64,000 nucleotides of DNA. Origin: Mesobacillus subterraneus. Lineage in GTDB: Bacteria > Bacillota > Bacilli > Bacillales > Cytobacillaceae. The notes beneath the pieces are model-generated. The model was not told the DNA's origin. It saw only the letters and a list, made by a program, of their open reading frames with translations, and made no database searches. Shown piece by piece: positions 1 through 64,000 of this stretch (the first letter of the stretch is position 1; each line of letters opens with the position of its first letter). Both the position numbers and the translations under genes were made by a program. The DNA lies in contig NZ_CP129019.1 in NCBI RefSeq assembly GCF_020524355.2, positions 496,001 to 560,000 of the forward strand. The letters run 5' to 3'.

Positions 1-12
1 GTAGGTAACAGT

Positions 13-639
13 ATGGGAAACTGGATTGATATTTCGCAGGTTTTACATGATAAAATTCCTGTTTGGCCGGGCGATACGCCATTTCATTATGAAGTGAGCT
101 GGGGGATGGAAGAAAGCGGCTCTGTGAATGTCGGACAGGTAACGATGAGCACGCATACCGGCACACATATCGATGCGCCTTTTCATTTCGATAGTGATGG
201 AAAAAAAGTAATCGATCTGGACTTTAACCTGTATATCGGTCCTGCAAAGGTGATTCATTTACAGAAGCCGGAAAGTATCGGAATTAAGGAAGTGGAAGCT
301 GAGGATTTGCGCGGAGTCAAGCGCCTGTTGATCCGTACGGACGCATGGCAGGATAAGACGGTGTTCCCAGAATCAATTCCGCATATCGAGCCTGAATTGG
401 CTGCTTATCTTGCTGAGCAAGGAGTACATTTGCTTGGGCTAGATTTACCATCGGTTGATCCATTGGACAGCAAGGAACTAAGTGCCCATCATGAGTTGAA
501 CAACCGGGACATTCATATCCTTGAAGGACTGGTACTTGAAAATATCGAACCAGGAGATTACGAGCTCGCTGCATTGCCTCTGCCGCTGGAACAGGCGGAT
601 GGAAGTCCTGTTCGTGCCGTGATCCGAAAAAAGAATTAA
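13..639 (+). CDS. kynB: kynurenine formamidase (arylformamidase), cyclase family
   Basis: The 208-aa protein is a metal-dependent hydrolase that would convert N-formylkynurenine to kynurenine and formate in tryptophan catabolism, in the cytoplasm. It shows the cyclase-family metal motif HTGTHIDAPFH at residues 48-58 (His48, His52, Asp54, His58) and the opening WIDISQVLHDKIPVWPGD typical of bacterial KynB. Length is normal for the family (about 205-210 aa). The ATG at 13 is the only sensible start, but almost no upstream sequence is visible, so partners such as kynA/kynU would lie outside the window. An intrinsic terminator follows directly, so the gene ends its transcript. The specific KynB assignment, rather than a generic cyclase, is a family-level judgement. 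Confidence 0.85.
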   Translation: MGNWIDISQVLHDKIPVWPGDTPFHYEVSWGMEESGSVNVGQVTMSTHTGTHIDAPFHFDSDGKKVIDLDFNLYIGPAKVIHLQKPESIGIKEVEAEDLRGVKRLLIRTDAWQDKTVFPESIPHIEPELAAYLAEQGVHLLGLDLPSVDPLDSKELSAHHELNNRDIHILEGLVLENIEPGDYELAALPLPLEQADGSPVRAVIRKKN

Positions 640-643
640 GATG

Positions 644-675
644 AAGGCTGCCTTCAATTGGGCAGCCTTTTTTGT
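644..675 (+). terminator. intrinsic terminator of kynB
   Basis: A perfect 9-bp stem AAGGCTGCC (644-652) / GGCAGCCTT (661-669) with an 8-nt loop runs into six T residues, 4 bp after the kynB stop codon. Confidence 0.9.
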
Positions 676-734
676 TTGTTAACCAGGAATTATAAAATTA
701 ATTAAGTGTGTATAACTACATGTAGTTTTCTTAA

Positions 735-858
735 TCCAGCTCCAGCGCCTAGCCCCTCGAGACGCTACTGTCCTGACAATGAAGTCAAAGAACGACTTCA
801 CTGGCAGGCCCTCCAGCGCTTGTTGGGGCTGAACGAGGCGCTTGCGCTTTTTGTTCTT
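735..858. repeat. GC-rich palindromic dispersed repeat, copy 1
   Basis: The block starts CCAGCTCCAGCGCCTAGCCC and ends near GAGGCGCTTGCGCTTTTTG. Its outer parts are imperfect inverted repeats (AGCGCCTAGCCCC against GGGGCT...AGGCGCT) and its middle has TGAAGTC/GACTTCA around AAAGAAC. Two more copies lie at 18041-18162 and 18164-18405. It is much richer in GC than its surroundings and contains no credible gene. It resembles the small palindromic or MITE-like elements scattered through Bacillaceae intergenic regions. Confidence 0.8.
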
Positions 859-896
859 TGAGGAAAATCATGTCGAAAAGAGAACTAAGATTGTTG

Positions 897-948
897 TTGA
901 CCAAAGTGGTCAATAGGGAATATAATGATATTGACCAGGTTGGTCAAT
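897..948 (+). promoter_or_regulatory. promoter with twin TetR operators
   Basis: Two palindromes, TTGACCA-AAG-TGGTCAA (897-913) and TTGACCA-GGT-TGGTCAA (931-947), lie 34 bp apart centre to centre. The first contains a -35-like TTGACC (897-902), and TATAAT (921-926) sits between them after an 18-bp spacer. The second overlaps the expected transcription start. This is the layout of an autorepressed TetR promoter, upstream of the regulator gene. Confidence 0.8.
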
Positions 949-970
949 GCGGTTTTTTAAGGAGGTCATG

Positions 971-1600
971 ATGTCTTCAAAATTTTTAAGTTTGAATCCT
1001 GAAAAGCAAGAACGAATCCTGAACGCAGCTCTAAAGGAGTTTGCCCTGAAAGGATACGAAAATGCATCCACAAATGAAATCGTCAAATCAGCAGGAATCT
1101 CAAAAGGGCTGCTATTCCACTATTTCTCGAATAAAAAAGAACTCTATTTGTTTCTCTATAACCACTTTGTTGATGTGTTATTGGAAGAACTATTTAATGA
1201 ATTAGACTTCAGCGAACGTGATATTTTTGAGCGGCTGAAGAACATGATGATCCTCAAAAATAAGCTGATGGCAAGACATCCCGAAGTATTCAACTTTATG
1301 ATGTCAGCTTCAATGGAAACTTCAGAAGAAGTGAAAGAGGCATTGAACAGCACCAGCACAGAACTGATGAACAACAGCTTTGGCAGATTATTCGAAAATA
1401 TCGACCTTGCAAAGTTCCGTGAAGGTACGGATATTCCAAGAACAATCAACATCATCATGTGGACTCTCGAAGGCTTCAGCAACCAGGAACTCGAAAAAGC
1501 GAAAAAACTGAACAAAGAGTTTCTTAATTTTAATGAAGCTTTTAAAGAAGTCGAAGTGTATATCGATATGATGAAGAAGTCATTTTATAAAAGTGAGTAA
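971..1600 (+). CDS. TetR/AcrR-family transcriptional repressor
   Basis: A 209-aa regulator with an N-terminal TetR DNA-binding domain: helix-turn-helix around residues 33-52, containing STNEIVKSAGISKGLLFHYF and then SNKKELY. The C-terminal all-helical part would be the ligand-binding/dimer domain. The ATG at 971 is preferred because AAGGAGGT (958-966) is correctly spaced for it; the upstream ATG at 947 lies inside an operator and the ATG at 968 is too close to the ribosome binding site. The twin palindromes upstream suggest autorepression. It is followed after an intergenic repeat array by an ABC-2 exporter on the same strand, so control of that exporter is likely, as in many Bacillus TetR-ABC pairs. 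The ligand is unknown. Confidence 0.88.
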   Translation: MSSKFLSLNPEKQERILNAALKEFALKGYENASTNEIVKSAGISKGLLFHYFSNKKELYLFLYNHFVDVLLEELFNELDFSERDIFERLKNMMILKNKLMARHPEVFNFMMSASMETSEEVKEALNSTSTELMNNSFGRLFENIDLAKFREGTDIPRTINIIMWTLEGFSNQELEKAKKLNKEFLNFNEAFKEVEVYIDMMKKSFYKSE

Positions 1601-1631
1601 TCCGAATTTCTAACAGGCAGCAACATAGACG

Positions 1632-2027
1632 GAAATGGTCACAACCGTCGATCAAAAGAGTCCAACCGTAGATAAAATTTCATTAACCGTTTATAAAAAG
1701 AGTCCAACCGTAGATAAAAGTGCTCCACCAGTTAGAAAGTTGGAAATTGAACCATATCTGTTTTGAAAAATGGCTCAACCGGTTGGTATTAAAACAGCTT
1801 CAACTGGTATTAAAAGAGAACCAACCGGCATTAAAACAGCTTCAACTGGTATTAAAAGAAAACCAACTGGTATTAAATCAGCTTCAACTGGTATTAAAAG
1901 AGAACCAACCGGCATTAAAACAGCTTCAACTGGTATTAAAAGAAAACCAACTGGTATTAAAACAGCTTCAACTGGTATTAAAAGAGAACCAACTGATATT
2001 AAACCGGCTTCAACCGTTATTAAATAG
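1632..2027. repeat. intergenic tandem repeat array 1 (21/42-bp units)
   Basis: From about 1775 to 2027 a 42-bp unit made of two 21-bp halves is repeated about six times. Each half starts CAACTGGTATTAAAA or CAACCGGCATTAAAA, followed alternately by CAGCTT or AGARAAC. Between 1632 and 1740 there are looser copies of a related word, CAACCGTAGATAAAA. The words are all in the same orientation, unlike the other arrays in this window. Several frames stay open through it by virtue of the repetition, giving low-complexity ORFs that are not credible genes. Confidence 0.85.
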
Positions 2028-2054
2028 AAAAAAACGAATCTGGGAGGGTCTGGC

Positions 2055-2939
2055 ATGAACGTGATTGAGCTAAAGAATCTGACGAAAATGTACGGCAAGG
2101 CCAGGGGAATTGAGGATGTTAGTTTCAATGTGAAGGAAGGGGAAATTTTCGGGTTCATTGGTCCGAATGGAGCAGGGAAATCGACGACGATCCGGACTTT
2201 ACTATCATTGATTTACCCTACGAGCGGCAGCGCGACGATTTTTGGAAAAGATATTATCACTGCTTCTCCGGAAATCAAAAAAGATATCGGCTACCTGCCT
2301 TCCGAAGTGTTCTATTATGACAATATGAAGGTCATGGACCTGCTTAAGTATTCCGCAAGCTTTTACAAAAAGGACTGTACCAAGCGGATTAAAGAGCTTG
2401 CTGACGTCATGGAGCTCGATCTTACGAAGAAAATCGATGACCTGTCGCTAGGCAACAAAAAGAAGGTTGGCATCGTCCAGGGGCTGCTCCACGAACCGAA
2501 GCTAATCATTTTAGATGAACCGACTAGCGGGCTGGACCCGCTCATGCAGCAAAAGTTCTTTGACCTTCTAGAAAAAGAAAACAAAAAAGGTGCGACCATT
2601 CTGTTTTCTTCCCATATTCTCAGCGAGGTTCAGAGGCTGTGCGACAGGGTTGCGATCATCAAGGACGGCCGGATTGTCACCGTCGAGAAAATCAGCACGC
2701 TAAAAGAAAACACATATAAGAAATTCAAAATCGAATCCAATTCCGTAATCGATAAAAACATTTTCAATATTGACGGTGTGAACCAGCTTGAGCTGGACGG
2801 TGGAACGGTCAGCTTCCTCTTCAGGGGTAACATCAACTCTGTCATGAAAAAAATCGCCGAAATCGAGATTTCGAACCTCTGGGTCGAGGAGCCCGACTTG
2901 GAAGAGATTTTCATGCATTATTATGAAAAGGAGGAATAG
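2055..2939 (+). CDS. ABC-2 type exporter, ATP-binding protein
   Basis: The 294-aa ATPase of an ABC exporter of the CcmA/BcrA type. Walker A is GPNGAGKST (residues 36-44), the signature is the degenerate LSLGNKKKVG (about 130-139), and Walker B is LIILDEPTSGLDP (about 150-162). The C-terminal 80 residues are the usual variable extension. The ATG at 2055 follows GGGAGGG (2042-2048). It is the first gene of a three-gene operon with two ABC-2 permeases, 3 bp and then 15 bp apart, and probably is repressed by the TetR protein upstream. Substrate cannot be deduced; drug or lipid export are both possible. Confidence 0.9.
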   Translation: MNVIELKNLTKMYGKARGIEDVSFNVKEGEIFGFIGPNGAGKSTTIRTLLSLIYPTSGSATIFGKDIITASPEIKKDIGYLPSEVFYYDNMKVMDLLKYSASFYKKDCTKRIKELADVMELDLTKKIDDLSLGNKKKVGIVQGLLHEPKLIILDEPTSGLDPLMQQKFFDLLEKENKKGATILFSSHILSEVQRLCDRVAIIKDGRIVTVEKISTLKENTYKKFKIESNSVIDKNIFNIDGVNQLELDGGTVSFLFRGNINSVMKKIAEIEISNLWVEEPDLEEIFMHYYEKEE

Positions 2940-2942
2940 AAA

Positions 2943-3740
2943 ATGAATATATTCCTTCATGAACTGAAGGCATACCGGAAGTCTACTATTATATGGACCT
3001 TGTCGCTGGTGGCGATGGTTGTCTTGTTTTTAGCAATGTTTCCTTCCTTTTCAAAGGATGCGGAAGAGTTCAAGAAATTGCTTGAAGGCTTCCCGGTTGA
3101 ATTGAGGAAAGCGATTGGCTTGTCCGTGGACAGCATCGCGACATTGATTGGATTTTTCTCATACGCATTTCTCTATCTGAAGCTAGCGGGCGCCATCCAG
3201 GCTATGAATCTTGGAACCTCGATCCTTTCAAAGGAAACGCGGGAAAAGACAGCCGACTTCCTGCTTACTAAGCCAGTGACAAGGACGCAGATAGTGACTT
3301 CCAAGCTGTTGGCAGCGCTGGTTTCCCTGATTATTACCAACATCATTTTTATCGGAGCGACTTTCGTGATGGCAGCTATTGTTGAAGGGGACGATTTTAA
3401 CAAGGAAGCCTTGTTCTTGATTGCTGTTTCCCTGTTCTTCATCCAGCTAATGTTTATGGCATTAGGAATCATCGTTTCTGTGATTGCCCCAAGAATTAAG
3501 TCGGTGATATCAGTATCGCTCGGTACTGTTTTTGGATTCTTTATGCTCGGGATGATCAGTTCGACGACGGATGATGAAGCTTTACGTTATTTGACGCCGT
3601 TCAATTACTTTGACTCAACATACATCACACAACATTCAAGCTACGAAACTTCATTTATCATAGCCGGGATAGTGTTTATCATCGCAACGGTTTCGGCCAG
3701 CTATTATTTTTACGCAAAAAAGGATGTCCATTCCGTTTAG
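2943..3740 (+). CDS. ABC-2 type exporter, permease 1
   Basis: A 265-aa integral membrane protein with about six hydrophobic segments: one near residues 15-35, then pairs around 55-90, 120-150, 160-190 and a C-terminal one ending in a basic tail. The loop with TREKTADFLLTKPVTRTQIV is typical of ABC-2 permeases. It starts 3 bp after the ATPase stop and has AAAGGAGG upstream. It is homologous along its whole length to the next gene (both 265 aa), so the pair probably forms a heterodimeric channel that arose by tandem duplication. Confidence 0.88.
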   Translation: MNIFLHELKAYRKSTIIWTLSLVAMVVLFLAMFPSFSKDAEEFKKLLEGFPVELRKAIGLSVDSIATLIGFFSYAFLYLKLAGAIQAMNLGTSILSKETREKTADFLLTKPVTRTQIVTSKLLAALVSLIITNIIFIGATFVMAAIVEGDDFNKEALFLIAVSLFFIQLMFMALGIIVSVIAPRIKSVISVSLGTVFGFFMLGMISSTTDDEALRYLTPFNYFDSTYITQHSSYETSFIIAGIVFIIATVSASYYFYAKKDVHSV

Positions 3741-3755
3741 GGAGGAGGGAAAGTC

Positions 3756-4553
3756 ATGAATCTTTTTAAAAGGGAAATGAAAGCAAATCGCAAGTCGCTC
3801 ATCATCTGGAGTATCGGTGTCATTTTCATGGTCGCCGCGGGCATGGGCAAATACGCAAGTCTTGAAGGGACGGGTCAATCGATGAATGCGCTGATGGCTG
3901 ATATGCCTAAATCGATGCAGGCTATCATGGGAACGGGTTCACTCGATCTGTCAACACCGATTGGTTATTACGGAGTGTTATTTTTATACCTTGCTGTGAT
4001 GGGAGCTATCCATGCAGCGATGCTCGGCTCGAACATCATTGCCAAGGAAGAGCGTGACAAGACGGTCGAGTTCTTGCTGGTCAAACCAGTTTCAAGAACA
4101 AGAATGATAACATCCAAACTAATAGCAGCATTGGTCAACATTCTGATTTTCAATATTGTGACCTTTACTTCCTCTGTGGGTATGGTGCAGAAATATGCGG
4201 AAGGTGAGAATATGACCGGAGATATTACCTTGCTGATGATCGGGATGTTCATTCTACAGCTGATCTTCCTGGTTATCGGAAGCGCAATTGCTGCTAGCTA
4301 CAAAAACGCGAAAAAAGCCACATCCCTGTCAACAGGAATCTTGCTTATCCTTTTCATTTTATCGATAGCTATTGATATGAATGAAAAGCTGGATGGATTG
4401 AAGTTCCTGACTCCATTCAAATATTATGACGCAAAGCTTGTTTTGCTGGAAGGCGGATTCGAGCCACTGTATCTTGCATTTTCCTTTCTGCTGCTGATCG
4501 GGTTCACAATCGTAACCTTTGTTTTTTATCGAAAAAGAGATATGAATATATGA
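3756..4553 (+). CDS. ABC-2 type exporter, permease 2
   Basis: A 265-aa membrane protein with the same topology and the same central loop (ERDKTVEFLLVKPVSRTRMI) as the preceding permease. GGGAGGAGGG upstream of the ATG at 3756 is a strong ribosome binding site. It is the last gene of the exporter operon. No simple terminator follows; instead a long hairpin-rich repeat array starts just after the stop. Confidence 0.88.
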   Translation: MNLFKREMKANRKSLIIWSIGVIFMVAAGMGKYASLEGTGQSMNALMADMPKSMQAIMGTGSLDLSTPIGYYGVLFLYLAVMGAIHAAMLGSNIIAKEERDKTVEFLLVKPVSRTRMITSKLIAALVNILIFNIVTFTSSVGMVQKYAEGENMTGDITLLMIGMFILQLIFLVIGSAIAASYKNAKKATSLSTGILLILFILSIAIDMNEKLDGLKFLTPFKYYDAKLVLLEGGFEPLYLAFSFLLLIGFTIVTFVFYRKRDMNI

Positions 4554-4608
4554 TTCCTTAGCTAAACACACCCTTATGCGAGGGTTACACTATTGATGAG
4601 GGTGGAAT

Positions 4609-5110
4609 CGTATCCTTATGCAAGATTTTCATCTGCTATAAGGGTACGATAAAGGGCAAATCGTACCCTTATGTGAGGCATTCATCTGCCATAAGGGTAC
4701 GATAAAGAGAAAATCGTCACCTTATGTGAGGCATTCATCTGCCATAAGGGTACGATAAAGGGCAAATCGTACCCTTATGTGAGGCATTCATCTGCCATAA
4801 GGGTACGATAAAGGGCAAATCGTACCCTTATGTGAGGCATTCATCTGCTATAAGGGTACGATAAAGAGAAAATCGTCACCTTATGTGAGGCATTCATCTG
4901 CCATAAGGGTACGATAAAGGGCAAATCGTACCCTTATGTGAGGCATTCATCTGCTATAAGGGTACGATAAAGTGGAAAAACGTACCCTTATGTGAGGCAA
5001 TCGTCTGCTATAAGGGTACGATAAAGAGAAAAACGTACCCTTATGTGAGGCAATCGTCTGCTATAAGGGTACGGTAAAGGGCAAATCGTACCCTTATGCA
5101 CTAGCTCGGC
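4609..5110. repeat. intergenic tandem hairpin array 2 (53-bp units)
   Basis: Ten units start at 4609, 4662, 4715, 4768, 4821, 4874, 4927, 4981, 5034 and 5087, i.e. a 53-bp period with a single 54-bp step. Each unit has CGTACCCTTAT, an 18-nt loop GTGAGGCATTCATCTGCC, and the exact reverse complement ATAAGGGTACG, followed by a short AT-rich linker. First and last units are degenerate, and two units share CGTCACC in place of CGTACCC. The array fills the space between the exporter operon and hemY, whose 5' region (5111-5300) holds no gene. Confidence 0.92.
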
Positions 5111-5197
5111 ATTCCCTAAGGGTCCATTTCAATATTAGACATCTAGTTCCAGCGAAGAAAACATACTTGTTTTCGGCAGAACCCCCTCCAATTCGCA

Positions 5198-5243
5198 CCT
5201 GTTTATGCAAATTTCGCAAACAGGAGATCACCTGTTATTTTTT
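5198..5243 (+). terminator. terminator-like hairpins, mutually exclusive
   Basis: CCTGTTT (5198-5204) can pair with AAACAGG (5218-5224), but the latter can instead pair (AACAGG, 5219-5224) with CCTGTT (5231-5236), which is followed by six T residues. The second hairpin looks like a short intrinsic terminator. It may end read-through from the exporter operon or act as an attenuator; nothing in the sequence decides between them. Confidence 0.45.
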
Positions 5244-5300
5244 CCAAATCCCTCGTTCACATTTTAGTAAAAAAACACCCATCTTCCTATGAATTTCGAG

Positions 5301-5309
5301 TGCTATACT
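5301..5309 (+). promoter_or_regulatory. possible extended -10 promoter of hemY
   Basis: TGCTATACT is an extended -10 element about 80 bp upstream of the hemY start. No clear -35 box is present at the usual distance, so the assignment is weak. Confidence 0.35.
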
Positions 5310-5390
5310 TTAAATATGTTAAATACTGCACATACCTAGTTAATTAATTTATAGGATAATCAATACATTACTAAAGAATAGGTGAGCGGA

Positions 5391-6803
5391 ATGGACGAAA
5401 TGAAGGTCATTGTTGTTGGCGGCGGTATTACAGGACTATCGACAGCATATTATCTCCAAAAGAAAGCAAGGGAGAATCAGCTTCCCATCAGGGTGAAGTT
5501 ATTTGAGGCAAGCCAACGTCTTGGCGGTGTCATCAGTACTGAGAAACGGGACGGGTTCGTCATTGAAAGAGGACCGGATTCTATCATTGCGAGAAAAAAG
5601 AGTGCGATGAGATTGATAGAAGAAGTCGACCTTAAAGATAAAATTATAACTAATACTGCAGGGAAATCCTATATTTACGCGAGAGGCAAGCTTCATACAA
5701 TGCCTGAGGGCTCTTTCATGGGCATTCCCACAAAGGTGACGCCATTTGCATTATCAGGATTATTTTCACCACTTGGGAAATTGCGTGCTGCGGGGGATTT
5801 CATTTTACCAAAAGGGGAGCCGAAAGCAGATCAGTCGCTAGGGGCTTTTTTCCGCTACCGGCTTGGCGATGAGGTGGTCGACAACCTGATTGATCCACTA
5901 CTGTCAGGTATTTACGCAGGCGATATTGATGAACTCAGTTTGATGACCTTGTTCCCGAACTTTTATGAAATCGAACAGAAGTATCGAAGCCTTGTGGTTG
6001 GATTGAATAAATCGATGCCAAAGCCGCCGAAAGCTGCTAAAAAGCCTGGTTCCAAAAAAGGAATGTTCATCTCATTGTCGACAGGGCTTGAGGAGTTGGT
6101 CTACCAGGTTGAAAGCAGACTAGAAGAAGGAACAGTCGTGAAAGGCACAGCTGTAAAAAAGGTAGTGAAAACAGGAAGTACCTATCAAGTCCACTTTGAA
6201 ACTGGAGAGGTCGAAACAGCGGACAGCGTCGTCATCACGACTGACCATTTCCATGCGCAACGCATGCTTTCTGAGTATGCATTCATGGAACAATTCAAAG
6301 ATATGCCATCCAATTCTGTAGCAAATGTCGCGATGGCATTTCCAAAATCGGCTATTGAAAAAGATATTGAAGGAACAGGCTTCCTTGTATCGAGAAACAG
6401 CGATTTCCGGATTACCGCATGTACGTGGACACACAAGAAATGGCCCGGAACATCTCCTGATCATATGGCTTTGCTCCGTTGCTATGTCGGCAAACCGGAT
6501 GACCAGGAAGCCGTCGAACTGTCGGATGAAGAAATCGTCCAACTGGTTTTAAAAGATTTGAACAAGACAATGAATATTACTGAAAAACCAATCTTCCATA
6601 TTGTAACGAGATGGAGAAAAGCGATGCCGCAATATACGGTGGGGCATCTTGAAAAGATTGCCTCTGTCAAAAAACAACTCAATCAAGAACTCCCTGGTGT
6701 TTTCCTTGCCGGGGGATCGTTTGAAGGTGTTGGCATACCGGGCTGTATTGACCAGGCTGAAGCTGCGGTGGAAAAAGTAATCAGCCATCTGACTCAAGAA
6801 TAA
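5391..6803 (+). CDS. hemY: protoporphyrinogen/coproporphyrinogen III oxidase, HemY type
   Basis: A 470-aa FAD-dependent oxidase acting late in haem synthesis; Gram-positive HemY enzymes oxidise coproporphyrinogen III to coproporphyrin III. It has an N-terminal dinucleotide-binding motif VVGGGITGLSTAYYL (residues about 8-22), followed by the FAD-contacting KRDGFVIERGPDSI stretch and the C-terminal FAD motif LAGGSFEGVGIPGCI. Length matches B. subtilis HemY (470 aa). The ATG at 5391 is chosen because AGGTGA (5380-5385) is well placed for it; a GTG at 5382 lies inside that ribosome binding site. The gene stands alone here, whereas in many bacilli it follows hemE and hemH. A perfect terminator follows. 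Confidence 0.95.
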   Translation: MDEMKVIVVGGGITGLSTAYYLQKKARENQLPIRVKLFEASQRLGGVISTEKRDGFVIERGPDSIIARKKSAMRLIEEVDLKDKIITNTAGKSYIYARGKLHTMPEGSFMGIPTKVTPFALSGLFSPLGKLRAAGDFILPKGEPKADQSLGAFFRYRLGDEVVDNLIDPLLSGIYAGDIDELSLMTLFPNFYEIEQKYRSLVVGLNKSMPKPPKAAKKPGSKKGMFISLSTGLEELVYQVESRLEEGTVVKGTAVKKVVKTGSTYQVHFETGEVETADSVVITTDHFHAQRMLSEYAFMEQFKDMPSNSVANVAMAFPKSAIEKDIEGTGFLVSRNSDFRITACTWTHKKWPGTSPDHMALLRCYVGKPDDQEAVELSDEEIVQLVLKDLNKTMNITEKPIFHIVTRWRKAMPQYTVGHLEKIASVKKQLNQELPGVFLAGGSFEGVGIPGCIDQAEAAVEKVISHLTQE

Positions 6804-6815
6804 GCATAATTCCTG

Positions 6816-6845
6816 CCGCTATCTTTCAAAAAGATAGCGGTTTTT
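6816..6845 (+). terminator. intrinsic terminator of hemY
   Basis: A perfect 11-bp stem CCGCTATCTTT (6816-6826) / AAAGATAGCGG (6830-6840) with a 3-nt loop is followed by TTTTT. Confidence 0.93.
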
Positions 6846-6940
6846 ACTTTTAATAGGAAGATAGCCAAATACTTCTTTTTTAATATCGAAATCTTCTGTA
6901 AAATAGAGACATAAGGTTAAAAAAGTTTGGAGAGATCTCT

Positions 6941-8413
6941 ATGCGAAATAGTTTTCCTATTTTTGGGACAGATGATGAAACGACCTATAATCCTGATGAA
7001 CTGCTGAGTTTATTTTTGGATTGCACGGCTGACGGATTTGCTATTGTCGATATGGAGAATCGTTTTTTAAGAATCAACCATAAGTACACCGAAATTTTCG
7101 GCTATACAGAAGAAGACTTGATCGGGAGAACTTTTTATGAGTTTTCTAATCCCGATTTCGTACCGGGAATCATTTCTGAAGTCCAAAATGGAAAAGCGTA
7201 TACCAATATGATAACGAAGCGATTCCATAAAGATGGTTCCATGCTGGATATTGCAGTCTCTTATTCACCGTTCCGGAATAAGCATGGGAAAATCATCGCC
7301 ATCATTGCGATATATCGTGACATCACAAAAATTGTGAGCATGGAACGTGAGTTAAATAGAACCCGGGAATTGTATGAATTAATCACTGAAAATACGACTG
7401 ACATGATCAAGGTTATTAATAAGGACAAAGTAATCGTTTATGCTTCACCGTCACATGAAAAAGTAATCAGTCTGAAGCCGGAACAAATTGTGGGCAAAAG
7501 CTTGAGTGAATATCTGTCGCCTGAGGAAAATACCATTCTGGATAAAAAGCTCGAGGAAATTATCGAGACTGGTGAGCCGCAGATTTTACGGAAGAAATTC
7601 ACGCCTTGTGATCAAAATTCGGTTTATACAGAGTATAACTTTTCACCGATATACAATGAAAAAAAAGAGATAGAGTCCTTTGTCAGTGTCGGCAGGAATA
7701 TTACGGACCGAGTCAAGCAGGATACCACCATCCGGAATCTGGACAGGCTTTCTGTCACCGGCCAGCTTGCAGCGGGAGTGGCTCATGAAATCCGCAATCC
7801 ACTGACTTCATTGAAAGGTTTTTCAAAATTATTGCAGACCTGTCTGGATAAGGAGAAACAAGCGGATTACCTCGCCATCATGATGAATGAACTTGACAGG
7901 ATCGATTCGATTGTCAATGAGTTCATGTCACTGGCAAAGCCGCAGGCCGTCCAGTATGTAAAAGTAGACCTGAAGTCGATTCTGGACAGTACAATCAATA
8001 TCATCCATCCACAAGCCTTGATGAACAATGTCCAAATCATCACTGATTATGCAGAAGAAAATATTATGCTTTCCTGCAACCCGCATCAGCTTAAGCAGGT
8101 GTTTTTAAACTTCTTGAAAAATGCAATTGAATCCATGAATGATGGCGGCAAAATACTTATTGAACTTCAGATGCATGCTCCGGGCAAGGTAACGGCGAGC
8201 ATTTCTGATGAAGGTGCTGGAATCGAATCAAACCGTCTTCGATACCTTGGAACCCCTTTTTATACAACAAAAGATAAAGGAATCGGACTAGGACTCACCG
8301 TCAGCAATAAAATCATTCAGGAGCATAATGGCACAATGAAGATTGTCAGTGAAAAAGGGCAAGGGACGACAGTGATTGTTGAGTTGGATTGTGATGTCAG
8401 CGCATCCAAATAA
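6941..8413 (+). CDS. PAS-domain sensor histidine kinase (sporulation-kinase-like, orphan)
   Basis: A 490-aa soluble sensor kinase: two PAS domains (about residues 20-130 and 145-258), a HisKA dimerisation domain with phospho-accepting His282 in AAGVAHEIRNPLTSL, and a C-terminal HATPase_c domain with the N box FLNFLKNAIES, DEGAGI and GIGLGLTVS motifs. There are no transmembrane segments, so it senses a cytoplasmic signal. No response regulator lies next to it. Orphan soluble PAS kinases of this design in Bacillus (KinA, KinE) commonly feed the Spo0F/Spo0A phosphorelay; that role is inferred from architecture only. Start ATG at 6941 follows GGAGAG. Confidence 0.88.
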   Translation: MRNSFPIFGTDDETTYNPDELLSLFLDCTADGFAIVDMENRFLRINHKYTEIFGYTEEDLIGRTFYEFSNPDFVPGIISEVQNGKAYTNMITKRFHKDGSMLDIAVSYSPFRNKHGKIIAIIAIYRDITKIVSMERELNRTRELYELITENTTDMIKVINKDKVIVYASPSHEKVISLKPEQIVGKSLSEYLSPEENTILDKKLEEIIETGEPQILRKKFTPCDQNSVYTEYNFSPIYNEKKEIESFVSVGRNITDRVKQDTTIRNLDRLSVTGQLAAGVAHEIRNPLTSLKGFSKLLQTCLDKEKQADYLAIMMNELDRIDSIVNEFMSLAKPQAVQYVKVDLKSILDSTINIIHPQALMNNVQIITDYAEENIMLSCNPHQLKQVFLNFLKNAIESMNDGGKILIELQMHAPGKVTASISDEGAGIESNRLRYLGTPFYTTKDKGIGLGLTVSNKIIQEHNGTMKIVSEKGQGTTVIVELDCDVSASK

Positions 8414-8595
8414 AAAAACGGCTTTCTCTTGGTTACTCAAACCTCCTATTATTCAATAAAAAATGATTAATATATATTAAAAATGCTTATAAACAATGCG
8501 TTTTCATCCATAGAATCGTATTCTCTTTGTGTACGAACGGCGCAGTTTAATTCAACAAGGGAATTAGCAAAATATCTGTAAATAGGAGGGGAATT

Positions 8596-8952
8596 ATGAA
8601 GTCAACACCAATATTAAATCAAATCGGAACTACATTTATTCCTGTTAGTGACATTGAAAGAGCACGCGACTGGTATTGTGACATATTAGAATTACCATCA
8701 GACGGTGAGATTTTATTTGGTCATCTATACATAATACCTATGGACGGAACAGGTATCGTATTAGACAGCAAAATATTTTCAGAGGAAAATATCTATAAAG
8801 CTCCACCTTTTCATTTAAACACAAATAATATACAACAAGCTTTTCAACACATGAAAAGAAAAAATGTCGAAATTACAACGAAAATTGAAAATAATCATTG
8901 GTTTAATTTTAGAGATTTAGACGGTAATCATTTAATGATTTGTCAATGTTAG
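8596..8952 (+). CDS. VOC-family (glyoxalase/bleomycin-resistance fold) protein
   Basis: A 118-aa single-domain protein with the vicinal-oxygen-chelate pattern: FIPVSDIERARDWYCDILELP near the N-terminus and NHWFNFRDLDGNHLMICQ at the C-terminus. The substrate is unknown; small VOC proteins include glyoxalases, dioxygenases and antibiotic-binding proteins. The ATG is preceded by AGGAGGGG. It has a neighbour of the same fold 200 bp downstream, but a dispersed repeat separates them and the sequences differ, so they are probably not co-transcribed. Confidence 0.8.
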   Translation: MKSTPILNQIGTTFIPVSDIERARDWYCDILELPSDGEILFGHLYIIPMDGTGIVLDSKIFSEENIYKAPPFHLNTNNIQQAFQHMKRKNVEITTKIENNHWFNFRDLDGNHLMICQC

Positions 8953-8962
8953 TTGTTTTCAA

Positions 8963-9020
8963 CCGGATGCGTTGATCCAGGAGGATTAACGCTCTTATTA
9001 TAGATATATTCTTATTACGA
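8963..9020. repeat. dispersed intergenic repeat (GTTGAtCC...GGATtAAC family), copy A
   Basis: Contains CGTTGATCCAGGAGGATTAA, then CGCTCTTATT. The core is a near-palindrome, GTTGATCC / GGATTAAC. Related copies are at about 10517, 47940 and 50488. Downstream of it, 'ACTAACAAAGCAGG' also resembles the tail of copy B. Confidence 0.6.
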
Positions 9021-9157
9021 CTAACAAAGCAGGTGAGTTTAAGTAAGATTATAGGATCAACTTAACCTTTGTTGAATGATAAGGTGTTAGAACATTTCGA
9101 GGGGAGTTATGAATGGATTTCTTCAAAACAACTAGAGGAATATAGGAGGTACGAGAT

Positions 9158-9598
9158 ATGAGGATTAATAGAATAGATCATGTGAGTATAAACGTAAATG
9201 ATCTTTCAGAGGCTAAAGCGTTTTTTCTTGATTTAGGACTTGAAGTGCAAGCGGAATGGGAAATGAATGGAGAACAGTTGGACCGAATAGTTGGGCTTAA
9301 AGATGTTAAAACGGCATGTGTAGGTATGGGGATGCCAGATGGTCAAGCATGGATAGAGCTAGTCAAATTTGAAACGCCACCAGATGAAAAAGGTATTCAG
9401 CAACCTTTGGCAAATACGCTGGGTATCCGACATATTTGCTTCGCTGTTGAAAATATCGAAGCTATTATTGCGAAATTGAAAAAGAGCGGCGTCGAAATCT
9501 TCAGCGAGATACAGCAATATGAAGAAAGTTACAAGTTATGCTACGTTCGTGGTCCAGAGGGAATTATTTTAGAGTTGGCTGAGAAAATCAGACATTAA
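9158..9598 (+). CDS. VOC-family protein (lactoylglutathione-lyase/epimerase-like)
   Basis: A 146-aa VOC protein starting MRINRIDHVSINVNDLSEAK, with internal IRHICFAVENIEAIIAKLKKSGVE and a C-terminal YVRGPEGIILELAE. The His in RIDHV, the His in RHICF and the Glu in ILELAE fit the usual VOC metal ligands. A TATAGGAGG ribosome binding site precedes the ATG. Length and motifs would fit glyoxalase I-like or methylmalonyl-CoA epimerase-like proteins; function is not fixed by context. Confidence 0.82.
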   Translation: MRINRIDHVSINVNDLSEAKAFFLDLGLEVQAEWEMNGEQLDRIVGLKDVKTACVGMGMPDGQAWIELVKFETPPDEKGIQQPLANTLGIRHICFAVENIEAIIAKLKKSGVEIFSEIQQYEESYKLCYVRGPEGIILELAEKIRH

Positions 9599-9755
9599 AT
9601 GATTTAGATTTCCAACATTAAAGACTTCTTCTTAAACTACAAGGGTGTGGTGATCGGATTAACCGCCTATTAAGTGTACAACCGGGGCAAGGAAGTTTAC
9701 GTTACTACTTCACGGAGTTTTTTCAACTCAAACGTCAGTTCAGATATTCCAAAAC

Positions 9756-9777
9756 CCCACTTTAGTTTTTAAGTGGG
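9756..9777 (-). terminator. intrinsic terminator of the NmrA-like gene
   Basis: Stem CCCACTT (9756-9762) / AAGTGGG (9771-9777). Read on the minus strand it follows the stop of the gene at 9788-10408 and runs into GTTTTGG. The region 9599-9755 holds no recognisable gene. Confidence 0.65.
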
Positions 9778-9787
9778 ATAGGAATTA

Positions 9788-10408
9788 TTAATAGGCGATA
9801 CCTACACGCGAATTTATATAATCACTTGATTTTAGCTGTTTAAAAGTAAATTCTGCTGTATCCGGTACGGATATCTTAGTTCCACCCTCCGGCAAAAAAT
9901 TTCGTTCTATTCGATATTTGCCTACCCTTTCTCCATCCGGCAAGTAAGTAGGACAAACAATCGTCCATTCGAGGCTCGATTGTTTAAGCATATCGTAAAC
10001 TTTATGATGTTCTTTCGCAGCACGAGTTGATCGCTGCTTTGATTCACTTGATTGATAACGCAGAGAAATGGGCGTGATTCTACTTTGCAGAATACCTGCA
10101 GTTCCTACAGTTATTATTCGTTTTATACCTTCGTTTTCCATTGCTTCGATAATAAGTGGCATACCTTCTGATAGAGTGGATGTGCCATCTGTATTTAGTG
10201 CACTAATAACTACATCTATCCCATCCATTGAACGCACTATATCATCCTTATTTAAAACATTCCCGTGTATACTTGTTAAGTTTTCATTATTTATTTGAAT
10301 CTTCTCAGGAGTGCGGACGAATGCAGTAACATGATGTCTGTCACGAATGGCATAAGCCACTATTTGACTTCCAACTCGTCCAGTCGCACCTAAAATTAAA
10401 ATATTCAT
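9788..10408 (-). CDS. NAD(P)-binding NmrA/YwnB-like oxidoreductase
   Basis: A 206-aa atypical short-chain dehydrogenase with the N-terminal nucleotide-binding motif ILGATGRVGSQIVAYAI (residues 4-20). It has the family's DVVISALNTDG and GIKRIITVGTAGI segments but no YxxxK active site, as in the NmrA/HSCARG and NAD(P)H-binding (PF13460) group. Such proteins act as redox sensors or reductases of unknown substrates. The minus-strand ATG follows AGGGGAAC. The gene is monocistronic, flanked by a terminator and a dispersed repeat. Confidence 0.82.
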   Translation of the reverse strand: MNILILGATGRVGSQIVAYAIRDRHHVTAFVRTPEKIQINNENLTSIHGNVLNKDDIVRSMDGIDVVISALNTDGTSTLSEGMPLIIEAMENEGIKRIITVGTAGILQSRITPISLRYQSSESKQRSTRAAKEHHKVYDMLKQSSLEWTIVCPTYLPDGERVGKYRIERNFLPEGGTKISVPDTAEFTFKQLKSSDYINSRVGIAY

Positions 10409-10512
10409 ATCAATAAGTTCCCCTCTGCGAATACTAATAATTTACTATGAATTTATTTACTTGTCTTGTTTAAAGACCTATTACCAATAGGAATGATAAA
10501 AAAGATATACTA

Positions 10513-10580
10513 GTAGTGGGCGTTGACCCAGGAAGGATTGACGACCTCTTTTGTTGAATTAATTACTAGACAAACGAAGC
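10513..10580. repeat. dispersed intergenic repeat, copy B
   Basis: Contains GGGCGTTGACCCAGGAAGG followed by ATTGACG and TTGTTGAATTAATTACTAGAC, matching the core of the copies at about 8970, 47940 and 50488. Confidence 0.6.
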
Positions 10581-10640
10581 ATAATTTACAATAAGAAAAA
10601 AATCCACAAACGGATTGTTTTGACCAAAGGGAGATTAAAA

Positions 10641-10829
10641 ATGAAGAGTGTATGGAGAAAATCGTCTAAGGACAAGTCCATAGCAGGTGTTTGTGGAGGA
10701 ATAGCTGAATATTTTGGTATATCTTCTTTCGCGGTAAGACTAATATTCATTTTACTACCTGGTGCTAATATTTTATTATATTTAATTCTTGTAAATACGA
10801 TGGCAGATAGTCCTCCGTCGTTATATTAA
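10641..10829 (+). CDS. PspC-domain small membrane protein
   Basis: A 62-aa protein of the PspC family: a basic N-terminus (MKSVWRKSSKDKSIAGVCGG), the GVCGGIAEYFGI motif and one hydrophobic segment, LIFILLPGANILLYLILV. PspC-domain proteins are membrane-associated and linked to envelope stress, sometimes as partners of LiaI/LiaF-type systems. AAAGGGAG sets the ATG at 10641; an in-frame TTG at 10620 has no ribosome binding site. There is no psp or lia gene beside it, and a terminator follows, so it is monocistronic. Confidence 0.9.
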   Translation: MKSVWRKSSKDKSIAGVCGGIAEYFGISSFAVRLIFILLPGANILLYLILVNTMADSPPSLY

Positions 10830-10867
10830 ACGATTGGTGCTGCTCAAAAATTAATAAGACAAAAAAA

Positions 10868-10906
10868 ACAGAACGCTTGGATATGTTCAAGCGTTCTGTT
10901 TTGCTT
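10868..10906 (+). terminator. intrinsic terminator of the PspC gene
   Basis: ACAGAACGCTTG and CAAGCGTTCTGT form a perfect 12-bp stem with an 8-nt loop, followed by TTTGCTTTATT. An A run on the other side would let it work in both directions. Confidence 0.88.
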
Positions 10907-11015
10907 TATTATACTGGTAGTCATGAAGCAAAGCATACTGTGTTTTAGTATCCTATTAAAGTATTTTTTACATGTTCTCTACCTTATCGGAACAGCATAT
11001 CCTTACTCATCGTAG

Positions 11016-11396
11016 TTAGTTTTCTTCGTTAAACCAGAGTGGATCGTTATTATCCTCTTCACCATTATAGTTAATGAAAAGTTCCTCGCCAGCGCTTATA
11101 TCACGGTAGGCATAGAAATCAAATGTGTGATTATCAAAATTGATTTCATAGGTTGTATTAGGCTCATATGAGTGGTTGAATAACATCCCATACCCGAGGA
11201 GAAGTGCAGAATGGTTAATTCCGTATTCAAACGCATAATCGGCTAAAGCTGTTTTTTCGATGTGGACATGCTGGTCGTTCGGATAAGAAAGGACGGGCGC
11301 CTCATGGATAAGTTCGCCTTTTTCAATATCACGTGTGGCAAATACTCCTCTATTGAATTCCCCATCGCTTATTTCAGAAGTTTTTATTTCAATCAT
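11016..11396 (-). CDS. SET-domain protein (putative protein-lysine methyltransferase)
   Basis: A 126-aa protein consisting almost entirely of a SET fold: the N-terminal FNRGVFATRDIEKGELIHEAP, the LLGYGMLFNHSYEPNTTYE segment with the conserved NHS, and AYRDISAGEELFINYN with the catalytic-type Tyr. Family members transfer methyl groups from S-adenosylmethionine to lysines. The minus-strand ATG at 11396 is preceded by AGGTGA; a GTG nine bases upstream has no ribosome binding site. Compact SET proteins occur in several bacilli but their targets are not known. The gene stands alone. Confidence 0.85.
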   Translation of the reverse strand: MIEIKTSEISDGEFNRGVFATRDIEKGELIHEAPVLSYPNDQHVHIEKTALADYAFEYGINHSALLLGYGMLFNHSYEPNTTYEINFDNHTFDFYAYRDISAGEELFINYNGEEDNNDPLWFNEEN

Positions 11397-11603
11397 TTTT
11401 TTCACCTGCTCACTCTATTACTTTGTTGTTCTTTACCCTTTTTAGCATGACGGTTTTTTAAAAGAAATGCAAATTTATTATAAATTCTGGGTTTCATCTA
11501 GGAAAGCGACGTTTTATGATCTATTCTTATTATGAAAATTTAGCAATTCACGCTTGCTCATATCTTGCTTGGACCAGGGTTGATACAATTCTTACAATAA
11601 AGA

Positions 11604-11634
11604 ATGGACTGGCATTTGAGGCCAGTCCGTTCTT
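11604..11634 (-). terminator. bidirectional-looking intrinsic terminator
   Basis: AAGAAtGGACTGGC and GCCAGTCCgTTCTT form a long stem just beyond the stop of the minus-strand gene at 11633-12406. The T-rich side is stronger on the plus strand (TTATTTTTTT), so it may work in both directions. Confidence 0.7.
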
Positions 11635-12406
11635 ATTTTTTTACGATTTTTGAAGGGTTATTGATTTTATAAGCAACTGATACATCGAGAAGCATTGATT
11701 CATCTTCCACGTCCTTACCTTTTGGAAGACTTTTTTTGACAATTTTGCCGTCGAATTCAAGCTGCTGTCCAGGCTCCAGTTCATGCTTTTTCAGCGTTTT
11801 GCTGTGTGAGCCCCATGCCAGGCCAACCTCAATTGGTTCGTCCTGTTCTATTCGGATATTCTCGAACACAACTACTTCGTCATTATCCTCATTGAAATGA
11901 TTCCAGCTTAACGCAAATTGCTTCACCGTCGCGGTAAAATGAACCTTTACCTCTGGCAACACTAATTTTGGAGCCTTTTCCTTTTTCACTTTTTCTTTTT
12001 TTGCAGGTTTTTCTGCTTTAGCTTCAGCTGGAGCCGCTGCTTTAGGCATCTCTTTCTTTACCTCCACAACTTCATCACCGGAAGCTTGAGCAATGATTTC
12101 CTTACCGAAGCTGGAAGACTGCATCTCCTTCAGGTACGCAGGGTGGATACAAGTTAAGTTCCCATCTGGAAATTCAATTACAAGAGTGTTGAATTCAGCT
12201 GTTTCGCCAAAGATTTCATACCCCTTTATCGAAACAAGACAATGCTGGTATCTGTCTTTATACCAGAATTCCTTCTTCGTGCTCAAACCCCATTCTTTCA
12301 CTTTTTCGAGATAATGAGCTTCATCCTCAAATTCTTCGTACATGCCTTTAGGCGGGATATATTGAGTCAAATGTGACTGACTAGTTCCTGCAACTGAGTT
12401 TGCCAT
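11633..12406 (-). CDS. conserved hypothetical protein with Ala/Lys-rich linker
   Basis: A 257-aa cytoplasmic protein of unknown function. The N-terminal half (about residues 1-115) is compact, with WGLSTKKEFWYKDRYQHCLVS and FNTLVIEFPDGNLTCIHPAYL. A linker of about 30 residues rich in Ala, Lys, Glu and Pro separates it from a C-terminal beta-rich domain (about 150-257; VKVHFTATVKQFALSW, VGLAWGSHSKTLKKHEL). No signal peptide or membrane segment. GGAAGTGG precedes the ATG at 12406; a GTG 18 bases further upstream is possible but less well placed. The gene is alone, with its own terminator. Confidence 0.7.
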   Translation of the reverse strand: MANSVAGTSQSHLTQYIPPKGMYEEFEDEAHYLEKVKEWGLSTKKEFWYKDRYQHCLVSIKGYEIFGETAEFNTLVIEFPDGNLTCIHPAYLKEMQSSSFGKEIIAQASGDEVVEVKKEMPKAAAPAEAKAEKPAKKEKVKKEKAPKLVLPEVKVHFTATVKQFALSWNHFNEDNDEVVVFENIRIEQDEPIEVGLAWGSHSKTLKKHELEPGQQLEFDGKIVKKSLPKGKDVEDESMLLDVSVAYKINNPSKIVKK

Positions 12407-12508
12407 CTGTCCACTTCCTTTCACACTTATTTTACCTTTACAGGAGAAAGAAAAAAAGCGCTAGCCATTTGTTAGCGGCGGATAATGAATAAGAGCCAAA
12501 TGTAAATA

Positions 12509-12622
12509 CTGTCTGTCATCAAAGATATGACGGACAGAAAAGAAGCAAAAGGGATGAAAAAGTGTCCGTCATCAAGGGAATGACGGACAGAAACGAGACA
12601 AACAGTCAATTTTCGTCCGTCA
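12509..12622. repeat. intergenic hairpin repeat array 3 (two and a half units, ~51-53 bp)
   Basis: Two units consist of CTGTCYGTCAT, a short loop, and ATGACGGACAG (12509-12537 and 12563-12590); a half unit GTCCGTCA lies at 12615. The spacing of the word starts is 53 and then 51 bp. It follows the same inverted-word plan as the larger arrays at 4.6 and 31.7 kb. Confidence 0.8.
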
Positions 12623-12748
12623 CACATCACTCCACATATATCTACTTGCACACATTTTCCTGTTAATAGATTCATGCCCTTACGTTTTTGACCAACCTCG
12701 AATTTATTAATTAAGAAGTGGAACTTGAGGATAGCAAGGAGGAGCATT

Positions 12749-13774
12749 GTGGATACGAAGTATTTAAAAAAATACATGAAGGAAATCAAGGTTGCGAATC
12801 TTGAGAATGAGGATGTTGACGTTGTGAATGATTCCCCTTTGGAGATGATCGGAAAAGGCTGACAGGGGGCTGTTTTTAAAGTAACGGAAAATATATGTGT
12901 AAAGGTGTTCGGAAATAAAGAGGACTGTGAGCGGGAATATTACGCTCTTTCTCTTGGACAGCAATCGGATCTTTTTCCGCGCCTGTATGCGAAGGGTGAT
13001 TTATATATCGCTATGGAAATCATCAAGGGGGTGGATGTGCGGGAGTACTTGCAGTCTCAGCCTTTGAGTGAGGAGCTGTCGCTGAAATTGATCAATATGC
13101 TGGTCACTTTTAAGGAGATTGGCTATGACCGGATTGACCACCATAAAAGGCAAATTTATCTTCAGCCTGATGGCAGTCTGAAGGTGATTGACGTTGCCAG
13201 GGCCGTTTGGCGTGACAGGGTATATCCTTACCCAAGGAAGCTGATGACGTCTCTTGGTGAAAAGAATAAGAAAATCTTTTTAGATCATGTCCAATCCCTG
13301 AAGCCGGAACTTTACAAAGAATGGAAGTACTATATCGAGATGGAGAACATCTCCCGCGAAATCTATTATTTATTGCTTGAAGAAGAGACGGATAAGGAAA
13401 AGTTACGCGAGGTGAGTGACCAGCTGTTAACCACTACTGATAAAAAAATTCATTTGAGCCAGCTAGAAAACATAATGCAGAAGGTGTTCAAGGAGGAATG
13501 GGTGAAAACGATGCTTGCCCGCGGTGAAGACCCTGATGCGGTCATGGATAAAATCGATGAATACTGGGAGGGACGAGAAATGGGATTGGATTCTAAAAAA
13601 GCCAGAAAGCTTAAAGGGAAATCCAAGAAAATGCAAAATGTAGATTTATCTTCTTTTTTTAATAAAAATGCTGAAAAAACGAGCAGCCTTGAAGGAAATC
13701 CGTCATGGGACAAAATCATAAAGAGCCTGAATAAGAAAAAGAAGAGAAACAAGAAAAGTAAGAAGAAAAAGTAA
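12749..13774 (+). pseudogene. YrzF/YbdM-like protein kinase, interrupted by TGA in the glycine loop
   Basis: Read through, this is a 341-codon protein-kinase-like gene starting at GTG 12749 after AAGGAGG (12736-12742). The nucleotide-binding loop reads IGKG-stop-QGAVFKV: a TGA at 12860-12862 sits inside the GxGxxG loop (a CGA or TGG codon would fit). Beyond it, CVKVFG has the ATP-binding Lys, and YLQPDGSLKVIDVAR resembles the catalytic/metal segment of small Bacillus kinases such as YrzF and YbdM. The C-terminal third is unusual, ending in a very Lys-rich tail after a coiled-coil-like stretch. As written, translation would give a 37-residue peptide, unless re-initiated at an internal GTG (12905), which lacks the loop. 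It heads a cluster with GT4 and HipA-like genes. Confidence 0.72.
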
Positions 13775-13818
13775 TGCACAACTGGTGGATGCCCAATCTA
13801 TAGAGAGGAGATTTCAAA

Positions 13819-14925
13819 ATGAAAGTATTAGTAATCTGGCGCCTGCTGACCGTTGGTGGAGTGAACGCCGGGTGGAGGAATCGTGCGCTCTATTTTAAAA
13901 AGCATGGAATCGATACTGAATTTTTGTATACGACTGATCATGGCGGGCTTCATATCATGGAGGATATTGCTCCTGTTTACCTTACGAAAGATGAACACGA
14001 AATTGTTGGGATCATTCAATCCAGTAACTATGATGCCATTATCGTAGTCGATACGAAGGATGCGTATAAATGGATTCGAAAAGCGAAATACACTGGTCCA
14101 GTGATTATAGAAGCACGTACCCCTGAAATTATCAAGCTACATCCTCATTTAAAAAACTTCAGGGAAATTGTACCTGAAACCATCATTGTCCCTTCCAATT
14201 ATCAAAAGCAAGTCGTTTCCATATTAACGGAAATTGAGCGAGTCCAGGTGATTTATAACGGAGTGGATACATCTTTCTTCCGCCTTTTAAGGGAAAGGGA
14301 AATTGATTATCATCAAGCGCCGGTGTTGCCGGAGGGCAAGAAAATCATCGGTTGGATTGGCCGATTGGATAAACGGAAAAATTGGCTGATGCTCCTGGAA
14401 ATAGCCAAAAGAATTAATGCTGAAAGAGATGATATCGAAATTTGGGTGATTGGCGGTGCTCAAAGCGTCCAGAGGGAAGAATTCGCAGCGAAATGGCACG
14501 AGGAAGACCTGACAGACATTGTCAAATGGCACCCTGTCATTCCTTATCAGCAAATGCCGCATGTCTACGCGAAAATCCGTAAATCAGGAGGCTGCACGCT
14601 GGCAACGACAAAGTCTGAATCCTTCGGCAACACCTTTATTGAATCGATGGCATGTGGTGTACCGGTAGTAGCGTCGAACATGATGCCGGTCACGGAGCTG
14701 GTCCTCCAGGAGAAGACCGGAATGCTCTATTACGGACAAAATGTCGAGGATGCTGTTAATAAGCTATACTCCATCATTGATTTCCCTGATAGGCAGAAGC
14801 AGATGTCAAAGACAGCCATCCAGCATGTCCGGCAGCATTTTGCAATCGAAGTCGTAGCGGACCAGTATATTGATTTATTGTATGAGATTGTTCATGAACG
14901 CGGGAACGGAGGGAATCAGTCGTGA
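13819..14925 (+). CDS. GT4-family glycosyltransferase
   Basis: A 368-aa GT-B-fold retaining glycosyltransferase. The N-terminal acceptor domain runs to about residue 160 (MKVLVIWRLLTVGGVNAGWR). The donor domain contains IGWIGRLDKRKNW (about residue 175) and the EX7E motif ESFGNTFIESMACGVPVVAS, in which two Glu residues contact the nucleotide sugar. AGAGAGGAG precedes the ATG. It overlaps the next gene by 4 bp (GTGA), so the two are translationally coupled. Together with gtaB and ugd downstream, UDP-glucose or UDP-glucuronate are plausible donors. No transmembrane segment; probably peripheral at the membrane. Confidence 0.9.
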   Translation: MKVLVIWRLLTVGGVNAGWRNRALYFKKHGIDTEFLYTTDHGGLHIMEDIAPVYLTKDEHEIVGIIQSSNYDAIIVVDTKDAYKWIRKAKYTGPVIIEARTPEIIKLHPHLKNFREIVPETIIVPSNYQKQVVSILTEIERVQVIYNGVDTSFFRLLREREIDYHQAPVLPEGKKIIGWIGRLDKRKNWLMLLEIAKRINAERDDIEIWVIGGAQSVQREEFAAKWHEEDLTDIVKWHPVIPYQQMPHVYAKIRKSGGCTLATTKSESFGNTFIESMACGVPVVASNMMPVTELVLQEKTGMLYYGQNVEDAVNKLYSIIDFPDRQKQMSKTAIQHVRQHFAIEVVADQYIDLLYEIVHERGNGGNQS

Positions 14926-15686
14926 TTAAACCTGTATCATACCGAAGGAAATTAGCAGGGAAATCGAATGCCCATCTCATCGCTTTTGATGATGGCAGAG
15001 ATTATGTGGTCAAATTTTTACAGACCGGGTTTGAAAAGTCGTTGCCGAATGAATGGGTGGCCTATTGCCTGGCAAGATACCTCGGTTTGCCGGTTCCGTT
15101 TGCCAGGCTGGTCGAAATTCCCGAGAATTTTGCTGCAATGATTCCTGATTCCAATCAATTTACTCTTACGCAGTTTCAATTTGCATCTCTTTATGTGCCC
15201 GACTGCCTTGACGGTCACCAGGTAAAGAATGTTGCCGGGATTGTGAATGCAGAAATGCTGGCAGGAATTATCCTCCTTGATTATTGGCTTGGCAACAGGG
15301 ATCGCACACGCAAGAATATTCTTTTACAGGAAGATACAAAGGATAGCTATTATTTATGGATCATCGACCACGCGGAGATTCTTGGGTCATATAATTGGGA
15401 GATATCCGGCCTTGAAAAACTGCCTATCGGATTAAGGAAGAGCGCAGCTCAAAAGTTGATGGCAGTATTTGTTGAAAATGAAGATGCATTCTTCGAACAC
15501 CTGGAGTCGATTCAAACAATCCCGATTTTTTTAATAGAGGAAATTGTCTCAACTATCCCTGATGACTGGATGGTTACGGATGAAGAGAAAAAAGCGATGG
15601 TGACTATGCTGTTGAAGCGAAGAAAGAAGGTTCTTCCGAAGCTGCTGCCGCGATTTATAAAAAATGTTTACAGGCCTCTTCACTGA
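14922..15686 (+). CDS. HipA-like kinase-domain protein
   Basis: A 254-aa protein with a HipA-like (HipA_2) kinase fold: GKSNAHLIAFDDGRDYVVKF provides the N-lobe, LDYWLGNRDRTRKNILL resembles the HipA catalytic segment (Asn-Arg-Asp) and LWIIDHAEILG the metal-binding Asp. Unlike true HipA toxins it lacks the N-terminal HipB-contact domain and there is no hipB beside it. The GTG start at 14922 overlaps the stop of the glycosyltransferase. Placement within a sugar-nucleotide cluster suggests modification of a surface polymer or of a partner enzyme rather than a toxin role; that is inference. Confidence 0.8.
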   Translation: MIKPVSYRRKLAGKSNAHLIAFDDGRDYVVKFLQTGFEKSLPNEWVAYCLARYLGLPVPFARLVEIPENFAAMIPDSNQFTLTQFQFASLYVPDCLDGHQVKNVAGIVNAEMLAGIILLDYWLGNRDRTRKNILLQEDTKDSYYLWIIDHAEILGSYNWEISGLEKLPIGLRKSAAQKLMAVFVENEDAFFEHLESIQTIPIFLIEEIVSTIPDDWMVTDEEKKAMVTMLLKRRKKVLPKLLPRFIKNVYRPLH

Positions 15687-15797
15687 TAGTGGGAAATCGG
15701 TAAATTTTATTCATTGAAGTTTTCGATTTGATAGGCCGTTAACGTGTCGAAATCTTGACCCTTGGAATATAAAAGACTATGGAAAGGGAGGCAGCAT

Positions 15798-16696
15798 ATG
15801 AAAATCCGGAAAGCGATTATCCCGGCAGCCGGGCTGGGGACAAGATTTTTACCGGCAACAAAAGCACAGCCTAAGGAAATGCTGCCGATTGTTGATAAGC
15901 CGACAATCCAATATATTGTTGAAGAAGCGGTAGCCTCAGGAATAGAGGAAATCATCATCATCATCGGCAGGGGAAAAAGATCGATAGAGGATCATTTTGA
16001 TAAATCCTATGAACTGGAAGATGCTTTATTAAAAAAGCATAAGCTTGATCTTTTAGAAGAGGTCCAAAATATATCAAGCCTGGCTAATATCTATTTTGTC
16101 AGGCAAAAGGAAGCGCTGGGCCTGGGACACGCCATCCTTTGTGCCCGAAGCTTCATCGGCAATGAACCGTTCGCCGTTTTGCTTGGCGATGACATTGTGA
16201 TGTCCGAAGTCCCATGCATGAAACAGATCATCAATGTATTTGAATACTGCAATAGCTCAGTCGTAGCCATTCAAAAAGTTGATGATTGTGATGTCAGCAA
16301 ATATGGGATCATCAAGCCAAAGGGGTGCGAATCTGGAGCCGAATTTATTCTATATCGATGCGCTGATAGAAAAGCCGCCGAAAGAAGAGGCTCCTTCAAA
16401 TTATGCAATTATGGGACGTTATGTACTAAGGCCGGAAATATTTGATGTACTGGCTAATCTTCCAGCGGGGCCACAGTGGAGAGCTGCAGCTGACCGATGC
16501 CATCAATGAGCTTAATAGACGGCAGGCAGTACTGGCATATAACTTCGAGGGCAAGAGATATGATATCGGGGATAAAATCGGTTTCATCAAGGCAACGGTG
16601 GATTTCGCATTACAAAGGGAAGATACCAGGGAAGACGTCATTGAGTATGTAAAAAATGTGTATGAGATGACGGTCTTGAAGAGAGAGTGTGACTGA
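15798..16696 (+). pseudogene. gtaB: UTP-glucose-1-phosphate uridylyltransferase, two frameshifts
   Basis: The gene would make UDP-glucose. Reading frame 1 gives [34 protein letters not shown] and VLLGDDIVM up to about 16344; frame 2 continues [20 protein letters not shown] to about 16470; frame 3 finishes with GELQLTDAINELNRRQAVLA and DIGDKIGFIKATVDFAL. Joined, these make a complete family member of about 300 residues. Each step corresponds to one extra base: near 16344-16351, and near 16467-16472 in a GGGGCC run. ATG 15798 follows AAAGGGAGG. As written it is non-functional, or the sequence has errors; the ugd gene two bases downstream is also shifted. Confidence 0.88.
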
Positions 16697-16697
16697 T

Positions 16698-18022
16698 ATG
16701 AAGGTCGCTGTACTTGGAACAGGTTATGTAGGATTATCCACCGGAGTCTGCCTGGCAGAATCGGCCACGAAGCAGTTTGTATTGACGTTGATGAAAGAAA
16801 GATAGATACCCTCAAACAAGGAAAGTCTCCGATTTATGAACCAGGACTTGAAGAGCTCCTTATTAAAAACTCCTCCGCGGGAAGACTGGCTTTCACTACG
16901 TCTCATCAGCAAGGATTAAGCCAAGCGGACATCATTATCATTGCTGTCGGAACACCTCAGAGCGACCACGGCCAGGCGGACTTGAGCTATCTTGAGCAGG
17001 CCGCAAAAGATCTTGCTGAGCATATCGTCCGTGATTGTGTGGTTGTGGTGAAAAGCACGGTGCCGGTGGGTACGAATCAATATGTGAAACAATTATTATT
17101 AGAGCAGCTGAAAAATAATGTTGAGATCAAAATGGTCTCCAATCCGGAATTTCTCCGACAGGGAACAGCCATCGAGGATACCTTGAAAGCAGACAGGATT
17201 ATCATAGGCTCTGACGATGAGAGTGCATCTGAAAAAATCCAGGAGATGTATCGTCCGCTGAACGTTCCGTTTCTGTTGACGGATGTCAAAAGCGCGGAAA
17301 TGATTAAATACGCCTCCAATGCATTTTTAGCGACGAAAATCAGTTTTATCAATGCAATCGCCAATCTATGCGAAGCCGCCGGAGCTGATGTCAGGGATGT
17401 AGCGAAGGGAATGGGCTTTGACAAGCGAATCGGAGCAGCCTTTTTAAATGCCGGAATAGGGTATGGCGGGTCCTGTTTTCCAAAGGATGTAAAAGCACTG
17501 CTGCACACCTCCAGGGAGCTAGGGGTTCCTTTTTCATTATTAGAAGAGACGATCGCCATCAATGACCATCAGCAAGAGCTGCTTGTAGGAAAAGCACTAA
17601 AAAGATTCAGTGCATTAAAGGATAAGAAAATAGCCATGCTCGGCCTGTCATTCAAGCCGGAAACAGATGACATCAGGGAAGCACCATCGGTAAAAATTGC
17701 ACGTTCTTTAACTGCAGCTGGCGCTAAGGTTGCAGCATACGACCCAGTTGCAGCCTGCAACGCAAGGAAGGTCATTGGCGATGTCATTGCCTATGTGGAC
17801 TCAGCAGTAGAAGCCGCAAAAGGAGCAGATGCCCTGTTTATTGTCACAGAATGGGAAGAGTTCAGTCAGCTAGAATTGGGAGCTGTATTGAATGTCATGA
17901 ACCAGCGGATCATCTTTGACGGCAGGAACTGCTTAGATGAAACGGCCCTCAAAGCGTGCGGGCCAGTTGAATATTATCCAGTCGGGAGGCCGGAGGTTAT
18001 TTTAAGAGATAAGAGAGCATAA
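16698..18022 (+). pseudogene. ugd: UDP-glucose 6-dehydrogenase, one frameshift
   Basis: The enzyme oxidises UDP-glucose to UDP-glucuronate. The first 21 codons (MKVAVLGTGYVGLSTGVCLA, then E) give the Rossmann motif, then the frame is lost after 16760, where one A appears to be missing (GAA-TCGGCCAC instead of GAA-ATC-GGC-CAC). In the other frame the protein continues with the expected VCIDVDERKIDTLK, then KSTVPVGTNQYV, SNPEFLRQGTA, the NAGIGYGGSCFPKDVKAL active-site stretch with its catalytic Cys, and LGLSFKPETDDIREAPS. Only this one indel separates it from an intact gene of about 440 residues. It starts two bases after gtaB, so the pair was an operon for UDP-glucuronate. Confidence 0.9.
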
Positions 18023-18040
18023 ATTTCACTTCGAGAAATG

Positions 18041-18162
18041 TCCAGCTCCAGCGCCTAGCCCCTCGAGTCGCTTCGGTCCGCTCAGGTGAAGTCAAAGAAC
18101 GACTTCACAGGTCGGCCCTCCAGCGCTTGTCGGGGCTGACCAAGGCGCTTGCGCTTTTCTTT
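18041..18162. repeat. GC-rich palindromic dispersed repeat, copy 2
   Basis: Same element as 735-858, opening CCAGCTCCAGCGCCTAGCCC and closing AAGGCGCTTGCGCTTTTC, with central GTGAAGTC / GACTTCAC around AAAGAAC. It lies directly after ugd and abuts copy 3. Confidence 0.85.
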
Positions 18163-18163
18163 G

Positions 18164-18405
18164 TCCAGCCCCAGCGCCTAGCCCCTCGAGTCGCTTGTCC
18201 CGTTTCGCCTCCTAGAAACTCCGAAACTTCAACTCCGCCGGCAGAAGCAAAAAGCGCTTCTTTGTCGGAGTCTCCAGTTTCTCCGTTTCTGGACAGTCGG
18301 CTATACATTTCAGCTTCGGTTCGCTCAGGTGAAGTCAAAGAACGACTTCACAGGTCGGCCCTCCAGCGCTTGTCGGGGCTAACCAAGGCGCTTGCGCTTT
18401 TCTTA
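18164..18405. repeat. GC-rich palindromic dispersed repeat, copy 3, with about 115 bp of extra sequence
   Basis: Begins CCAGCCCCAGCGCCTAGCCC and ends like copy 2, including the same GTGAAGTC / GACTTCAC centre, but between the left end and centre it has about 115 bp not present in the other copies (about 18194-18310). That insert has its own inverted parts (CGGAGTCTCCAG..., GAAACTCCG). Copies 2 and 3 are tandem, so the element has duplicated or inserted next to itself. Confidence 0.8.
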
Positions 18406-18411
18406 TTGGGA

Positions 18412-18600
18412 ATGAATGAGTTCATTCCTTTTTTTGTGGGTGTTATTGAATTGATACAGGGAATCGAAGCAGATGGCCTGACAGAGGACAAGAAATTATT
18501 TACCTTTATTGGCTCCTTAAAATTTATCGTCATCCTGACCAGTCCAATTTTCTTATTCCTTTTTTTCGTTTTAACCGCCCTGAGAATGGGAATGGAATGA
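18412..18600 (+). CDS. small two-segment membrane protein (possible fragment)
   Basis: A 62-residue ORF starting MNEFIPFFVGVIELIQGIEA with a second hydrophobic stretch FIVILTSPIFLFLFFVLTAL near its C-terminus. The ATG is 6 bp past the repeat at 18164-18405 and has no good ribosome binding site, so this could be the 3' remnant of a gene whose start was cut off by the repeat. No family recognised. The open frame extends upstream through the repeat, but that part is repeat sequence, not protein. Confidence 0.4.
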   Translation: MNEFIPFFVGVIELIQGIEADGLTEDKKLFTFIGSLKFIVILTSPIFLFLFFVLTALRMGME

Positions 18601-18715
18601 AAGAAGCGAACATGGGTTACATATCATATTTCTCTCACATTTATATTGTATAAAAGAATTGTCCGCGTGCCTGCACAAAAATGTGATTTAGTGAACAAAC
18701 TGTCGAGGTGACTTT

Positions 18716-18811
18716 ATGTATAAAAAACAAGAAAAAATGCTTATGTGGCTTGCTTTTTTAGTGGCTGCTATAATGGGCCTGTCTTTTATCGGAAGAATTT
18801 TTGCTGGATAG
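18716..18811 (+). CDS. 31-residue membrane peptide upstream of cydA
   Basis: ATG at 18716 follows a strong ribosome binding site, GAGGTGA (18704-18710), and encodes MYKKQEKMLMWLAFLVAAIM then GLSFIGRIFAG: a basic N-terminus and one membrane helix. It ends 17 bp before cydA and is probably in the same transcript. Size and position suggest an accessory peptide of the bd oxidase, but it differs from CydS, which is present separately at 21209-21307. No family name can be given. Confidence 0.6.
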   Translation: MYKKQEKMLMWLAFLVAAIMGLSFIGRIFAG

Positions 18812-18828
18812 AAAAGGGGTATTGAAGA

Positions 18829-20175
18829 ATGGGGAATGAAGAATCAGTTTTTTTCAGCCGGGTCTTAACGGAGCTTACATTATCCTTCCATATTATTTAT
18901 GCAACTATTGGAGTAGGAATTCCGTTAATGATTATGATTGCTCAGTGGCTTGGAATCAAGAAACAGGATGAACATTATATCCTGCTCGCAAGGAGATGGA
19001 CACGCGGCTTTGTCATCACCGTTGCGGTCGGAGTTGTGACCGGGACGGCAATTGGATTGCAGTTGTCATTGCTTTGGCCTAATTTTATGGAATTGGCAGG
19101 CAATGTCATCGCTCTTCCGCTGTTCATGGAAACATTCGCGTTTTTCTTTGAAGCAATTTTCCTTGGGATTTATCTCTATACTTGGGACCGTTTTGAAAAT
19201 CAGAAGAAACATTTGCTGCTATTGATTCCGGTTGCGGTTGGAGCCTCTTTTTCAGCTGTGTTCATCACAATCGTGAACGCGTTCATGAATGCACCGCAAG
19301 GATTTGATCTAGTGAACGGACAACTGGTCAATATCAATCCGGTTCTGGCGATGTTCAATCCAGCGATGCCGACAAAGGTCGCCCATGTGCTGGCGACAGC
19401 TTATATGACTTCGGCATTTGTACTCGCTTCGATTGGCGCCTTCAGGCTTTTAAAAGGTTCGAATCATATATACCATAAAAAAGCGTTATTTTTAACTATG
19501 AAAATCGGTCTTATCTTTTCGATTGCTGCTGCGGTCATCGGAGATTTTTCCGGAAAATACCTAGCTGAATACCAGCCGGAGAAACTAGCGGCTGCAGAGT
19601 GGCACTTCGAGACTGATGAGGGTGCGCCGTTGATGTTGTATGGTGTTCTTGATGACGGCGAAGTAAAATATGCGCTAGAAATTCCTTATGCGTTAAGTAT
19701 TTTGGCTCACAGCGATCCGAATGCAGAGGTCATTGGACTTAATGAATTCCCTGAAGATGAAATCCCTCCACTGTATATCCATTATTTATTTGATGGAATG
19801 GTAACGATTGGGATGTGGATGATGGCCCTTTCGCTCGTCTATGTTGTGGGTGTGTGGCTGAAATGGAATTTTATCCGGTCAAGATGGTATCGCTGGCTGA
19901 TCGTTTTCGGCGGTCCGCTATCGATGGTGGCGATTGAGCTTGGCTGGTGGTTCGCTGAAGTCGGGAGGCAGCCTTGGATCCTTCGAGGAATCATGAAGGT
20001 TGAGGATGCAGCAACGACGAGCGGGCAGGTCGATTTGATGCTGATCTTGTTTGCCGGTTTATACATGATACTGGCAATCGGAAGTACTGTTGTATTAACA
20101 AGGATGTTCCGGAAAAACACAGTTGAGCAGGAACTGGCAGACAGGGAACTGGAGAAGGAAGGTGAGTTTCGATGA
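18829..20175 (+). CDS. cydA: cytochrome bd-type quinol oxidase subunit I
   Basis: A 448-aa membrane protein, the haem-carrying subunit of a bd-type terminal oxidase that oxidises quinol and reduces oxygen. It shows the N-terminal FSRVLTELTLSFHIIYATIG with the axial His, the GRQPW motif (EVGRQPWI), and a short periplasmic Q-loop as in the Geobacillus enzyme rather than the long E. coli loop. About nine transmembrane helices are visible. AAAGGGG precedes the ATG. It overlaps cydB by 4 bp (ATGA). Its closest types are the Firmicute short-loop CydA/YthA proteins. Confidence 0.93.
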   Translation: MGNEESVFFSRVLTELTLSFHIIYATIGVGIPLMIMIAQWLGIKKQDEHYILLARRWTRGFVITVAVGVVTGTAIGLQLSLLWPNFMELAGNVIALPLFMETFAFFFEAIFLGIYLYTWDRFENQKKHLLLLIPVAVGASFSAVFITIVNAFMNAPQGFDLVNGQLVNINPVLAMFNPAMPTKVAHVLATAYMTSAFVLASIGAFRLLKGSNHIYHKKALFLTMKIGLIFSIAAAVIGDFSGKYLAEYQPEKLAAAEWHFETDEGAPLMLYGVLDDGEVKYALEIPYALSILAHSDPNAEVIGLNEFPEDEIPPLYIHYLFDGMVTIGMWMMALSLVYVVGVWLKWNFIRSRWYRWLIVFGGPLSMVAIELGWWFAEVGRQPWILRGIMKVEDAATTSGQVDLMLILFAGLYMILAIGSTVVLTRMFRKNTVEQELADRELEKEGEFR

Positions 20176-21197
20176 CACTTGAACTAATCGGGATATCGGT
20201 CCTCTGGATTTTTCTCTTTGGATATGTCATCGTCGCCTCCATCGATTTCGGGGCAGGTTTTTTCAATGCATATAGTCTTTTCAGAGGAAAGCAGCATATC
20301 CTGACAGGGATTATCCAGCGTTATTTATCTCCTGTATGGGAAGTCACGAATGTATTCCTTGTATTTTTCTTCGTGGGAATTGTCGGTTTCTTTCCTAAAA
20401 CAGCATATTATTACGGAACTATCCTGCTCGTTCCGGCCAGCATCGGAGTGGTGTTGCTAGCAATCCGCGGCGCTTATTATGCGTTCACCACTTACGGCGG
20501 ATTGAAGCACAAGAGGTATACGTACTTGTACGGACTTACCGGCTTATTCATTCCTGCCTCATTATCAATCGTGCTCACGATTTCAGAAGGAGGGTTTGTG
20601 GAAGAGACTCCATCAGGAATTGAATTGGACTACTGGACTCTTTTTACCAGTCCTTTGACATGGAGCATAGTTGTCCTGAGTCTGACCGCTGTTCTATATA
20701 TATCCGCCGTTTTTTTGACCTGGTATGCGAACAAGGCACAGGATGAACCGGCAACGGAACTCCTAAGGAAATATGCTTTGATTTGGAGTGTGCCGACGAT
20801 TGTTACCGCAACAGGCATCATCGTTGAACTGAGGGGCCATAACCCTGAGCATTACAGCAGATTAGTTGATTTATGGTGGCTGTTTGCCATATCTCTCATC
20901 CTGTTTGTGGGAACAGTGTACCTGATTGGTAATCGCAAGGCATACGGTGTGGCGTTCGGGCTATTGACTGGCCAGTTCCTTATCGCATTTTTTGCCTATG
21001 GAGCTTCTCATTACCCGTATCTGTTGTATCCGTTCCTCAGCATATACGACAGCTTTACAAATGATGCGATGGCAATTGCTCTCATCATCGCGTTCATCGC
21101 TGGACTGGGACTTCTGCTTCCATCACTGTACTTGCTGCTAAGACTGTTTTTATTTAATAAAGACTATGTCCAGGGGAAAAGGAACGACCACGCATAG
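20172..21197 (+). CDS. cydB: cytochrome bd-type quinol oxidase subunit II
   Basis: A 341-aa hydrophobic protein with about eight transmembrane helices, beginning MTLELIGISVLWIFLFGYVI and containing VASIDFGAGFF and PVWEVTNVFLVFF, typical of CydB. Length agrees with the Geobacillus subunit (about 342 aa). It overlaps cydA and is followed 11 bp later by cydS. It provides structure to the oxidase. Confidence 0.92.
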   Translation: MTLELIGISVLWIFLFGYVIVASIDFGAGFFNAYSLFRGKQHILTGIIQRYLSPVWEVTNVFLVFFFVGIVGFFPKTAYYYGTILLVPASIGVVLLAIRGAYYAFTTYGGLKHKRYTYLYGLTGLFIPASLSIVLTISEGGFVEETPSGIELDYWTLFTSPLTWSIVVLSLTAVLYISAVFLTWYANKAQDEPATELLRKYALIWSVPTIVTATGIIVELRGHNPEHYSRLVDLWWLFAISLILFVGTVYLIGNRKAYGVAFGLLTGQFLIAFFAYGASHYPYLLYPFLSIYDSFTNDAMAIALIIAFIAGLGLLLPSLYLLLRLFLFNKDYVQGKRNDHA

Positions 21198-21208
21198 GAG
21201 GTTTGAAA

Positions 21209-21307
21209 ATGGCTGAATTCACGATGTTTTACGCCCCTTTCATTGTCATTGTTGCATCGATTGCTGCATCATTTTGGCTGGCAGGGAAGGACGAAAAGGT
21301 GGAATAA
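21209..21307 (+). CDS. cydS: cytochrome bd oxidase small subunit CydS
   Basis: A 32-residue protein, MAEFTMFYAPFIVIVASIAA followed by SFWLAGKDEKVE, with one membrane helix. It matches in length, position (just after cydB) and pattern (an N-terminal F.MYAP.V motif, helix, then W and a charged tail) the CydS subunit seen in the Geobacillus thermodenitrificans bd oxidase structure. TAGGAGG precedes the ATG. A terminator follows, so this is the last gene of the cyd operon. Confidence 0.85.
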   Translation: MAEFTMFYAPFIVIVASIAASFWLAGKDEKVE

Positions 21308-21313
21308 ATTTAA

Positions 21314-21351
21314 AGAGCTGTCATCCTTTGTCTGGATGGCAGCTCTATTTG
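21314..21351 (+). terminator. intrinsic terminator of the cyd operon
   Basis: AGAGCTGTCATCC (21314-21326) and GGATGGCAGCTCT (21334-21346) form a stem with one mismatch and a 7-nt loop, followed by ATTTGTTGTTT. Confidence 0.85.
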
Positions 21352-21411
21352 TTGTTTCGGGAATATTTTGTTGTGAAATAGTGCTCGAGCAGGGCGGTTG
21401 CGCTGTTTGTT

Positions 21412-21735
21412 CTAAGAAAGTTTGCGCCACAATGATGTACTTGTCACTACTGAATCATTCTCAATGATAGCATAAGCAGCATTTGTGATTGCTTCAGGTA
21501 AATTTTCACCAGTACCTTTAAATTGATTAAAAGAAGCCTCGGAGACTCCGTTAGAAGAGAAGCTGTAACCTAATTTCTCCAGTCTCTCGACAACCAGCAT
21601 CGCATGTAAAAGATTCCTTTCCGGCTGGAATTCGGAGTCATTGATGAAGACGCCTTTTTCATAATCGAACCAGCGGTCCCATCTGTTCAGCTTCCATCCT
21701 AGAATTCTCCGCGCAATCGCATCTGTTTTAGTCAT
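21412..21735 (-). CDS. phage ABA-sandwich-domain-like hypothetical protein
   Basis: A 107-aa protein with WKLNRWDRWFDYEKGVFIND, LLHAMLVVERLEKLGYSFS and TGENLPEAITNAAYAIIEN, the pattern of the small BC1872/phage ABA-sandwich family found in bacilli and their phages. Function unknown. On the minus strand, alone, between the cyd operon terminator and an AT-rich gap. The upstream gap (21736-22039, about 300 bp) is very AT-rich and holds no gene that can be supported. Confidence 0.7.
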   Translation of the reverse strand: MTKTDAIARRILGWKLNRWDRWFDYEKGVFINDSEFQPERNLLHAMLVVERLEKLGYSFSSNGVSEASFNQFKGTGENLPEAITNAAYAIIENDSVVTSTSLWRKLS

Positions 21736-22039
21736 CCTTCTCCCTCACTCCTAGTTATTGTTATATAACAGATTATTTAATTAAATTATATTGCATAACA
21801 GATACAATTTGCAATGATAATAGAATTGAATTCTTTTATTTATTTTAACAAATTGAGCACCTTTTAGCTCGGGGTGACAAACATGAATGAAAAACTGAAG
21901 GTCTAGTGGCTAGCAGTTTTATATTTTTTTGTCGCAGATTAAGTTCCAATATTTTACATTCTATATCCATTGGGATAATGTTTACCAGTTTTCAGTTAGG
22001 CTATAAGCAAATAAGAGTTCAAAAGGAAGGAGTGGCAAC

Positions 22040-22282
22040 ATGAAGAACAGAAACTTAATTCTTTCATTCACATTGGGGACAGGTCTTTTGCTTGCCGGTT
22101 GCGGAGCCGATGAAGATCCACCGCCGGAAGAGGAACCGGTGATGGAACAGGATGAACAAGCTCCTCCTGAACCAGATGGAACACACGAATTACCTGATGA
22201 ACCAAGGGAAGGTACCACCGAGAATGACGAGGAATTAACCGAAGAAGAACAGCGTATCATCGAGGAGTCTACTGAAGAATAA
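22040..22282 (+). CDS. small acidic lipoprotein
   Basis: An 80-residue protein with a lipoprotein signal: MKNRNLILSFTLGTGLLLAG and Cys21 in the lipobox LLAGC. The mature part is extremely acidic and Pro/Glu-rich (DEDPPPEEEPVMEQDEQ...), likely unstructured, anchored to the outer membrane face. AAGGAAGGAG precedes the ATG, and a terminator follows. No family is recognised; a second small acidic lipoprotein is encoded convergently at 22348-22518. Confidence 0.8.
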   Translation: MKNRNLILSFTLGTGLLLAGCGADEDPPPEEEPVMEQDEQAPPEPDGTHELPDEPREGTTENDEELTEEEQRIIEESTEE

Positions 22283-22291
22283 CGAAGTAAG

Positions 22292-22327
22292 AACCTTAGA
22301 ACCGTTTTGGTACTAAGGTTTTTTTAC
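22292..22327 (+). terminator. intrinsic terminator
   Basis: AACCTTAG (22292-22299) pairs with CTAAGGTT (22313-22320), with an additional ACC/GGT inside, and is followed by seven T residues. Confidence 0.88.
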
Positions 22328-22347
22328 CATTGAATAGTCATGATGTT

Positions 22348-22518
22348 TTATTTCCCATCACTATCTGATTTATCATCATCTAGTTTGAAATCTTCATCTT
22401 CCACATCATTTTCCGTATCCTCGACAGGCGGTTCATTTTCCTGGTCCGTCTCTGCAGAACAACCACCAATGAAAATCGCAAGCGACAATGGGATTCCATA
22501 GAAAAGCTTCTTTTTCAC
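22348..22518 (-). CDS. small acidic lipoprotein
   Basis: A 56-residue minus-strand lipoprotein: with the GTG start at 22518 it reads MKKKLFYGIPLSLAIFIGGC, giving a lipobox IGGC, then an acidic tail (ENEPPVEDTENDVEDED). GAGAGGAG is 7 nt upstream of this GTG; an ATG 21 bases earlier would place the ribosome binding site inside the gene. Similar design to the lipoprotein at 22040-22282 but little sequence similarity. Confidence 0.72.
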   Translation of the reverse strand: MKKKLFYGIPLSLAIFIGGCSAETDQENEPPVEDTENDVEDEDFKLDDDKSDSDGK

Positions 22519-22863
22519 AATCAGGCTCCTCTCTTCCAAACACTCTTGTTCGGATAGGATTATTATTATCTAAAACATACCCAGTCATAATCCTTATAAA
22601 CGTTAAATCATTTTCTTCAAAAATAAAGAATAGCTGAAAGAAAAGAACAAAAAATAAAGCCAGAAAAGAATTCTATGAGCCCATAACGGGACAAAATCGG
22701 CAGCAAAAAGGTCCTTTATAACAATTCATCATTTGCTCTAAACGGGGTAGAACTCAAAAAAAGTTCTTGTAGAATAATTCGGAAATGGTGAGGAAATGCG
22801 TAAAAGGTCCCAAAGAGAATGAAGAAACACGAAAAGCATGAAAATGATGAAGGAGGTGATCAT

Positions 22864-22986
22864 ATGGCAAAGAAAAAACCAAAGCATGATAAATCCCTTC
22901 CAAAAGCGGATGTTGAGTTTGCAGAAGAAAGAGGGAATGGGTTTGAGAAGGTTGCGTTGAAAGCCCAGAGAAAGAACAATAAGTAA
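22864..22986 (+). CDS. small basic protein, 40 residues
   Basis: ATG at 22864 follows an almost perfect ribosome binding site (AAGGAGGTGAT). The product, MAKKKPKHDKSLPKADVEFA then EERGNGFEKVALKAQRKNNK, is highly charged and hydrophilic. The DVEFAEE stretch recalls small spore-associated proteins such as YfhD, but the resemblance is slight. A terminator follows. The gap before it (22540-22850) contains no gene or clear signal. Confidence 0.6.
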   Translation: MAKKKPKHDKSLPKADVEFAEERGNGFEKVALKAQRKNNK

Positions 22987-23001
22987 GGAATATAAAAAAA
23001 A

Positions 23002-23041
23002 AGAGAAGGAGTCCGGCTAACCGATTTCCTTCTCTCTTTTG
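23002..23041 (+). terminator. intrinsic terminator (possibly bidirectional)
   Basis: AGAGAAGGA (23002-23010) / TCCTTCTCT (23027-23035) followed by CTTTTG. It lies between the small basic protein gene and the convergent map gene; an A run on the left could make it serve both. Confidence 0.75.
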
Positions 23042-23045
23042 TTTT

Positions 23046-23816
<771 letters not shown>

Positions 23817-23931
23817 TTAAAAACTCTAAGATTAGATTATCCTTTTTAGTTATGAAAATCCAACCTTTAGGTTTATTCTTCATATAGATTCAACCTGCTG
23901 GCGTGGTAAAAGTGTCAGATTTCTGCCTTTT

Positions 23932-23946
23932 ATGAAAACGATAACA
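23932..23946. promoter_or_regulatory. cre box (CcpA site) upstream of the beta-glucan importer
   Basis: ATGAAAACGATAACA fits the catabolite-responsive element consensus WTGNAANCGNWNNCW at every fixed position. It lies 145 bp upstream of the first permease gene, in a 270-bp gap with no ORF, so glucose repression through CcpA is likely. Confidence 0.7.
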
Positions 23947-24016
23947 ACATGATGGTATCAATATTTTGTTCAATACTCCAAAAACTAAAAAATTGGTACC
24001 ATAAGCAAAATTCGAT

Positions 24017-24043
24017 GGCTTATAAATGTAAGCCCTTTTTTTT
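24017..24043 (+). terminator. small terminator-like hairpin in the importer leader
   Basis: GGCTTA (24017-24022) / TAAGCC (24029-24034) followed by CTTTTTTTT, 48 bp before the permease start. It may be an attenuator or the terminator of a leader transcript. Confidence 0.5.
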
Positions 24044-24090
24044 ATGATAAAGGTACAAGTTAAGACAACAGCAACTAAGGTGGTGAAGAA

Positions 24091-25077
24091 ATGGAAGTCA
24101 AGATTCAACAGCCAGTCGAACAACAAGTCAGTGACACCATAATGGTAGAGCCTACAAAAAAAGAAAAATACAAAAAAATTAAAAAGACAATCATTTCTCA
24201 AAAGTATTTGCAGGGGATGACCCTTCTCGGTGTAGTTTGGATGTTCATCTTTAACTATATCCCAATGTACGGACTGATCATTGCTTTTAAGGAATACAGC
24301 ATCATCAAGACAATCTCAGAAGCACCATGGGTCGGCTTGATGCAGTTTAAGGAATTCCTGCAGGATGAGAATTTCTGGATCGTCCTGAAAAACACTCTCG
24401 GAATCAGCTTGATTAAATTAATCATCGGTTTCCCGCTTCCAATCATTTTTGCACTTTTGCTTAATGAACTTACATCAATGAAGCTTAAGAAAGCGGTTCA
24501 AACGATTTCTTACTTACCGCACTTCATTTCATGGGTTGTACTTGGAGGGATTTTGACAACATGGCTGGCAGATATCGGTGTCTTAAATGATATTTTGCTA
24601 GGTTTAGGGTTGATCAGTGAACGTACGAATTTCCTTGCTTCACCTGATAACTTCTGGGCAATCGTCATTCTCTCGGATATATGGAAAGAACTTGGATGGT
24701 CAGCAATCATTTATCTTGCAGCAATTGCTGGTGTTTCACCAGAGCTTTACGAGTCATCAACGATTGACGGAGCCAATCGCTTCCAAAAGATGTGGCATGT
24801 CACATTGCCGTCAATACGCCCGACAATCACAATTCTTTTCATCCTTGCTGTAAGCGGTGTCTTGAATTCAAACTTCGACCAGATCTTGATTCTGCGTAAC
24901 TCGTTGAATGAAAGCGCAAGTAATGTAATTGATATTTACGTCTATCAGATGGGTCTGCAAAATGCCCGCTACTCATATGCAACAGCAGTCGGTTTATTGA
25001 AAGCAATCATTGCCTTTATCCTTCTCCTGTCTGCTAACAAGATTGTCAAGAAACTGAATGGAACATCTTTATTCTAA
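24091..25077 (+). CDS. LplB-type carbohydrate ABC transporter permease
   Basis: A 328-aa integral membrane protein with six predicted helices after a hydrophilic N-terminus of about 45 residues. The EAA-loop motif is YESSTIDGANRFQKMWHVTLPSI (split here as ESSTIDGANRFQ / KMWHVTLPSI), which contacts the ATPase. The sequence is of the LplB/YtePQ group that serves oligo- and polysaccharide uptake in bacilli and paenibacilli. AAGGTGGTGAAG precedes the ATG. It forms an operon with the next permease (13-bp gap). No ATPase gene is present; such systems usually share MsmX encoded elsewhere. Confidence 0.9.
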   Translation: MEVKIQQPVEQQVSDTIMVEPTKKEKYKKIKKTIISQKYLQGMTLLGVVWMFIFNYIPMYGLIIAFKEYSIIKTISEAPWVGLMQFKEFLQDENFWIVLKNTLGISLIKLIIGFPLPIIFALLLNELTSMKLKKAVQTISYLPHFISWVVLGGILTTWLADIGVLNDILLGLGLISERTNFLASPDNFWAIVILSDIWKELGWSAIIYLAAIAGVSPELYESSTIDGANRFQKMWHVTLPSIRPTITILFILAVSGVLNSNFDQILILRNSLNESASNVIDIYVYQMGLQNARYSYATAVGLLKAIIAFILLLSANKIVKKLNGTSLF

Positions 25078-25089
25078 GGGGGTGAGGTT

Positions 25090-25989
25090 GTGTTTAAACT
25101 TTTTAAACGGAACCGGCGAACAACAAGTGAATACATCTTTGACAATATTAACATTCTCATCATGCTCTTTATATGTGCTATAACGATCTACCCAATCTGG
25201 TATGTTCTCGTCAATTCACTGAATGACGGTGTTGATGCAATGAGAGGCGGAATTTACTGGTGGCCGCGAGAGTTTACTTTTGAAAACTACAAGGCTGTTT
25301 TTCAAACTCCGGGTATTGTCACTTCATTTGGCGTGACAATTGCCAAAACGGTCATCGGAACAATCACTCATGTATTTTTTACAGCGATGGTGGCTTATGC
25401 CATCTCAAGACGCGATCTTTACGGCAGGAACTTCTACATGCTTGTCGGTGTCATCACCATGTTTTTCAGCGGTGGATTGATTCCTTACTTCCTATTGATC
25501 AGGGATCTTGGATTGTTTGATAACTTCCTTGTATATATCATTCCAACAATGTTCAACTTCTTCCATCTAATCATCTTTGTATCCTTCTTTAGGGAACTGC
25601 CAACTTCTCTGGAGGAAGCAGCAAAGATAGATGGAGCAAATGACTTCATGATTTTTATCAAAGTAATCATCCCACTTTCAATGCCGGTTATTGCAACCAT
25701 TGCATTGTTCCAGGGAGTATACCAGTGGAACGACTACTTTGCCGGTGTCATCTTTGTAAATAATCCAGACCTGCAGCCAATCCAGACCTATTTATACAAA
25801 GTTGTTGCAGAATCTAGTTCCAACCAGATGATGACGAATGCAGCAGGATCGATTGCCACTAAGACGGTAACATCCCAGTCTATCAAGCTGGCAACGATGG
25901 TTGTTACAACACTTCCAATCATGTTAGTCTATCCATTCCTGCAAAAGTACTTTGTTAAAGGAATGCTGATTGGATCAGTAAAAGGTTGA
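25090..25989 (+). CDS. LplC/YtcP-type carbohydrate ABC transporter permease
   Basis: A 299-aa permease with six helices; the EAA loop is EEAAKIDGANDFMIFIKVII and the C-terminus ends YPFLQKYFVKGMLIGSVKG, which is typical of the LplC/YtcP subfamily. The GTG start at 25090 follows GGGGGTGAGG. It pairs with the LplB-type protein upstream to make the membrane pore. Confidence 0.9.
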   Translation: MFKLFKRNRRTTSEYIFDNINILIMLFICAITIYPIWYVLVNSLNDGVDAMRGGIYWWPREFTFENYKAVFQTPGIVTSFGVTIAKTVIGTITHVFFTAMVAYAISRRDLYGRNFYMLVGVITMFFSGGLIPYFLLIRDLGLFDNFLVYIIPTMFNFFHLIIFVSFFRELPTSLEEAAKIDGANDFMIFIKVIIPLSMPVIATIALFQGVYQWNDYFAGVIFVNNPDLQPIQTYLYKVVAESSSNQMMTNAAGSIATKTVTSQSIKLATMVVTTLPIMLVYPFLQKYFVKGMLIGSVKG

Positions 25990-26003
25990 TCGACTAAACT
26001 TCG

Positions 26004-26138
26004 ATTTAAATTTTTCTTCAATGAAGAAATTTAAATAACCAGGCTTCATTATTGAATGACGTGCTTTATTCATGAAGGATACCCCCTTCAAAGTGTGGGA
26101 AAGGCTGGAAGTTAGCCGAAAAGTCTTTCCCTCCTTTT
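26004..26138 (+). promoter_or_regulatory. intercistronic hairpin cluster between permease and binding-protein genes
   Basis: A 209-bp gap holds an imperfect hairpin with arms at 26004-26019 and 26023-26036 (ATTTAAA...CTTC / GAAG...TTTAAAT) and a second with GGGAAAG (26097-26103) / CTTTCCC (26125-26131) plus an inner GGCT/AGCC, followed by TCCTTTTT. The latter looks like a weak terminator or a processing/stability hairpin that separates expression of the binding protein from that of the permeases. Confidence 0.55.
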
Positions 26139-26198
26139 TAAAGCAGTATACATTAAATAATGTGGACCAAAATAACAAAAAGAGAGAGGGTCAAGAAA

Positions 26199-27854
26199 AT
26201 GGGAAAAAAATTCTTTTCCAAAGGCTTTTCATTATTGCTTGTTCTATCATTGGTTTTAGCACTATTTTCAGGTTGTTCCAGCAAGACAAATGAAAACGCT
26301 TCCGATGAAAAGGACGCAGATAAACCGAAGGCAAGTGCTGATGCACCTGGCTGGCAAGATAATAAGGATCCAATTACGTTTGATTGGTACGTTAACTTTT
26401 CATGGTTCGCGCATAAATGGGGCGACGATGCTGTTTCCAAGTATGTAACGGATAAAACTGGTGTGTCAGTTAACTTTATCTCACCAGCAGGTAACGAAGC
26501 AGAGAAAATGAACACGATGATCGCTTCTGGCAAACTTCCTGATTTCATCACAATCGGCTGGTGGGAAGATGCTGTTAAGAAAATGATCGAAGGTGAGCTT
26601 GTTCTTCCGTTAAATGAACTTGCAGACCAATATGATCCATATTTCTATAAAGTAGCAGACGGAGCCAAGATTGAATGGTACAAACAAGAAGATGGCAACA
26701 CGTATGGCTACCCGAATGCTTCTTCTTCACCAAAGGATTTCGACAAATATAAAGACCTTAAGCCTTCTAACCAGACTTTCCTTGTTAGAAAAGATATGTA
26801 TGAAGCAATTGGCAGCCCGGATATGAGCACTCCTGAAGGATTCTTGAAGGCTCTTGAAGAGGCTAAGAAGAAATTCCCTGAAGTGAATGGAGCACCATTG
26901 ATTCCATTCGGATTGAATGAATTTACTGATGTAGGTAATACTTCTCTTGAAGGCTATCTGCAAAACTACCTTAACATCCCGATGGAAAAAGACGGAAAGG
27001 TTTATGACCGCAGCCAGGATCCTGAATATCTTGCATGGTTAAAGACTTTCAGAGAAGCAAACGACAAAGGACTTCTTGCGAAGGACATCTTCATCGATAA
27101 GCGTCCACAAATGGAAGAGAAAATTTCACAAGGCCGTTACTTCGCGATGCTTTACCAGCGCAGTGACCTTGCAGCACAACAGCACGCATTGTATGCAAAA
27201 GATCCTAATTCCGTTTATATCGCAGTAGACGGACCAGCGAACTCAAAGGGAGATGGACCAGCATTAGCAGGTGACAGCATCTCAGGCTGGACAGTTACTT
27301 TGATTTCTAAAGACGTTAAAGACAAAGAAAGAGCAATTCAATTCCTGACTTACATGATCAGTGAAGAAGGACAAATGGACCTTTACATGGGTAAAGAAGG
27401 CGAAACGTATGACATGGTGAACGGTAAGCCTGAATTCAAGCCAGAAGTATTGGACCTATTAAATAAGGACCGTGCAGCATTTGACCAGCAGTATGGAGCT
27501 TCATTCAAATATTGGATGCTGATGGATACAAACATGAGCCTTGCGTGGGCACCGCCTGCTTCAGAGCCATTCAAGCAAATGGAAGACTGGACGAAAGGAA
27601 AGACAGTCAGCTATGCAGAATTTGACGGCATCAGCCCGACTGGAACTTCCGCTGAAGGTGTAGCAGCAAGCAAGATTGCTCAGGAATGGGGCAAGACACT
27701 GCCTAAGCTTCTTCTTGCAAAATCCGATAAAGAATTCGATAAGGTCTATAACGATTTCTTGAAGAAACGTGATTCTTTCGGCTATGAAAAAGTTGAAAAG
27801 TATCAGCAGGAAATCTATGAAAAGAACAAAGAGAAACTTAATGGTGCAAAATAA
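26199..27854 (+). CDS. extracellular solute-binding lipoprotein (LplA/YtcQ-like)
   Basis: A 551-aa lipoprotein that captures sugar outside the cell. Signal peptide MGKKFFSKGFSLLLVLSLVL and lipobox FSGC (Cys about residue 25), then a Ser/Asp/Lys-rich linker. The mature part is a long type-I binding protein of the LplA/YtcQ class (about 530-560 aa), rich in aromatic residues (FDWYVNFSWFAHKW). The ATG at 26199 follows GAGAGGG; in-frame ATG 26160 would precede the signal peptide. Together with the two permeases and the glucanases downstream, the substrate is inferred to be beta-glucan oligosaccharides. Confidence 0.92.
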   Translation: MGKKFFSKGFSLLLVLSLVLALFSGCSSKTNENASDEKDADKPKASADAPGWQDNKDPITFDWYVNFSWFAHKWGDDAVSKYVTDKTGVSVNFISPAGNEAEKMNTMIASGKLPDFITIGWWEDAVKKMIEGELVLPLNELADQYDPYFYKVADGAKIEWYKQEDGNTYGYPNASSSPKDFDKYKDLKPSNQTFLVRKDMYEAIGSPDMSTPEGFLKALEEAKKKFPEVNGAPLIPFGLNEFTDVGNTSLEGYLQNYLNIPMEKDGKVYDRSQDPEYLAWLKTFREANDKGLLAKDIFIDKRPQMEEKISQGRYFAMLYQRSDLAAQQHALYAKDPNSVYIAVDGPANSKGDGPALAGDSISGWTVTLISKDVKDKERAIQFLTYMISEEGQMDLYMGKEGETYDMVNGKPEFKPEVLDLLNKDRAAFDQQYGASFKYWMLMDTNMSLAWAPPASEPFKQMEDWTKGKTVSYAEFDGISPTGTSAEGVAASKIAQEWGKTLPKLLLAKSDKEFDKVYNDFLKKRDSFGYEKVEKYQQEIYEKNKEKLNGAK

Positions 27855-27866
27855 ATAACCAAGGTA

Positions 27867-27921
27867 AGACTGTTCCTTCTAGAATTAAATTTCTTGAGGG
27901 GGCAGTCTATTCCTCTTTTTG
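27867..27921 (+). terminator. intrinsic terminator of the importer operon
   Basis: AGACTGTTCCTTC (27867-27879) pairs, with G-U pairs, with GAGGGGGCAGTCT (27896-27908), followed by ATTCCTCTTTTT. Confidence 0.75.
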
Positions 27922-28204
27922 CCTAGCTCTTTTCTCAAACTTTGTTATTATTGACTACAAGATTGAATGACCTATGCTTCTTCAAAAAATGATGAGAAAA
28001 GAGCTTGTGCAATCCGTACCGAACTTCAAACTGGCTTATTATCACGCAATCTTTACGATAACAGCCTTTTATACATATAGGGAAGAACCACTTAGGTTGA
28101 TTACACAAAATTAATTTCATTAAATTGAAACACATTAACACAATAATTATATTGACTATACTTTATAATTTTTTTATATGCGGACAAACAATGGATGTGA
28201 GAAT

Positions 28205-30067
28205 ATGGATTTTCAAAAAACAGTTAACAAAGCTGCTTTATGGTTGAATCGACTTTCCCTGCAACAAAAGCTGATTGCCTTATATATCATTATTATCATT
28301 ATTCCCATCATCATTTTCATTTCTATTTATTCAAGCAACGTGTATGACAGGGCGATCAATGAAATCAGGATAAAAAGTGAAAATGCTCTTGAAATTGAGA
28401 AAATCCATATAAAGAATAATATTGAATCGATGAGACGAACCGCACAAATGGTCGTGTCGGATATAGAATTCATAGACTTTGTTAAAAGCAGGAACGAAGC
28501 AAATATTGATCAGTTGATTGATTTCAAGATGAACGAATTGTCGAATGTGACCAGGCTGCAGGCTAATAACCCAGCGATTGAGAATATTCGCCTCTATACC
28601 ACCAATCCATATATAACTGAGATGTGGCCGATTCTTTTTAAAGAAGAGCGAATCATGGAAAAGCCATGGAGAAAAGAGGTTATCAACAGGAATGGGATGG
28701 AGGTATGGTGGTTCGATCAGCAGACCGATGATGTCCTTGAAAGACTTCCATCGCAAAATACAGCGAAAATTTCATTGTTGCGGGAATTGGACTACCCAAA
28801 GAATGAACATTTAGGCATCATTGAAATCAATATGTTCCTGAAAAACTTTTTCCCTAAGATGTTCGGAATGGTGCAGGACCCTGATTCTGTCTACGTAGTC
28901 ATTGATAAGGATAACAACATGATCAGGAATTTCCATCACACCTATTTTGAGGTTGAGGGAATTGACACTGAAGATCTCATACATAAATTCAACAAATCAA
29001 AACACGAAGAAACTAGCAGCTTTCAATTTGAAAATAATGAAACTCCATATCTTGTCATCACTGCCTATATTGATGATTTGGATGCATACCTGCTGAATGT
29101 TATTTCCCTTGAAGGCCTTTATGCAGAAACGGCAAAGACGAGGAATGTAATTTTTAGCGGAATCATCTTTCTTGTTATTATTCTTTCTTTTGTCACCTAT
29201 GTATTGGTTTTACTGCTGCTGAAAAAAATGTACAAATTGAAGGATTCAATGAAGCAGGTAGAACAAGGCGATTTTTCTGTAGACGTTGAAATTGATGGAC
29301 AAGATGAGATTTCGGAGCTTGCATTTCATTTTAAAAGTCTTCTTGGTAAAATGAATGGATTGATCGCCGATGCTGTCAATAAGCAGGCGACTGCTAAAGA
29401 AACAGAATTAAAGGCTCTGAAAACCCAAATTGACTCGCATTTTCTTTACAATACTTTGGAAAATATCAAGATGATGGCAGAAATAGAAGGACAGTATCCT
29501 ATTTCTGATGCCGTCACATCCCTTGGTGAAATGATGCGCTACAATCTTAAATGGAAAAATGACTTTGTGGTGCTGGATGAAGAGTTGAATTATATAAAGA
29601 ACTATGTCGACATTATGAATTTGCGCTTGGATGGGTTACTAACCTTGAATATTGATGTCCCTCTCGAACTGCATGATCAGGAAGTGCTGAAAATGTCACT
29701 GCAGCCGATCATTGAGAATGCAATCAAACATGGAATCATTCCTAATGACCAGAAAAGCGAAGGCATCCTGCAGGTGAATGGAAGATGTTCAGAGGACTAT
29801 ATCATCATTGAGATAAAAGATAATGGTGTGGGGATGACCCAAGAAGAATGCGATTCCCTCAACATTTCCATTCAAACTGGGGCAGGAATTCAAAATCCAG
29901 GTTCTAAAGGTGGCAATGGCATAGGAATCCATAATGTGAATGAGAGAATCCAGCTTTACTATGGAACGGAATATGGAGTGTTTGTTACTAGTGAGAAAGA
30001 CGAATTCACAATGGTGACGATAAAAATGCCTTGTAAAATCATGAAAGGAGGCAGCCAAAGTGTATAA
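28205..30067 (+). CDS. YesM-like membrane sensor histidine kinase
   Basis: A 620-aa kinase with two membrane helices (about residues 20-42 and 315-340) around a dCACHE-like extracellular sensor, a HAMP domain (MKQVEQGDFSVDVEIDGQDE region), and a His_kinase (PF06580) domain with KTQIDSHFLYNTLENIKMMA, whose His is the phosphorylation site. The HATPase part has IIENAIKHG, DNGVGM and GNGIGIHNVNERIQL. The ATG at 28205 follows GGATGTGAG; an in-frame ATG at 28178 has no ribosome binding site. It overlaps the response-regulator gene by 8 bp. These pairs usually control adjacent polysaccharide-uptake genes, here the importer upstream and glycosidases downstream. Confidence 0.92.
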   Translation: MDFQKTVNKAALWLNRLSLQQKLIALYIIIIIIPIIIFISIYSSNVYDRAINEIRIKSENALEIEKIHIKNNIESMRRTAQMVVSDIEFIDFVKSRNEANIDQLIDFKMNELSNVTRLQANNPAIENIRLYTTNPYITEMWPILFKEERIMEKPWRKEVINRNGMEVWWFDQQTDDVLERLPSQNTAKISLLRELDYPKNEHLGIIEINMFLKNFFPKMFGMVQDPDSVYVVIDKDNNMIRNFHHTYFEVEGIDTEDLIHKFNKSKHEETSSFQFENNETPYLVITAYIDDLDAYLLNVISLEGLYAETAKTRNVIFSGIIFLVIILSFVTYVLVLLLLKKMYKLKDSMKQVEQGDFSVDVEIDGQDEISELAFHFKSLLGKMNGLIADAVNKQATAKETELKALKTQIDSHFLYNTLENIKMMAEIEGQYPISDAVTSLGEMMRYNLKWKNDFVVLDEELNYIKNYVDIMNLRLDGLLTLNIDVPLELHDQEVLKMSLQPIIENAIKHGIIPNDQKSEGILQVNGRCSEDYIIIEIKDNGVGMTQEECDSLNISIQTGAGIQNPGSKGGNGIGIHNVNERIQLYYGTEYGVFVTSEKDEFTMVTIKMPCKIMKGGSQSV

Positions 30068-31571
30068 AGTTTTTATAGCTGACGATGAAAAAAATATCAG
30101 ATTGGGTATACAGGCAATGATCAAGCGGGAATATCCAGATTTTAAAACGTTCATTGCATCAAATGGACAGGAAGCCCTTGATGGCATATTGGAAAATAAA
30201 CCGGACATCGTTATCACTGATATTAAAATGCCAAGGATGGATGGTATTCAATTAATTAAAGAGCTCCAACAGCAAGATGACATAAAAACATCGATTGTGA
30301 TTCTAAGCGGATACGATGATTTCACGTATGCCAAGGAAGCGATCAAGCATAAGGTAAAGGATTACTTATTGAAGCCGGTAAACCGGACAGAGCTTTTCAA
30401 AACCTTGAATACCATCATAGAAGAACTGGAAAACAGCCAGAAAATGACCTACCAGCACCTGGATGACTACCGTGCCAGTCAATTAAACTACATTTTGCTT
30501 AATCCTAATATCCAGCAGGAAGATGTAGAAGATCTTTATAAGAAAATGAAAATAGAATCATATCCGGATGGATATTATGTAGGAATCATTCAGGTGGATG
30601 AAGATATAGCTGGAGAGGATTTTCTTTATAAGATCAATCAGCTGCTCAATTCAAGCAGTGACAGCATTCCATTCCTTGATAAAGACGGCCGAGTGACAAT
30701 CATTTCAGCAGACTTCGAGCAATTCTCCATTCTGAAAGAACAGCTTAGCAGGGACAAACATTCGATTTTTACCATTGGCATTAGCGAAAAGACGCAGGAT
30801 ATAAGAGAGTTTAAAAAAACTTATCGCCAGGCAGACACAGCGATTAAGTATCACTTCCTTTATCCGCGTCGTCAGATCATTTTATATGAGAATGTTAAGG
30901 AGAAACCAGAAATAGCCTCTATCCCGACAGACCTGATCAATAAAATTTCTAATATGCTGGGGACTGAACGGGAAAAGGAAATTAAAGATAACCTTAGGCA
31001 GGTTATGGATTTTGATGTCATTGCCCACAGTAGCATCGATTATCTAGAAAATCTTAATGAGGAAATCAACGAAACAATCTTCAAAGGCTTTTTCAAGAGA
31101 TTGGGGGAAGAATCTCTTGTAACGTTCGAGCTTCTAAATAAGATAGATAATATCTATAACTTTGACAACTTCCATGAATACTTCCATTCCCTCGAGGATT
31201 TGCTGATGAGAATCCATGAATACAATAAACAGGTAAAAGCCGTGTATTCAGAGCAAAAGTACATGGACCGGGCAATTGCGTATATTAGGGAAAATTATCA
31301 TAAAGATTTGAATTTAGCCGTAGTCGCTAATTACATTTCGTTGAATTATTCCTATTTCAGCCATATGTTCAAGGAGTATATTGGACAAAACTTCGTTGAC
31401 TACTTGAAAATGGTCAGAGTAGAAAGTGCAAAGCGGCTGCTGAAAGAGACAGATTTTAAAATACTCGAAATCAGTGAGATGGTTGGATACAAAAACCCTA
31501 AACAATTCGCGAGGGTGTTCCGCGATGTTGAAGGAATTTCCCCAAAAGAATATCGGGAAATGAATGGATGA
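30060..31571 (+). CDS. YesN-like response regulator with AraC-type DNA-binding domain
   Basis: A 503-aa regulator. The receiver domain (1-120) has the acidic pair ADDE, phospho-acceptor Asp54 in VITDIKMPRMDG and Lys in YLLKPVN. The middle 270 residues are a variable linker. The C-terminal AraC domain (about 400-500) has two HTH motifs, with LAVVANYISLNYSYFSHMFK and ILEISEMVGYKNPKQFARVF followed by GISPKEYR. The GTG start at 30060 lies inside the kinase gene, with AAAGGAGG upstream, so translation is coupled. It probably activates the importer and glycosidase genes. Confidence 0.93.
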   Translation: MYKVFIADDEKNIRLGIQAMIKREYPDFKTFIASNGQEALDGILENKPDIVITDIKMPRMDGIQLIKELQQQDDIKTSIVILSGYDDFTYAKEAIKHKVKDYLLKPVNRTELFKTLNTIIEELENSQKMTYQHLDDYRASQLNYILLNPNIQQEDVEDLYKKMKIESYPDGYYVGIIQVDEDIAGEDFLYKINQLLNSSSDSIPFLDKDGRVTIISADFEQFSILKEQLSRDKHSIFTIGISEKTQDIREFKKTYRQADTAIKYHFLYPRRQIILYENVKEKPEIASIPTDLINKISNMLGTEREKEIKDNLRQVMDFDVIAHSSIDYLENLNEEINETIFKGFFKRLGEESLVTFELLNKIDNIYNFDNFHEYFHSLEDLLMRIHEYNKQVKAVYSEQKYMDRAIAYIRENYHKDLNLAVVANYISLNYSYFSHMFKEYIGQNFVDYLKMVRVESAKRLLKETDFKILEISEMVGYKNPKQFARVFRDVEGISPKEYREMNG

Positions 31572-31598
31572 AGAGGGCTGAATTGGCTCTCTTTTTTC
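31572..31598 (+). terminator. intrinsic terminator of the two-component operon
   Basis: AGAGGGCT (31572-31579) / GGCTCTCT (31585-31592) stem with G-U pairs, followed by TTTTTCTG. Confidence 0.8.
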
Positions 31599-31703
31599 TG
31601 TTTTTTAAGTTATTGATGCGGACAAATTTAAGCGCTATAAAAGAATGCTCAATCAGTATTAGGTACGAAATTTTGTCATCTCAAAGGAAAAGGTAACATC
31701 AGG

Positions 31704-32582
31704 AGCGGACAAAAGCTCGCCGGAGCAGCCTTGATTTGTTCGAAGTCCCCCCGGGTTCGGACAAAGTCATGCCGGAGCAGCTTCAATTTGTTCAAAGTCC
31801 CCTCAGGTTCGGACAAAATCTCGTCGGTGCGGTTACAATTTGTCTGAAGTCCCCCCAAGTTCGGACAAAATCTCGTCAGTGCGGCTTCAATTTGTCTTAA
31901 GTCACCCCGAGTTCGGACAAAATCTCATCGGAGCATCAACAATTTGTCCGAAGTCCCCCCGGGTTCGGACAAAATCTGGTCGGAGCATCACCAATTTGTC
32001 TGAAGTCCCCCCAGGTTCGGACAAAGTCTCGTCGGTGCGCCATCAATTTGTCTGAAGTCACCCCGAGTTCGGACAAAATCAAGCCGGAGCATCAACAATT
32101 TGTCCGAAGTCCCCCCAGGTTCGGACAAAATCTCGTCGGTGCGGTTACAATTTGTCTGAAGTCCCCCCAGGTTCGGACAAAATCATGCCGGAGCATCAAT
32201 AATTTGTCCGAAGTCCCCCCGGGTTCGGAAAAATCATGCAGGTGCCTCAACAATTTGTCAGAAGTCATCCCACGTTCGGACAAAATCTCGCCGGTGCATC
32301 AACAATTTGTCTGAAGTCCCACCGAGTTCGGACAAAATCTTGCTGGAGCATCAACAATTTGTCCGAAGTAACCCCAAGTTCGGACAAAATCTCGTCGGTG
32401 CACCATCAATTTGTCCGAAGTCCCCCCAGGTTCGGACAAAATCATGCCGGAGCATCACCAATTTGTCCGAAGTCCCCCCAAGTTCGGACAAAGTCTCGTC
32501 GGTACACCTACAATTTGTCCGAAGTCCCCCCAGGTTCGGACAAAATCTCGTCGGTGCGCCATCACTTTGTCCGAAGTATCTC
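31704..32582. repeat. intergenic tandem hairpin array 4 (52-bp units)
   Basis: About sixteen units with a 52-bp period (TTCGGACAAA starts at 31756, 31808, 31860, 31912, 31964, 32016, 32068, 32120, 32172, 32224, then 32275, 32327, 32379, 32431, 32483, 32535). Each unit carries TTTGTCCGAA, an 11-nt loop of type GTCCCCCCAGG, and TTCGGACAAA, separated by a GC-rich variable spacer (ATCTCGTCGGTGCGGTTACA or ATCATGCCGGAGCATCAACA types). Frames stay open across it through repetition only. It fills the gap between the two-component operon and the GH16 gene. Confidence 0.92.
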
Positions 32583-32655
32583 CAATTCATTTTCACCATC
32601 TCTTATGCGGAGATTCACTTAAAACCCAATTAATCTTCAACTGTTTTAACGTTTT

Positions 32656-32670
32656 TTGGAAGTGTTTTCA
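32656..32670. promoter_or_regulatory. possible cre box upstream of GH16
   Basis: TTGGAAGTGTTTTCA matches the CcpA consensus except for T in place of the central C. It lies 140 bp before the glucanase gene. Confidence 0.35.
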
Positions 32671-32809
32671 AATGATGTTGCGCTCTTCTAAAATATTGTC
32701 ACCCTAAACAAAATTCTCTATCTCAAGATGCAGGACTGGCAAAGGTAGAATAGAAATTGAGATATATTTTGTTCACAGCAACGAGTCTTTTCATAAAGGG
32801 GCGGTTTAG

Positions 32810-33616
32810 GTGGAGTCAAAAAACCAGGATCAATTAAGCGAAGAAATGATGACGCTTTCAAATTCTGAAGCGGAGTGGAAGTTAGTTTGGGAAGAGAACT
32901 TTAATCTTTCTGAGATAGATGAAAACAAATGGAATTTTGTTGAGGCAGGCACAGGCTTCGGGAATGAAGAATCCCAGTACTATACAAGACGGAAAGAAAA
33001 CGTGCGAATCGAGAATGGCATGCTGGTTCTTGAGGCGAAGAAGGAAGAGTATAAAGGGATGGATTATACATCCGCGAAAATGACGACCAGAGGCAAGGCA
33101 GCCTGGAAATACGGTCGATTTTCTTTTCGGGCAAAATTGCCGGAAGGACAGGGAATCTGGCCTGCAATCTGGATGATGCCGGAGGATATGAAAAAGTATA
33201 CTGGATGACCAGCTTGCGGTGAAATTGACATCATGGAGAGTATCGGACATCAACCAGGTACCGTTTATGGAACGCTTCATTATGGCATGCCCCACACATA
33301 TACAGGAGACAATTATACACTTCCAGAAGGCGAAAAGTTCTCCGATGACTTTCATGTTTTCACTCTTGATTGGGAGCCAGGAGAATTCAAATGGTATGTA
33401 GATGATGTCCTGTATGCACGACAGACTGAATGGTTCAGCAAGGCTGTAGACTCAGAAGATGAGCAGCCTGGTTTTGCACCATTTGACCGCGAATTTTATC
33501 TGCAGCTAAATCTGGCTGTCGGAGGAAAATGGCCGGGATACCCTGATGAAACAACCAAGTTCCCACAGCAGATGACAGTTGATTACATCAAAGTTTACAA
33601 GCGAGAAGACTATTAA
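32810..33616 (+). pseudogene. GH16 endo-beta-1,3-glucanase, interrupted by TGA
   Basis: Read through, this is a 268-codon laminarinase-type GH16 enzyme: WKLVWEENFNLSEIDENKW, KYGRFSFRAKLPEGQGIWPA and the catalytic GEIDIMES (two Glu around Asp), then DDFHVFTLDWEPGEFKWYVD and LQLNLAVGGKWPGYP. TGA at 33206-33208 replaces the Trp expected in YTG-W-PACGEIDIME, just before the active site, so the written product lacks the catalytic residues. The GTG start follows AAGGGGCGG. No signal peptide, so the intact protein would be cytoplasmic. It heads a glycosidase operon of four genes. Confidence 0.9.
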
Positions 33617-33635
33617 CATTCGAGGTGAGAAATTG

Positions 33636-34970
33636 GTGAATAGATTTTCAAGAGATTTTATTTTCGGAACAGCTACATCTTCCTATCAAATAGAAGGAGC
33701 TTATAAAGAAGACGGAAGGAGCCTTTCCATTTGGGATACATTTTCCCGGACTCCCGGAAATGTCTTCAATATGGATAACGGGGATATTGCGTGTGACCAT
33801 TACCATTTATATGAGAAAGATATTGAGATTTTAAAAACGCTTGGTGTGGATTCTTATCGATTCTCGATTGCCTGGCTAAGGATTTTTCCAGAGCAAGGAA
33901 AGTATAACAAAGCAGGAATGAATTTTTACAAAAACCTTATAATACGCTTGATCGAAAACGGAATAAAGCCTGCGGTCACTCTTTACCATTGGGATCTGCC
34001 AATGTGGGCGCATGAACAGGGTGGCTGGACAAACAGAGAATCTGTAAATTGGTTCATGGAATACGCAGAGAAATGCTTTGAGGAGCTTGATGAGCATGTG
34101 GAAATGTGGATTACCCATAATGAGCCGTGGTGCGCAGGTTTCCTCGGTTACCATCAGGGTGTACATGCTCCAGGACATACAAATATGGAGGAAGCATTAA
34201 AAGCGGTTCACCATATTCTTCTGTCCCATGGTGAAGCAGTGTCTCTGTTGAAAGACAAGCTTGCCTCTTCAACACCTGTCGGCATTACGCTGAATCTGTC
34301 GCCGATGTACCCTGCAAGCAACTCAGCAAATGATCGATTGGCCGCTAATAATGCCGACGGCTATACAAACCGATGGTTCCTTGATCCTGTATTAAAAGGG
34401 TATTACCCAGCCGACATGATGAACCTATTCTCCAAATACGTCCACTCCTTTGAGTTTATCCAGGAAGGTGATTTGGAAAAGATTTCGATTGAGTGTGATT
34501 TCTTTGGGATTAACTTTTACACCCGCAGTCTAGTTAAATTCAATGCTGCATCAGATTTCCTTTACACAAGTGCTTATTCAGACTACGAAAAGACAGGAAT
34601 GGGATGGGATATCTCTCCTTATGAGTTTAAGGATTTAATCCGGCGTCTGCGCAAGGAATATACGAAACTGCCAATTTATATCACTGAAAATGGCGCAGCT
34701 TTCGATGATCAGGTTTCAGTAGACAATACAGTCCAAGATCCAGAGCGACAAAATTATATTGAACAACATATTAATGCTGTTGCAGATCTGAATGAAGAGG
34801 ATATGAATATCGCTGGCTATTATCAATGGTCCCTTCTCGATAACTTTGAATGGGCATTTGGTTATGAAAAACGTTTCGGTATTACCTATGTCAACTTCGA
34901 AACACAGGAGAGAATCTTAAAAGACAGTGGTTACCGTTATGCTGAAATCATCAAGGAACGTTCAATTTAA
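33636..34970 (+). CDS. GH1 beta-glucosidase
   Basis: A 444-aa TIM-barrel glycosidase, retaining. Acid/base Glu163 in WITHNEPWCAGF and nucleophile Glu351 in LPIYITENGAAF are both present, as are the N-terminal FIFGTATSSYQIEGAY and the C-terminal WSLLDNFEWAFGYEKRFG. GAGGTGAG upstream suits GTG 33636 (or TTG 33633). No signal peptide. In this operon it would cleave short beta-glucosides, such as laminaribiose, to glucose in the cytoplasm. GH1 also contains 6-phospho-beta-glucosidases; with an ABC importer rather than a PTS, the unphosphorylated substrate is more likely. Confidence 0.93.
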   Translation: MNRFSRDFIFGTATSSYQIEGAYKEDGRSLSIWDTFSRTPGNVFNMDNGDIACDHYHLYEKDIEILKTLGVDSYRFSIAWLRIFPEQGKYNKAGMNFYKNLIIRLIENGIKPAVTLYHWDLPMWAHEQGGWTNRESVNWFMEYAEKCFEELDEHVEMWITHNEPWCAGFLGYHQGVHAPGHTNMEEALKAVHHILLSHGEAVSLLKDKLASSTPVGITLNLSPMYPASNSANDRLAANNADGYTNRWFLDPVLKGYYPADMMNLFSKYVHSFEFIQEGDLEKISIECDFFGINFYTRSLVKFNAASDFLYTSAYSDYEKTGMGWDISPYEFKDLIRRLRKEYTKLPIYITENGAAFDDQVSVDNTVQDPERQNYIEQHINAVADLNEEDMNIAGYYQWSLLDNFEWAFGYEKRFGITYVNFETQERILKDSGYRYAEIIKERSI

Positions 34971-34995
34971 ATCTTATACCTTCGGAGTGATAATG

Positions 34996-37900
34996 ATGGA
35001 AAAATACCGATTTGATGAAAATCAATACCTTGTAATTGAAGAATTCGATCAGGCAAAAACGTTCTCGAGCTTCCTTCCTGGCTTAGCAGGATTATACGGG
35101 ATTCCGATTTGGGCATTTTACGTAAACCGTGGACAGGCAATGGTCAGCTTCGGTGTCCAGGATAAAAATCATGCCATTACAGAGTTCTTCCCGGCAAATC
35201 AGGCGTATCAGCGTGTAGCAGCCAATGGTTTCCGCACTTTTATAAAAATGGATGGGAACAACATCGTTGAACCTTTCTCGTCATTCGGAAGCAAGAAAGA
35301 CCGAACGAGAAGGATGTATATCAAAGAGAATGAGCTGAAAATTGAGGAAATCAATCATCAATACGGATTGAAGACACTTATTACGTATTTCACATTGCCG
35401 AACGAGAACTTTGGAGCTTTGGTGAGAAAGGTTGAAGTTGAAAATCTTACTGAAGAATCAATGAACCTCGAGCTGCTCGATGGACTGCCAGCGATCATTC
35501 CATTTGGCATTGATGACGCAGCCTACAAAGCAGTTGGAAATACACTGAAAAGCTGGATGGATGTATTCAATCTTGAAAATCGCATTCCATACTATAGAGT
35601 CCGTTCATCAACAAATGACTCAGCGGAAGTTGAAGAGGTTTCGAAAGGCCATTTTTACTTGAGTTTTACTGATGATGGTCAATTGATCTCGCCAATTGTT
35701 GATGCTGATCTTGTATTTGGGTCAAACAGTTCACTCTCTTTTCCTGATGCGTTTGAAAGTAAATCAGTGGAAGAGATCTTAAGTGCTGCGCCAGTTACAT
35801 CCAATAAAGTTCCTTGTGGCTTTTCTGGTGTTAGCGGATTGCTTGGCAAAGGCGAGAAGATATCCTTCCATACGCTTGTTGGCCATGTGAAGGATATTGA
35901 AATCATCAATGGAAAAGCAGCAGAGATAATGGCGAACGGATATATGGAGAGAAAATATGAAGAAGCTCAAAGTCTTGTAACCGGGATCACGAAGGATGTG
36001 CAGACAAAAACGGCTTCACCGCTGTTTGATGCTTATGTTAACCAAAGCTATCTCGATAATGTGCTGCGCGGCGGATACCCAATTAGCCTGGAAACTGACG
36101 CATCACCGTTTACTTATTATGTATTTTCCCGCAAGCATGGAGATCTGGAGAGGGATTATAACTTCTTCTCGCTTGCGCCAGAATTCTTTTCCCAGGGCAA
36201 CGGAAACTTCCGTGATGTGAATCAAAACCGACGGAATGATGTCTTTTTCCATCCTGAAACCGAAGATTATAATATCAAGCTATTCATGAGCCTGATTCAG
36301 GCAGATGGATATAATCCGCTTGTGGTAAAAGGTGCAAGCTTTGAACTAAAGGATCAGTCGGACTGGTCATGGCTGGAGGAGCTTGTCTCGGATGATATGG
36401 GCGCGATATTCATCAAAAAGAAGCTAAGCGGAACTTTTACACCCGGTGATTTGCTTCAAACAATTTCAGACAGCGAGATAGATTTGACAGTATCACTTCC
36501 GGAATTCCTGAAAAATCTCCTTTCCAGGAGCAGCCAAAACATTGAGGCCGAGTTTGGTGAAGGGTTCTGGATGGATCACTGGACTTACAATCTTGACTTG
36601 ATTGAAAATTACCTGAAGGTCTACCCGGAAAACAAAACAGGGCTTCTATTTGAAGATTCCAGCTATAAATATTTCCACAGCCCTGTATTTGTGAACCCTC
36701 GCTCTGAAAAATATGTCTTGGCAAACGGCAAAGTCCGTCAATATGAGGCCATTACAGAATACGGTCATCAAAAAGGCTCAAACTGGTTGACTACATCTGA
36801 GGGAGAATTCTATACATCGAACCTTTACAGCAAAATTTTCTCGCTAGCTCTGATTAAGTTTTCTACATTGGACCCTTATGGAATGGGTGTGGAAATGGAA
36901 GCGAATAAGCCTGGGTGGAATGATTCAATGAATGGTCTTCCTGGATTATTCGGTTCAGCCATGAGTGAGACACTCGAACTTAAACGTCTTCTTGACTTTG
37001 TCATTGCCTCTGGAGAAAGTGGGGACATTGACATTGCACTGCCTGTAGAGGTATCTGAACTGGTTGAGGCTGTTCATGCAAATCTTGTCCTGTTTGAAAA
37101 AGGTGAATTGGACGATTACAACTATTGGGATCGTGTATCCGCTGCCCGTGAGAAGTATCGTGAAGAAGTGAAAAATGGCTTTGAAGGGACGGAAAAAAAT
37201 ATCCCGTTACAAAAGCTGACAGGGTATGCAAGGCAAATGCTTTTGAAGACAAAGGCAGGAATAGAAAAAGCGACAGAGCTTGGCGATGGACTGATTCCAA
37301 CCTACTTCTTCTTTGAAGCTGTGAACTGGGAAAAGATTGTTGATGTGAACGGGAACGAACAGTTGAACAAAAAAGGACTTCCGTTCGTTAAGGTCAACGA
37401 ATTCAAGGTGTCTGTGCTGCCACATTTCCTCGAGGGACCAGCAAGGGAATTGAAGAGTGCTGATGCAGAAAAAGCCCGTTCGACGTATCAGAATGTTAGG
37501 AACTCTGAGATCTATGATCCAAAACTAAAAATGTATAAAACATCTGGGGCACTGGAAGAGCAAACTTATGAAATCGGACGAGCGAGGGCATTTACTCCAG
37601 GCTGGTTGGAGCGAGAATCCATCTTCATGCATATGGAATTCAAATATCTGCTCAGTGTCCTGAAGTCAGGGTTATATGAAGAGTTTTATGAGGATTTGAC
37701 CTCTGCGCTGCCACCATTCATGGATGCGGAAGTGTACGGCAGGAGTATTCTTGAAAACTCCTCCTTTATTGCCAGCAGCGTGAATCCGGATGAAGCCTTG
37801 CATGACCAGGGTTTTGTCGCCAGGTTAAGCGGAACAACGGCAGAATTTTTAAGCATCTGGCAAACGATGATGATGGGCAAAGAGGCTTTTGCAGTCCGAG

Positions 37901-38175
37901 AAGAAGGGCTTACATTAAGCCTGCAGCCAATATTGCCATCATGGCTTTTCGATGAAGAGGGAAATGTGCAGTTTACATTACTGGGTAAGACTCAGGTAAC
38001 CTACCATAATCCAACAAGAAGAAACACATTCGGAATGGATGGTGCCAGGACAGTTAGATATGTGCTCCACCTAATTGGTGAAGAGGTCACGGTTGAAGGC
38101 ACACACTTGCCTGAATGGTATGCAAAAGCTGTCCGGAATGGGAAAATTTCAAAAATCGACGTTTATTTAGACTAA
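34996..38175 (+). CDS. GH94/GH161-type beta-glucan phosphorylase (GH161-like by size)
   Basis: A 1059-aa cytoplasmic protein of the inverting phosphorylase superfamily, recognisable by YDPKLKMYKTSG, ARAFTPGWLERESIFMHMEF, MDAEVYGRSILENSSFIAS and the C-terminal FTLLGKTQVTYHN. The length and the context with GH16 and GH30 fit the GH161 group (beta-1,3-oligoglucan phosphorylase, PapP of Paenibacillus) better than cellobiose phosphorylase (about 800 aa). It would convert beta-1,3-gluco-oligosaccharides and phosphate to glucose-1-phosphate. The GGAG at 34984-34987 suits ATG 34996 (or 34993); upstream in-frame ATG codons lie within the GH1 gene. Confidence 0.78.
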   Translation: MEKYRFDENQYLVIEEFDQAKTFSSFLPGLAGLYGIPIWAFYVNRGQAMVSFGVQDKNHAITEFFPANQAYQRVAANGFRTFIKMDGNNIVEPFSSFGSKKDRTRRMYIKENELKIEEINHQYGLKTLITYFTLPNENFGALVRKVEVENLTEESMNLELLDGLPAIIPFGIDDAAYKAVGNTLKSWMDVFNLENRIPYYRVRSSTNDSAEVEEVSKGHFYLSFTDDGQLISPIVDADLVFGSNSSLSFPDAFESKSVEEILSAAPVTSNKVPCGFSGVSGLLGKGEKISFHTLVGHVKDIEIINGKAAEIMANGYMERKYEEAQSLVTGITKDVQTKTASPLFDAYVNQSYLDNVLRGGYPISLETDASPFTYYVFSRKHGDLERDYNFFSLAPEFFSQGNGNFRDVNQNRRNDVFFHPETEDYNIKLFMSLIQADGYNPLVVKGASFELKDQSDWSWLEELVSDDMGAIFIKKKLSGTFTPGDLLQTISDSEIDLTVSLPEFLKNLLSRSSQNIEAEFGEGFWMDHWTYNLDLIENYLKVYPENKTGLLFEDSSYKYFHSPVFVNPRSEKYVLANGKVRQYEAITEYGHQKGSNWLTTSEGEFYTSNLYSKIFSLALIKFSTLDPYGMGVEMEANKPGWNDSMNGLPGLFGSAMSETLELKRLLDFVIASGESGDIDIALPVEVSELVEAVHANLVLFEKGELDDYNYWDRVSAAREKYREEVKNGFEGTEKNIPLQKLTGYARQMLLKTKAGIEKATELGDGLIPTYFFFEAVNWEKIVDVNGNEQLNKKGLPFVKVNEFKVSVLPHFLEGPARELKSADAEKARSTYQNVRNSEIYDPKLKMYKTSGALEEQTYEIGRARAFTPGWLERESIFMHMEFKYLLSVLKSGLYEEFYEDLTSALPPFMDAEVYGRSILENSSFIASSVNPDEALHDQGFVARLSGTTAEFLSIWQTMMMGKEAFAVREEGLTLSLQPILPSWLFDEEGNVQFTLLGKTQVTYHNPTRRNTFGMDGARTVRYVLHLIGEEVTVEGTHLPEWYAKAVRNGKISKIDVYLD

Positions 38176-38195
38176 TGAGAATGAGGTGCTTATAG

Positions 38196-39533
38196 ATGAA
38201 AATAAAAGTAATCCAAACTGCCAAAAACACCGGTGACCGCTTTGCTGATAAGGGGTATGCTTCTGTAGCAGACCGGAATGATGACCAAAAGATCGTCATG
38301 AACCTTGATCCAGAAACGAAATATCAAAGCTTCATGGGATTTGGGGGAGCGTTTACAGAGGCGGCTGCCTATACGCTTGCGCAAATCCCGGAAGATGAAC
38401 GCCTAAAAATAATCGAAAGCTATTTTAACCAGGAAACAGGTCTTGGCTACAGCCTGGGCAGAACCCATATTCATAGCTGTGACTTCGCACTGGAGAACTA
38501 CACTTATGTGGAAGAGAATGACGTTGAACTAAAGACTTTTTCAATCGAACGGGAACAGAAATACGTATTGCCTCTCATAAGGGATGCGGTGAAGGCAAGA
38601 GGAGAAGAGTTGACGATCCTTTCTTCTCCATGGAGCCCTCCGGCATGGATGAAGACAAATAATGAAATGAATAATGGCGGAAAGCTGAAGCCTGAGTTTT
38701 ATAGCAGATGGGCTTTGTATTACACGAAATACATCAAGGCGATGGAATCAGAAGGAATCCCGATTTGGGGAATCACTGTGCAGAATGAGCCGGAAGCAAC
38801 ACAGGTCTGGGATTCCTGCAGATATACAGCCGAAGAAGAACGTGATTTTGTGAAAAATCATTTGGGACCTGTCATGGAGCAGGAAGGTCTAGGTGATAAG
38901 GAAATCATCATCTGGGACCACAATCGGGATATTGCTTATGAGCGGGCAAAGACGATTTTATCAGACGCTGAGGCTTCAAAATATATTTGGGGTACCGGGC
39001 TGCACTGGTATGTTTCTGAGGAGTTCGAGAACTTAAGCAAGATCCATGAGGATTTTCCGGATAAGCATCTGATTTTTACCGAAGGCTGCATTGAAGGCGG
39101 AGTCCAGTTAGGCGCATGGCATACTGGGGAACGTTACGCAAGGAACATCATGGGCGATATCAATAACTGGCTTGAGGGCTGGATTGACTGGAATATTGTC
39201 CTGAATGAACAGGGCGGTCCGAACCATGTAGGCAATTATTGTGACGCTCCAGTGATCGCTGATACAAAAACCGGTGAAATTCACTATAACAGTTCCTTCT
39301 TTTATATTGGACATTTCAGCAAGTACATTAAGCCAAACGCAGTAAGAATCGCACATGAACTAAATCATGAATCATTAAAAGCAGTATCATTCCAAAATGA
39401 AGATGGCTCCATTGTTGCTGTGGTCATGAATGATGCAGACAGTACAGAGTCATTCTCATTATCGGTCGGAAGTAAGACTGCCGAAGCTGAGTTGACTGGC
39501 CATTCAATTACAACATTCATCGTAGAAAGTTAA
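38196..39533 (+). CDS. GH30 glycosidase (beta-1,6-glucanase/beta-glucosidase type)
   Basis: A 445-aa clan-A glycosidase: SFMGFGGAFTEAAAYTLAQI, ILSSPWSPPAWMKTN, acid/base Glu198 in VQNEPEATQ and nucleophile Glu296 in HLIFTEGCIEGG, then a C-terminal beta-rich domain (VAVVMNDADSTESFSL). The subgroup is GH30_1/3-like, including glucosylceramidases, beta-1,6-glucanases and beta-glucosidases. No signal peptide. Together with GH16 and the phosphorylase it suggests degradation of a beta-1,3/1,6-glucan such as laminarin or fungal wall glucan. Last gene of the operon. Confidence 0.9.
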   Translation: MKIKVIQTAKNTGDRFADKGYASVADRNDDQKIVMNLDPETKYQSFMGFGGAFTEAAAYTLAQIPEDERLKIIESYFNQETGLGYSLGRTHIHSCDFALENYTYVEENDVELKTFSIEREQKYVLPLIRDAVKARGEELTILSSPWSPPAWMKTNNEMNNGGKLKPEFYSRWALYYTKYIKAMESEGIPIWGITVQNEPEATQVWDSCRYTAEEERDFVKNHLGPVMEQEGLGDKEIIIWDHNRDIAYERAKTILSDAEASKYIWGTGLHWYVSEEFENLSKIHEDFPDKHLIFTEGCIEGGVQLGAWHTGERYARNIMGDINNWLEGWIDWNIVLNEQGGPNHVGNYCDAPVIADTKTGEIHYNSSFFYIGHFSKYIKPNAVRIAHELNHESLKAVSFQNEDGSIVAVVMNDADSTESFSLSVGSKTAEAELTGHSITTFIVES

Positions 39534-39539
39534 GCTCTG

Positions 39540-39608
39540 CCACCTCCTTGTCATGACAAAATGTGCTTTATGCTATGTGATGATCATGAAAAGGAGGTGG
39601 TTTTATTT
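39540..39608 (+). terminator. large terminator hairpin after the glycosidase operon
   Basis: CCACCTCCTTgTCATGA pairs with TCATGAAAAGGAGGTGG about 30 nt downstream and is followed by TTTTATTTT. Its 3' arm contains a ribosome-binding-site-like AAGGAGGTGG, but no ORF follows it. Confidence 0.78.
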
Positions 39609-39649
39609 TAGAAGTTTTTTAAGGCTTGTAAAATAATGAAGGATGGCTC

Positions 39650-39845
39650 AACTTGGTCGAAATAACTGGGAATGTGGTCGAATTAATTTAAAATTCGCCA
39701 ATAAAATTCGGAATGTGGTCGAATTAATTTAAAATTCGCCAATAAAACTTAAAATGTGGTCGAATTAATTTAAAATTCGCCAATAAAATTCGGAATGTGG
39801 TCGAATTATTTTAAAATTAGCGCCAATAAATTTAAATATGGTCGA
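39650..39845. repeat. intergenic tandem repeat array 5 (41-bp units)
   Basis: TGGTCGAATT repeats at 39675, 39716, 39757 and 39798, with degenerate copies at the edges (39650, 39838), i.e. a 41-bp period. Each unit also has AAATTCGCC in the opposite sense of GGTCGAATT, giving an imperfect hairpin, followed by AATAAAATTCGGAATG or a variant. Situated between the glycosidase operon terminator and the MATE gene. Confidence 0.85.
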
Positions 39846-39998
39846 AATGATGGGGCAGAACAGCAAGTCTTTTCTGCCTCTTATTCTTCTATTTCATTGC
39901 GTTGCTTTAAAATTTAACAATCAAAGTTGAATGAGCGGAGGTCAGCGTAATATACCCCCTTTTTAATCAAAGGGAACTTTTAAAGGTGGAAATGCAGT

Positions 39999-41369
39999 AT
40001 GAATTTACAGAAAAACAACAGTCTGCCTAAACGGATTGGATTATTAGCACTTACCTGTCCCATTTTTATAGAGTTATTTTTGCATATGTTAATGGGCAGC
40101 ACGGATACTTTCATGCTGTCCCATATTTCAGATGAGGCTGTAGCGGCTGTAGGGGTAGCTAATCAGCTCGTATTTTTTATGATTCTCGTATTTGGTTTTG
40201 TTGCCACAGGGACTGCGGTTCTAGTATCGCAAAACCTTGGAGCAGGACTTCAAACGGATGCAAGGAAGATATCAGGTCTCTCGCTATCTCTTAATCTTAT
40301 ATTTGGAGTATTGGTCAGTGTAATTGTTGTCGGTTTCAATGATTTGTTTTTGCAGATGTTCAATCTGACACCGGAAATACACAGGCTGGCTCAACAGTAT
40401 CTGACGATTGTTGGCGGAACACTTTTCACACAAGCACTACTTGTTACCGCGTCAGCTATACTTAGGGCAAATGGATTAACAAAAGAGGCGATGTTCATTT
40501 CCATTATCATGAATATCATTCACCTTGCCGGCAATAGTCTGTTCATCTATGGACTATTCGGTGTTCCGGAAATGGGTGTTCAGGGTGTGGCTATTTCGAC
40601 AGCCATATCCCGTGCGATCGCAGTGATCCTGATTTTTCGATTGCTGTACCGCAGGCTTCCTATGAGAATTGCTTTGGAAGATTACTTGAGCTTCAATAAG
40701 ACTTTTATCAAAAAAATCCTGAAAATAGGCGTTCCTTCAGCCGGGGAAAATGTTCTTTACAACACCAGCCAGATGGCGATTACCGTCATTATCGGTTTGC
40801 TCGGGGCTATGGCACTGACAACAAGGGTATATACATTCAATATCATGTCATTCATGATGCTTTTTGGTATAGCGATAGGCCAGGGAACGCAAATCCTGAT
40901 CGGCTACAAAGTAGGGGCCAGAGAATTTGATAAGGCCTATCATCAGCTGTTGAAGAGCTTGAAACTAAGTATCATCATCACGATGGCGATCACCGTGGTA
41001 ATCGTATCCATCAGGGAACCAATACTGGGGATTTTTACAGATAATAAAGAAATCATCAGGGAAGGCAGCAAGGTTCTGCTATTGTGCTTAATCCTTGAAC
41101 CTGGGAGAACCTTCAACATCGTCGTGATCAGTTCTCTCCGGGCAGCCGGTGATGCGGTATTCCCTGTGACGATGGCGTTTGTTTCGATGTGGGGGATCAG
41201 TGTGCCGCTCGCCTATTTCCTGGGAATTAAAATGGGCTTCGGGCTTTCGGGCATTTGGATCGCTTTTATCATTGATGAATGGTTCAGAGGCATCATCATG
41301 TATATCAGGTGGAGAAGCCGTGTCTGGGAGAAGAAGGTCCTGGTTGACACGTCGGACCAAACAGCATGA
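39999..41369 (+). CDS. MATE-family multidrug/cation efflux transporter
   Basis: A 456-aa membrane protein with twelve predicted helices in two homologous halves (MatE domains). Typical segments are GLLALTCPIFIELFLHMLMG, STDTFMLSHISDEAVAAVG and IAIGQGTQILIGYKVGAREF. MATE pumps export drugs or metabolites in exchange for Na+ or H+. An AAAGGTGG ribosome binding site precedes the ATG. It is followed after 29 bp by an aldo/keto reductase gene, with which it may be co-transcribed. Confidence 0.9.
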   Translation: MNLQKNNSLPKRIGLLALTCPIFIELFLHMLMGSTDTFMLSHISDEAVAAVGVANQLVFFMILVFGFVATGTAVLVSQNLGAGLQTDARKISGLSLSLNLIFGVLVSVIVVGFNDLFLQMFNLTPEIHRLAQQYLTIVGGTLFTQALLVTASAILRANGLTKEAMFISIIMNIIHLAGNSLFIYGLFGVPEMGVQGVAISTAISRAIAVILIFRLLYRRLPMRIALEDYLSFNKTFIKKILKIGVPSAGENVLYNTSQMAITVIIGLLGAMALTTRVYTFNIMSFMMLFGIAIGQGTQILIGYKVGAREFDKAYHQLLKSLKLSIIITMAITVVIVSIREPILGIFTDNKEIIREGSKVLLLCLILEPGRTFNIVVISSLRAAGDAVFPVTMAFVSMWGISVPLAYFLGIKMGFGLSGIWIAFIIDEWFRGIIMYIRWRSRVWEKKVLVDTSDQTA

Positions 41370-41398
41370 TCAGAGTATTTTTTGAGAGGTGAAGACAG

Positions 41399-42334
41399 TT
41401 GAATTACAGAAATCTTGGCGGCACTGGGATGAAGGTGTCGGAAGTTGGGTTTGGTGCCTGGCAGCTCGGGAACGCAAGGGACTGGGAAGGCGTGGAAGAT
41501 CATCAGGCCATTAGGATGGTGCATGAGGCGCTTGATCAAGGCTGCAATTTCTTTGATACTGCACCGAATTATGGCGGAGGAAATAGTGAAGCATTGCTTG
41601 GGAAAGCTCTCACTGGAAGAAGGAGCGAGGCGGTTATCAATAGCAAGTTTGGGCATCATCCAGATAACACGCTCGATTTTGATTCGCAGAAAATCCGCAG
41701 CTCGGTTGAAGACAGCTTACGAAGGTTAAACACGGATTACCTGGATTCAATTTTATTGCATAACCCTCCGTTTGAAATACTGACTGGAAGCACAGATCAT
41801 TTTAAGGTTTTGGAGTCACTCAAGCAGGAAGGGAAAATCCTGGCTTACGGAGCTTCAGTTGACTCTGGGAGAGAAATGGATGAGCTGATTCGGAATACCG
41901 GAAGCCAGGTAATTGAGGTCATGTTCAATATTTTTCATCAGGAGCCAAGGAGAGCATTCAAGCTCGCTGCAGAAAAGAATGTAGGGTTGATTGTTAAAGT
42001 TCCGCTTGATTCTGGGTGGCTATCAGGTAAGTATGATGAAAATAGTGTTTTTACAGATATACGCAGTCGTTGGGACCGCGGACAGCTTATGAAAAGAGCC
42101 GAGTTCCTGCCCGAGCTTAAGGAAATGCTACAACCTGGTGAGTCGCTTGTCCAGTTGGCTTTAAGGTATATTCTTTATTATCAGCAAGTCTCTACTGTGA
42201 TTCCAGGAAACAAGAATTCAGAGCAGCTGATTGAGAATTTATCTGCTTCAGTGGAAGGAATTTCAACCGAAAAAGCGAAGAAGTTAGAAGAGCTTTGGGA
42301 AGAAAAACTGCAAGTTGACCCATTGGGATGGTAG
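41399..42334 (+). CDS. aldo/keto reductase
   Basis: A 311-aa NADPH-dependent oxidoreductase with an (alpha/beta)8 barrel. The catalytic tetrad is visible: Asp and Tyr in FFDTAPNYGGGNSEALLG, Lys in AVINSKFGHH and His in SILLHNPPF. The TTG start at 41399 is preceded by GAGAGGTGAAG. It lies between the MATE gene and a second AKR 33 bp downstream. Substrate unknown; several similar proteins in Gram-positives act on sugars or reactive aldehydes. Confidence 0.88.
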   Translation: MNYRNLGGTGMKVSEVGFGAWQLGNARDWEGVEDHQAIRMVHEALDQGCNFFDTAPNYGGGNSEALLGKALTGRRSEAVINSKFGHHPDNTLDFDSQKIRSSVEDSLRRLNTDYLDSILLHNPPFEILTGSTDHFKVLESLKQEGKILAYGASVDSGREMDELIRNTGSQVIEVMFNIFHQEPRRAFKLAAEKNVGLIVKVPLDSGWLSGKYDENSVFTDIRSRWDRGQLMKRAEFLPELKEMLQPGESLVQLALRYILYYQQVSTVIPGNKNSEQLIENLSASVEGISTEKAKKLEELWEEKLQVDPLGW

Positions 42335-42367
42335 AAAAACAAGAAGATTTTCTGGAGGTTTTAAATA

Positions 42368-43357
42368 ATGGTTTATCAACCAGACAACAATCGATATGAA
42401 AGTATGAAATATAACAGATGCGGTAAATCAGGCCTAAAATTGCCAGCAATTTCCCTTGGTCTATGGCATAACTTTGGCGGCCAGGATACATTTGAGAATG
42501 GCCGTTCATTAATAAGAAGAGCTTTCGATCTTGGCATCACTCATTTTGATCTTGCGAATAACTATGGTCCGCCGCCTGGTTCAGCAGAAGAAAATTTCGG
42601 CAGCATCTTGGGCAAGGATTTTTCAGGCTACCGTGATGAAATGGTGATTTCGACGAAAGCAGGATATGGAATGTGGGCGGGACCATATGGAGATTGGGGC
42701 TCAAGAAAATACCTTGTGTCCAGCCTCGACCAAAGTTTAAAAAGGATGGGACTCGATTATGTCGATATCTTTTACCATCACAGACCCGACCCGGAAACAC
42801 CTTTAGAGGAAACAATGATGGCTTTAGATCATGTTGTCAGACAGGGAAAAGCTCTCTATGTTGGTTTGTCCAATTACGGCGTGGAGGAAACGAAGCAGGC
42901 AATCGGAATTTTAAAAGACCTGGGTACTCCTCTGCTGATCCACCAGCCTGCTTATTCAATGTTCAACCGCTGGGTAGAAGATGGACTGACCGATTTGCTC
43001 AAAGACGAAGGAGTCGGATCAATCGCATTTGTGCCATTGGCTCAAGGATTGTTGACGAACAGATACTTAAATGGAATCCCGGAAGACTCAAGAGCTTTAA
43101 AGCCGAACAGCTTCCTCAATGAGGGAGATGTTTCTGAAGAAGTGCTTAATAAGGTGAAGCAATTAAACGAAATTGCACAAGAGCGAGGCCAGTCACTTGC
43201 CCAGATGGCACTTGCCTGGGTGCTCAGAGAACAGAAAATCACCTCAGCACTCATCGGTGCCAGCAAAGTCAGCCAGATTGAAGAAAACGTCGCTGCACTG
43301 AACCGTCTCGATTTTAGTGATGCAGAATTGAACACGATTGATGACATCTTAAAATAA
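42368..43357 (+). CDS. aldo/keto reductase, YghZ/Gpr type (L-glyceraldehyde 3-phosphate reductase-like)
   Basis: A 329-aa aldo/keto reductase with the YghZ-group opening YNRCGKSGLKLPAISLGLWH, Asp/Tyr in THFDLANNYGPPPGSAEENF, Lys in VISTKAGYGM and His in VDIFYHHRPDPETPLEETM. YghZ of E. coli reduces L-glyceraldehyde 3-phosphate and methylglyoxal; the same detoxifying role is plausible. CTGGAGG upstream of the ATG. It ends with a strong terminator. Confidence 0.9.
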   Translation: MVYQPDNNRYESMKYNRCGKSGLKLPAISLGLWHNFGGQDTFENGRSLIRRAFDLGITHFDLANNYGPPPGSAEENFGSILGKDFSGYRDEMVISTKAGYGMWAGPYGDWGSRKYLVSSLDQSLKRMGLDYVDIFYHHRPDPETPLEETMMALDHVVRQGKALYVGLSNYGVEETKQAIGILKDLGTPLLIHQPAYSMFNRWVEDGLTDLLKDEGVGSIAFVPLAQGLLTNRYLNGIPEDSRALKPNSFLNEGDVSEEVLNKVKQLNEIAQERGQSLAQMALAWVLREQKITSALIGASKVSQIEENVAALNRLDFSDAELNTIDDILK

Positions 43358-43363
43358 GGACTC

Positions 43364-43407
43364 AAAAAAGCTTTAAAGCCAGTGAATTGGTTTTAAAGCT
43401 TTTTTAA
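43364..43407 (+). terminator. intrinsic terminator of the AKR genes
   Basis: AAAAAGCTTTAAAGCCA and TTGGTTTTAAAGCTTTTTT form a long A/T-edged stem with a 5-nt loop and a T tail. Confidence 0.85.
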
Positions 43408-43588
43408 TGGAATGATTTTCTTGTCTTTAGGGTAAAGGTAACTTGGTTTTATATGAAAGTCGATTTTTACCAATGTAGTCTGTTTTGGTAGTATGTAATA
43501 CAGGCGCTTTTTGTAACCGAAAGTAAAAAATGCTCAAACTGCTAACAATATCTATAAGTAAAATACGAGAAAATCCAGGGGTGAAAAA

Positions 43589-44536
43589 GTGATCAGCTTT
43601 GAAAATGTCTCCAAAAAATATGACGATGGAACCTATGCGGTGAAGAACTTTAATTTACATATCAACGAAGGGGAATTGCTTGTCCTGATCGGCCCAAGCG
43701 GCTCCGGCAAAACGACAACATTAAAAATGATTAATCGGCTGATTCCGCTTACGGAAGGCTACATTAAAATCAATGATAAGATGATCAGTGACTATGATAT
43801 TCACGAGCTGCGCTGGGATATTGGGTATGTCCTTCAGCAAATTGCCTTGTTTCCGCATATGACGATCGAAGAAAACATTGCGGTTGTTCCGGAAATGAAG
43901 AAATGGGAGCAAAAAGAAATCGATCAACGCATCGATGAATTGCTGCATATGGTCGGACTTGAACCGGAAACGTACCGCAGAAGGCTGCCCAATGAATTAT
44001 CCGGTGGCCAGCAGCAAAGAATTGGCGTGGCGCGTGCACTTGCTGCCAACCCGTCGATTATTTTAATGGATGAGCCATTTAGCGCATTGGATCCCCTGAG
44101 CAGGGAAAAGCTCCAAGATGATCTAATCGAATTGCAGAAAAACATAAAGAAAACCATCGTATTCGTCACTCATGATATGAGTGAAGCATTGAAGCTTGGA
44201 GACAGGATATGCTTGATGAGAAATGGGGGAATCGTCCAGACAGGAACTCCCGAAGCGCTAATCCAGCAGCCTGCTAATGACTTTGTCCGTGAGTTTGTCG
44301 GGGTGGACCAGGCCGAGGAAAGGATGGTCGATGTTAGGGGAGGAGTCAAGCCTGTAAATCCTGAAGAACCGGACAATCTGCCTATCGTTGATTCCCGTGT
44401 GCTTTTAAACGAAATCCTGTCGTTGCTTGGCGAGCATGAGCAGCTGGCTGTAAAAGAAATGGATAAAATAATTGGTACCATTGACAGACAGGGAATCATA
44501 AAGATTTTATCCAGGCAGATGGAGGGAATGAAATGA
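43589..44536 (+). CDS. ABC transporter ATPase, betaine/carnitine/choline (OpuCA) type
   Basis: A 315-aa ATPase of the glycine-betaine/OpuCA class: Walker A IGPSGSGKTTTLKM, signature ELSGGQQQRIGVARALA, Walker B IILMDEPFSALDPL, and a C-terminal extension resembling a CBS half-motif (IIGTIDRQGIIKIL). The GTG start follows AGGGGTGAAAAA. It overlaps the permease gene by 4 bp. It energises the fused permease-binding protein encoded downstream. The upstream gap (43408-43588) has no gene. Confidence 0.92.
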   Translation: MISFENVSKKYDDGTYAVKNFNLHINEGELLVLIGPSGSGKTTTLKMINRLIPLTEGYIKINDKMISDYDIHELRWDIGYVLQQIALFPHMTIEENIAVVPEMKKWEQKEIDQRIDELLHMVGLEPETYRRRLPNELSGGQQQRIGVARALAANPSIILMDEPFSALDPLSREKLQDDLIELQKNIKKTIVFVTHDMSEALKLGDRICLMRNGGIVQTGTPEALIQQPANDFVREFVGVDQAEERMVDVRGGVKPVNPEEPDNLPIVDSRVLLNEILSLLGEHEQLAVKEMDKIIGTIDRQGIIKILSRQMEGMK

Positions 44537-46050
44537 ACGACTGGACTTCCACTTTTATAGATCGAAAAGACGAACTTTTAAGTGCCTTGCTCGAACATAT
44601 CCAGATTTCTTTCATAGCGCTGTTTTTTGCTGTACTGATTGCGATTCCTCTTGGTATCTTTTTGACAAGAAGGAAACGGATTTCCGAAGGAATTATTGGG
44701 ATAACAGCTGTTCTTCAGACAATTCCTTCCCTGGCATTGCTCGGCCTGTTGATTCCACTATTCGGAATCGGCAAAGTCCCAGCAATCATTGCCCTAGTGG
44801 CTTATGCACTGCTGCCGATCTTAAGGAATACATATACAGGAATCAATGAGGTGGATCCATCGTTAATCGAAGCTGCTCGTGCTATGGGAATGAACAGCAA
44901 GCGCCGTTTGATGAAGGTTGAACTTCCTTTGGCGATGCCCGTCATTATGGCTGGAATCCGGACGGCGATGGTCTTGATCGTCGGAACTGCGACAATTGCA
45001 GCACTGATTGGAGCAGGAGGGTTAGGTGACCTGATCCTTCTCGGAATTGACAGGAATAATACGGCATTAATCGTCCTTGGTGCAATCCCAGCGGCCTTGC
45101 TTGCGATTCTGTTCGATCTTGTGCTTAGAAGGTTCGAAACTGCTTCCTTTAAAAAATCGCTCATTACGATAGGTACTATTTCATTAGCTGTCCTTGTCAT
45201 GATGGCCATTCCGTTCCTAGGCGGGAAAAATGACGACCAGATTGTCATTGCCGGGAAGCTGGGCTCAGAGCCAGAAATCTTGATTAATATGTACAAGCTA
45301 TTGATCGAAGAAGAAACGGATCACTCTGTTCAGTTGAAACCAGGATTGGGAAAAACATCTTTTGTTTTTACAGCTTTGAAAAACGGAGATATTGACATTT
45401 ATCCCGAATTCACCGGCACAGCAATCTCGGAATTTTTAAAAGAGACAGCAAGCAGTACTAAACGAGAGGACGTTTACCTGCAAGCAAAAGAAGGCATGAA
45501 AAAAGAGTTCCATATGGTAATGCTCCAGCCAATGGATTATAACAATACGTATGCTTTAGCTGTTCCTAAAAAGTTCGCTGAAGATAATGATCTAAAAACC
45601 ATCTCGGACCTGAAATCAATAGAATCCTCGCTAAAAGCAGGTTTCACACTTGAATTTTCCGATCGTGAAGATGGCTACAAAGGTATCAAAAAACTCTATG
45701 GCTTAAAGCTACCAAGCTTGATTACGATGGAGCCAAAGCTAAGATACAGAGCAATCAAAAATGGGGAAATCAACCTTGTCGATGCTTACTCCACTGATAG
45801 TGAGCTGCAACGATATAAATTGCTTGTACTTGAGGACGATAAAAACCTATTTCCTCCATATCAGGGAGCTCCGCTGCTTAGAGCAGAAACAGCTGAAAAA
45901 TATCCCGAGATCATTGAAGTCCTCAACAAGTTAGCCGGTAAAATCACCGATGACGAAATGCGAAAAATGAATTACCAGGTGAATGTAGAAGGAGAATCAG
46001 CTGAGGAAACAGCTAGGGAGTATTTAAAGGGAGCAGGGTTATTGGAATGA
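44533..46050 (+). CDS. ABC permease fused to its substrate-binding domain (OpuF/EgtU-BilE type)
   Basis: A 505-aa fusion: residues 1-220 are an OpuCB-like permease (six helices; EAARAMGMNSKRRLMKVELP is the ATPase-contact loop) and residues about 230-505 an OpuAC-like binding domain facing outwards (AGKLGSEPEILINMYKLLIE, GDIDIYPEFTGTAISEFL, YNNTYALAVPKKFAED, LVDAYSTDSELQRY). Such fusions occur in OpuF (betaine uptake, B. infantis) and in the EgtU/BilE group (ergothioneine). The GKTSFVF and YNNTYALAV segments look more like the EgtU/BilE branch, but this is from memory of the family. The ATG overlaps the ATPase stop. Confidence 0.88.
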   Translation: MNDWTSTFIDRKDELLSALLEHIQISFIALFFAVLIAIPLGIFLTRRKRISEGIIGITAVLQTIPSLALLGLLIPLFGIGKVPAIIALVAYALLPILRNTYTGINEVDPSLIEAARAMGMNSKRRLMKVELPLAMPVIMAGIRTAMVLIVGTATIAALIGAGGLGDLILLGIDRNNTALIVLGAIPAALLAILFDLVLRRFETASFKKSLITIGTISLAVLVMMAIPFLGGKNDDQIVIAGKLGSEPEILINMYKLLIEEETDHSVQLKPGLGKTSFVFTALKNGDIDIYPEFTGTAISEFLKETASSTKREDVYLQAKEGMKKEFHMVMLQPMDYNNTYALAVPKKFAEDNDLKTISDLKSIESSLKAGFTLEFSDREDGYKGIKKLYGLKLPSLITMEPKLRYRAIKNGEINLVDAYSTDSELQRYKLLVLEDDKNLFPPYQGAPLLRAETAEKYPEIIEVLNKLAGKITDDEMRKMNYQVNVEGESAEETAREYLKGAGLLE

Positions 46051-46104
46051 TTAATGGTGGAATCCAAGAAGTATACTAACTGAGATCAGAATCAGGATCA
46101 TAAC

Positions 46105-46143
46105 AAGAGGCGGAAAAACCAAATGGTTTTTCCGCCTCTTTAT
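46105..46143 (+). terminator. intrinsic terminator of the fused ABC operon
   Basis: AAGAGGCGGAAAAACCA (46105-46121) / TGGTTTTTCCGCCTCTT (46124-46140), a perfect 17-bp stem with a 2-nt loop, followed by TATTAG. Confidence 0.92.
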
Positions 46144-46154
46144 TAGTGGAAGAA

Positions 46155-46319
46155 TTAGTTACTTAAATTAGATAAAAAACGAGCCTTTGCCTGTTCGAAA
46201 ATGGCATTGATTTCACCATGAATGGATTCTCTTTCAATTATATTAGACACATCTATAACCTTATAGTTTAATTCTTTCACTAAATTATGTTCTTCTAAAG
46301 TCGAAATATCCTTAAACAA
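46155..46319 (-). CDS. 54-residue hypothetical protein (possible remnant)
   Basis: Minus-strand TTG at 46319 lies 7 nt after AGGAGG. The product reads MFKDISTLEEHNLVKELNYK then VIDVSNIIERESIHGEINAI and FEQAKARFLSNLSN. The pattern resembles the C-terminal end of small P-loop kinases, so it could be a gene remnant. The open frame extends upstream to 46466 with a hydrophobic, unconvincing N-terminus. No function assigned. Confidence 0.35.
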   Translation of the reverse strand: MFKDISTLEEHNLVKELNYKVIDVSNIIERESIHGEINAIFEQAKARFLSNLSN

Positions 46320-46469
46320 ATGAAATCCTCCTGTACCTCTTATGAAACAATTCAATACCCCATAAAAGGGTTGCTTTCTTAATAGATAAGAATTTACCCA
46401 TTTTATAAACAAGTAAACACTTATGAAAACAGGAAAAGACCGGAGATTCTTTAAAGAGACAATCAATAA

Positions 46470-46506
46470 AAAAGCTGCAAAACCAATTGGTTTTGCAGCT
46501 TTTTTG
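46470..46506. terminator. intrinsic terminator-like hairpin beside the tRNA fragment
   Basis: AAAAAAGCTGCAAAACCA pairs with TTGGTTTTGCAGCTTTTTT, a near-perfect long stem with T tail on the plus strand and A run on the other, hence possibly bidirectional. On the minus strand it sits just beyond the 3' end of the partial tRNA, so it may be the original tRNA terminator. Confidence 0.8.
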
Positions 46507-46510
46507 TTAG

Positions 46511-46552
46511 TGGAGAATAGGGGGCTCGAACCCCTGACCTCAACGCTGCCAG
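46511..46552 (-). pseudogene. 3' half of tRNA-Ala(GGC): probable attachment-site scar
   Basis: Read on the minus strand: loop CTGGCAG (anticodon GGC), stem CGTTG, variable AGGTC, T-arm AGGGG-TTCGAGC-CCCCT, acceptor ATTCTCC and discriminator A. The acceptor allows the G3-U70 pair of alanine tRNAs. The partner 5' half is absent: the match stops exactly at the anticodon loop (46552). This is what tyrosine-recombinase elements leave at their distal end when they integrate in a tRNA gene. By orientation the element lies to the right of it. No intact copy of this tRNA is seen in the window. Confidence 0.75.
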
Positions 46553-46727
46553 AGGAAATCCATTAGTTAAACTGAGTTAAATAAGTTTAATTAAAATCAA
46601 TTAAGTCTTGATTTATAAGGGTTTGGGGACTGTAGTAAACAATCTAAGTAAATCTAGTACAATTAAATAAAATAAGTCTGTGCACTGTTTTGTGCACTAT
46701 TTAAAAAGCGTGTGGTCAAAAAAAGGT

Positions 46728-46758
46728 CAGTTAAGATAACACTTAACTGGTTTTTTTA
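46728..46758 (+). terminator. intrinsic terminator in the 46553-46886 gap
   Basis: CAGTTAAG (46728-46735) / CTTAACTG (46742-46749) then GTTTTTTT. The gap 46553-46886 also has a direct repeat TGTGCACT (twice about 46680-46700) but no gene. Confidence 0.7.
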
Positions 46759-46886
46759 ATGAAGGAAACGAAATCTATACTTTCTTGTAACTGTAAAAAG
46801 GTCCAGTAAGGGTTATCGTTTAAGTTGGGTTTGAAATTTTTTATTGGAGGGATATAATCTCAAATATACTACACGGAGGTTTCCAG

Positions 46887-47084
46887 ATGAATAATGAAAG
46901 CTTAGGTACTCAGTTAAGATCAGAACGACTTATAAGGAATATGTCTCAAGAGCAGGTTTGCGAAGAACTCAATATGACAACCAGGACTCTAGGCAACATA
47001 GAAAATGACAAAGGAAATCACAGAGGATCTACTTTAAAAAAGTTAACAGATTTCTATGGGATAGATCCCGAAAAACTAAAATAA
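46887..47084 (+). CDS. small XRE-family regulator
   Basis: A 65-aa single-domain Cro/C1 (XRE) DNA-binding protein: LGTQLRSERLIRNMSQEQVC, helix-turn-helix QEQVCEELNMTTRTLGNIEN, ending FYGIDPEKLK. ACGGAGG precedes the ATG. Position next to an attachment-like tRNA fragment is typical of mobile-element regulators. Its relation to the frameshifted gene downstream is unknown. Confidence 0.82.
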   Translation: MNNESLGTQLRSERLIRNMSQEQVCEELNMTTRTLGNIENDKGNHRGSTLKKLTDFYGIDPEKLK

Positions 47085-47178
47085 CTCTCCCGAATTGTTG
47101 GCTATAATTTTGACTTGTTTAAATTAAATCGTTTTTATTCCGATATACACTGTAGCCACAAACAAGGAGATGGATGGA

Positions 47179-47537
47179 TTGAGTTTAGAATCACTTACAG
47201 CAAAGATTAACAAAAACGTAGAAGAAATGGAACTTGCTACCGCAAGGGTTTATATTGAAGAAAATATTGGAATCTTAAATGAGCATAGAAATATGTTAAA
47301 TAAAAATGCAAGGGAGTATTGGATTTCATCTTGCAAATGCAGGCTCATGATGGACAGCCGTTGACAAGAAAGGATATGGCTATCATTAATGCAATTAATA
47401 CATACGCAAATAAGTTCGACGTTAGAGGAATAAAAATGATTGTAAAGGACCATCCCAACTTACTGATTAGAAAAGATACACCAGCATATCTAAATACAGA
47501 TGCAAAAATTATCCTAGAAGGCATGAAAGCAATCTAA
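47179..47537 (+). pseudogene. conserved Bacillus hypothetical protein, one frameshift
   Basis: The first frame gives LSLESLTAKINKNVEEMELA, TARVYIEENIGILNEHRNML, NKNARE and then stops making sense at about 47314-47319; the second continues LDFILQMQAHDGQPLTRKDM, AIINAINTYANKFDVRGIKM and ends ILEGMKAI. Joined it makes a protein of about 118 aa of a small family found in bacilli whose function I do not know. One missing base (GAG-TAT-TGG instead of GAG-GTA-TTG) explains it. The TTG at 47179 follows AAGGAGATGG. Confidence 0.65.
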
Positions 47538-47559
47538 GAAAGTCAATAAACCGTTAAAA

Positions 47560-47592
47560 GCCCATCTCGTTTGAGGAGGGCTATTTCTATTT
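47560..47592 (+). terminator. terminator-like hairpin
   Basis: AGCCCATCTC / GAGGAGGGCT with a GTTT loop, followed by ATTTCTATTT, just after the frameshifted gene. Another hairpin, AAACCTT / AAAGGTTTTT, is at about 47641-47673. The rest of 47593-47930 has no gene. Confidence 0.6.
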
Positions 47593-47927
47593 AACAAAAC
47601 GAACTAATGGTTCGTGAAAATTTTTCAATAAAAATTTAAAAAAACCTTCATATTTTCTGAGTATAAAGGTTTTTGGCTTTTACGAAATGTTTCCCCTTTG
47701 TCTACAAATGCTGGAACGTGCTTTTCTGCTTAGAAATATTTCTCTTTTTATTGAGTACATTCCGGTTTAAGTTGTAATTATTCAGTAAAGGACACGCCAT
47801 TAATAAAAGGTAGCGTATGATTCCCATGGAACAGATATTTCTAAGGTCCCATCTTTCATTGGTTTTTGGTTCATGATGACCTACTATTTGCTTGAAGTAT
47901 GTATGAATGATATTCAACTACCGGGTT

Positions 47928-47990
47928 TGTTGACCCAAGAAGGATTAACGCTTATTTATGAATTAACGCTCATTATCAAACGTCTTATGT
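47928..47990. repeat. dispersed intergenic repeat, copy C
   Basis: CCGGGTTTGTTGACCCAAGA then AGGATTAACGCTTATT. Same core (GTTGACCC...GGATTAAC) as copies A, B and D. Confidence 0.6.
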
Positions 47991-48046
47991 TGATTTTATT
48001 GTATTTCTGCTAACTTTATTAAGGAAGCTTAGTTCAAATATTATTC

Positions 48047-48087
48047 AAAAAGTGCAATGCATTTTAATAGCAAGCATTGCACTTTTT
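48047..48087 (-). terminator. intrinsic terminator of the MFS gene
   Basis: AAAAAGTGCAATGC (48047-48060) / GCATTGCACTTTTT (48074-48087), perfect 14-bp stem. On the minus strand it ends the ArsR-MFS operon. Confidence 0.85.
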
Positions 48088-48088
48088 C

Positions 48089-49315
48089 TTAACCAATATT
48101 TCTAATTTGTTTAGCAGCTGAGTCCCCATTAATGATTGTTTTTAATAAATAATATAAACCAGGAAGTACAATGAATGTTCCAATTAACAAATACGTTAAT
48201 CGTGTGCTAATTCCCAGGAATGAAGCAGATGCAAATAAAATCCCCAAGGGCATAGTAAGTCTTAAAAATAGCAAACGAATTGAACTTAACTGTGAAAGTC
48301 GTTCTCTAGGTGCTTCTCTTTGAAAGTATGCAGCACTCTGTGCATTAAACAATGAAAACAAAATGCCTCCTATTAGCTCACAAGCCCATGCAAATGGGAT
48401 ATTTGGAACGAAATAAAGCAAAACAAAGGAAAGTCCACCACCTATTAAACCCGAGTACATAAGGAGATTGTTTTTCGGTAACTTTGTGAGCAGTAACATT
48501 CCTATAGCATATCCAACGGGAAAAGTCCCAGAGAATACCGCATACTCCCAAGCTTGTCCATTGAGATCTCCTCGAATAAAAGGAACATTTATTACCATCG
48601 TGGCTCCTACGGCAAACTGCACAATTGAAGATAAGATCGTTAGTTTTAATAAATGCGGATATTGAAAAAATGTGAAGTAACCAGCTTTTAATTCTTCCCA
48701 CCAGAACTTTTTGGACCATGTTGCAATTTTTTCAACACTCTTCTGTGGTATTTGTAATAAGGAGATATAGCTTAGTAAAAACATTAGACTAGAAATAATG
48801 TATATAACATAAATAGGACTGACTAAAAGAAGTAATGATGTAATACCAGGAGCAATAAAACTCATTAATCTAAGAGTTCCGTCTAATAAACTATTTGCTT
48901 GTACCAGCTCTTTTTCAGAACATAAATCAGGCAATAGTGAAAAAGAAAGACTTGCATATATTGGCTGAACTAGGCCTAATAAACATTGTAAAATAATTAA
49001 ACCTATTATTGTAATGTAATCCTCTCCTCTTAAATAGCCTAAGAGAGGCAGAAGGTATGCTCCTGAACGAATTAGTTGTATATTTTTTAGCATTTTTTCT
49101 TTAATAACATGATTAAGGAAAGGTGAGCTTATTCCCTGAAGTACTAAGGACGGAAGAAAGTAAATCAACCAGAGAGCTCCCATCCATTCCTTCGACCCCG
49201 TAATCTCATACAATAAAAGCCCATTTACAATCCCGCCGGCAGCTCCCCCGAACTCAGAAACAATTTCTCCAATCCAAAGAGATTTGAACGATTTTGAATA
49301 CCCCATTTTATTCAT
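48089..49315 (-). CDS. MFS transporter
   Basis: A 408-aa membrane protein with about 11-12 helices, of the MFS group with NMAPs such as macrolide/multidrug exporters (YxjF/MefA-like pattern): SKSFKSLWIGEIVSEFGGAA, WMGALWLIYFLPSLV, and LSFVLLYFVPNIPFAWACEL. The minus-strand ATG at 49315 overlaps the ArsR gene stop by 8 bp and follows GGGGAAA; further upstream starts would lie inside that gene. Co-transcribed with the regulator, so export of whatever the regulator senses is likely. Notably AT-rich compared with the core genes. Confidence 0.85.
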   Translation of the reverse strand: MNKMGYSKSFKSLWIGEIVSEFGGAAGGIVNGLLLYEITGSKEWMGALWLIYFLPSLVLQGISSPFLNHVIKEKMLKNIQLIRSGAYLLPLLGYLRGEDYITIIGLIILQCLLGLVQPIYASLSFSLLPDLCSEKELVQANSLLDGTLRLMSFIAPGITSLLLLVSPIYVIYIISSLMFLLSYISLLQIPQKSVEKIATWSKKFWWEELKAGYFTFFQYPHLLKLTILSSIVQFAVGATMVINVPFIRGDLNGQAWEYAVFSGTFPVGYAIGMLLLTKLPKNNLLMYSGLIGGGLSFVLLYFVPNIPFAWACELIGGILFSLFNAQSAAYFQREAPRERLSQLSSIRLLFLRLTMPLGILFASASFLGISTRLTYLLIGTFIVLPGLYYLLKTIINGDSAAKQIRNIG

Positions 49316-50354
49316 GAATTTCCCCAAGATATTGATTAAGACGTTTCGAAAAAGTTTGGATTTTCGAAGTGTTTGCTGAGTAAATCCCTTTATCAACCTT
49401 AATGAACTTAGCTGCTTTTAACAGGGAAAGTTGATGATGAAGGGTTGTTTTTGAAACATTAAAATGAATGCTCAAATCTTGCAGAGAAATGGGTCCTTTT
49501 GTGATTTGATACAACAACTTTAAGCGAAGTTCATCCCCCAATGATTTATGACCTTGTACTAGTTCTTGAGGGGGAACACCAGGTTCTAAAAGTGCATCTT
49601 CGTTTAATGGATAAAAGAACAGCTTTGTATCAGGAGAGCGTAGTTCCAAAATCCATGGACGATAGGATACATGCGGTACGAGCTTTACCTGCCAAACAGA
49701 TGGTTCTGGCAGATACTTTGCTCCTCCTGTAATACGTTCGATTTCCTCCAATGGTATAGAATTATCAATTACCCGGTTTTTTTTATTTTCGAAAGACAGG
49801 GCTTGCAACCACTTCGCCCAATCATTTTGTTCACTGATCCACTGAGACCATACAAGAATTGTATCAGTTAACAATCCAATTATGTCCTTATATTCTTTTT
49901 GCCGGAAGGAAAGGACATAGGCATTGAGATACTCATGATCCTTAAAATAAGAAGCATATTGAAAAAAGACATCTCCATTCATATAATTTATTGCTGTGTT
50001 TTTTCTTATAGCCTCATATGTACGGTCCTTATAGGGTAAGACTGTTTCATAAAACGATTCTGGTTCCAACTCATTTAATGAGTTTATAAAGCCTTGAACA
50101 TTGGAAGAGCAAAGTTTATTTTGCAACATAAGTAACGCATACCATAAATTTGTATCCTCAATTTCTTTTAGATTACTCATTAATGTTGATGGCATATTTG
50201 ATTGGTGTTGCAACCAATTTTCATCTTGCTCAAAGGTGTGACGCAACTTGCTATGAGTAAAGGCTGCAATACCTAGTGTAATCTCCCATACAGGTGAGGC
50301 CTCAACGGATATTGATAAGCTTTCTTGTGGTAGTGGCGAATAAATCTGTTTCAT
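49308..50354 (-). CDS. ArsR-type winged-helix regulator with long N-terminal domain
   Basis: A 348-aa protein whose C-terminal 90 residues form an ArsR-like winged helix: HKSLGDELRLKLLYQITKGP, ISLQDLSIHFNVSKTTLHHQ, LSLLKAAKFI. The N-terminal 250 residues are of the DUF5937-like sort often fused to such domains. The ATG is preceded by AAAGGAGG on the minus strand. It forms an operon with the MFS gene it overlaps and probably represses it. The ligand is unknown. Confidence 0.82.
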   Translation of the reverse strand: MKQIYSPLPQESLSISVEASPVWEITLGIAAFTHSKLRHTFEQDENWLQHQSNMPSTLMSNLKEIEDTNLWYALLMLQNKLCSSNVQGFINSLNELEPESFYETVLPYKDRTYEAIRKNTAINYMNGDVFFQYASYFKDHEYLNAYVLSFRQKEYKDIIGLLTDTILVWSQWISEQNDWAKWLQALSFENKKNRVIDNSIPLEEIERITGGAKYLPEPSVWQVKLVPHVSYRPWILELRSPDTKLFFYPLNEDALLEPGVPPQELVQGHKSLGDELRLKLLYQITKGPISLQDLSIHFNVSKTTLHHQLSLLKAAKFIKVDKGIYSANTSKIQTFSKRLNQYLGEIHE

Positions 50355-50477
50355 AGTAAATCCTCCTTTGCATTTATTCTGAATAAATAGAATTTAAAAT
50401 TCAATAATATTAGAATTATATTTTATTTTTAGAAGGCTCACATAATGAATCCAAGGGTTGTGACGTAAAGTCCTTAA

Positions 50478-50560
50478 CAAACGGGTGTGTTGAACCAAGC
50501 AGGATTAACTGCTTTTCTTGTCCCTCTTATTACACTAAAGAGGCAGTTATGTTGAATAAG
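50478..50560. repeat. dispersed intergenic repeat, copy D
   Basis: AACGGGTGTGTTGAACCAAG then CAGGATTAACTGC and CTCTTATTACACTAAAGAGG. Same core as copies A-C. Located between the divergent ArsR and membrane-protein genes. Confidence 0.6.
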
Positions 50561-50620
50561 TGAAATTATTGAGAACTTTTACCATTGTCGTTCGTATTAT
50601 AGTTAGGAGGTGTATGTTCC

Positions 50621-51118
50621 GTGAAATGGTTTTTACTTCAAATCCTGACTTTAGGTGCTATAGGAATATTGATGGCGGTTTTAGAATTAAATGAGGGTAA
50701 TAGAATTGTTAGCTCTTCTGCAAATTGGACCCCAGCAAACAACATTTATATCACATTTTTTATCGTAACAGTGGTTTTATCTTGCTTCTATTTAATTTTT
50801 TTATTGGAGGCAAAAAAGAATGACAATATTTTTAAACGATCTTTTTGGAATGTGATGCCCAAGCTTACTATCTCGGTTGGTGTTTTATCTATTATTCTGT
50901 TTTTAGTAGGGGGAACTGTAGGACCAATTATGACCTGGGTGGAACAGTGGCGGTCACTCTTATATGTTTTCCTTATTTACTTTCTATTTTTAATATTTCT
51001 CTTTATTTTTTCGATTGAGCACAAGAAACAAAGAAATAACAATCGTATTAACAAAACCATCCTTACTTCATACATATGGACAATTGTTCTGTTTTTTGCA
51101 ATCTTTTTTGTTTTTTAA
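50621..51118 (+). CDS. four-helix membrane protein of unknown function
   Basis: A 165-aa hydrophobic protein with helices at about residues 3-20, 43-63, 80-103, 115-130 and 145-163, short charged loops, and a basic stretch KKQRNNNRINK. The GTG start follows GGAGGTG. No family recognised. Divergent from the ArsR-MFS operon, within the AT-rich accessory region. Confidence 0.65.
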   Translation: MKWFLLQILTLGAIGILMAVLELNEGNRIVSSSANWTPANNIYITFFIVTVVLSCFYLIFLLEAKKNDNIFKRSFWNVMPKLTISVGVLSIILFLVGGTVGPIMTWVEQWRSLLYVFLIYFLFLIFLFIFSIEHKKQRNNNRINKTILTSYIWTIVLFFAIFFVF

Positions 51119-51156
51119 TCCAGAAGGTTTGCCTTACTTTTTTAAGTTTGTGAACA

Positions 51157-51200
51157 AATGCACTTAAACTATAGGGTGCTTTAGTGGAATAAGACAATAA
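51157..51200. repeat. dispersed repeat 'CTTAAAC..AGGGTGCTTTA', copy 1
   Basis: CACTTAAACTATAGGGTGCT followed by TTAGTGGAATAAG; another copy is at 55688. Similar blocks are common as intergenic repeats of bacilli. The remainder of 51201-51558 has no gene. Confidence 0.5.
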
Positions 51201-51558
51201 TCGGTAATGAAATGACTGACTCATCAAAAGTCGGTCTTTTTTGTGTGATTTACCTTGTGATTTCCCAAGCATATTGTCAGTGATTGGCTATGAGATATCA
51301 TATGATTTTGGACTGTTTTCACCTCACAATTAAACCCGTTAAGCTAATCACTCAGGGTCCCTATTTCTATATTATCTGCTTGTTCCGTAAAAGCCCCCCT
51401 TAAATGGAACAAGATAAAAGACCTTTTCTTGAAAATAACGTCATGGTCGCGGATTAGTGATACAGCGAGGTGTCGAAAATTAAAACACACAATAGAAGGG
51501 AAAGCGATTGACTCGGGCTGTCGTCTATCGCTATAATCATAAAGTTTGCCCTTTGTGG

Positions 51559-51812
51559 TTTACAAAATCACACATCGTGATATACTTTTATTAGGAGTTG
51601 TTACAAAAGAATGGTTCTAGCCAACGAGCCCAAAAGCTGACGTCCATCAGCGACACTGGAGTTTACTAGATCATTTACGTTTTTCGTATGTGCCGGAACC
51701 ACATACTAACCAGGTAATGCTGAACGGCACGAAACAGCAGGACGTATCTTGCGGTGACGTTCACGTACCAGAAGAAAAAGCCTACGCAGTCGTCCAACTG
51801 CGGGGCTTTTCT
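51559..51812 (+). ncRNA. structured RNA candidate with own promoter and terminator
   Basis: TTTACA (51559-51564) and TATACT (51581-51586), 16 bp apart, form a promoter; about 220 nt downstream a terminator AAAAGCC..GCAGT / ACTGC..GGGCTTTTCTTTTT closes the unit (about 51770-51812). Between them are several short hairpins, e.g. GCTGA-CGTCCA-TCAGC and GTGCCG / CGGCAC. Frames in this stretch show no start with ribosome binding site or recognisable protein, and the composition is more GC-rich than its flanks. It could be a small regulatory RNA or an antitoxin-type RNA; no class recognised. Confidence 0.35.
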
Positions 51813-51968
51813 TTTTGTGCTGTATTCCTGGATCACTGGTTGAACCCATCGTTTTATACACCTGTCCTGCATGTCCATACGAAGAAGCGGCTTCGGGTTG
51901 TCCAGTCCCGGTAAAAATGCTGCATAAAATCAATGAATGTCCATATGATAAGGTCAAGCGTGGTTATG

Positions 51969-52208
51969 CTAAGGTTTTAATCGAGCGCCTATGTCGACCA
52001 CTCCACTTGCTGCCGCGATGTCGGCAATAAGTTTCAGGTCAACGCCCGCCAGGGAGAACAAGGCGATACCCAGGATAAGGACGATTGCGAAAATCGACCA
52101 TTTCAGCTCTTTGAGTATCAGTGCTTGTCCTTCCTTGCGGGTTTTATAGGCAGCTGCCCTTTTGAGGGGGCATTGGTTGGTGTTGCGTTTGGAGTTGTTA
52201 CGAGCCAA
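51969..52208 (-). CDS. small membrane protein, 79 residues
   Basis: Minus-strand TTG at 52208 follows AGGGGTGAGGGTGG. The protein has a basic N-terminus (MARNNSKRNTNQCPLKRAAA), a helix WSIFAIVLILGIALFSLAGV and a short hydrophobic tail (LIADIAAASGVVDIGARLKP). It faces the RNA candidate at 51559-51812 in convergent orientation. A membrane peptide beside a small RNA recalls type I toxin-antitoxin pairs, but there is no direct evidence. Confidence 0.4.
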   Translation of the reverse strand: MARNNSKRNTNQCPLKRAAAYKTRKEGQALILKELKWSIFAIVLILGIALFSLAGVDLKLIADIAAASGVVDIGARLKP

Positions 52209-52666
52209 CCACCCTCACCCCTTTCTTCCATAGAATGGAGGATAAAAGGACAGGTTCGCTTCCCGTAATATTATTATAACAAATTCACTTCCAACAATTA
52301 CCCCTTTTAGGCGAAAAAGCGTTCGACAATGGCTGAATCCCAAAGTATTTTTCATTTTTACTTCCTCGCATTCTTGTGTTCACTACCAATTTCCTTCATT
52401 TTTCCACACATGAGGCTGATTTATATAGAAACATATAAAATAGAAGTCTTGGTGGCTAAAAAAGATGCATGCACCGCACATATTCCGGGTAAACGCATAC
52501 CCCCTGTTTTCCATTCCAAATAGGTGAACAAAATACAGCAATCACTTGTCCTAAAATTTTCCCAAGTCCAGTTGGTGCAATCTATTAAAATTTGACTATG
52601 AATCTTCCAATTTTATGGTACATTGGGAATTGTAAGAAATTACAAAAAATAAGGAGGAATGCACGT

Positions 52667-53743
52667 ATGAAGAAAAAATTGATTTCGGCATTGTTTTTTG
52701 CAGTAGCGCTGACAACCTCTGTCGCCGCGCCTTTGACCGCGGAAAAAGTGGAAGTCCAGGAAAAGAGGGAAAATGTCTTTTCCGTAAAGGACATTAAGTT
52801 CTACAAAACCATCTCAGATAATCCGGCACAAGAAAGAAAAATGGCTAAGGTGGAGCATGGCGAGGCCATTAAACTTGTCGAGGAATACATAAAAGCGAAT
52901 GATCTTTCGATCGTCACTGATCTCGAGGACCCAGCCTATCAGCAATTTGTTTTATCTTTGGGTACGGCGTTTGACGAGTTCAGTGAAGAAGATATGAAAA
53001 AAATAGTATCGTTCGTTCAATTTATCGATTATTATGAAAATCACGCTCAGAATAATAAACTCAAAGGATTCAAGAATAAGTTAGCTAAGAATACTGTATT
53101 ATCGGAACAGGAGAACGGCGAGTTAAGCAGCTTATTGCCGGTTTCACCAAATGATCCAGCTACTGCTGAAACTGATGAAACTTCTGGGGATATTGTATCA
53201 ATCGCAACTGTTTATTCGAATGGATATGACAACATCAAGGCAAGGGATTACGCCTATAAATGGTGGGACGGAAGAAATCCTCTTTATGACTATTATGCCT
53301 ATAAAGCAGGCTGCAGCATTTATGATAAGAGCTGTTGGAGTCAGTGGAATGATTGTGCAGACTTCGTTTCACAAGCCTTATATAACGGTGGCATGAAAAT
53401 GAGATACGGATCGTCCTATACTTCGTCAGCATCTTGGAGTTATGGTGTTGTGCCGTCATATACTTGGGGTGGCGCTCATAACTTCTATACCCACTGGAAG
53501 GCACGGGCAGGCGTAGCGAGTTCGGTTTCAGCGTTGCAAACGGGTGATGCTGTAAATGCTGATTTCACAGGCGATGGCAGCATCGACCATACAGCCCTGA
53601 TTACGAAGAATACTGGTTCATACAGCAGCAATAAATATTTAACACAACATACAACTGATAAAAAAGAGACAACAACTTTAGCAAATTGGTATAATAGTGG
53701 CTATAAAGTATATGGTTATGAAATGGACAAAGCATCAAATTAA
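52667..53743 (+). CDS. secreted protein with C-terminal amidase (amidase_6) domain
   Basis: A 358-aa exported protein. Signal peptide MKKKLISALFFAVALTTSVA ending about AAP-LTA. The region to about residue 190 is helical and charged. The C-terminal putative amidase domain (about 200-350) has ARDYAYKWWDGRNPLYDYY, nucleophile-type Cys in QWNDCADFVSQAL and His in DGSIDHTALIT, the NlpC/P60-like catalytic arrangement. Cell-wall or peptide amide hydrolysis is likely, target unknown. AAGGAGG precedes ATG 52667; in-frame upstream ATGs lack a site. Terminator follows. The 52209-52666 gap has no supported gene. Confidence 0.85.
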   Translation: MKKKLISALFFAVALTTSVAAPLTAEKVEVQEKRENVFSVKDIKFYKTISDNPAQERKMAKVEHGEAIKLVEEYIKANDLSIVTDLEDPAYQQFVLSLGTAFDEFSEEDMKKIVSFVQFIDYYENHAQNNKLKGFKNKLAKNTVLSEQENGELSSLLPVSPNDPATAETDETSGDIVSIATVYSNGYDNIKARDYAYKWWDGRNPLYDYYAYKAGCSIYDKSCWSQWNDCADFVSQALYNGGMKMRYGSSYTSSASWSYGVVPSYTWGGAHNFYTHWKARAGVASSVSALQTGDAVNADFTGDGSIDHTALITKNTGSYSSNKYLTQHTTDKKETTTLANWYNSGYKVYGYEMDKASN

Positions 53744-53756
53744 TAATTGAACGATT

Positions 53757-53790
53757 TGAAAGCGCAAACTGTAATTAGTTTGCGCTTTTG
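53757..53790 (+). terminator. intrinsic terminator of the amidase gene
   Basis: AAAGCGCAAACT / AGTTTGCGCTTT with a 6-nt loop and a T tail. Confidence 0.9.
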
Positions 53791-53832
53791 GTTAAAATAG
53801 TAAATAAGTTTATGAAGAAAGGGGGATGTAAG

Positions 53833-54213
53833 GTGAATAGAAAATGGGTTATCATAGGCGTGGTTTTGATTGGCATTGTCCTATTAGCAATTTTTATTTA
53901 TTTTAATCAGTTGCGTTACCCAGCCCTTCCGGCAGATGTAGAATCCACCCCGAAAGAAGCTGTGCAGAAATTGAATGAATCAGATCAACCATTAGTACAG
54001 ATTTCAAAAGACGATGAGGCAACCTGGTATATCATGAAGAATTCGGAAGACGTCAATAAACAGATTCAAGATTTTATCAGCAGCAAAGGTTGGGTTTTCA
54101 AAGAGGCAGATGGTAATAGTCTATTTTTTGAAAAAGACGATGATACATTAATCGTAAGCACAGAAATGTGGACCAAAAAATATCGCCTTGTTAAAGTCCC
54201 AGCTCAATTTTAA
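53833..54213 (+). CDS. membrane-anchored hypothetical protein
   Basis: A 126-aa protein, MNRKWVIIGVVLIGIVLLAI then FIYFNQLRYP: one N-terminal helix and an extracytoplasmic domain of about 90 residues (KDDEATWYIMKNSEDVNKQI, ISSKGWVFKEADGNSLFFEK). GTG 53833 is preceded by AAGGGGG with normal spacing. No family recognised. Flanked by terminators on both sides, so monocistronic. Confidence 0.7.
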   Translation: MNRKWVIIGVVLIGIVLLAIFIYFNQLRYPALPADVESTPKEAVQKLNESDQPLVQISKDDEATWYIMKNSEDVNKQIQDFISSKGWVFKEADGNSLFFEKDDDTLIVSTEMWTKKYRLVKVPAQF

Positions 54214-54221
54214 GATGAATA

Positions 54222-54268
54222 AAAAAAGCCGGAGATTTCCTCATTACAGGAGACATCCGGCTTTTTAT
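54222..54268 (+). terminator. intrinsic terminator
   Basis: AAAAAGCCGGA (about 54224-54234) pairs with TCCGGCTTTTT (about 54256-54266) with inner CTCC/GGAG-like pairing. It sits between the hypothetical gene and the convergent integrase fragment, and may serve both. Confidence 0.8.
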
Positions 54269-54293
54269 TTGAAATTCGAACCTCTTTATCCGC

Positions 54294-54480
54294 TCACTCA
54301 TCCTCCAGGTACAAGTCAACGAGTTTCGCTCCGACTTCCTGCAGGTTCGGCGTGGTGTAGATCATCGTCGTCTTCGGATCATCGTGGCCAGCCAGCTGCG
54401 TGAGCGTCGTAAGCGGCACTTTCTTGGCCGTCTGGTATAAAAACGAATGCCGGAGGACGTGAGGAAAACTGAGGGAGTGG
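54294..54480 (-). pseudogene. C-terminal fragment of a tyrosine recombinase (integrase)
   Basis: The minus strand, ending in TGA at 54294-54296, reads SFPHVLRHSFLYQTA, then KKVPLTTLTQLAGHDDPKTT and MIYTTPNLQEVGAKLVDLYL. These are the HxxR box, the GHxxxxTT(Q/M)IY catalytic tyrosine region of a XerC/D- or phage-type integrase. There is no start codon or N-terminal part: upstream of about 54480 the homology stops in AT-rich DNA. A remnant of an integrated element. Confidence 0.85.
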
Positions 54481-54608
54481 AAGAAGAAATTTGAACAATT
54501 GGTTAAATTTTGTATTACATAACAGGATAAAAATCCCCATTATCGAATTAGTTAAATAGGAGTCGAGGTATTAAGTGCTAGTATGCAGTCGGATTAGGGG
54601 GATGTCCA

Positions 54609-55658
54609 ATGAAAGTTAAGGTTGATTACTCACTGGTAAAAGATTTTGTTGAATTCTTTGATATTGGGGAATTTACAGAACGAAGTTTTCAACAGTTAGT
54701 GACCCAATTTGAATCTAATACCTCATTTAATAAAATGCTTGCCTTTTATGATGGGGTCTTTAGTAAGGAACAATATTTAGACATTTTGTACATTGCTATA
54801 TACAATATTGGATATGGAACAGATAATCCTAGTCTGCAGTTACTACATAAAAATCTATGTAAATTAAGAAATATAGATTTATTAAGAAATAAACTTGCAT
54901 TAATTGAACGATATGAATTCAGTAAAATGGAAGAGAAACTTTTGGAAACACTTCCGGTTAAAACTGAAATAGATATTAATATCTATTTCACATTAGATGG
55001 GATAAACGGTGGAAGCATTTATGGAAACAATGATATGTTATTAAATGCTATGTTTTTTCCTTCTAATCAAAAGGATCTTTACTTAATTGAAGGGATTCTA
55101 TTGCACGAATATCATCATATAGGTTTTAAATATTGGTTAAGTAAAAGTCCACAATTTAAATTAACAGGAATAGATAAGGGAATTGATATTGCCAGGTATT
55201 TATCAATTGCCATACTAAGTGAGGGAGCAGCTACCTATTTATTTAACCATTCACAGGATTTGTATCCACTGGTAGTTGAATCTCACGGAGAAGATTACGC
55301 ACTTAAATACCGTCAGTCAATGGATAATCGACAACTAAATATTGGCACACTCATTAGAGAATTAGAACAAGATATCTTGAAAGCCCTCAATTATGCTGAA
55401 AAAGATGATGAAATAAAAAAACTGATTAATAAATATTGCTTTGACTCTAATGGTTTTGAACCCCGAGACAAAGCAATCGGTTATCATATGTGTAATGTAA
55501 TTGATAAAACATTAGGACGAGAACAATTGATAAAGTGCTTTGAAAACCCTATTCTTTTCTTCAATTATTACAATAAGGGAGAAAAAAACTGTGAACTCTC
55601 ATTCACCAGTGATTTTATGAATAAATGGGATACTTCTTGGGGATTTCTTACTAATTAA
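54609..55658 (+). CDS. putative zinc metallopeptidase (DUF5700-like)
   Basis: A 349-aa soluble protein with an HExxH motif in GILLHEYHHIGFKYWL (about residues 165-180) and a downstream LSEGAATYLF whose Glu would be the third zinc ligand, a gluzincin layout like the DUF5700 family. The rest is helical. No signal peptide. The ATG follows GGGGGATG. Strongly AT-rich, within the accessory region. Substrate unknown; the peptidase call rests on the motif pair. Confidence 0.65.
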   Translation: MKVKVDYSLVKDFVEFFDIGEFTERSFQQLVTQFESNTSFNKMLAFYDGVFSKEQYLDILYIAIYNIGYGTDNPSLQLLHKNLCKLRNIDLLRNKLALIERYEFSKMEEKLLETLPVKTEIDINIYFTLDGINGGSIYGNNDMLLNAMFFPSNQKDLYLIEGILLHEYHHIGFKYWLSKSPQFKLTGIDKGIDIARYLSIAILSEGAATYLFNHSQDLYPLVVESHGEDYALKYRQSMDNRQLNIGTLIRELEQDILKALNYAEKDDEIKKLINKYCFDSNGFEPRDKAIGYHMCNVIDKTLGREQLIKCFENPILFFNYYNKGEKNCELSFTSDFMNKWDTSWGFLTN

Positions 55659-55687
55659 TAGAAGAGTTCAATTTATTTGTGAAACAT

Positions 55688-55765
55688 TACACTTAAACAT
55701 AAGGGTGCTTTATCTTCAATAAAAAGAACAAGTAGACTGCCAATCAGCAGTCTATTTTACTTTAC
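55688..55765 (+). terminator. dispersed repeat copy 2 and intrinsic terminator
   Basis: CACTTAAACATAAGGGTGCT (about 55690) is a second copy of the repeat at 51157. It is followed by TAGACTGC (55733-55740) / GCAGTCTA (55747-55754) and TTTTACTTT, a likely terminator of the metallopeptidase gene. Confidence 0.65.
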
Positions 55766-55792
55766 AAAAAAATTGTCGAAAAATATTAAAAA

Positions 55793-55823
55793 AACTTACT
55801 TGCTTCAATGAAGAAAGTAAGTT
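55793..55823 (+). promoter_or_regulatory. 31-bp inverted repeat: candidate ROK operator
   Basis: Outer arms AACTTACTT (55793-55801) / AAGTAAGTT (55815-55823) and inner arms CTTC (55803-55806) / GAAG (55810-55813) around AAT. It is centred 50 bp before the ROK start codon, where an autorepressor would bind. A hairpin function in the RNA is an alternative, since there is no strong T run after it. Confidence 0.5.
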
Positions 55824-55857
55824 ACTCTTTAATTAGTAAATTATGGAGATGGATAAT

Positions 55858-57079
55858 ATGAATGGACTTAGGAAAGGCAGTAAGGATCTAATCAAAGAAA
55901 TTAACCGTTCCATAGTAATTAACCTAATTAGGAAATCAGGCAGGATCAGCAGGTCTGATGTTTCTAAAATTACCAAAATGAGTTTGTCTACAATCACTTA
56001 CATTGTGGATGAATTAATGACCATTGATTTGGTAAGGGAAGTCGGTGTTGCTACATCCACTGGGGGTAGAAGGCCTGTACTGCTGGAGTTTAATGCGGAT
56101 TACGGCTATACGGTTGGAGTGAAGATTGAGGAAAAAAGGGTTATATTCGCTTTAACCAATCTAAATGCGGAAATTTTGGATTTAGTAGAAAAGAAGTTTA
56201 ACAGATTTGATAATATCCAGGATGTTGTATCAATGATTGCTGATGAAATTAAGGAGCTTTTACAAAGTGCTGATAAGCCAATGAAGCAACTATTGGGTAT
56301 CGGAATCGCGGCTTCTGGATTAATCAACCGCCAGGAAGGGACGATTGTTAGATCATCCATGCTGGGATGGGAGAACGTACCTTTATGCCAATTGTTAAGC
56401 GAACAGTTGAATAACATCCCTGTATTCATTGATAAAAATGTCAACGCTTACACAATGGCTGAATTATGGTACGGAGAAGGAAGAGAACTATCAAACTTTG
56501 TCTGTATATCTGTTGGTGCCGGTTTAGGTATGTCCCTTGTTGTGGATAAGAAGATCTACTATGGAGAATCCGGGGGGAGCTGGTGAGTTCGGCCATACTG
56601 TAATGAAGATTGGCGGCTATCCTTGTCATTGTGGACAAAAGGGATGCTTAGAAATGTATGCATCTGAATTCTTTTTATCTAACCGTGGCATTGAAATAAG
56701 AGCAAACTATCCGGAGACAATTATCGATGATTTTTCATTTGAAGAGGTTTCGACTGCAGCGGAAAAAGAAGATCCACTGGCAATCGAGTTAATGAATTCA
56801 TTTGGTGAGAATCTCGGGTACGGAATACTAAATGCAATTAACGCACTTAATCCCCATACAATTTTACTTATTGGAGAAGGGATGAAATACAAGCACTTAT
56901 TTATGGACACCGCTGTGAATATTGCGAAAGTGAACTTTTTTTCAGCGGCAAATATTCAAACAGAAATTAGACCAACTCAACTTGGAGATGATTCATGGCT
57001 AAAAGGAGCAGCACTACTTGCAATCACTCATTTGTTCCAGGCTCCAATCTATGAAGAATCTAAATCTATTTTAAATTGA
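55858..57079 (+). pseudogene. ROK-family sugar-responsive repressor, frameshift in a G6 run
   Basis: An N-terminal winged helix (INRSIVINLIRKSGRISRSD, SKITKMSLSTITYIVDELMT) and ROK kinase-like domain (VGVKIEEKRVIFALTNLNAE, IGIAASGLINRQEGT). The frame breaks at a run of six G (56572-56577): with five G the expected YYGESGGAGEFGHTVM is restored, and the second frame continues CHCGQKGCLEMYAS (the zinc motif) to the end at 57079. Total about 406 codons. ATG 55858 follows GGAGATGG. XylR/NagC-type repressor of the downstream sugar operon; in the written form it is truncated at 56586. Confidence 0.85.
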
Positions 57080-57088
57080 GGTGAGAAC

Positions 57089-57964
57089 ATGGTTGGTATG
57101 ACAAAGAAAAAGACGGCCTTTTGGGTAGCTGTGTTCCTTTTACCCAATTTAATCGGTTTCTTTACTTTTATCGTTTTCCCGCTTTTATCATCATTAGCCA
57201 TCAGCTTTACAAACTGGGACCTAATATCCACTATGGAATTCGTCGGTATTGATAATTACAAACAGCTAATGGTTGACAAAGAATTTTGGGCAGCGTTTAC
57301 CCACACGGTAACTTTCATTATTGGATATTTACCTTTAGTGATGATTTTCGGATTAGCATGTGCTTTGTTGCTTAATCGAAAAGTAAAATTAAGAGCCTTT
57401 TTCAGAGCAGCTTATTTTTTACCAGTAGTTACATCCTGGGTTGCTGTCTCTCTAGTCTGGAAATGGCTGTTTAATCCGAGTTATGGATTAATAAATTACT
57501 TCTTATCATTTGTTGGTATTGAGGGGCTTAATTGGCTCCAAGATGAAAGTCTAGCAATGCCAGCGATCATCATCACAAGTGTCTGGAAAGACATTGGATT
57601 TGTTATGGTACTCTTCTTGGGCGGCCTACAAAATATTTCAACCTCTTACTACGAAGCCGCAGACATCGATGGGGCAAATTCCTGGAAGAAATTCTGGAAT
57701 ATAACCCTCCCGCTTTTGACACCTACGACATTTTTTGTAACCATCATTTCTTTGATTAACTCATTCCAAGTTTTTGACCAGGTCATGATCATGACTGAAG
57801 GCGGTCCTGGCGGCGCAACAAATGTACTAGTTCAAAACATATACAATCATGCTTTCCGGTATTTTGAAATGGGCTACGCTTCCGCAATGTCATGGATTTT
57901 ATTCATCGTCATATTTGTGATTACTTTGATCCAGATGAAAATGCAGAAAAGGTGGGCGGATTGA
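57089..57964 (+). CDS. carbohydrate ABC transporter permease, MalF type
   Basis: A 291-aa membrane protein with six helices and the EAA loop YEAADIDGANSWKKFWNITL. It starts MVGMTKKKTAFWVAVFLLPN. GAGGTGAG precedes the ATG, 10 bp after the ROK stop. First transporter gene of an operon for an alpha-glucan-type oligosaccharide; the ATPase is likely encoded elsewhere (MsmX type). Confidence 0.92.
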   Translation: MVGMTKKKTAFWVAVFLLPNLIGFFTFIVFPLLSSLAISFTNWDLISTMEFVGIDNYKQLMVDKEFWAAFTHTVTFIIGYLPLVMIFGLACALLLNRKVKLRAFFRAAYFLPVVTSWVAVSLVWKWLFNPSYGLINYFLSFVGIEGLNWLQDESLAMPAIIITSVWKDIGFVMVLFLGGLQNISTSYYEAADIDGANSWKKFWNITLPLLTPTTFFVTIISLINSFQVFDQVMIMTEGGPGGATNVLVQNIYNHAFRYFEMGYASAMSWILFIVIFVITLIQMKMQKRWAD

Positions 57965-57966
57965 AT

Positions 57967-58848
57967 ATGGAAATGAATACGGTTACAAAACAATCAACTG
58001 TCCTTCAGAAAGACTATCAACTTACAAGTCTTAGGATATTTAAAAAAGGTTTACTATACATCGTATTGATCTTAGGTGCAATCGCCATGCTGCTTCCCTT
58101 TTTATGGATGATTTCTACTTCATTAAAGAATCAAGGAGCAACAATGGTCTTTCCACCACAGTTTATCCCTGATCATGCAAGCTTTCAAAACTATAAGGAT
58201 GTGACAGGGGCATTCCCAATGCTTCATTTTTTAGGGAATTCCTTATTAGTAGCGGTTCTGACAACTTTGGGCCAACTGCTTTTATGTTCTATGGCAGCTT
58301 ATGCGTTTGCCAGGATGCAATTTTGGGGCAGGGATAAACTTTTCCTTTTATACCTTGCCACTATGATGGTTCCAGCGCAGGTCACCATGATACCTCAGTT
58401 TATTTTAATGAAAAACTTTGGCTGGCTTGATACCTATCAGGCATTGATCGTCCCTGGATTGTTTAGTGTTTTTGGAACCTTTTTGTTACGGCAGGCATTC
58501 TTGTCGATTCCGAAAGAACTTGAAGAGGCTGCATTCATGGATGGTGCCAACCATTTTTCAATATTCTGGCGTGTAATCATGCCGTTATCTAAACCAACAC
58601 TCGCGACGTTAGGCATCTTTTCATTCATGCAATCTTGGAACAATTACCTATGGCTACTTATTGTAATTAATGATAAAAGCTATGCTACTTTGCCTCTAGG
58701 ATTATCTCTTCTGCAAGGGAGGTGGGAAACGAATTGGAACATGATGATGGCAGGCGTAGTCATTAGTGTTTTGCCAATACTTGCAGTCTATCTATTTGCG
58801 CAGAAGTACTTTATTCAAGGAATGACAATGAGTGGAATGAAAGAATAA
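57967..58848 (+). CDS. carbohydrate ABC transporter permease, MalG type
   Basis: A 293-aa permease with six helices; the EAA loop is LEEAAFMDGANHFSIFWRVI and the end QKYFIQGMTMSGMKE is typical of MalG-like proteins. ATG at 57967 is 2 bp after the MalF-type stop; in-frame upstream codons overlap that gene. Confidence 0.9.
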   Translation: MEMNTVTKQSTVLQKDYQLTSLRIFKKGLLYIVLILGAIAMLLPFLWMISTSLKNQGATMVFPPQFIPDHASFQNYKDVTGAFPMLHFLGNSLLVAVLTTLGQLLLCSMAAYAFARMQFWGRDKLFLLYLATMMVPAQVTMIPQFILMKNFGWLDTYQALIVPGLFSVFGTFLLRQAFLSIPKELEEAAFMDGANHFSIFWRVIMPLSKPTLATLGIFSFMQSWNNYLWLLIVINDKSYATLPLGLSLLQGRWETNWNMMMAGVVISVLPILAVYLFAQKYFIQGMTMSGMKE

Positions 58849-58863
58849 TAAGGGGGAATTGAG

Positions 58864-60138
58864 ATGACTCAGAAAAAGCTAGTTTCGGCTATTGTTCTAC
58901 TATTTATGCTTACTTTTACTGTATTGGCAGGATGTTCTGATTCGGAAAAGAGCTCTGGAGATAGCAAGGATGAAAAGGTAACCATCAATTACTTTACCTT
59001 TTCACCAGGTACTGACCATGAAAAAGACCTACAGGACATGATCAGTGCTTTTGAAAAGCAAAATCCAAATGTAAAAGTAGATTATGAGATTGCTGCTTAT
59101 GATGATTATTTCACAAAGCTGCAAACCATGATTGCTGGCGGGAAAGCACCGGATGTATTCGAGCTTAACTATGAAAACTTCGTTAGTTATGCCTCAAAGG
59201 GAGCTTTAGCGGACCTGTCTAAATACATTGAAGAAGATAAAGACTTTGATCCATCTAAATTAAATCAAGAAGCATATAAAGCTTATCAATACGAAGGAAA
59301 GCAATATGGTATGGTGGAAAGCTTCTCAAACGTTGTTACTTTCTACAATAAAGACTTGTTTGATAAAGCAAAAGTGGATTATCCAACTGCAGAATGGACA
59401 TGGGAAGATGAATTAGCAGCAGCGCAAAAGCTCACAAACAAGGATGAAAAGATCTGGGGTACTTATTCACCGATTCAGTTCCATGAATTCTATAAAGTGA
59501 TTGCTCAGAATGGTGGGTCTGTATTCAATGAAGATAAATCAGAAGTAACCATCGATAGCCCTGAAAATGCAGAAGCACTTCAATATATGGTTGATAAGGT
59601 GAACAAATATAAAGTAACTCCTTCTGTAGGAGATCTATCAGGCCAGTCGCCAGAAGATTTATTTAAAAATGGTCAAATCGGGATCCTGCACACTGGAATC
59701 TGGATGCTATCCGCTTTTAAAGATGCACCATTCAAATGGGATATTGCACTTGAAGCAGGTAATACTCAAAAGGCACACCACTTCTTCGCAAATGGATTAG
59801 CAGTTTCAAAGGACTCAGATGCTCAAAACGCTGCTTATAAATTTGCACGCTTCATGAGCGCTAGTGACGAAGCCGCAGAAATTCGAATTGCAAGTTCATG
59901 GGAACTTCCAGCAATCACGAATGAAGAAATCTTAAAGCCTTATCTGGAACAAACTCCTCCAGAAAGCAGGGAAGTGATTTTTGAAGCACTGGATACGCTT
60001 GTTTTACCTCCAGTAATTGAAGATTGGAGTAAAATGAGTGACCTGATCACAAAGGAACTAGAAAATGTGGTGAATGGTAAAAAGAGCCCTGAAGAAGCAT
60101 TGAAAGTTATGCAGGGAGAATTAGAGAAGTTGAAGTAA
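58864..60138 (+). CDS. extracellular sugar-binding lipoprotein
   Basis: A 424-aa lipoprotein: signal peptide MTQKKLVSAIVLLFMLTFTV with lipobox LAGC (Cys about 24), a charged linker, then a type-I oligosaccharide-binding protein (INYFTFSPGTDHEKDLQDMI, GGKAPDVFELNYENFVSYAS). AAGGGGGAA precedes the ATG. It delivers substrate to the two permeases upstream. Confidence 0.92.
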   Translation: MTQKKLVSAIVLLFMLTFTVLAGCSDSEKSSGDSKDEKVTINYFTFSPGTDHEKDLQDMISAFEKQNPNVKVDYEIAAYDDYFTKLQTMIAGGKAPDVFELNYENFVSYASKGALADLSKYIEEDKDFDPSKLNQEAYKAYQYEGKQYGMVESFSNVVTFYNKDLFDKAKVDYPTAEWTWEDELAAAQKLTNKDEKIWGTYSPIQFHEFYKVIAQNGGSVFNEDKSEVTIDSPENAEALQYMVDKVNKYKVTPSVGDLSGQSPEDLFKNGQIGILHTGIWMLSAFKDAPFKWDIALEAGNTQKAHHFFANGLAVSKDSDAQNAAYKFARFMSASDEAAEIRIASSWELPAITNEEILKPYLEQTPPESREVIFEALDTLVLPPVIEDWSKMSDLITKELENVVNGKKSPEEALKVMQGELEKLK

Positions 60139-60147
60139 TCAAATCTG

Positions 60148-60181
60148 GAGAAGGATATCGAGGCATCCTCATATCCTTCTC
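60148..60181 (+). promoter_or_regulatory. intercistronic hairpin after the binding-protein gene
   Basis: GAGAAGGATAT (60148-60158) / ATATCCTTCTC (60171-60181), perfect 11-bp stem, no T run. Probably stabilises the upstream mRNA or separates expression of the binding protein and GH31. Confidence 0.6.
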
Positions 60182-60204
60182 TTCTAACATAAGGGGAGAG
60201 ACAC

Positions 60205-63200
60205 ATGGATTCAAAAGCAATGTACAGCAAGCTGCTTAAAGCTCATGTATACCAGTTAAATAACGATTATCCATCCTCGGAAAGAATTCTTCTGAATCAT
60301 AAACCTCAACTTGATAAGGACAGTATATATCTAATTGCTACCTGGCTATGGAATGTGCAGAACCATTTAAAAGAGACGAATAGTGAGAGCTTGAAAGAAG
60401 TTAATGTTCAACCTTACTTAACGTTTCTCCAGGATAGTTGGAAACAACCTTTTGAACGTATTTGGGGAGACGGCAAAAAAGATATGTATGTTTCGAACAT
60501 TGCAATGGTATATGCGGCATTAACTCAATCCAAAAATAATCTACATCAATATGAACTCCAAAAAACAATCACGGAATTAAGAGATTTTGTCTTTGACTCT
60601 CTACTTTCAGGTGGGATGCTGCTTAATGCAGTGAATGAACGGCAAATTTCATTGGATATGCTTACAGCAGTTATGCCATATGGATTGTTTTCTCCAGAGG
60701 ACTTAATTGTGGTCGAAGCAGTTGGTCAAATCGAAAGACAGTTAGTTAATAATAAAGGGGCACTAAAAACGATTGAAAGCAAGAAAGAATCTCCTTCAGC
60801 AACCGCGCTATTATCATTATATTTTTTGGAAAAGGGCAACTATGAAAAAGCGAATACATATTTAAACTTGGCACAAAGCCAGCTTGGAAAAGAGTCGACC
60901 GAGGAATCAGAGCTTGGTAAAGTGATTATTGAAATGATAGAACACTATAAAGTTGATCCAATAGAAGAGTACAAAATTGTACATACACCATACGGCAATC
61001 ATAACATTTACGAACCACAGCTTACAGAACGCAGTCCACATGATCCGACAATCGAAGAGCCAATAACAGTAGCATGCCAGGTATGGCCTGAAGGAGAAGT
61101 AGATACGGTTTTATTAACATTAACCTCAGCTAGCTGTGAAACCGTAAAGACAAAAGAGTTGAAGAGAAAATATCTTGAGGATAAAAAAGTTTACATTTGG
61201 ACTGGAACTATCGAACCCCTCACCCAGGAAGAGGAATTCAGTTATCATTTCTCTGCTTATAAAGGCGAGAGCCTTAAGGTGCAATCAGAGGGGTTTCCAA
61301 TCACACCTCTAAAACGACGGGTACTGAATGAATTCCGCCTCTTTGAAAAGGCTGAGAGTGAAGTAGTCTTGTTAGCGAGAGATGAGGAAGGTTTTTCGCT
61401 ACAGGTCAATCTGGGCTTCAATGAAGATCAGTTTTATATAAATATTGATTCAAATATTAATCAAGAATTCCTCCAGGAAGAATATGAAGCTCTTACCCTA
61501 AAATCCATGAACCAGGGATTTACTGTTGACCTGAAGTTAGATCCATTTTTTATTTGCATAAAAGATGCCAACAAAACACTTTTAGAGTCACATGATTTCC
61601 TTTCCTTTATTGAATGTACGACTGATAAGAATCGGCATATAAGGGATTTAAAGCTTAATTTCCATACACCTTTGAACGAAAGCTTTTATGGATTCGGTGA
61701 GAGATATAACGCTGTTGAGCAGCGCGGGAATATCATTGATTGCTATGTTTATAATCAGTATCGAGACCAAGGTACAAGGACTTATATGCCTGTCCCTTTT
61801 TACATCAGTTCACTGGGATATGGCTTGGTGGTTAATACCAACAGGTACACCCATTTTGACATCGCTCACTCATTGAAGGATGCCATGTCTATTAAGATAA
61901 GGATGTCAGAAAAACAACAAAGCACCTCGATTACCGCATTCTTAGGAACACCAAAAGAAGTGATTGAATCCTTTACTTCGAAAACTGGCAAACCAGTATT
62001 ACCACCTGTTTGGGCATTTGGACCCTGGATGTCGAGCAATAACTGGGACAGGGACAGTCTGACCCGTTCAGAAGTTGAGAAAACAAATGAATATCAAATA
62101 CCAGCAACTGTTCTAGTTCTGGAACAGTGGAGTGATGAAGCCACTTATTACATGTTCAATGATGCCCAATATGAGGTGAAGGGGAACGGAGAAAGTCATA
62201 CTTACAACGAAATGGAGTTTCCTGAATGGGGACGATGGACTGATCCGAAGGGATTGTTTGAATACCTTCATGATAATGGGTTGAAAGTTCTTCTGTGGCA
62301 GATTCCGATTAAAAAATACTTGAACAGGCAAACGCATCCACAAAAAGATGCTGATGAAAAATACATGCTGGAAAATGGATATGTTGTCAAAAAGAAAGAC
62401 GAATCTCCATACAGGATGCCTGAAGGCTGGTTTAAGGAAAGTCTGTTGATGGATTTTTCAAATCAAGAAGCCAAAGAATGGTGGTTTAGCAAACGGAAGT
62501 ATTTGCTTGAAATTGGAGTGGATGGCTTCAAAACAGATGGTGGGGAGTTCGTGTTCGGAGACGAATTACTGTTTGCTGATGGGAAAACCGGCGACGAAAT
62601 GCGCAACTTTTACCCAAATGATTATATAGAGGCGTACTACCAATTTGCTAATGACTTTAAAAGCGGAGATGTAATGACCTTTAGCCGTGCCGGATATATG
62701 GGAGCTCAAAACTTCCCGGCACATTGGGCAGGGGATGAAAGATCGACTTTTGACGCCTTTAAGCGGTCTTTGGCTGCAGGTATCACTTCTGGAATGTCAG
62801 GAATTCCATTTTGGGGCTGGGACTTAGCGGGATTCAATGGTGATATTCCAACGGCCGAATTGTATGTCAGATCTGCGGCCATGGCGGCCTTTTGTCCAAT
62901 CATGCAGTATCACGCTGAAAGCAAAGGTGAGTTTAATCAGGATCGCACTCCATGGAATATTGCGGAGAGAACCAATCAAAAAATTGCTATTGAGGGATAT
63001 AGATTTTATGCCAATGTCCGAATGAACTTGCTCCCTTACATTTGGAACGAAGCAAGAAAAACTAGTGAAACAGGAATTCCATTAATGCGCTCCTTATTTA
63101 TGGAGAACCCCGAAGATCAACGTGGTGAAGGAGTATTCGACCAATATTACTTTGGGTCTTCTTTATTGGTTGCTCCTGTAACAGAAGAAGGTGCAACTTC

Positions 63201-63609
63201 AAGAAAAGTTTATTTCCCTGAAGGAACTTGGTTTGATTTCTGGAGCGGAAAAAGAATTATTGGTCCTGCCTATGAATTGATTGATTCACCACTTGATCAT
63301 ATTCCTGTTTACGTAAAAGAAGGGGCTGTAATTTTAACAAATGTGGATCAAACGCTTCAGTTAGGTTCTTGGGTTTCCAATGATATTACAAGTTATGTCA
63401 GACCATTATTAAGGATTTATTTAAAGGATGGATTATCCGAAAGAATCAATGACCACCTGAATAATCAATGGGTTGTTGACGTCATAGAAGAATCGGATAG
63501 ATGGAAGATTTCAGTAAGTGGACCAGCAGAAGAATTTGATGTTTATCTTCCTGATGAAGCTAACTCTGAAGGAAAAGCTGTTTTTATAAATGGAAAGAAA
63601 AAAGCTTGA
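60205..63609 (+). CDS. GH31 alpha-glucosidase-family enzyme, 1134 aa
   Basis: A long cytoplasmic GH31 protein. Residues 1-260 are an extra helical N-terminal region, about 265-380 a beta-rich domain, 395-560 the GH31 N-domain (LNESFYGFGERYNAVEQRG), then the TIM barrel with nucleophile Asp778 in GVDGFKTDGGEFV and acid/base Asp844 in HWAGDERSTF, and the C-domain (SSLLVAPVTEEGATSRKVYF). No signal peptide. The AAGGGGAG precedes the ATG. Order and size resemble Listeria lmo0183 beside lmo0182 in the cycloalternan-degradation locus; hydrolysis of an imported isomalto- or cyclic alpha-glucan is inferred. Confidence 0.88.
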   Translation: MDSKAMYSKLLKAHVYQLNNDYPSSERILLNHKPQLDKDSIYLIATWLWNVQNHLKETNSESLKEVNVQPYLTFLQDSWKQPFERIWGDGKKDMYVSNIAMVYAALTQSKNNLHQYELQKTITELRDFVFDSLLSGGMLLNAVNERQISLDMLTAVMPYGLFSPEDLIVVEAVGQIERQLVNNKGALKTIESKKESPSATALLSLYFLEKGNYEKANTYLNLAQSQLGKESTEESELGKVIIEMIEHYKVDPIEEYKIVHTPYGNHNIYEPQLTERSPHDPTIEEPITVACQVWPEGEVDTVLLTLTSASCETVKTKELKRKYLEDKKVYIWTGTIEPLTQEEEFSYHFSAYKGESLKVQSEGFPITPLKRRVLNEFRLFEKAESEVVLLARDEEGFSLQVNLGFNEDQFYINIDSNINQEFLQEEYEALTLKSMNQGFTVDLKLDPFFICIKDANKTLLESHDFLSFIECTTDKNRHIRDLKLNFHTPLNESFYGFGERYNAVEQRGNIIDCYVYNQYRDQGTRTYMPVPFYISSLGYGLVVNTNRYTHFDIAHSLKDAMSIKIRMSEKQQSTSITAFLGTPKEVIESFTSKTGKPVLPPVWAFGPWMSSNNWDRDSLTRSEVEKTNEYQIPATVLVLEQWSDEATYYMFNDAQYEVKGNGESHTYNEMEFPEWGRWTDPKGLFEYLHDNGLKVLLWQIPIKKYLNRQTHPQKDADEKYMLENGYVVKKKDESPYRMPEGWFKESLLMDFSNQEAKEWWFSKRKYLLEIGVDGFKTDGGEFVFGDELLFADGKTGDEMRNFYPNDYIEAYYQFANDFKSGDVMTFSRAGYMGAQNFPAHWAGDERSTFDAFKRSLAAGITSGMSGIPFWGWDLAGFNGDIPTAELYVRSAAMAAFCPIMQYHAESKGEFNQDRTPWNIAERTNQKIAIEGYRFYANVRMNLLPYIWNEARKTSETGIPLMRSLFMENPEDQRGEGVFDQYYFGSSLLVAPVTEEGATSRKVYFPEGTWFDFWSGKRIIGPAYELIDSPLDHIPVYVKEGAVILTNVDQTLQLGSWVSNDITSYVRPLLRIYLKDGLSERINDHLNNQWVVDVIEESDRWKISVSGPAEEFDVYLPDEANSEGKAVFINGKKKA

Positions 63610-63627
63610 GTTCATGGAGGTATGAAT

Positions 63628-64000
63628 GTGTTAGATACAACTAGTTTTGCTATCCTTCCAACCCAGGAAAAGATCGAAGGCGAGCCTAAATTACATGTCG
63701 GGTCAGTCAAATCTTTCGCGTGGAAAGATCATATGCTAACAGGCACTAATGAGCATGGTGAGTTTTTGATTTATTTTGCAGAAAAAAAGATTCCTAGAAT
63801 CATCATAAATCCATTTGGAAAAGTAGACTCGGCATCGAGCATTGCTGTTTCACTTAAGCAAGTTCCTCATGAGGCATCGTTTCAGGAAACGAATGACCTA
63901 TTAATGATTACCTGTGATTCGGTAAAAGTTGAGGTGACCAAAGTACCTTTCACAATAAAGATATCGAATGACCAAGGAACAATATTCCAATCGGGGAGTC
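63628..64000 (+). CDS. second GH31 alpha-glucosidase, 5' part (cut by window end)
   Basis: A GTG at 63628, 7 nt after GGAGG, opens a frame with no stop to the window end (124 codons): MLDTTSFAILPTQEKIEGEP then SVKSFAWKDHMLTGTNEHGE. The pattern fits the beta-sandwich N-domain of GH31 enzymes, and the neighbouring GH31 makes it likely. No catalytic residues fall inside the visible part. Confidence 0.65.
   Translation, partial: MLDTTSFAILPTQEKIEGEPKLHVGSVKSFAWKDHMLTGTNEHGEFLIYFAEKKIPRIIINPFGKVDSASSIAVSLKQVPHEASFQETNDLLMITCDSVKVEVTKVPFTIKISNDQGTIFQSGS

Follow-up and report, generated by a model that had tools for sequence, protein, structure and literature searches.

Differently worded intergenic arrays of Mesobacillus subterraneus with periods near two or five helical turns: candidate bent-DNA platforms

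Plasmid iterons are direct repeats near two helical turns, on which the bound protein is aligned on one face, and the REP elements of enterobacteria carry a GTAG-like head. Palindromic BIME-2 arrays are bound by gyrase, whose sites are over-represented there, and the part of that source used here describes the E. coli gyrase site as having a phased 10-bp variation in G/C content (PMC6379681). In the same part, pieces of 35–52 bp are thought to be wrapped round the C-terminal domains of GyrA, and whatever draws gyrase to the 3′ side of transcribed units is seemingly not hard-wired in the sequence (PMC6379681). On a larger scale, genome-wide A-tract periodicity has been tied to DNA curvature and to nucleoid proteins, as the available sections of that paper set out (PMC3940949). 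In the open-licence literature, no paper was recognised as treating the arrays described below.

Five arrays in the window

The window, which is the whole stretch of 64,000 nucleotides analysed (contig NZ_CP129019.1, positions 496,001 to 560,000), contains five tandem arrays, none assigned to a strand, and all lie where the initial annotation had placed them, four being recovered by TRF and array 3 by measured word spacing. Array 1 (1642..2024) belongs to the 20–21-bp class and consists of 21-bp units with a composite period of 42 bp, direct repeats of the CAACYGGTATTAAAA / CAACCGTAGATAAAA type; TRF splits it into 1642–1719 (21 bp) and 1784–2024 (21/42 bp, 5.7 copies of 42), and its gap has a TetR gene on one side and an ABC-transporter ATPase gene on the other. 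Array 2 (4606..5098; 53 bp × 9.3 by TRF), with the inverted-repeat unit ATCGTACCCTTAT..ATAAGGGTACGAT, lies 3′ of an ABC permease gene, past which no intrinsic terminator was seen here. Array 3 (12508..12625) occupies a divergent gap and comprises, by eye, two units and a decayed half with the inverted word TGTCCGTCAT/ATGACGGACA; TRF listed nothing at 12.5 kb, and the spacing of 53 bp follows from the word pairs 12529/12582 and 12515/12568. Array 4 (31706..32577; 52 bp × 16.8 by TRF) carries the inverted word TTCGGACAAA/TTTGTCCGAA and has a response-regulator gene of the AraC type on one side and a GH16 fragment on the other. Array 5 (39669..39830; 41 bp × 3.9 by TRF), which has a GH30 gene and a MatE gene as its neighbours, combines two words of ~20.5 bp, beginning GTGGTCGAATTAAT and TTCGCCAATAAAAT; words akin to these occur in relatives at the permease gap. 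Gene names derive from Pfam on ten genes of the window.

Every word of arrays 2, 3, and 4 is present both ways round, in agreement with the earlier claim for three arrays, and only one orientation was seen in arrays 1 and 5. The claim that the arrays lie between operons stood in so far as all five are outside ORFs of at least 130 aa, but arrays 1, 3, and 4 do have shorter ORFs running across them. The top harmonic of GC content is 10.6 bp in array 2 and 10.2 bp in array 5; arrays 1 and 4 exceed expectation at the helical harmonic (0.12 vs. 0.048 and 0.038), but another harmonic ranks first there.

Period classes, internal wave, and orthologous gaps

The periods claimed from the window were compared with a systematic sample of 17% of the genome (40 × 20 kb, 800 kb in all), to which relatives were added, and intergenic periods did cluster strongly at those values. 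With class arrays masked ahead of gene calling (as in the terminator, codon-bias, strand, and gap-orientation counts) and the arrays of stretch L013 that overlap the window left out as duplicates, 108/133 intergenic arrays with a primary period of 15–60 bp fell at 20, 21, 40–42, or 51–53 bp, as did 4/38 arrays inside genes, none of these at 51–53 bp. Without masking, the in-class counts were 100/124 intergenic vs. 12/47 in genes, four of the 12 at 52 bp, and with all eno loci excluded 75/94 intergenic arrays remained in the classes. The arrays cover about 1.5% of the sampled genome and are found in 16/91 convergent vs. 8/128 divergent gaps (p = 0.014). By extrapolation from the sample, chromosomal arrays would occur at hundreds of gaps. 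Other periods can arise, as a family of 34-bp repeats in this genome demonstrates, and none of the 133 intergenic arrays had three turns (31 bp) as its primary period. The period histogram alone was rejected as proof of helical phasing because it fits spacings of 8 and 17.3 bp about as closely as 10.4 bp.

Within the units, the balance of AT and GC rises and falls every 10.4 bp. For the 52-bp unit, the k = 5 harmonic of GC content gave z = 6.7, 8.1, and 9.9 at 29, 37, and 44 clusters, respectively, with one unit taken per word cluster; clusters were made by circular alignment, since shared 6-mers collapse all words to one cluster. Similarly, the k = 2 harmonic of the 20–21-bp unit gave z = 7.7 for 51 units, which were not clustered. 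Arrays had a mean k = 5 power of 0.104, compared with 0.046 for gaps without an array and 0.038 for genes, and arrays from outside Mesobacillus also carried the k = 5 signal in AT dinucleotides (n = 13, z = 3.5, p = 0.0035); AT dinucleotides have a k = 7 signal as well (z = 4.1). Predicted bend exceeded that of unit-shuffled tandem controls, with z = 7.5 for the 52-bp class and 4.3 for the 20–21-bp class. Periods of whole helical turns together with a wave of the same pitch suggest that the DNA is likely bent and recognised by its shape rather than by a message. The reading preferred here, with a probability of about one half and argued from sequence features, is that the arrays are bent-DNA platforms selected for spacing and shape, which an architectural protein would wrap or coat and which would insulate operons.

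Orthologous gaps were surveyed in relatives scanned by contigs (the best 80 of 586). On the 3′ side of eno, an array begins no more than 500 bp away in 22/78 readable named genomes, the gap of G005 being truncated where its contig stops and no eno locus being obtained from G010. All 22 arrays belong to the classes, with primary periods of 20–21 (15), 42 (1), and 51–53 bp (6); a two-copy repeat of 37 bp at the eno gap of G008 is an off-rule exception, and off-class arrays of 47 and 180 bp lie just past 500 bp in L075 and L097. The TetR/ABC-ATPase gap carries arrays of the 21-bp class in 9/20 genus genomes, this one included. At the permease gap, relatives have either 53-bp or 20–21-bp arrays, with the two states interleaved on gene trees, and different words with equal period were found at orthologous sites. 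The proposal of one helix-phased spacing rule across differently worded arrays is thus borne out by the clustering of periods, the ~10.4-bp wave, and the exchange of classes at an orthologous gap. Taken together, the clustering, the internal wave, and this swap between two-turn and five-turn arrays make phased binding a reasonable lead on sequence grounds, whereas the terminator function offered alongside it is weak. The original observation is confirmed, and its interpretation is partly supported.

Words, strands, and competing explanations

The arrays had also been described as having locus-specific and wholly unrelated words, and neither description survived. The sequence of array 4 has 40 matches in the genome at ~20 separate places (grouped by eye, its own site counted), and the array-3 word also fills an array 3′ of eno in the same genome. 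In addition, the 52-bp words have a hidden dyad core in common. Seventy-four intergenic arrays of 51–53 bp were palindromic when scored for inverted arms, some of them weak, and in the 67 that remain when 7/74 with a half-integer axis are left out, C occupies offset 12 in 129/134 half-sites, as it does in 24/24 half-sites outside Mesobacillus. The dyad motif reaches 1.70 bits (weighted by word cluster); the highest value among 200 shuffled controls was 0.69. The collection divides into 16 word clusters, and their common core is only degenerate. Since the motif is common to them, the 52-bp arrays count as only partly independent of one another, and their wave may be partly inherited.

Such a dyad would be expected of operator arrays for a family of sequence-specific dimeric or oligomeric proteins, with the core (offsets 9–13, C at 12) as the contact, the variable symmetric word as the specificity, and helical spacing putting many dimers on one face; WhiA may be a candidate reader of GACAC-like cores. 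The arms moreover agree at 0.67–0.91 over offsets 4–14, a figure inflated because the axis was picked for agreement at these offsets, although offsets 4–8 have little common sequence. However, each of the 16 word clusters would need its own reader, and the same permease gap can be occupied by the 20–21-bp class, which shows no inverted repeat in the units read, falls outside the palindromic type, and has at most a weak common motif (judged against 20 shuffles that were given fewer restarts than the actual motif run). Operator arrays are accordingly a rather unlikely explanation, in spite of the dyad.

In 38/45 arrays of the 52-bp class, the strand richer in purines is the one inferred to be leading (40/47 before the removal of two arrays whose best periods are 60 and 61 bp; leading strand assigned by GC skew per stretch). 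Among them the agreement holds in 4/4 head-on and 11/11 convergent gaps, which makes the arrays replication-polar. Simple bending does not predict a purine strand that follows replication. The sequence GAGAAGGG, which we take to be the SpoIIIE recognition sequence, occurs at 0 per kb in the arrays, and AGCGG, which we assume to be Chi-like, at 1.29 vs. 0.30 per kb by strand, as part of the general purine skew.

Replication polarity would also suit selfish or neutral satellites, which replication slippage and template switching would build up and homogenise in permissive gaps and whose unit length is set by a replication-linked ruler and not by function. Units at the array edges that look decayed by eye and higher-order periods of 104/156 bp are as concerted evolution expects, and 168 indel events vs. 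2185 substitutions inside the arrays give a substitution-to-indel ratio of 13 to 1, which would not be unusual in neutral DNA. Against this, the consensus never leaves 51–53 bp although single units of 49–54 bp do arise in these arrays, the 10.4-bp wave within the unit is unexplained by a slippage ruler, and arrays in genes are rarely in-class, masked or unmasked, though 21, 42, and 51 bp keep frame. Purely satellite-like origin is therefore judged unlikely.

The units are able to form hairpins, and RNA elements, namely tandem hairpins in the transcript that terminate it or stabilise its 3′ end, perhaps as weak terminators facing transcription that opposes the fork, would account for several strand-specific features. 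At least five T in the 8 bases past the arm occur on the pyrimidine-rich strand in 17/67 arrays and on the other strand in 0/67, and terminator-like units number 15 in the lagging sense (in 4/45 arrays) vs. 1 in the leading sense (1/45 arrays). By eye, at the permease gap, six genomes with 53-bp-type sequence are without an intrinsic terminator and the other fourteen keep one, so that the array type coincides with a lost gene terminator. Nevertheless, by the same rule 41/45 arrays lack terminator-like units in the lagging sense, arrays 2 and 4 have no terminator-like unit at all, and the eno arrays lie past the terminator. Arm mismatches (G.T 26, A.C 14, other 127) put G.T near the share expected by chance but ahead of A.C, and strand composition tracks replication in head-on and convergent gaps. 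None of the five arrays matches an Rfam family, the sole match in positions 1–42000 of the window at E ≤ 1 being mir-1253 at 22983–23051, with a sub-gathering score and outside the arrays. A function in RNA is very unlikely on this evidence. A terminator-like hairpin precedes 31/72 array-facing 3′ ends vs. 83/271 array-free ones.

Bent-DNA platforms and known systems

Under the bent-platform reading, periods of about two or five turns and the 10.4-bp wave would create an intrinsically bent platform for an architectural DNA-binding protein, which would wrap or coat the array on one helix face, and the wrapped arrays would insulate the adjoining operons. Slippage or unequal exchange would homogenise the words, which would also drift and be copied between loci, and changes off the helical register would fail to spread, so that selection, we infer, acts on spacing and shape. 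The first candidate for the protein is gyrase and the second are HU-like proteins; gyrase comes first because of the phased 10-bp G/C variation at its E. coli site, the proposed wrapping of 35–52-bp pieces round the GyrA C-terminal domains, and the binding of BIME-2, and phased ~10-bp G/C variation is present in these arrays. Gyrase traps at sites of strong transcription were not supported, since the codon-bias proxy shows no link to high expression (rank 0.56 for genes with an array on the 3′ side vs. 0.52 for others, 47 vs. 256 genes, p = 0.63), and this counts against a simple gyrase story.

More tentatively, the arrays may form a Bacillales element class defined by geometry and not by sequence, in which words vary freely from locus to locus and species to species, the unit stays two or five turns long and keeps its 10.4-bp wave, two-turn and five-turn forms can replace each other at one site, the five-turn form is replication-polar, and the cell reads shape and phase. 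If spacing and shape are kept and not sequence, similarity searches would miss a functional class of DNA that makes up ~1.5% of the sampled genome. It would also mean a bacterial satellite-like turnover with a conserved ruler, and the role of the bacterial 10–11-bp AT periodicity would become directly testable at sites that are discrete, abundant, and deletable and for which variants half a turn off could be made.

Compared with known systems, the direct repeats near 20–22 bp of plasmid iterons are matched by the 20–21-bp class only, and the arrays described here, unlike iterons, are chromosomal and differ in word. Archaeal Borg repeats resemble them in occurring at many loci with differing words, head-to-tail, and in evolving fast (PMC9879509). 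Both are biased in composition, Borg repeats being A-rich and the present arrays purine-rich, but Borg units are perfect and about half (43–65%) lie inside ORFs, whereas the units here are imperfect and mostly intergenic, and the available portion of that paper gives no helix-length rule for Borg repeats (PMC9879509). A-tract periodicity has in common with the arrays a 10–11-bp phased AT signal tied to bending; as described in the sections consulted, that signal is diffuse, whereas the present one is focused in separate tandem arrays with periods that obey it (PMC3940949). Movement of the RAYT/IS200 kind by a resident enzyme is unlikely because Y1_Tnp (PF01797, RAYT) had no match in the whole genome at E ≤ 0.001, with control matches in 5/14 genomes. 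BIME-2/REP elements of enterobacteria are alike in being intergenic and tandem with palindromic units that contain internal non-complementary stretches (PMC6379681, in the part available), and the present arrays differ in having many words, with no single consensus among the 16 word clusters, a unit length fixed near 52 or 20–21 bp, and no RAYT. The best reading is that they are BIME-like in working and not members of the BIME family.

Period classes and placement of the arrays

The five intergenic arrays named in the initial annotation are present in the window (496001–560000 within one 4,786,507-bp contig), with periods of 21/42 bp (array 1, 1642–2024), 53 bp (array 2, 4606–5098), 53 bp (array 3, 12508–12625), 52 bp (array 4, 31706–32577), and 41 bp (array 5, 39669–39830), and arrays 2, 3, and 4 do carry their words, the repeated unit sequences, in both orientations. 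Among the top named matches, eno of this Mesobacillus genome has 99% identity to that of M. selenatarsenatis SF-1, tied with Bacillus sp. ISL-37. The proposed clustering of periods was recovered in samples of the window's genome (40 stretches of 20 kb, one per 120 kb), of four complete genomes of the same genus (20 stretches), of other family and order genomes (20 stretches), and of the eno neighborhoods of 80 named genomes (the best 80 of 586), with intergenic or genic location assigned by a crude ORF caller and class arrays masked before gene calling unless stated. These samples held 143 intergenic arrays; 133 have a primary (smallest) period of 15–60 bp, and 108 of the 133 lie at 20, 21, 40–42, or 51–53 bp, while arrays within genes fall in the same classes in 4/38 cases, none at 51–53 bp. 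The intergenic share is 75/94 with all eno loci left out, and unmasked gene calling gives 100/124 intergenic and 12/47 genic arrays, four of those 12 at 52 bp. When every period of at least 15 bp is taken in, the classes 51–53, 20–22, and 40–42 bp hold 44/61 arrays in the window's genome, 27/32 in the genus, 33/43 in the eno neighborhoods, and 5/7 in other genomes. For the period histogram by itself, spacings of 8 and 17.3 bp fit about equally well. Extrapolation from the sample suggests that the 52-bp class has ∼144 arrays in the window's genome and the 20–21-bp class ∼90; both classes together make up 1.55% of the sequence sampled there.

Twelve of the 25 off-class intergenic arrays have periods of 33–37 bp, and eight of these 12 come from the window's genome as members of a separate dispersed repeat. 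The second dispersed intergenic repeat of this genome, TGTCTAGCTCCAGCGCCTAACCCCTCGAGACGCT-like (L012, L014, L015, L018, L037, L038, L039, and L047), forms arrays of 34, 71, 89, or 121–124 bp, off the helical rule, and serves as an internal contrast. Another sampled stretch (L042, 12590–13550) has an 18-bp repeat of 53 copies within an ORF, possibly collagen-like (unit TTGGTCCTGTTGGTCCTG). Among gaps of at least 100 bp in the own-genome and genus samples, arrays occupy 16/91 convergent, 40/398 codirectional, and 8/128 divergent gaps (convergent versus divergent, p = 0.014).

Dyad core, helical wave, and unit length

The words had been called unrelated, which does not stand for the 52-bp class. 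Seventy-four arrays of 51–53 bp (63 of exactly 52 bp) were registered on their dyad, and in the 67 with an integer axis (seven were omitted) offsets 4–8 outward from the dyad form a variable word, mostly symmetric between the arms, followed at offsets 9–13 by a degenerate core of T/G, G/T, A/C, C, and A/C. The C at offset 12 occurs in 129/134 half-sites (24/24 outside Mesobacillus) and carries 1.70 bits weighted over 16 word clusters, whereas none of 200 shuffled controls exceeds 0.69; with so near-constant a C in a common core, the words are not unrelated. Units of 20–21 bp have a weaker common motif (7.14 bits, where 20 shuffles run with fewer restarts reach 5.94 at most). Beside this core, binding of the arrays by sequence-specific dimers is a serious rival to the reading that we favor, in which the arrays are a DNA-level element retained for spacing and shape.

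In the 52-bp unit, with each word cluster represented by a single unit, the fifth GC harmonic (10.4 bp) reaches z = 6.7 to 9.9 across three clustering thresholds, the next highest being ∼2.4, and the AT minimum of the wave lies near the dyad in 13/16 word clusters (vector length 0.67). The second harmonic (∼10.3 bp) of the 20–21-bp class has z = 7.7 in 51 units, not clustered by word, and the 10.4-bp wave was not seen in array-free gaps or genes. A dinucleotide wedge model predicts curvature above unit-shuffled tandem controls in both classes. The helical reading is tempered by an additional k=7 signal in AT dinucleotides (z = 4.1) and by arrays 1 and 4, whose top harmonic is one other than the helical. 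Within arrays, substitutions outnumber indels 13 to 1 (2185 versus 168 events), unit spacings are exactly 52 bp in 395/496 cases, with single units of 49–54 bp present, and no array consensus in the set lies outside 51–53 bp under a collection filter that allowed 49–55; given how far the words have diverged, a unit length evolving neutrally would be expected to drift.

Orthologous gaps in relatives

Orthologous gaps were compared as the initial annotation had proposed. Across 20 genus genomes (L221–L240), the permease gap (array 2) holds 53-bp arrays by TRF in four (the window's own, G003, G009, and G019), 20–21-bp arrays in ten, and no array in four; visual inspection adds G016, with about three diverged units, and G013, with one. 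Read by eye, a terminator of the CCCGGG..CCGGG-T-run type past the permease stop is kept in 14/14 genomes without 53-bp sequence (partial in G015), and the intrinsic terminator is absent in 6/6 genomes with 53-bp-type sequence (window 4554–4606), as if the 53-bp array stood in for it. Since the 53-bp and 20–21-bp states are interleaved on gene trees, they have changed more than once; recombinational exchange of two old haplotypes would also explain the interleaving. The array-1 gap has 21-bp-class arrays in 9/20 genomes and 52-bp arrays in none of the 20, and in four relatives (L247, L248, L251, and L260) the adjoining TetR homologue is interrupted by a single in-frame stop codon. The pepA gap has 52-bp arrays in 3/19 genomes with a full-length pepA locus, the window's genome among them.

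At eno, an array starts within 500 bp past the stop codon in 22/78 readable named genomes (among the best 80 of 586), from genera that include Neobacillus, Lysinibacillus, Ureibacillus, Rossellomorea, Fictibacillus, and Bhargavaea, and all 22 have primary periods in the classes: 20–21 (15), 42 (1), and 51–53 bp (6). Off-class arrays of 47 bp (L075) and 180 bp (L097) lie 580–640 bp past the stop. Within the genus, 15/19 readable eno gaps have a 51–53-bp array, and the words of these arrays fall into three families (ATGACGGACA; CTATCGGACA; TTTAATGGACA/TTATTAGACA). A lone unit was seen by eye in the gaps of G007 and G002; the gap of G012 has no array or unit, and that of G008 has a two-copy 37-bp repeat, which breaks the period rule. 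The eno terminator precedes the array in the gaps read.

Termination, replication polarity, and candidate binding proteins

The suggested terminator function is possible for only a minority of arrays, as a weak, fork-facing role. Terminator-like hairpins lie between stop codon and array at 31/72 array-facing 3′ ends versus 83/271 array-free ends. A set of 45 arrays of the 52-bp class contains 15 terminator-like units in lagging-strand sense (in four arrays) and one in leading sense, the reverse of the bias in array-free gaps (64 lagging-sense and 130 leading-sense in 142 kb), and a pattern scan of arrays 2 and 4 found none. For most arrays a role as RNA is unlikely, and none of the five window arrays matches an Rfam family. 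The array 4 region (window 31600–32700) has eight promoter-like matches versus a mean of 0.9 in shuffles, these being consensus matches only; several consist of CGGACA and TACAAT from the repeat unit, spaced by 18 bp. Just past it (window 32810–33616) is what looks like a disrupted glycosidase gene, split between two short adjacent ORFs, of which the first matches the beginning of a GH16 domain.

With the leading strand inferred from each stretch's GC skew, the purine-rich strand is the leading strand in 38/45 arrays of the 52-bp class (24/26 in the window's genome), including 4/4 in head-on, 11/11 in convergent, and 18/23 in codirectional gaps. Array-free gaps have a mean leading-strand purine content of 0.51–0.52 and exceed one half in 51% of convergent, 63% of head-on, and 75% of codirectional cases, so the codirectional arrays are not distinctive by count. 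Orientation thus tracks replication where it is separable from transcription, and such cases are few; in the 20–21-bp class the count is 17/24 (p = 0.06). This polarity is left unexplained by the favored reading of bent DNA kept for spacing and shape, to which a replication-linked mutational ruler setting unit length is a further serious rival. AGAAG occurs at 6.43 versus 0.35 per kb (two strands) in 52-bp-class arrays of the own-genome and genus samples. GC skew in the window's genome flips sign at ∼1.82–1.92 Mb and again at ∼4.34–4.44 Mb, which makes it improbable that the replication origin lies at the contig start.

If the arrays are retained for spacing and shape, they would likely act as insulators between operons, and the protein that binds them would in the first place be gyrase. 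That choice draws on a study in which the Escherichia coli gyrase site is extended with phased 10-bp G/C variation, pieces of 35–52 bp are thought to wrap around the gyrase C-terminal domains, and palindromic BIME-2 arrays are cut by gyrase with a preference for loops and non-complementary stem stretches (PMC6379681). The same study describes gyrase attraction behind transcribed units as not hard-wired in sequence, which counts against a simple gyrase version (PMC6379681), as does codon bias, by which array-bearing genes are not highly expressed. Searches of the open-licence literature gave no recognized description of such arrays, and REP/BIME in the RAYT sense was ruled out, a RAYT search of the window's genome being negative and the arrays having no single consensus. 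Arrays of the window type differ from Borg repeats, and they may work like BIME-2.
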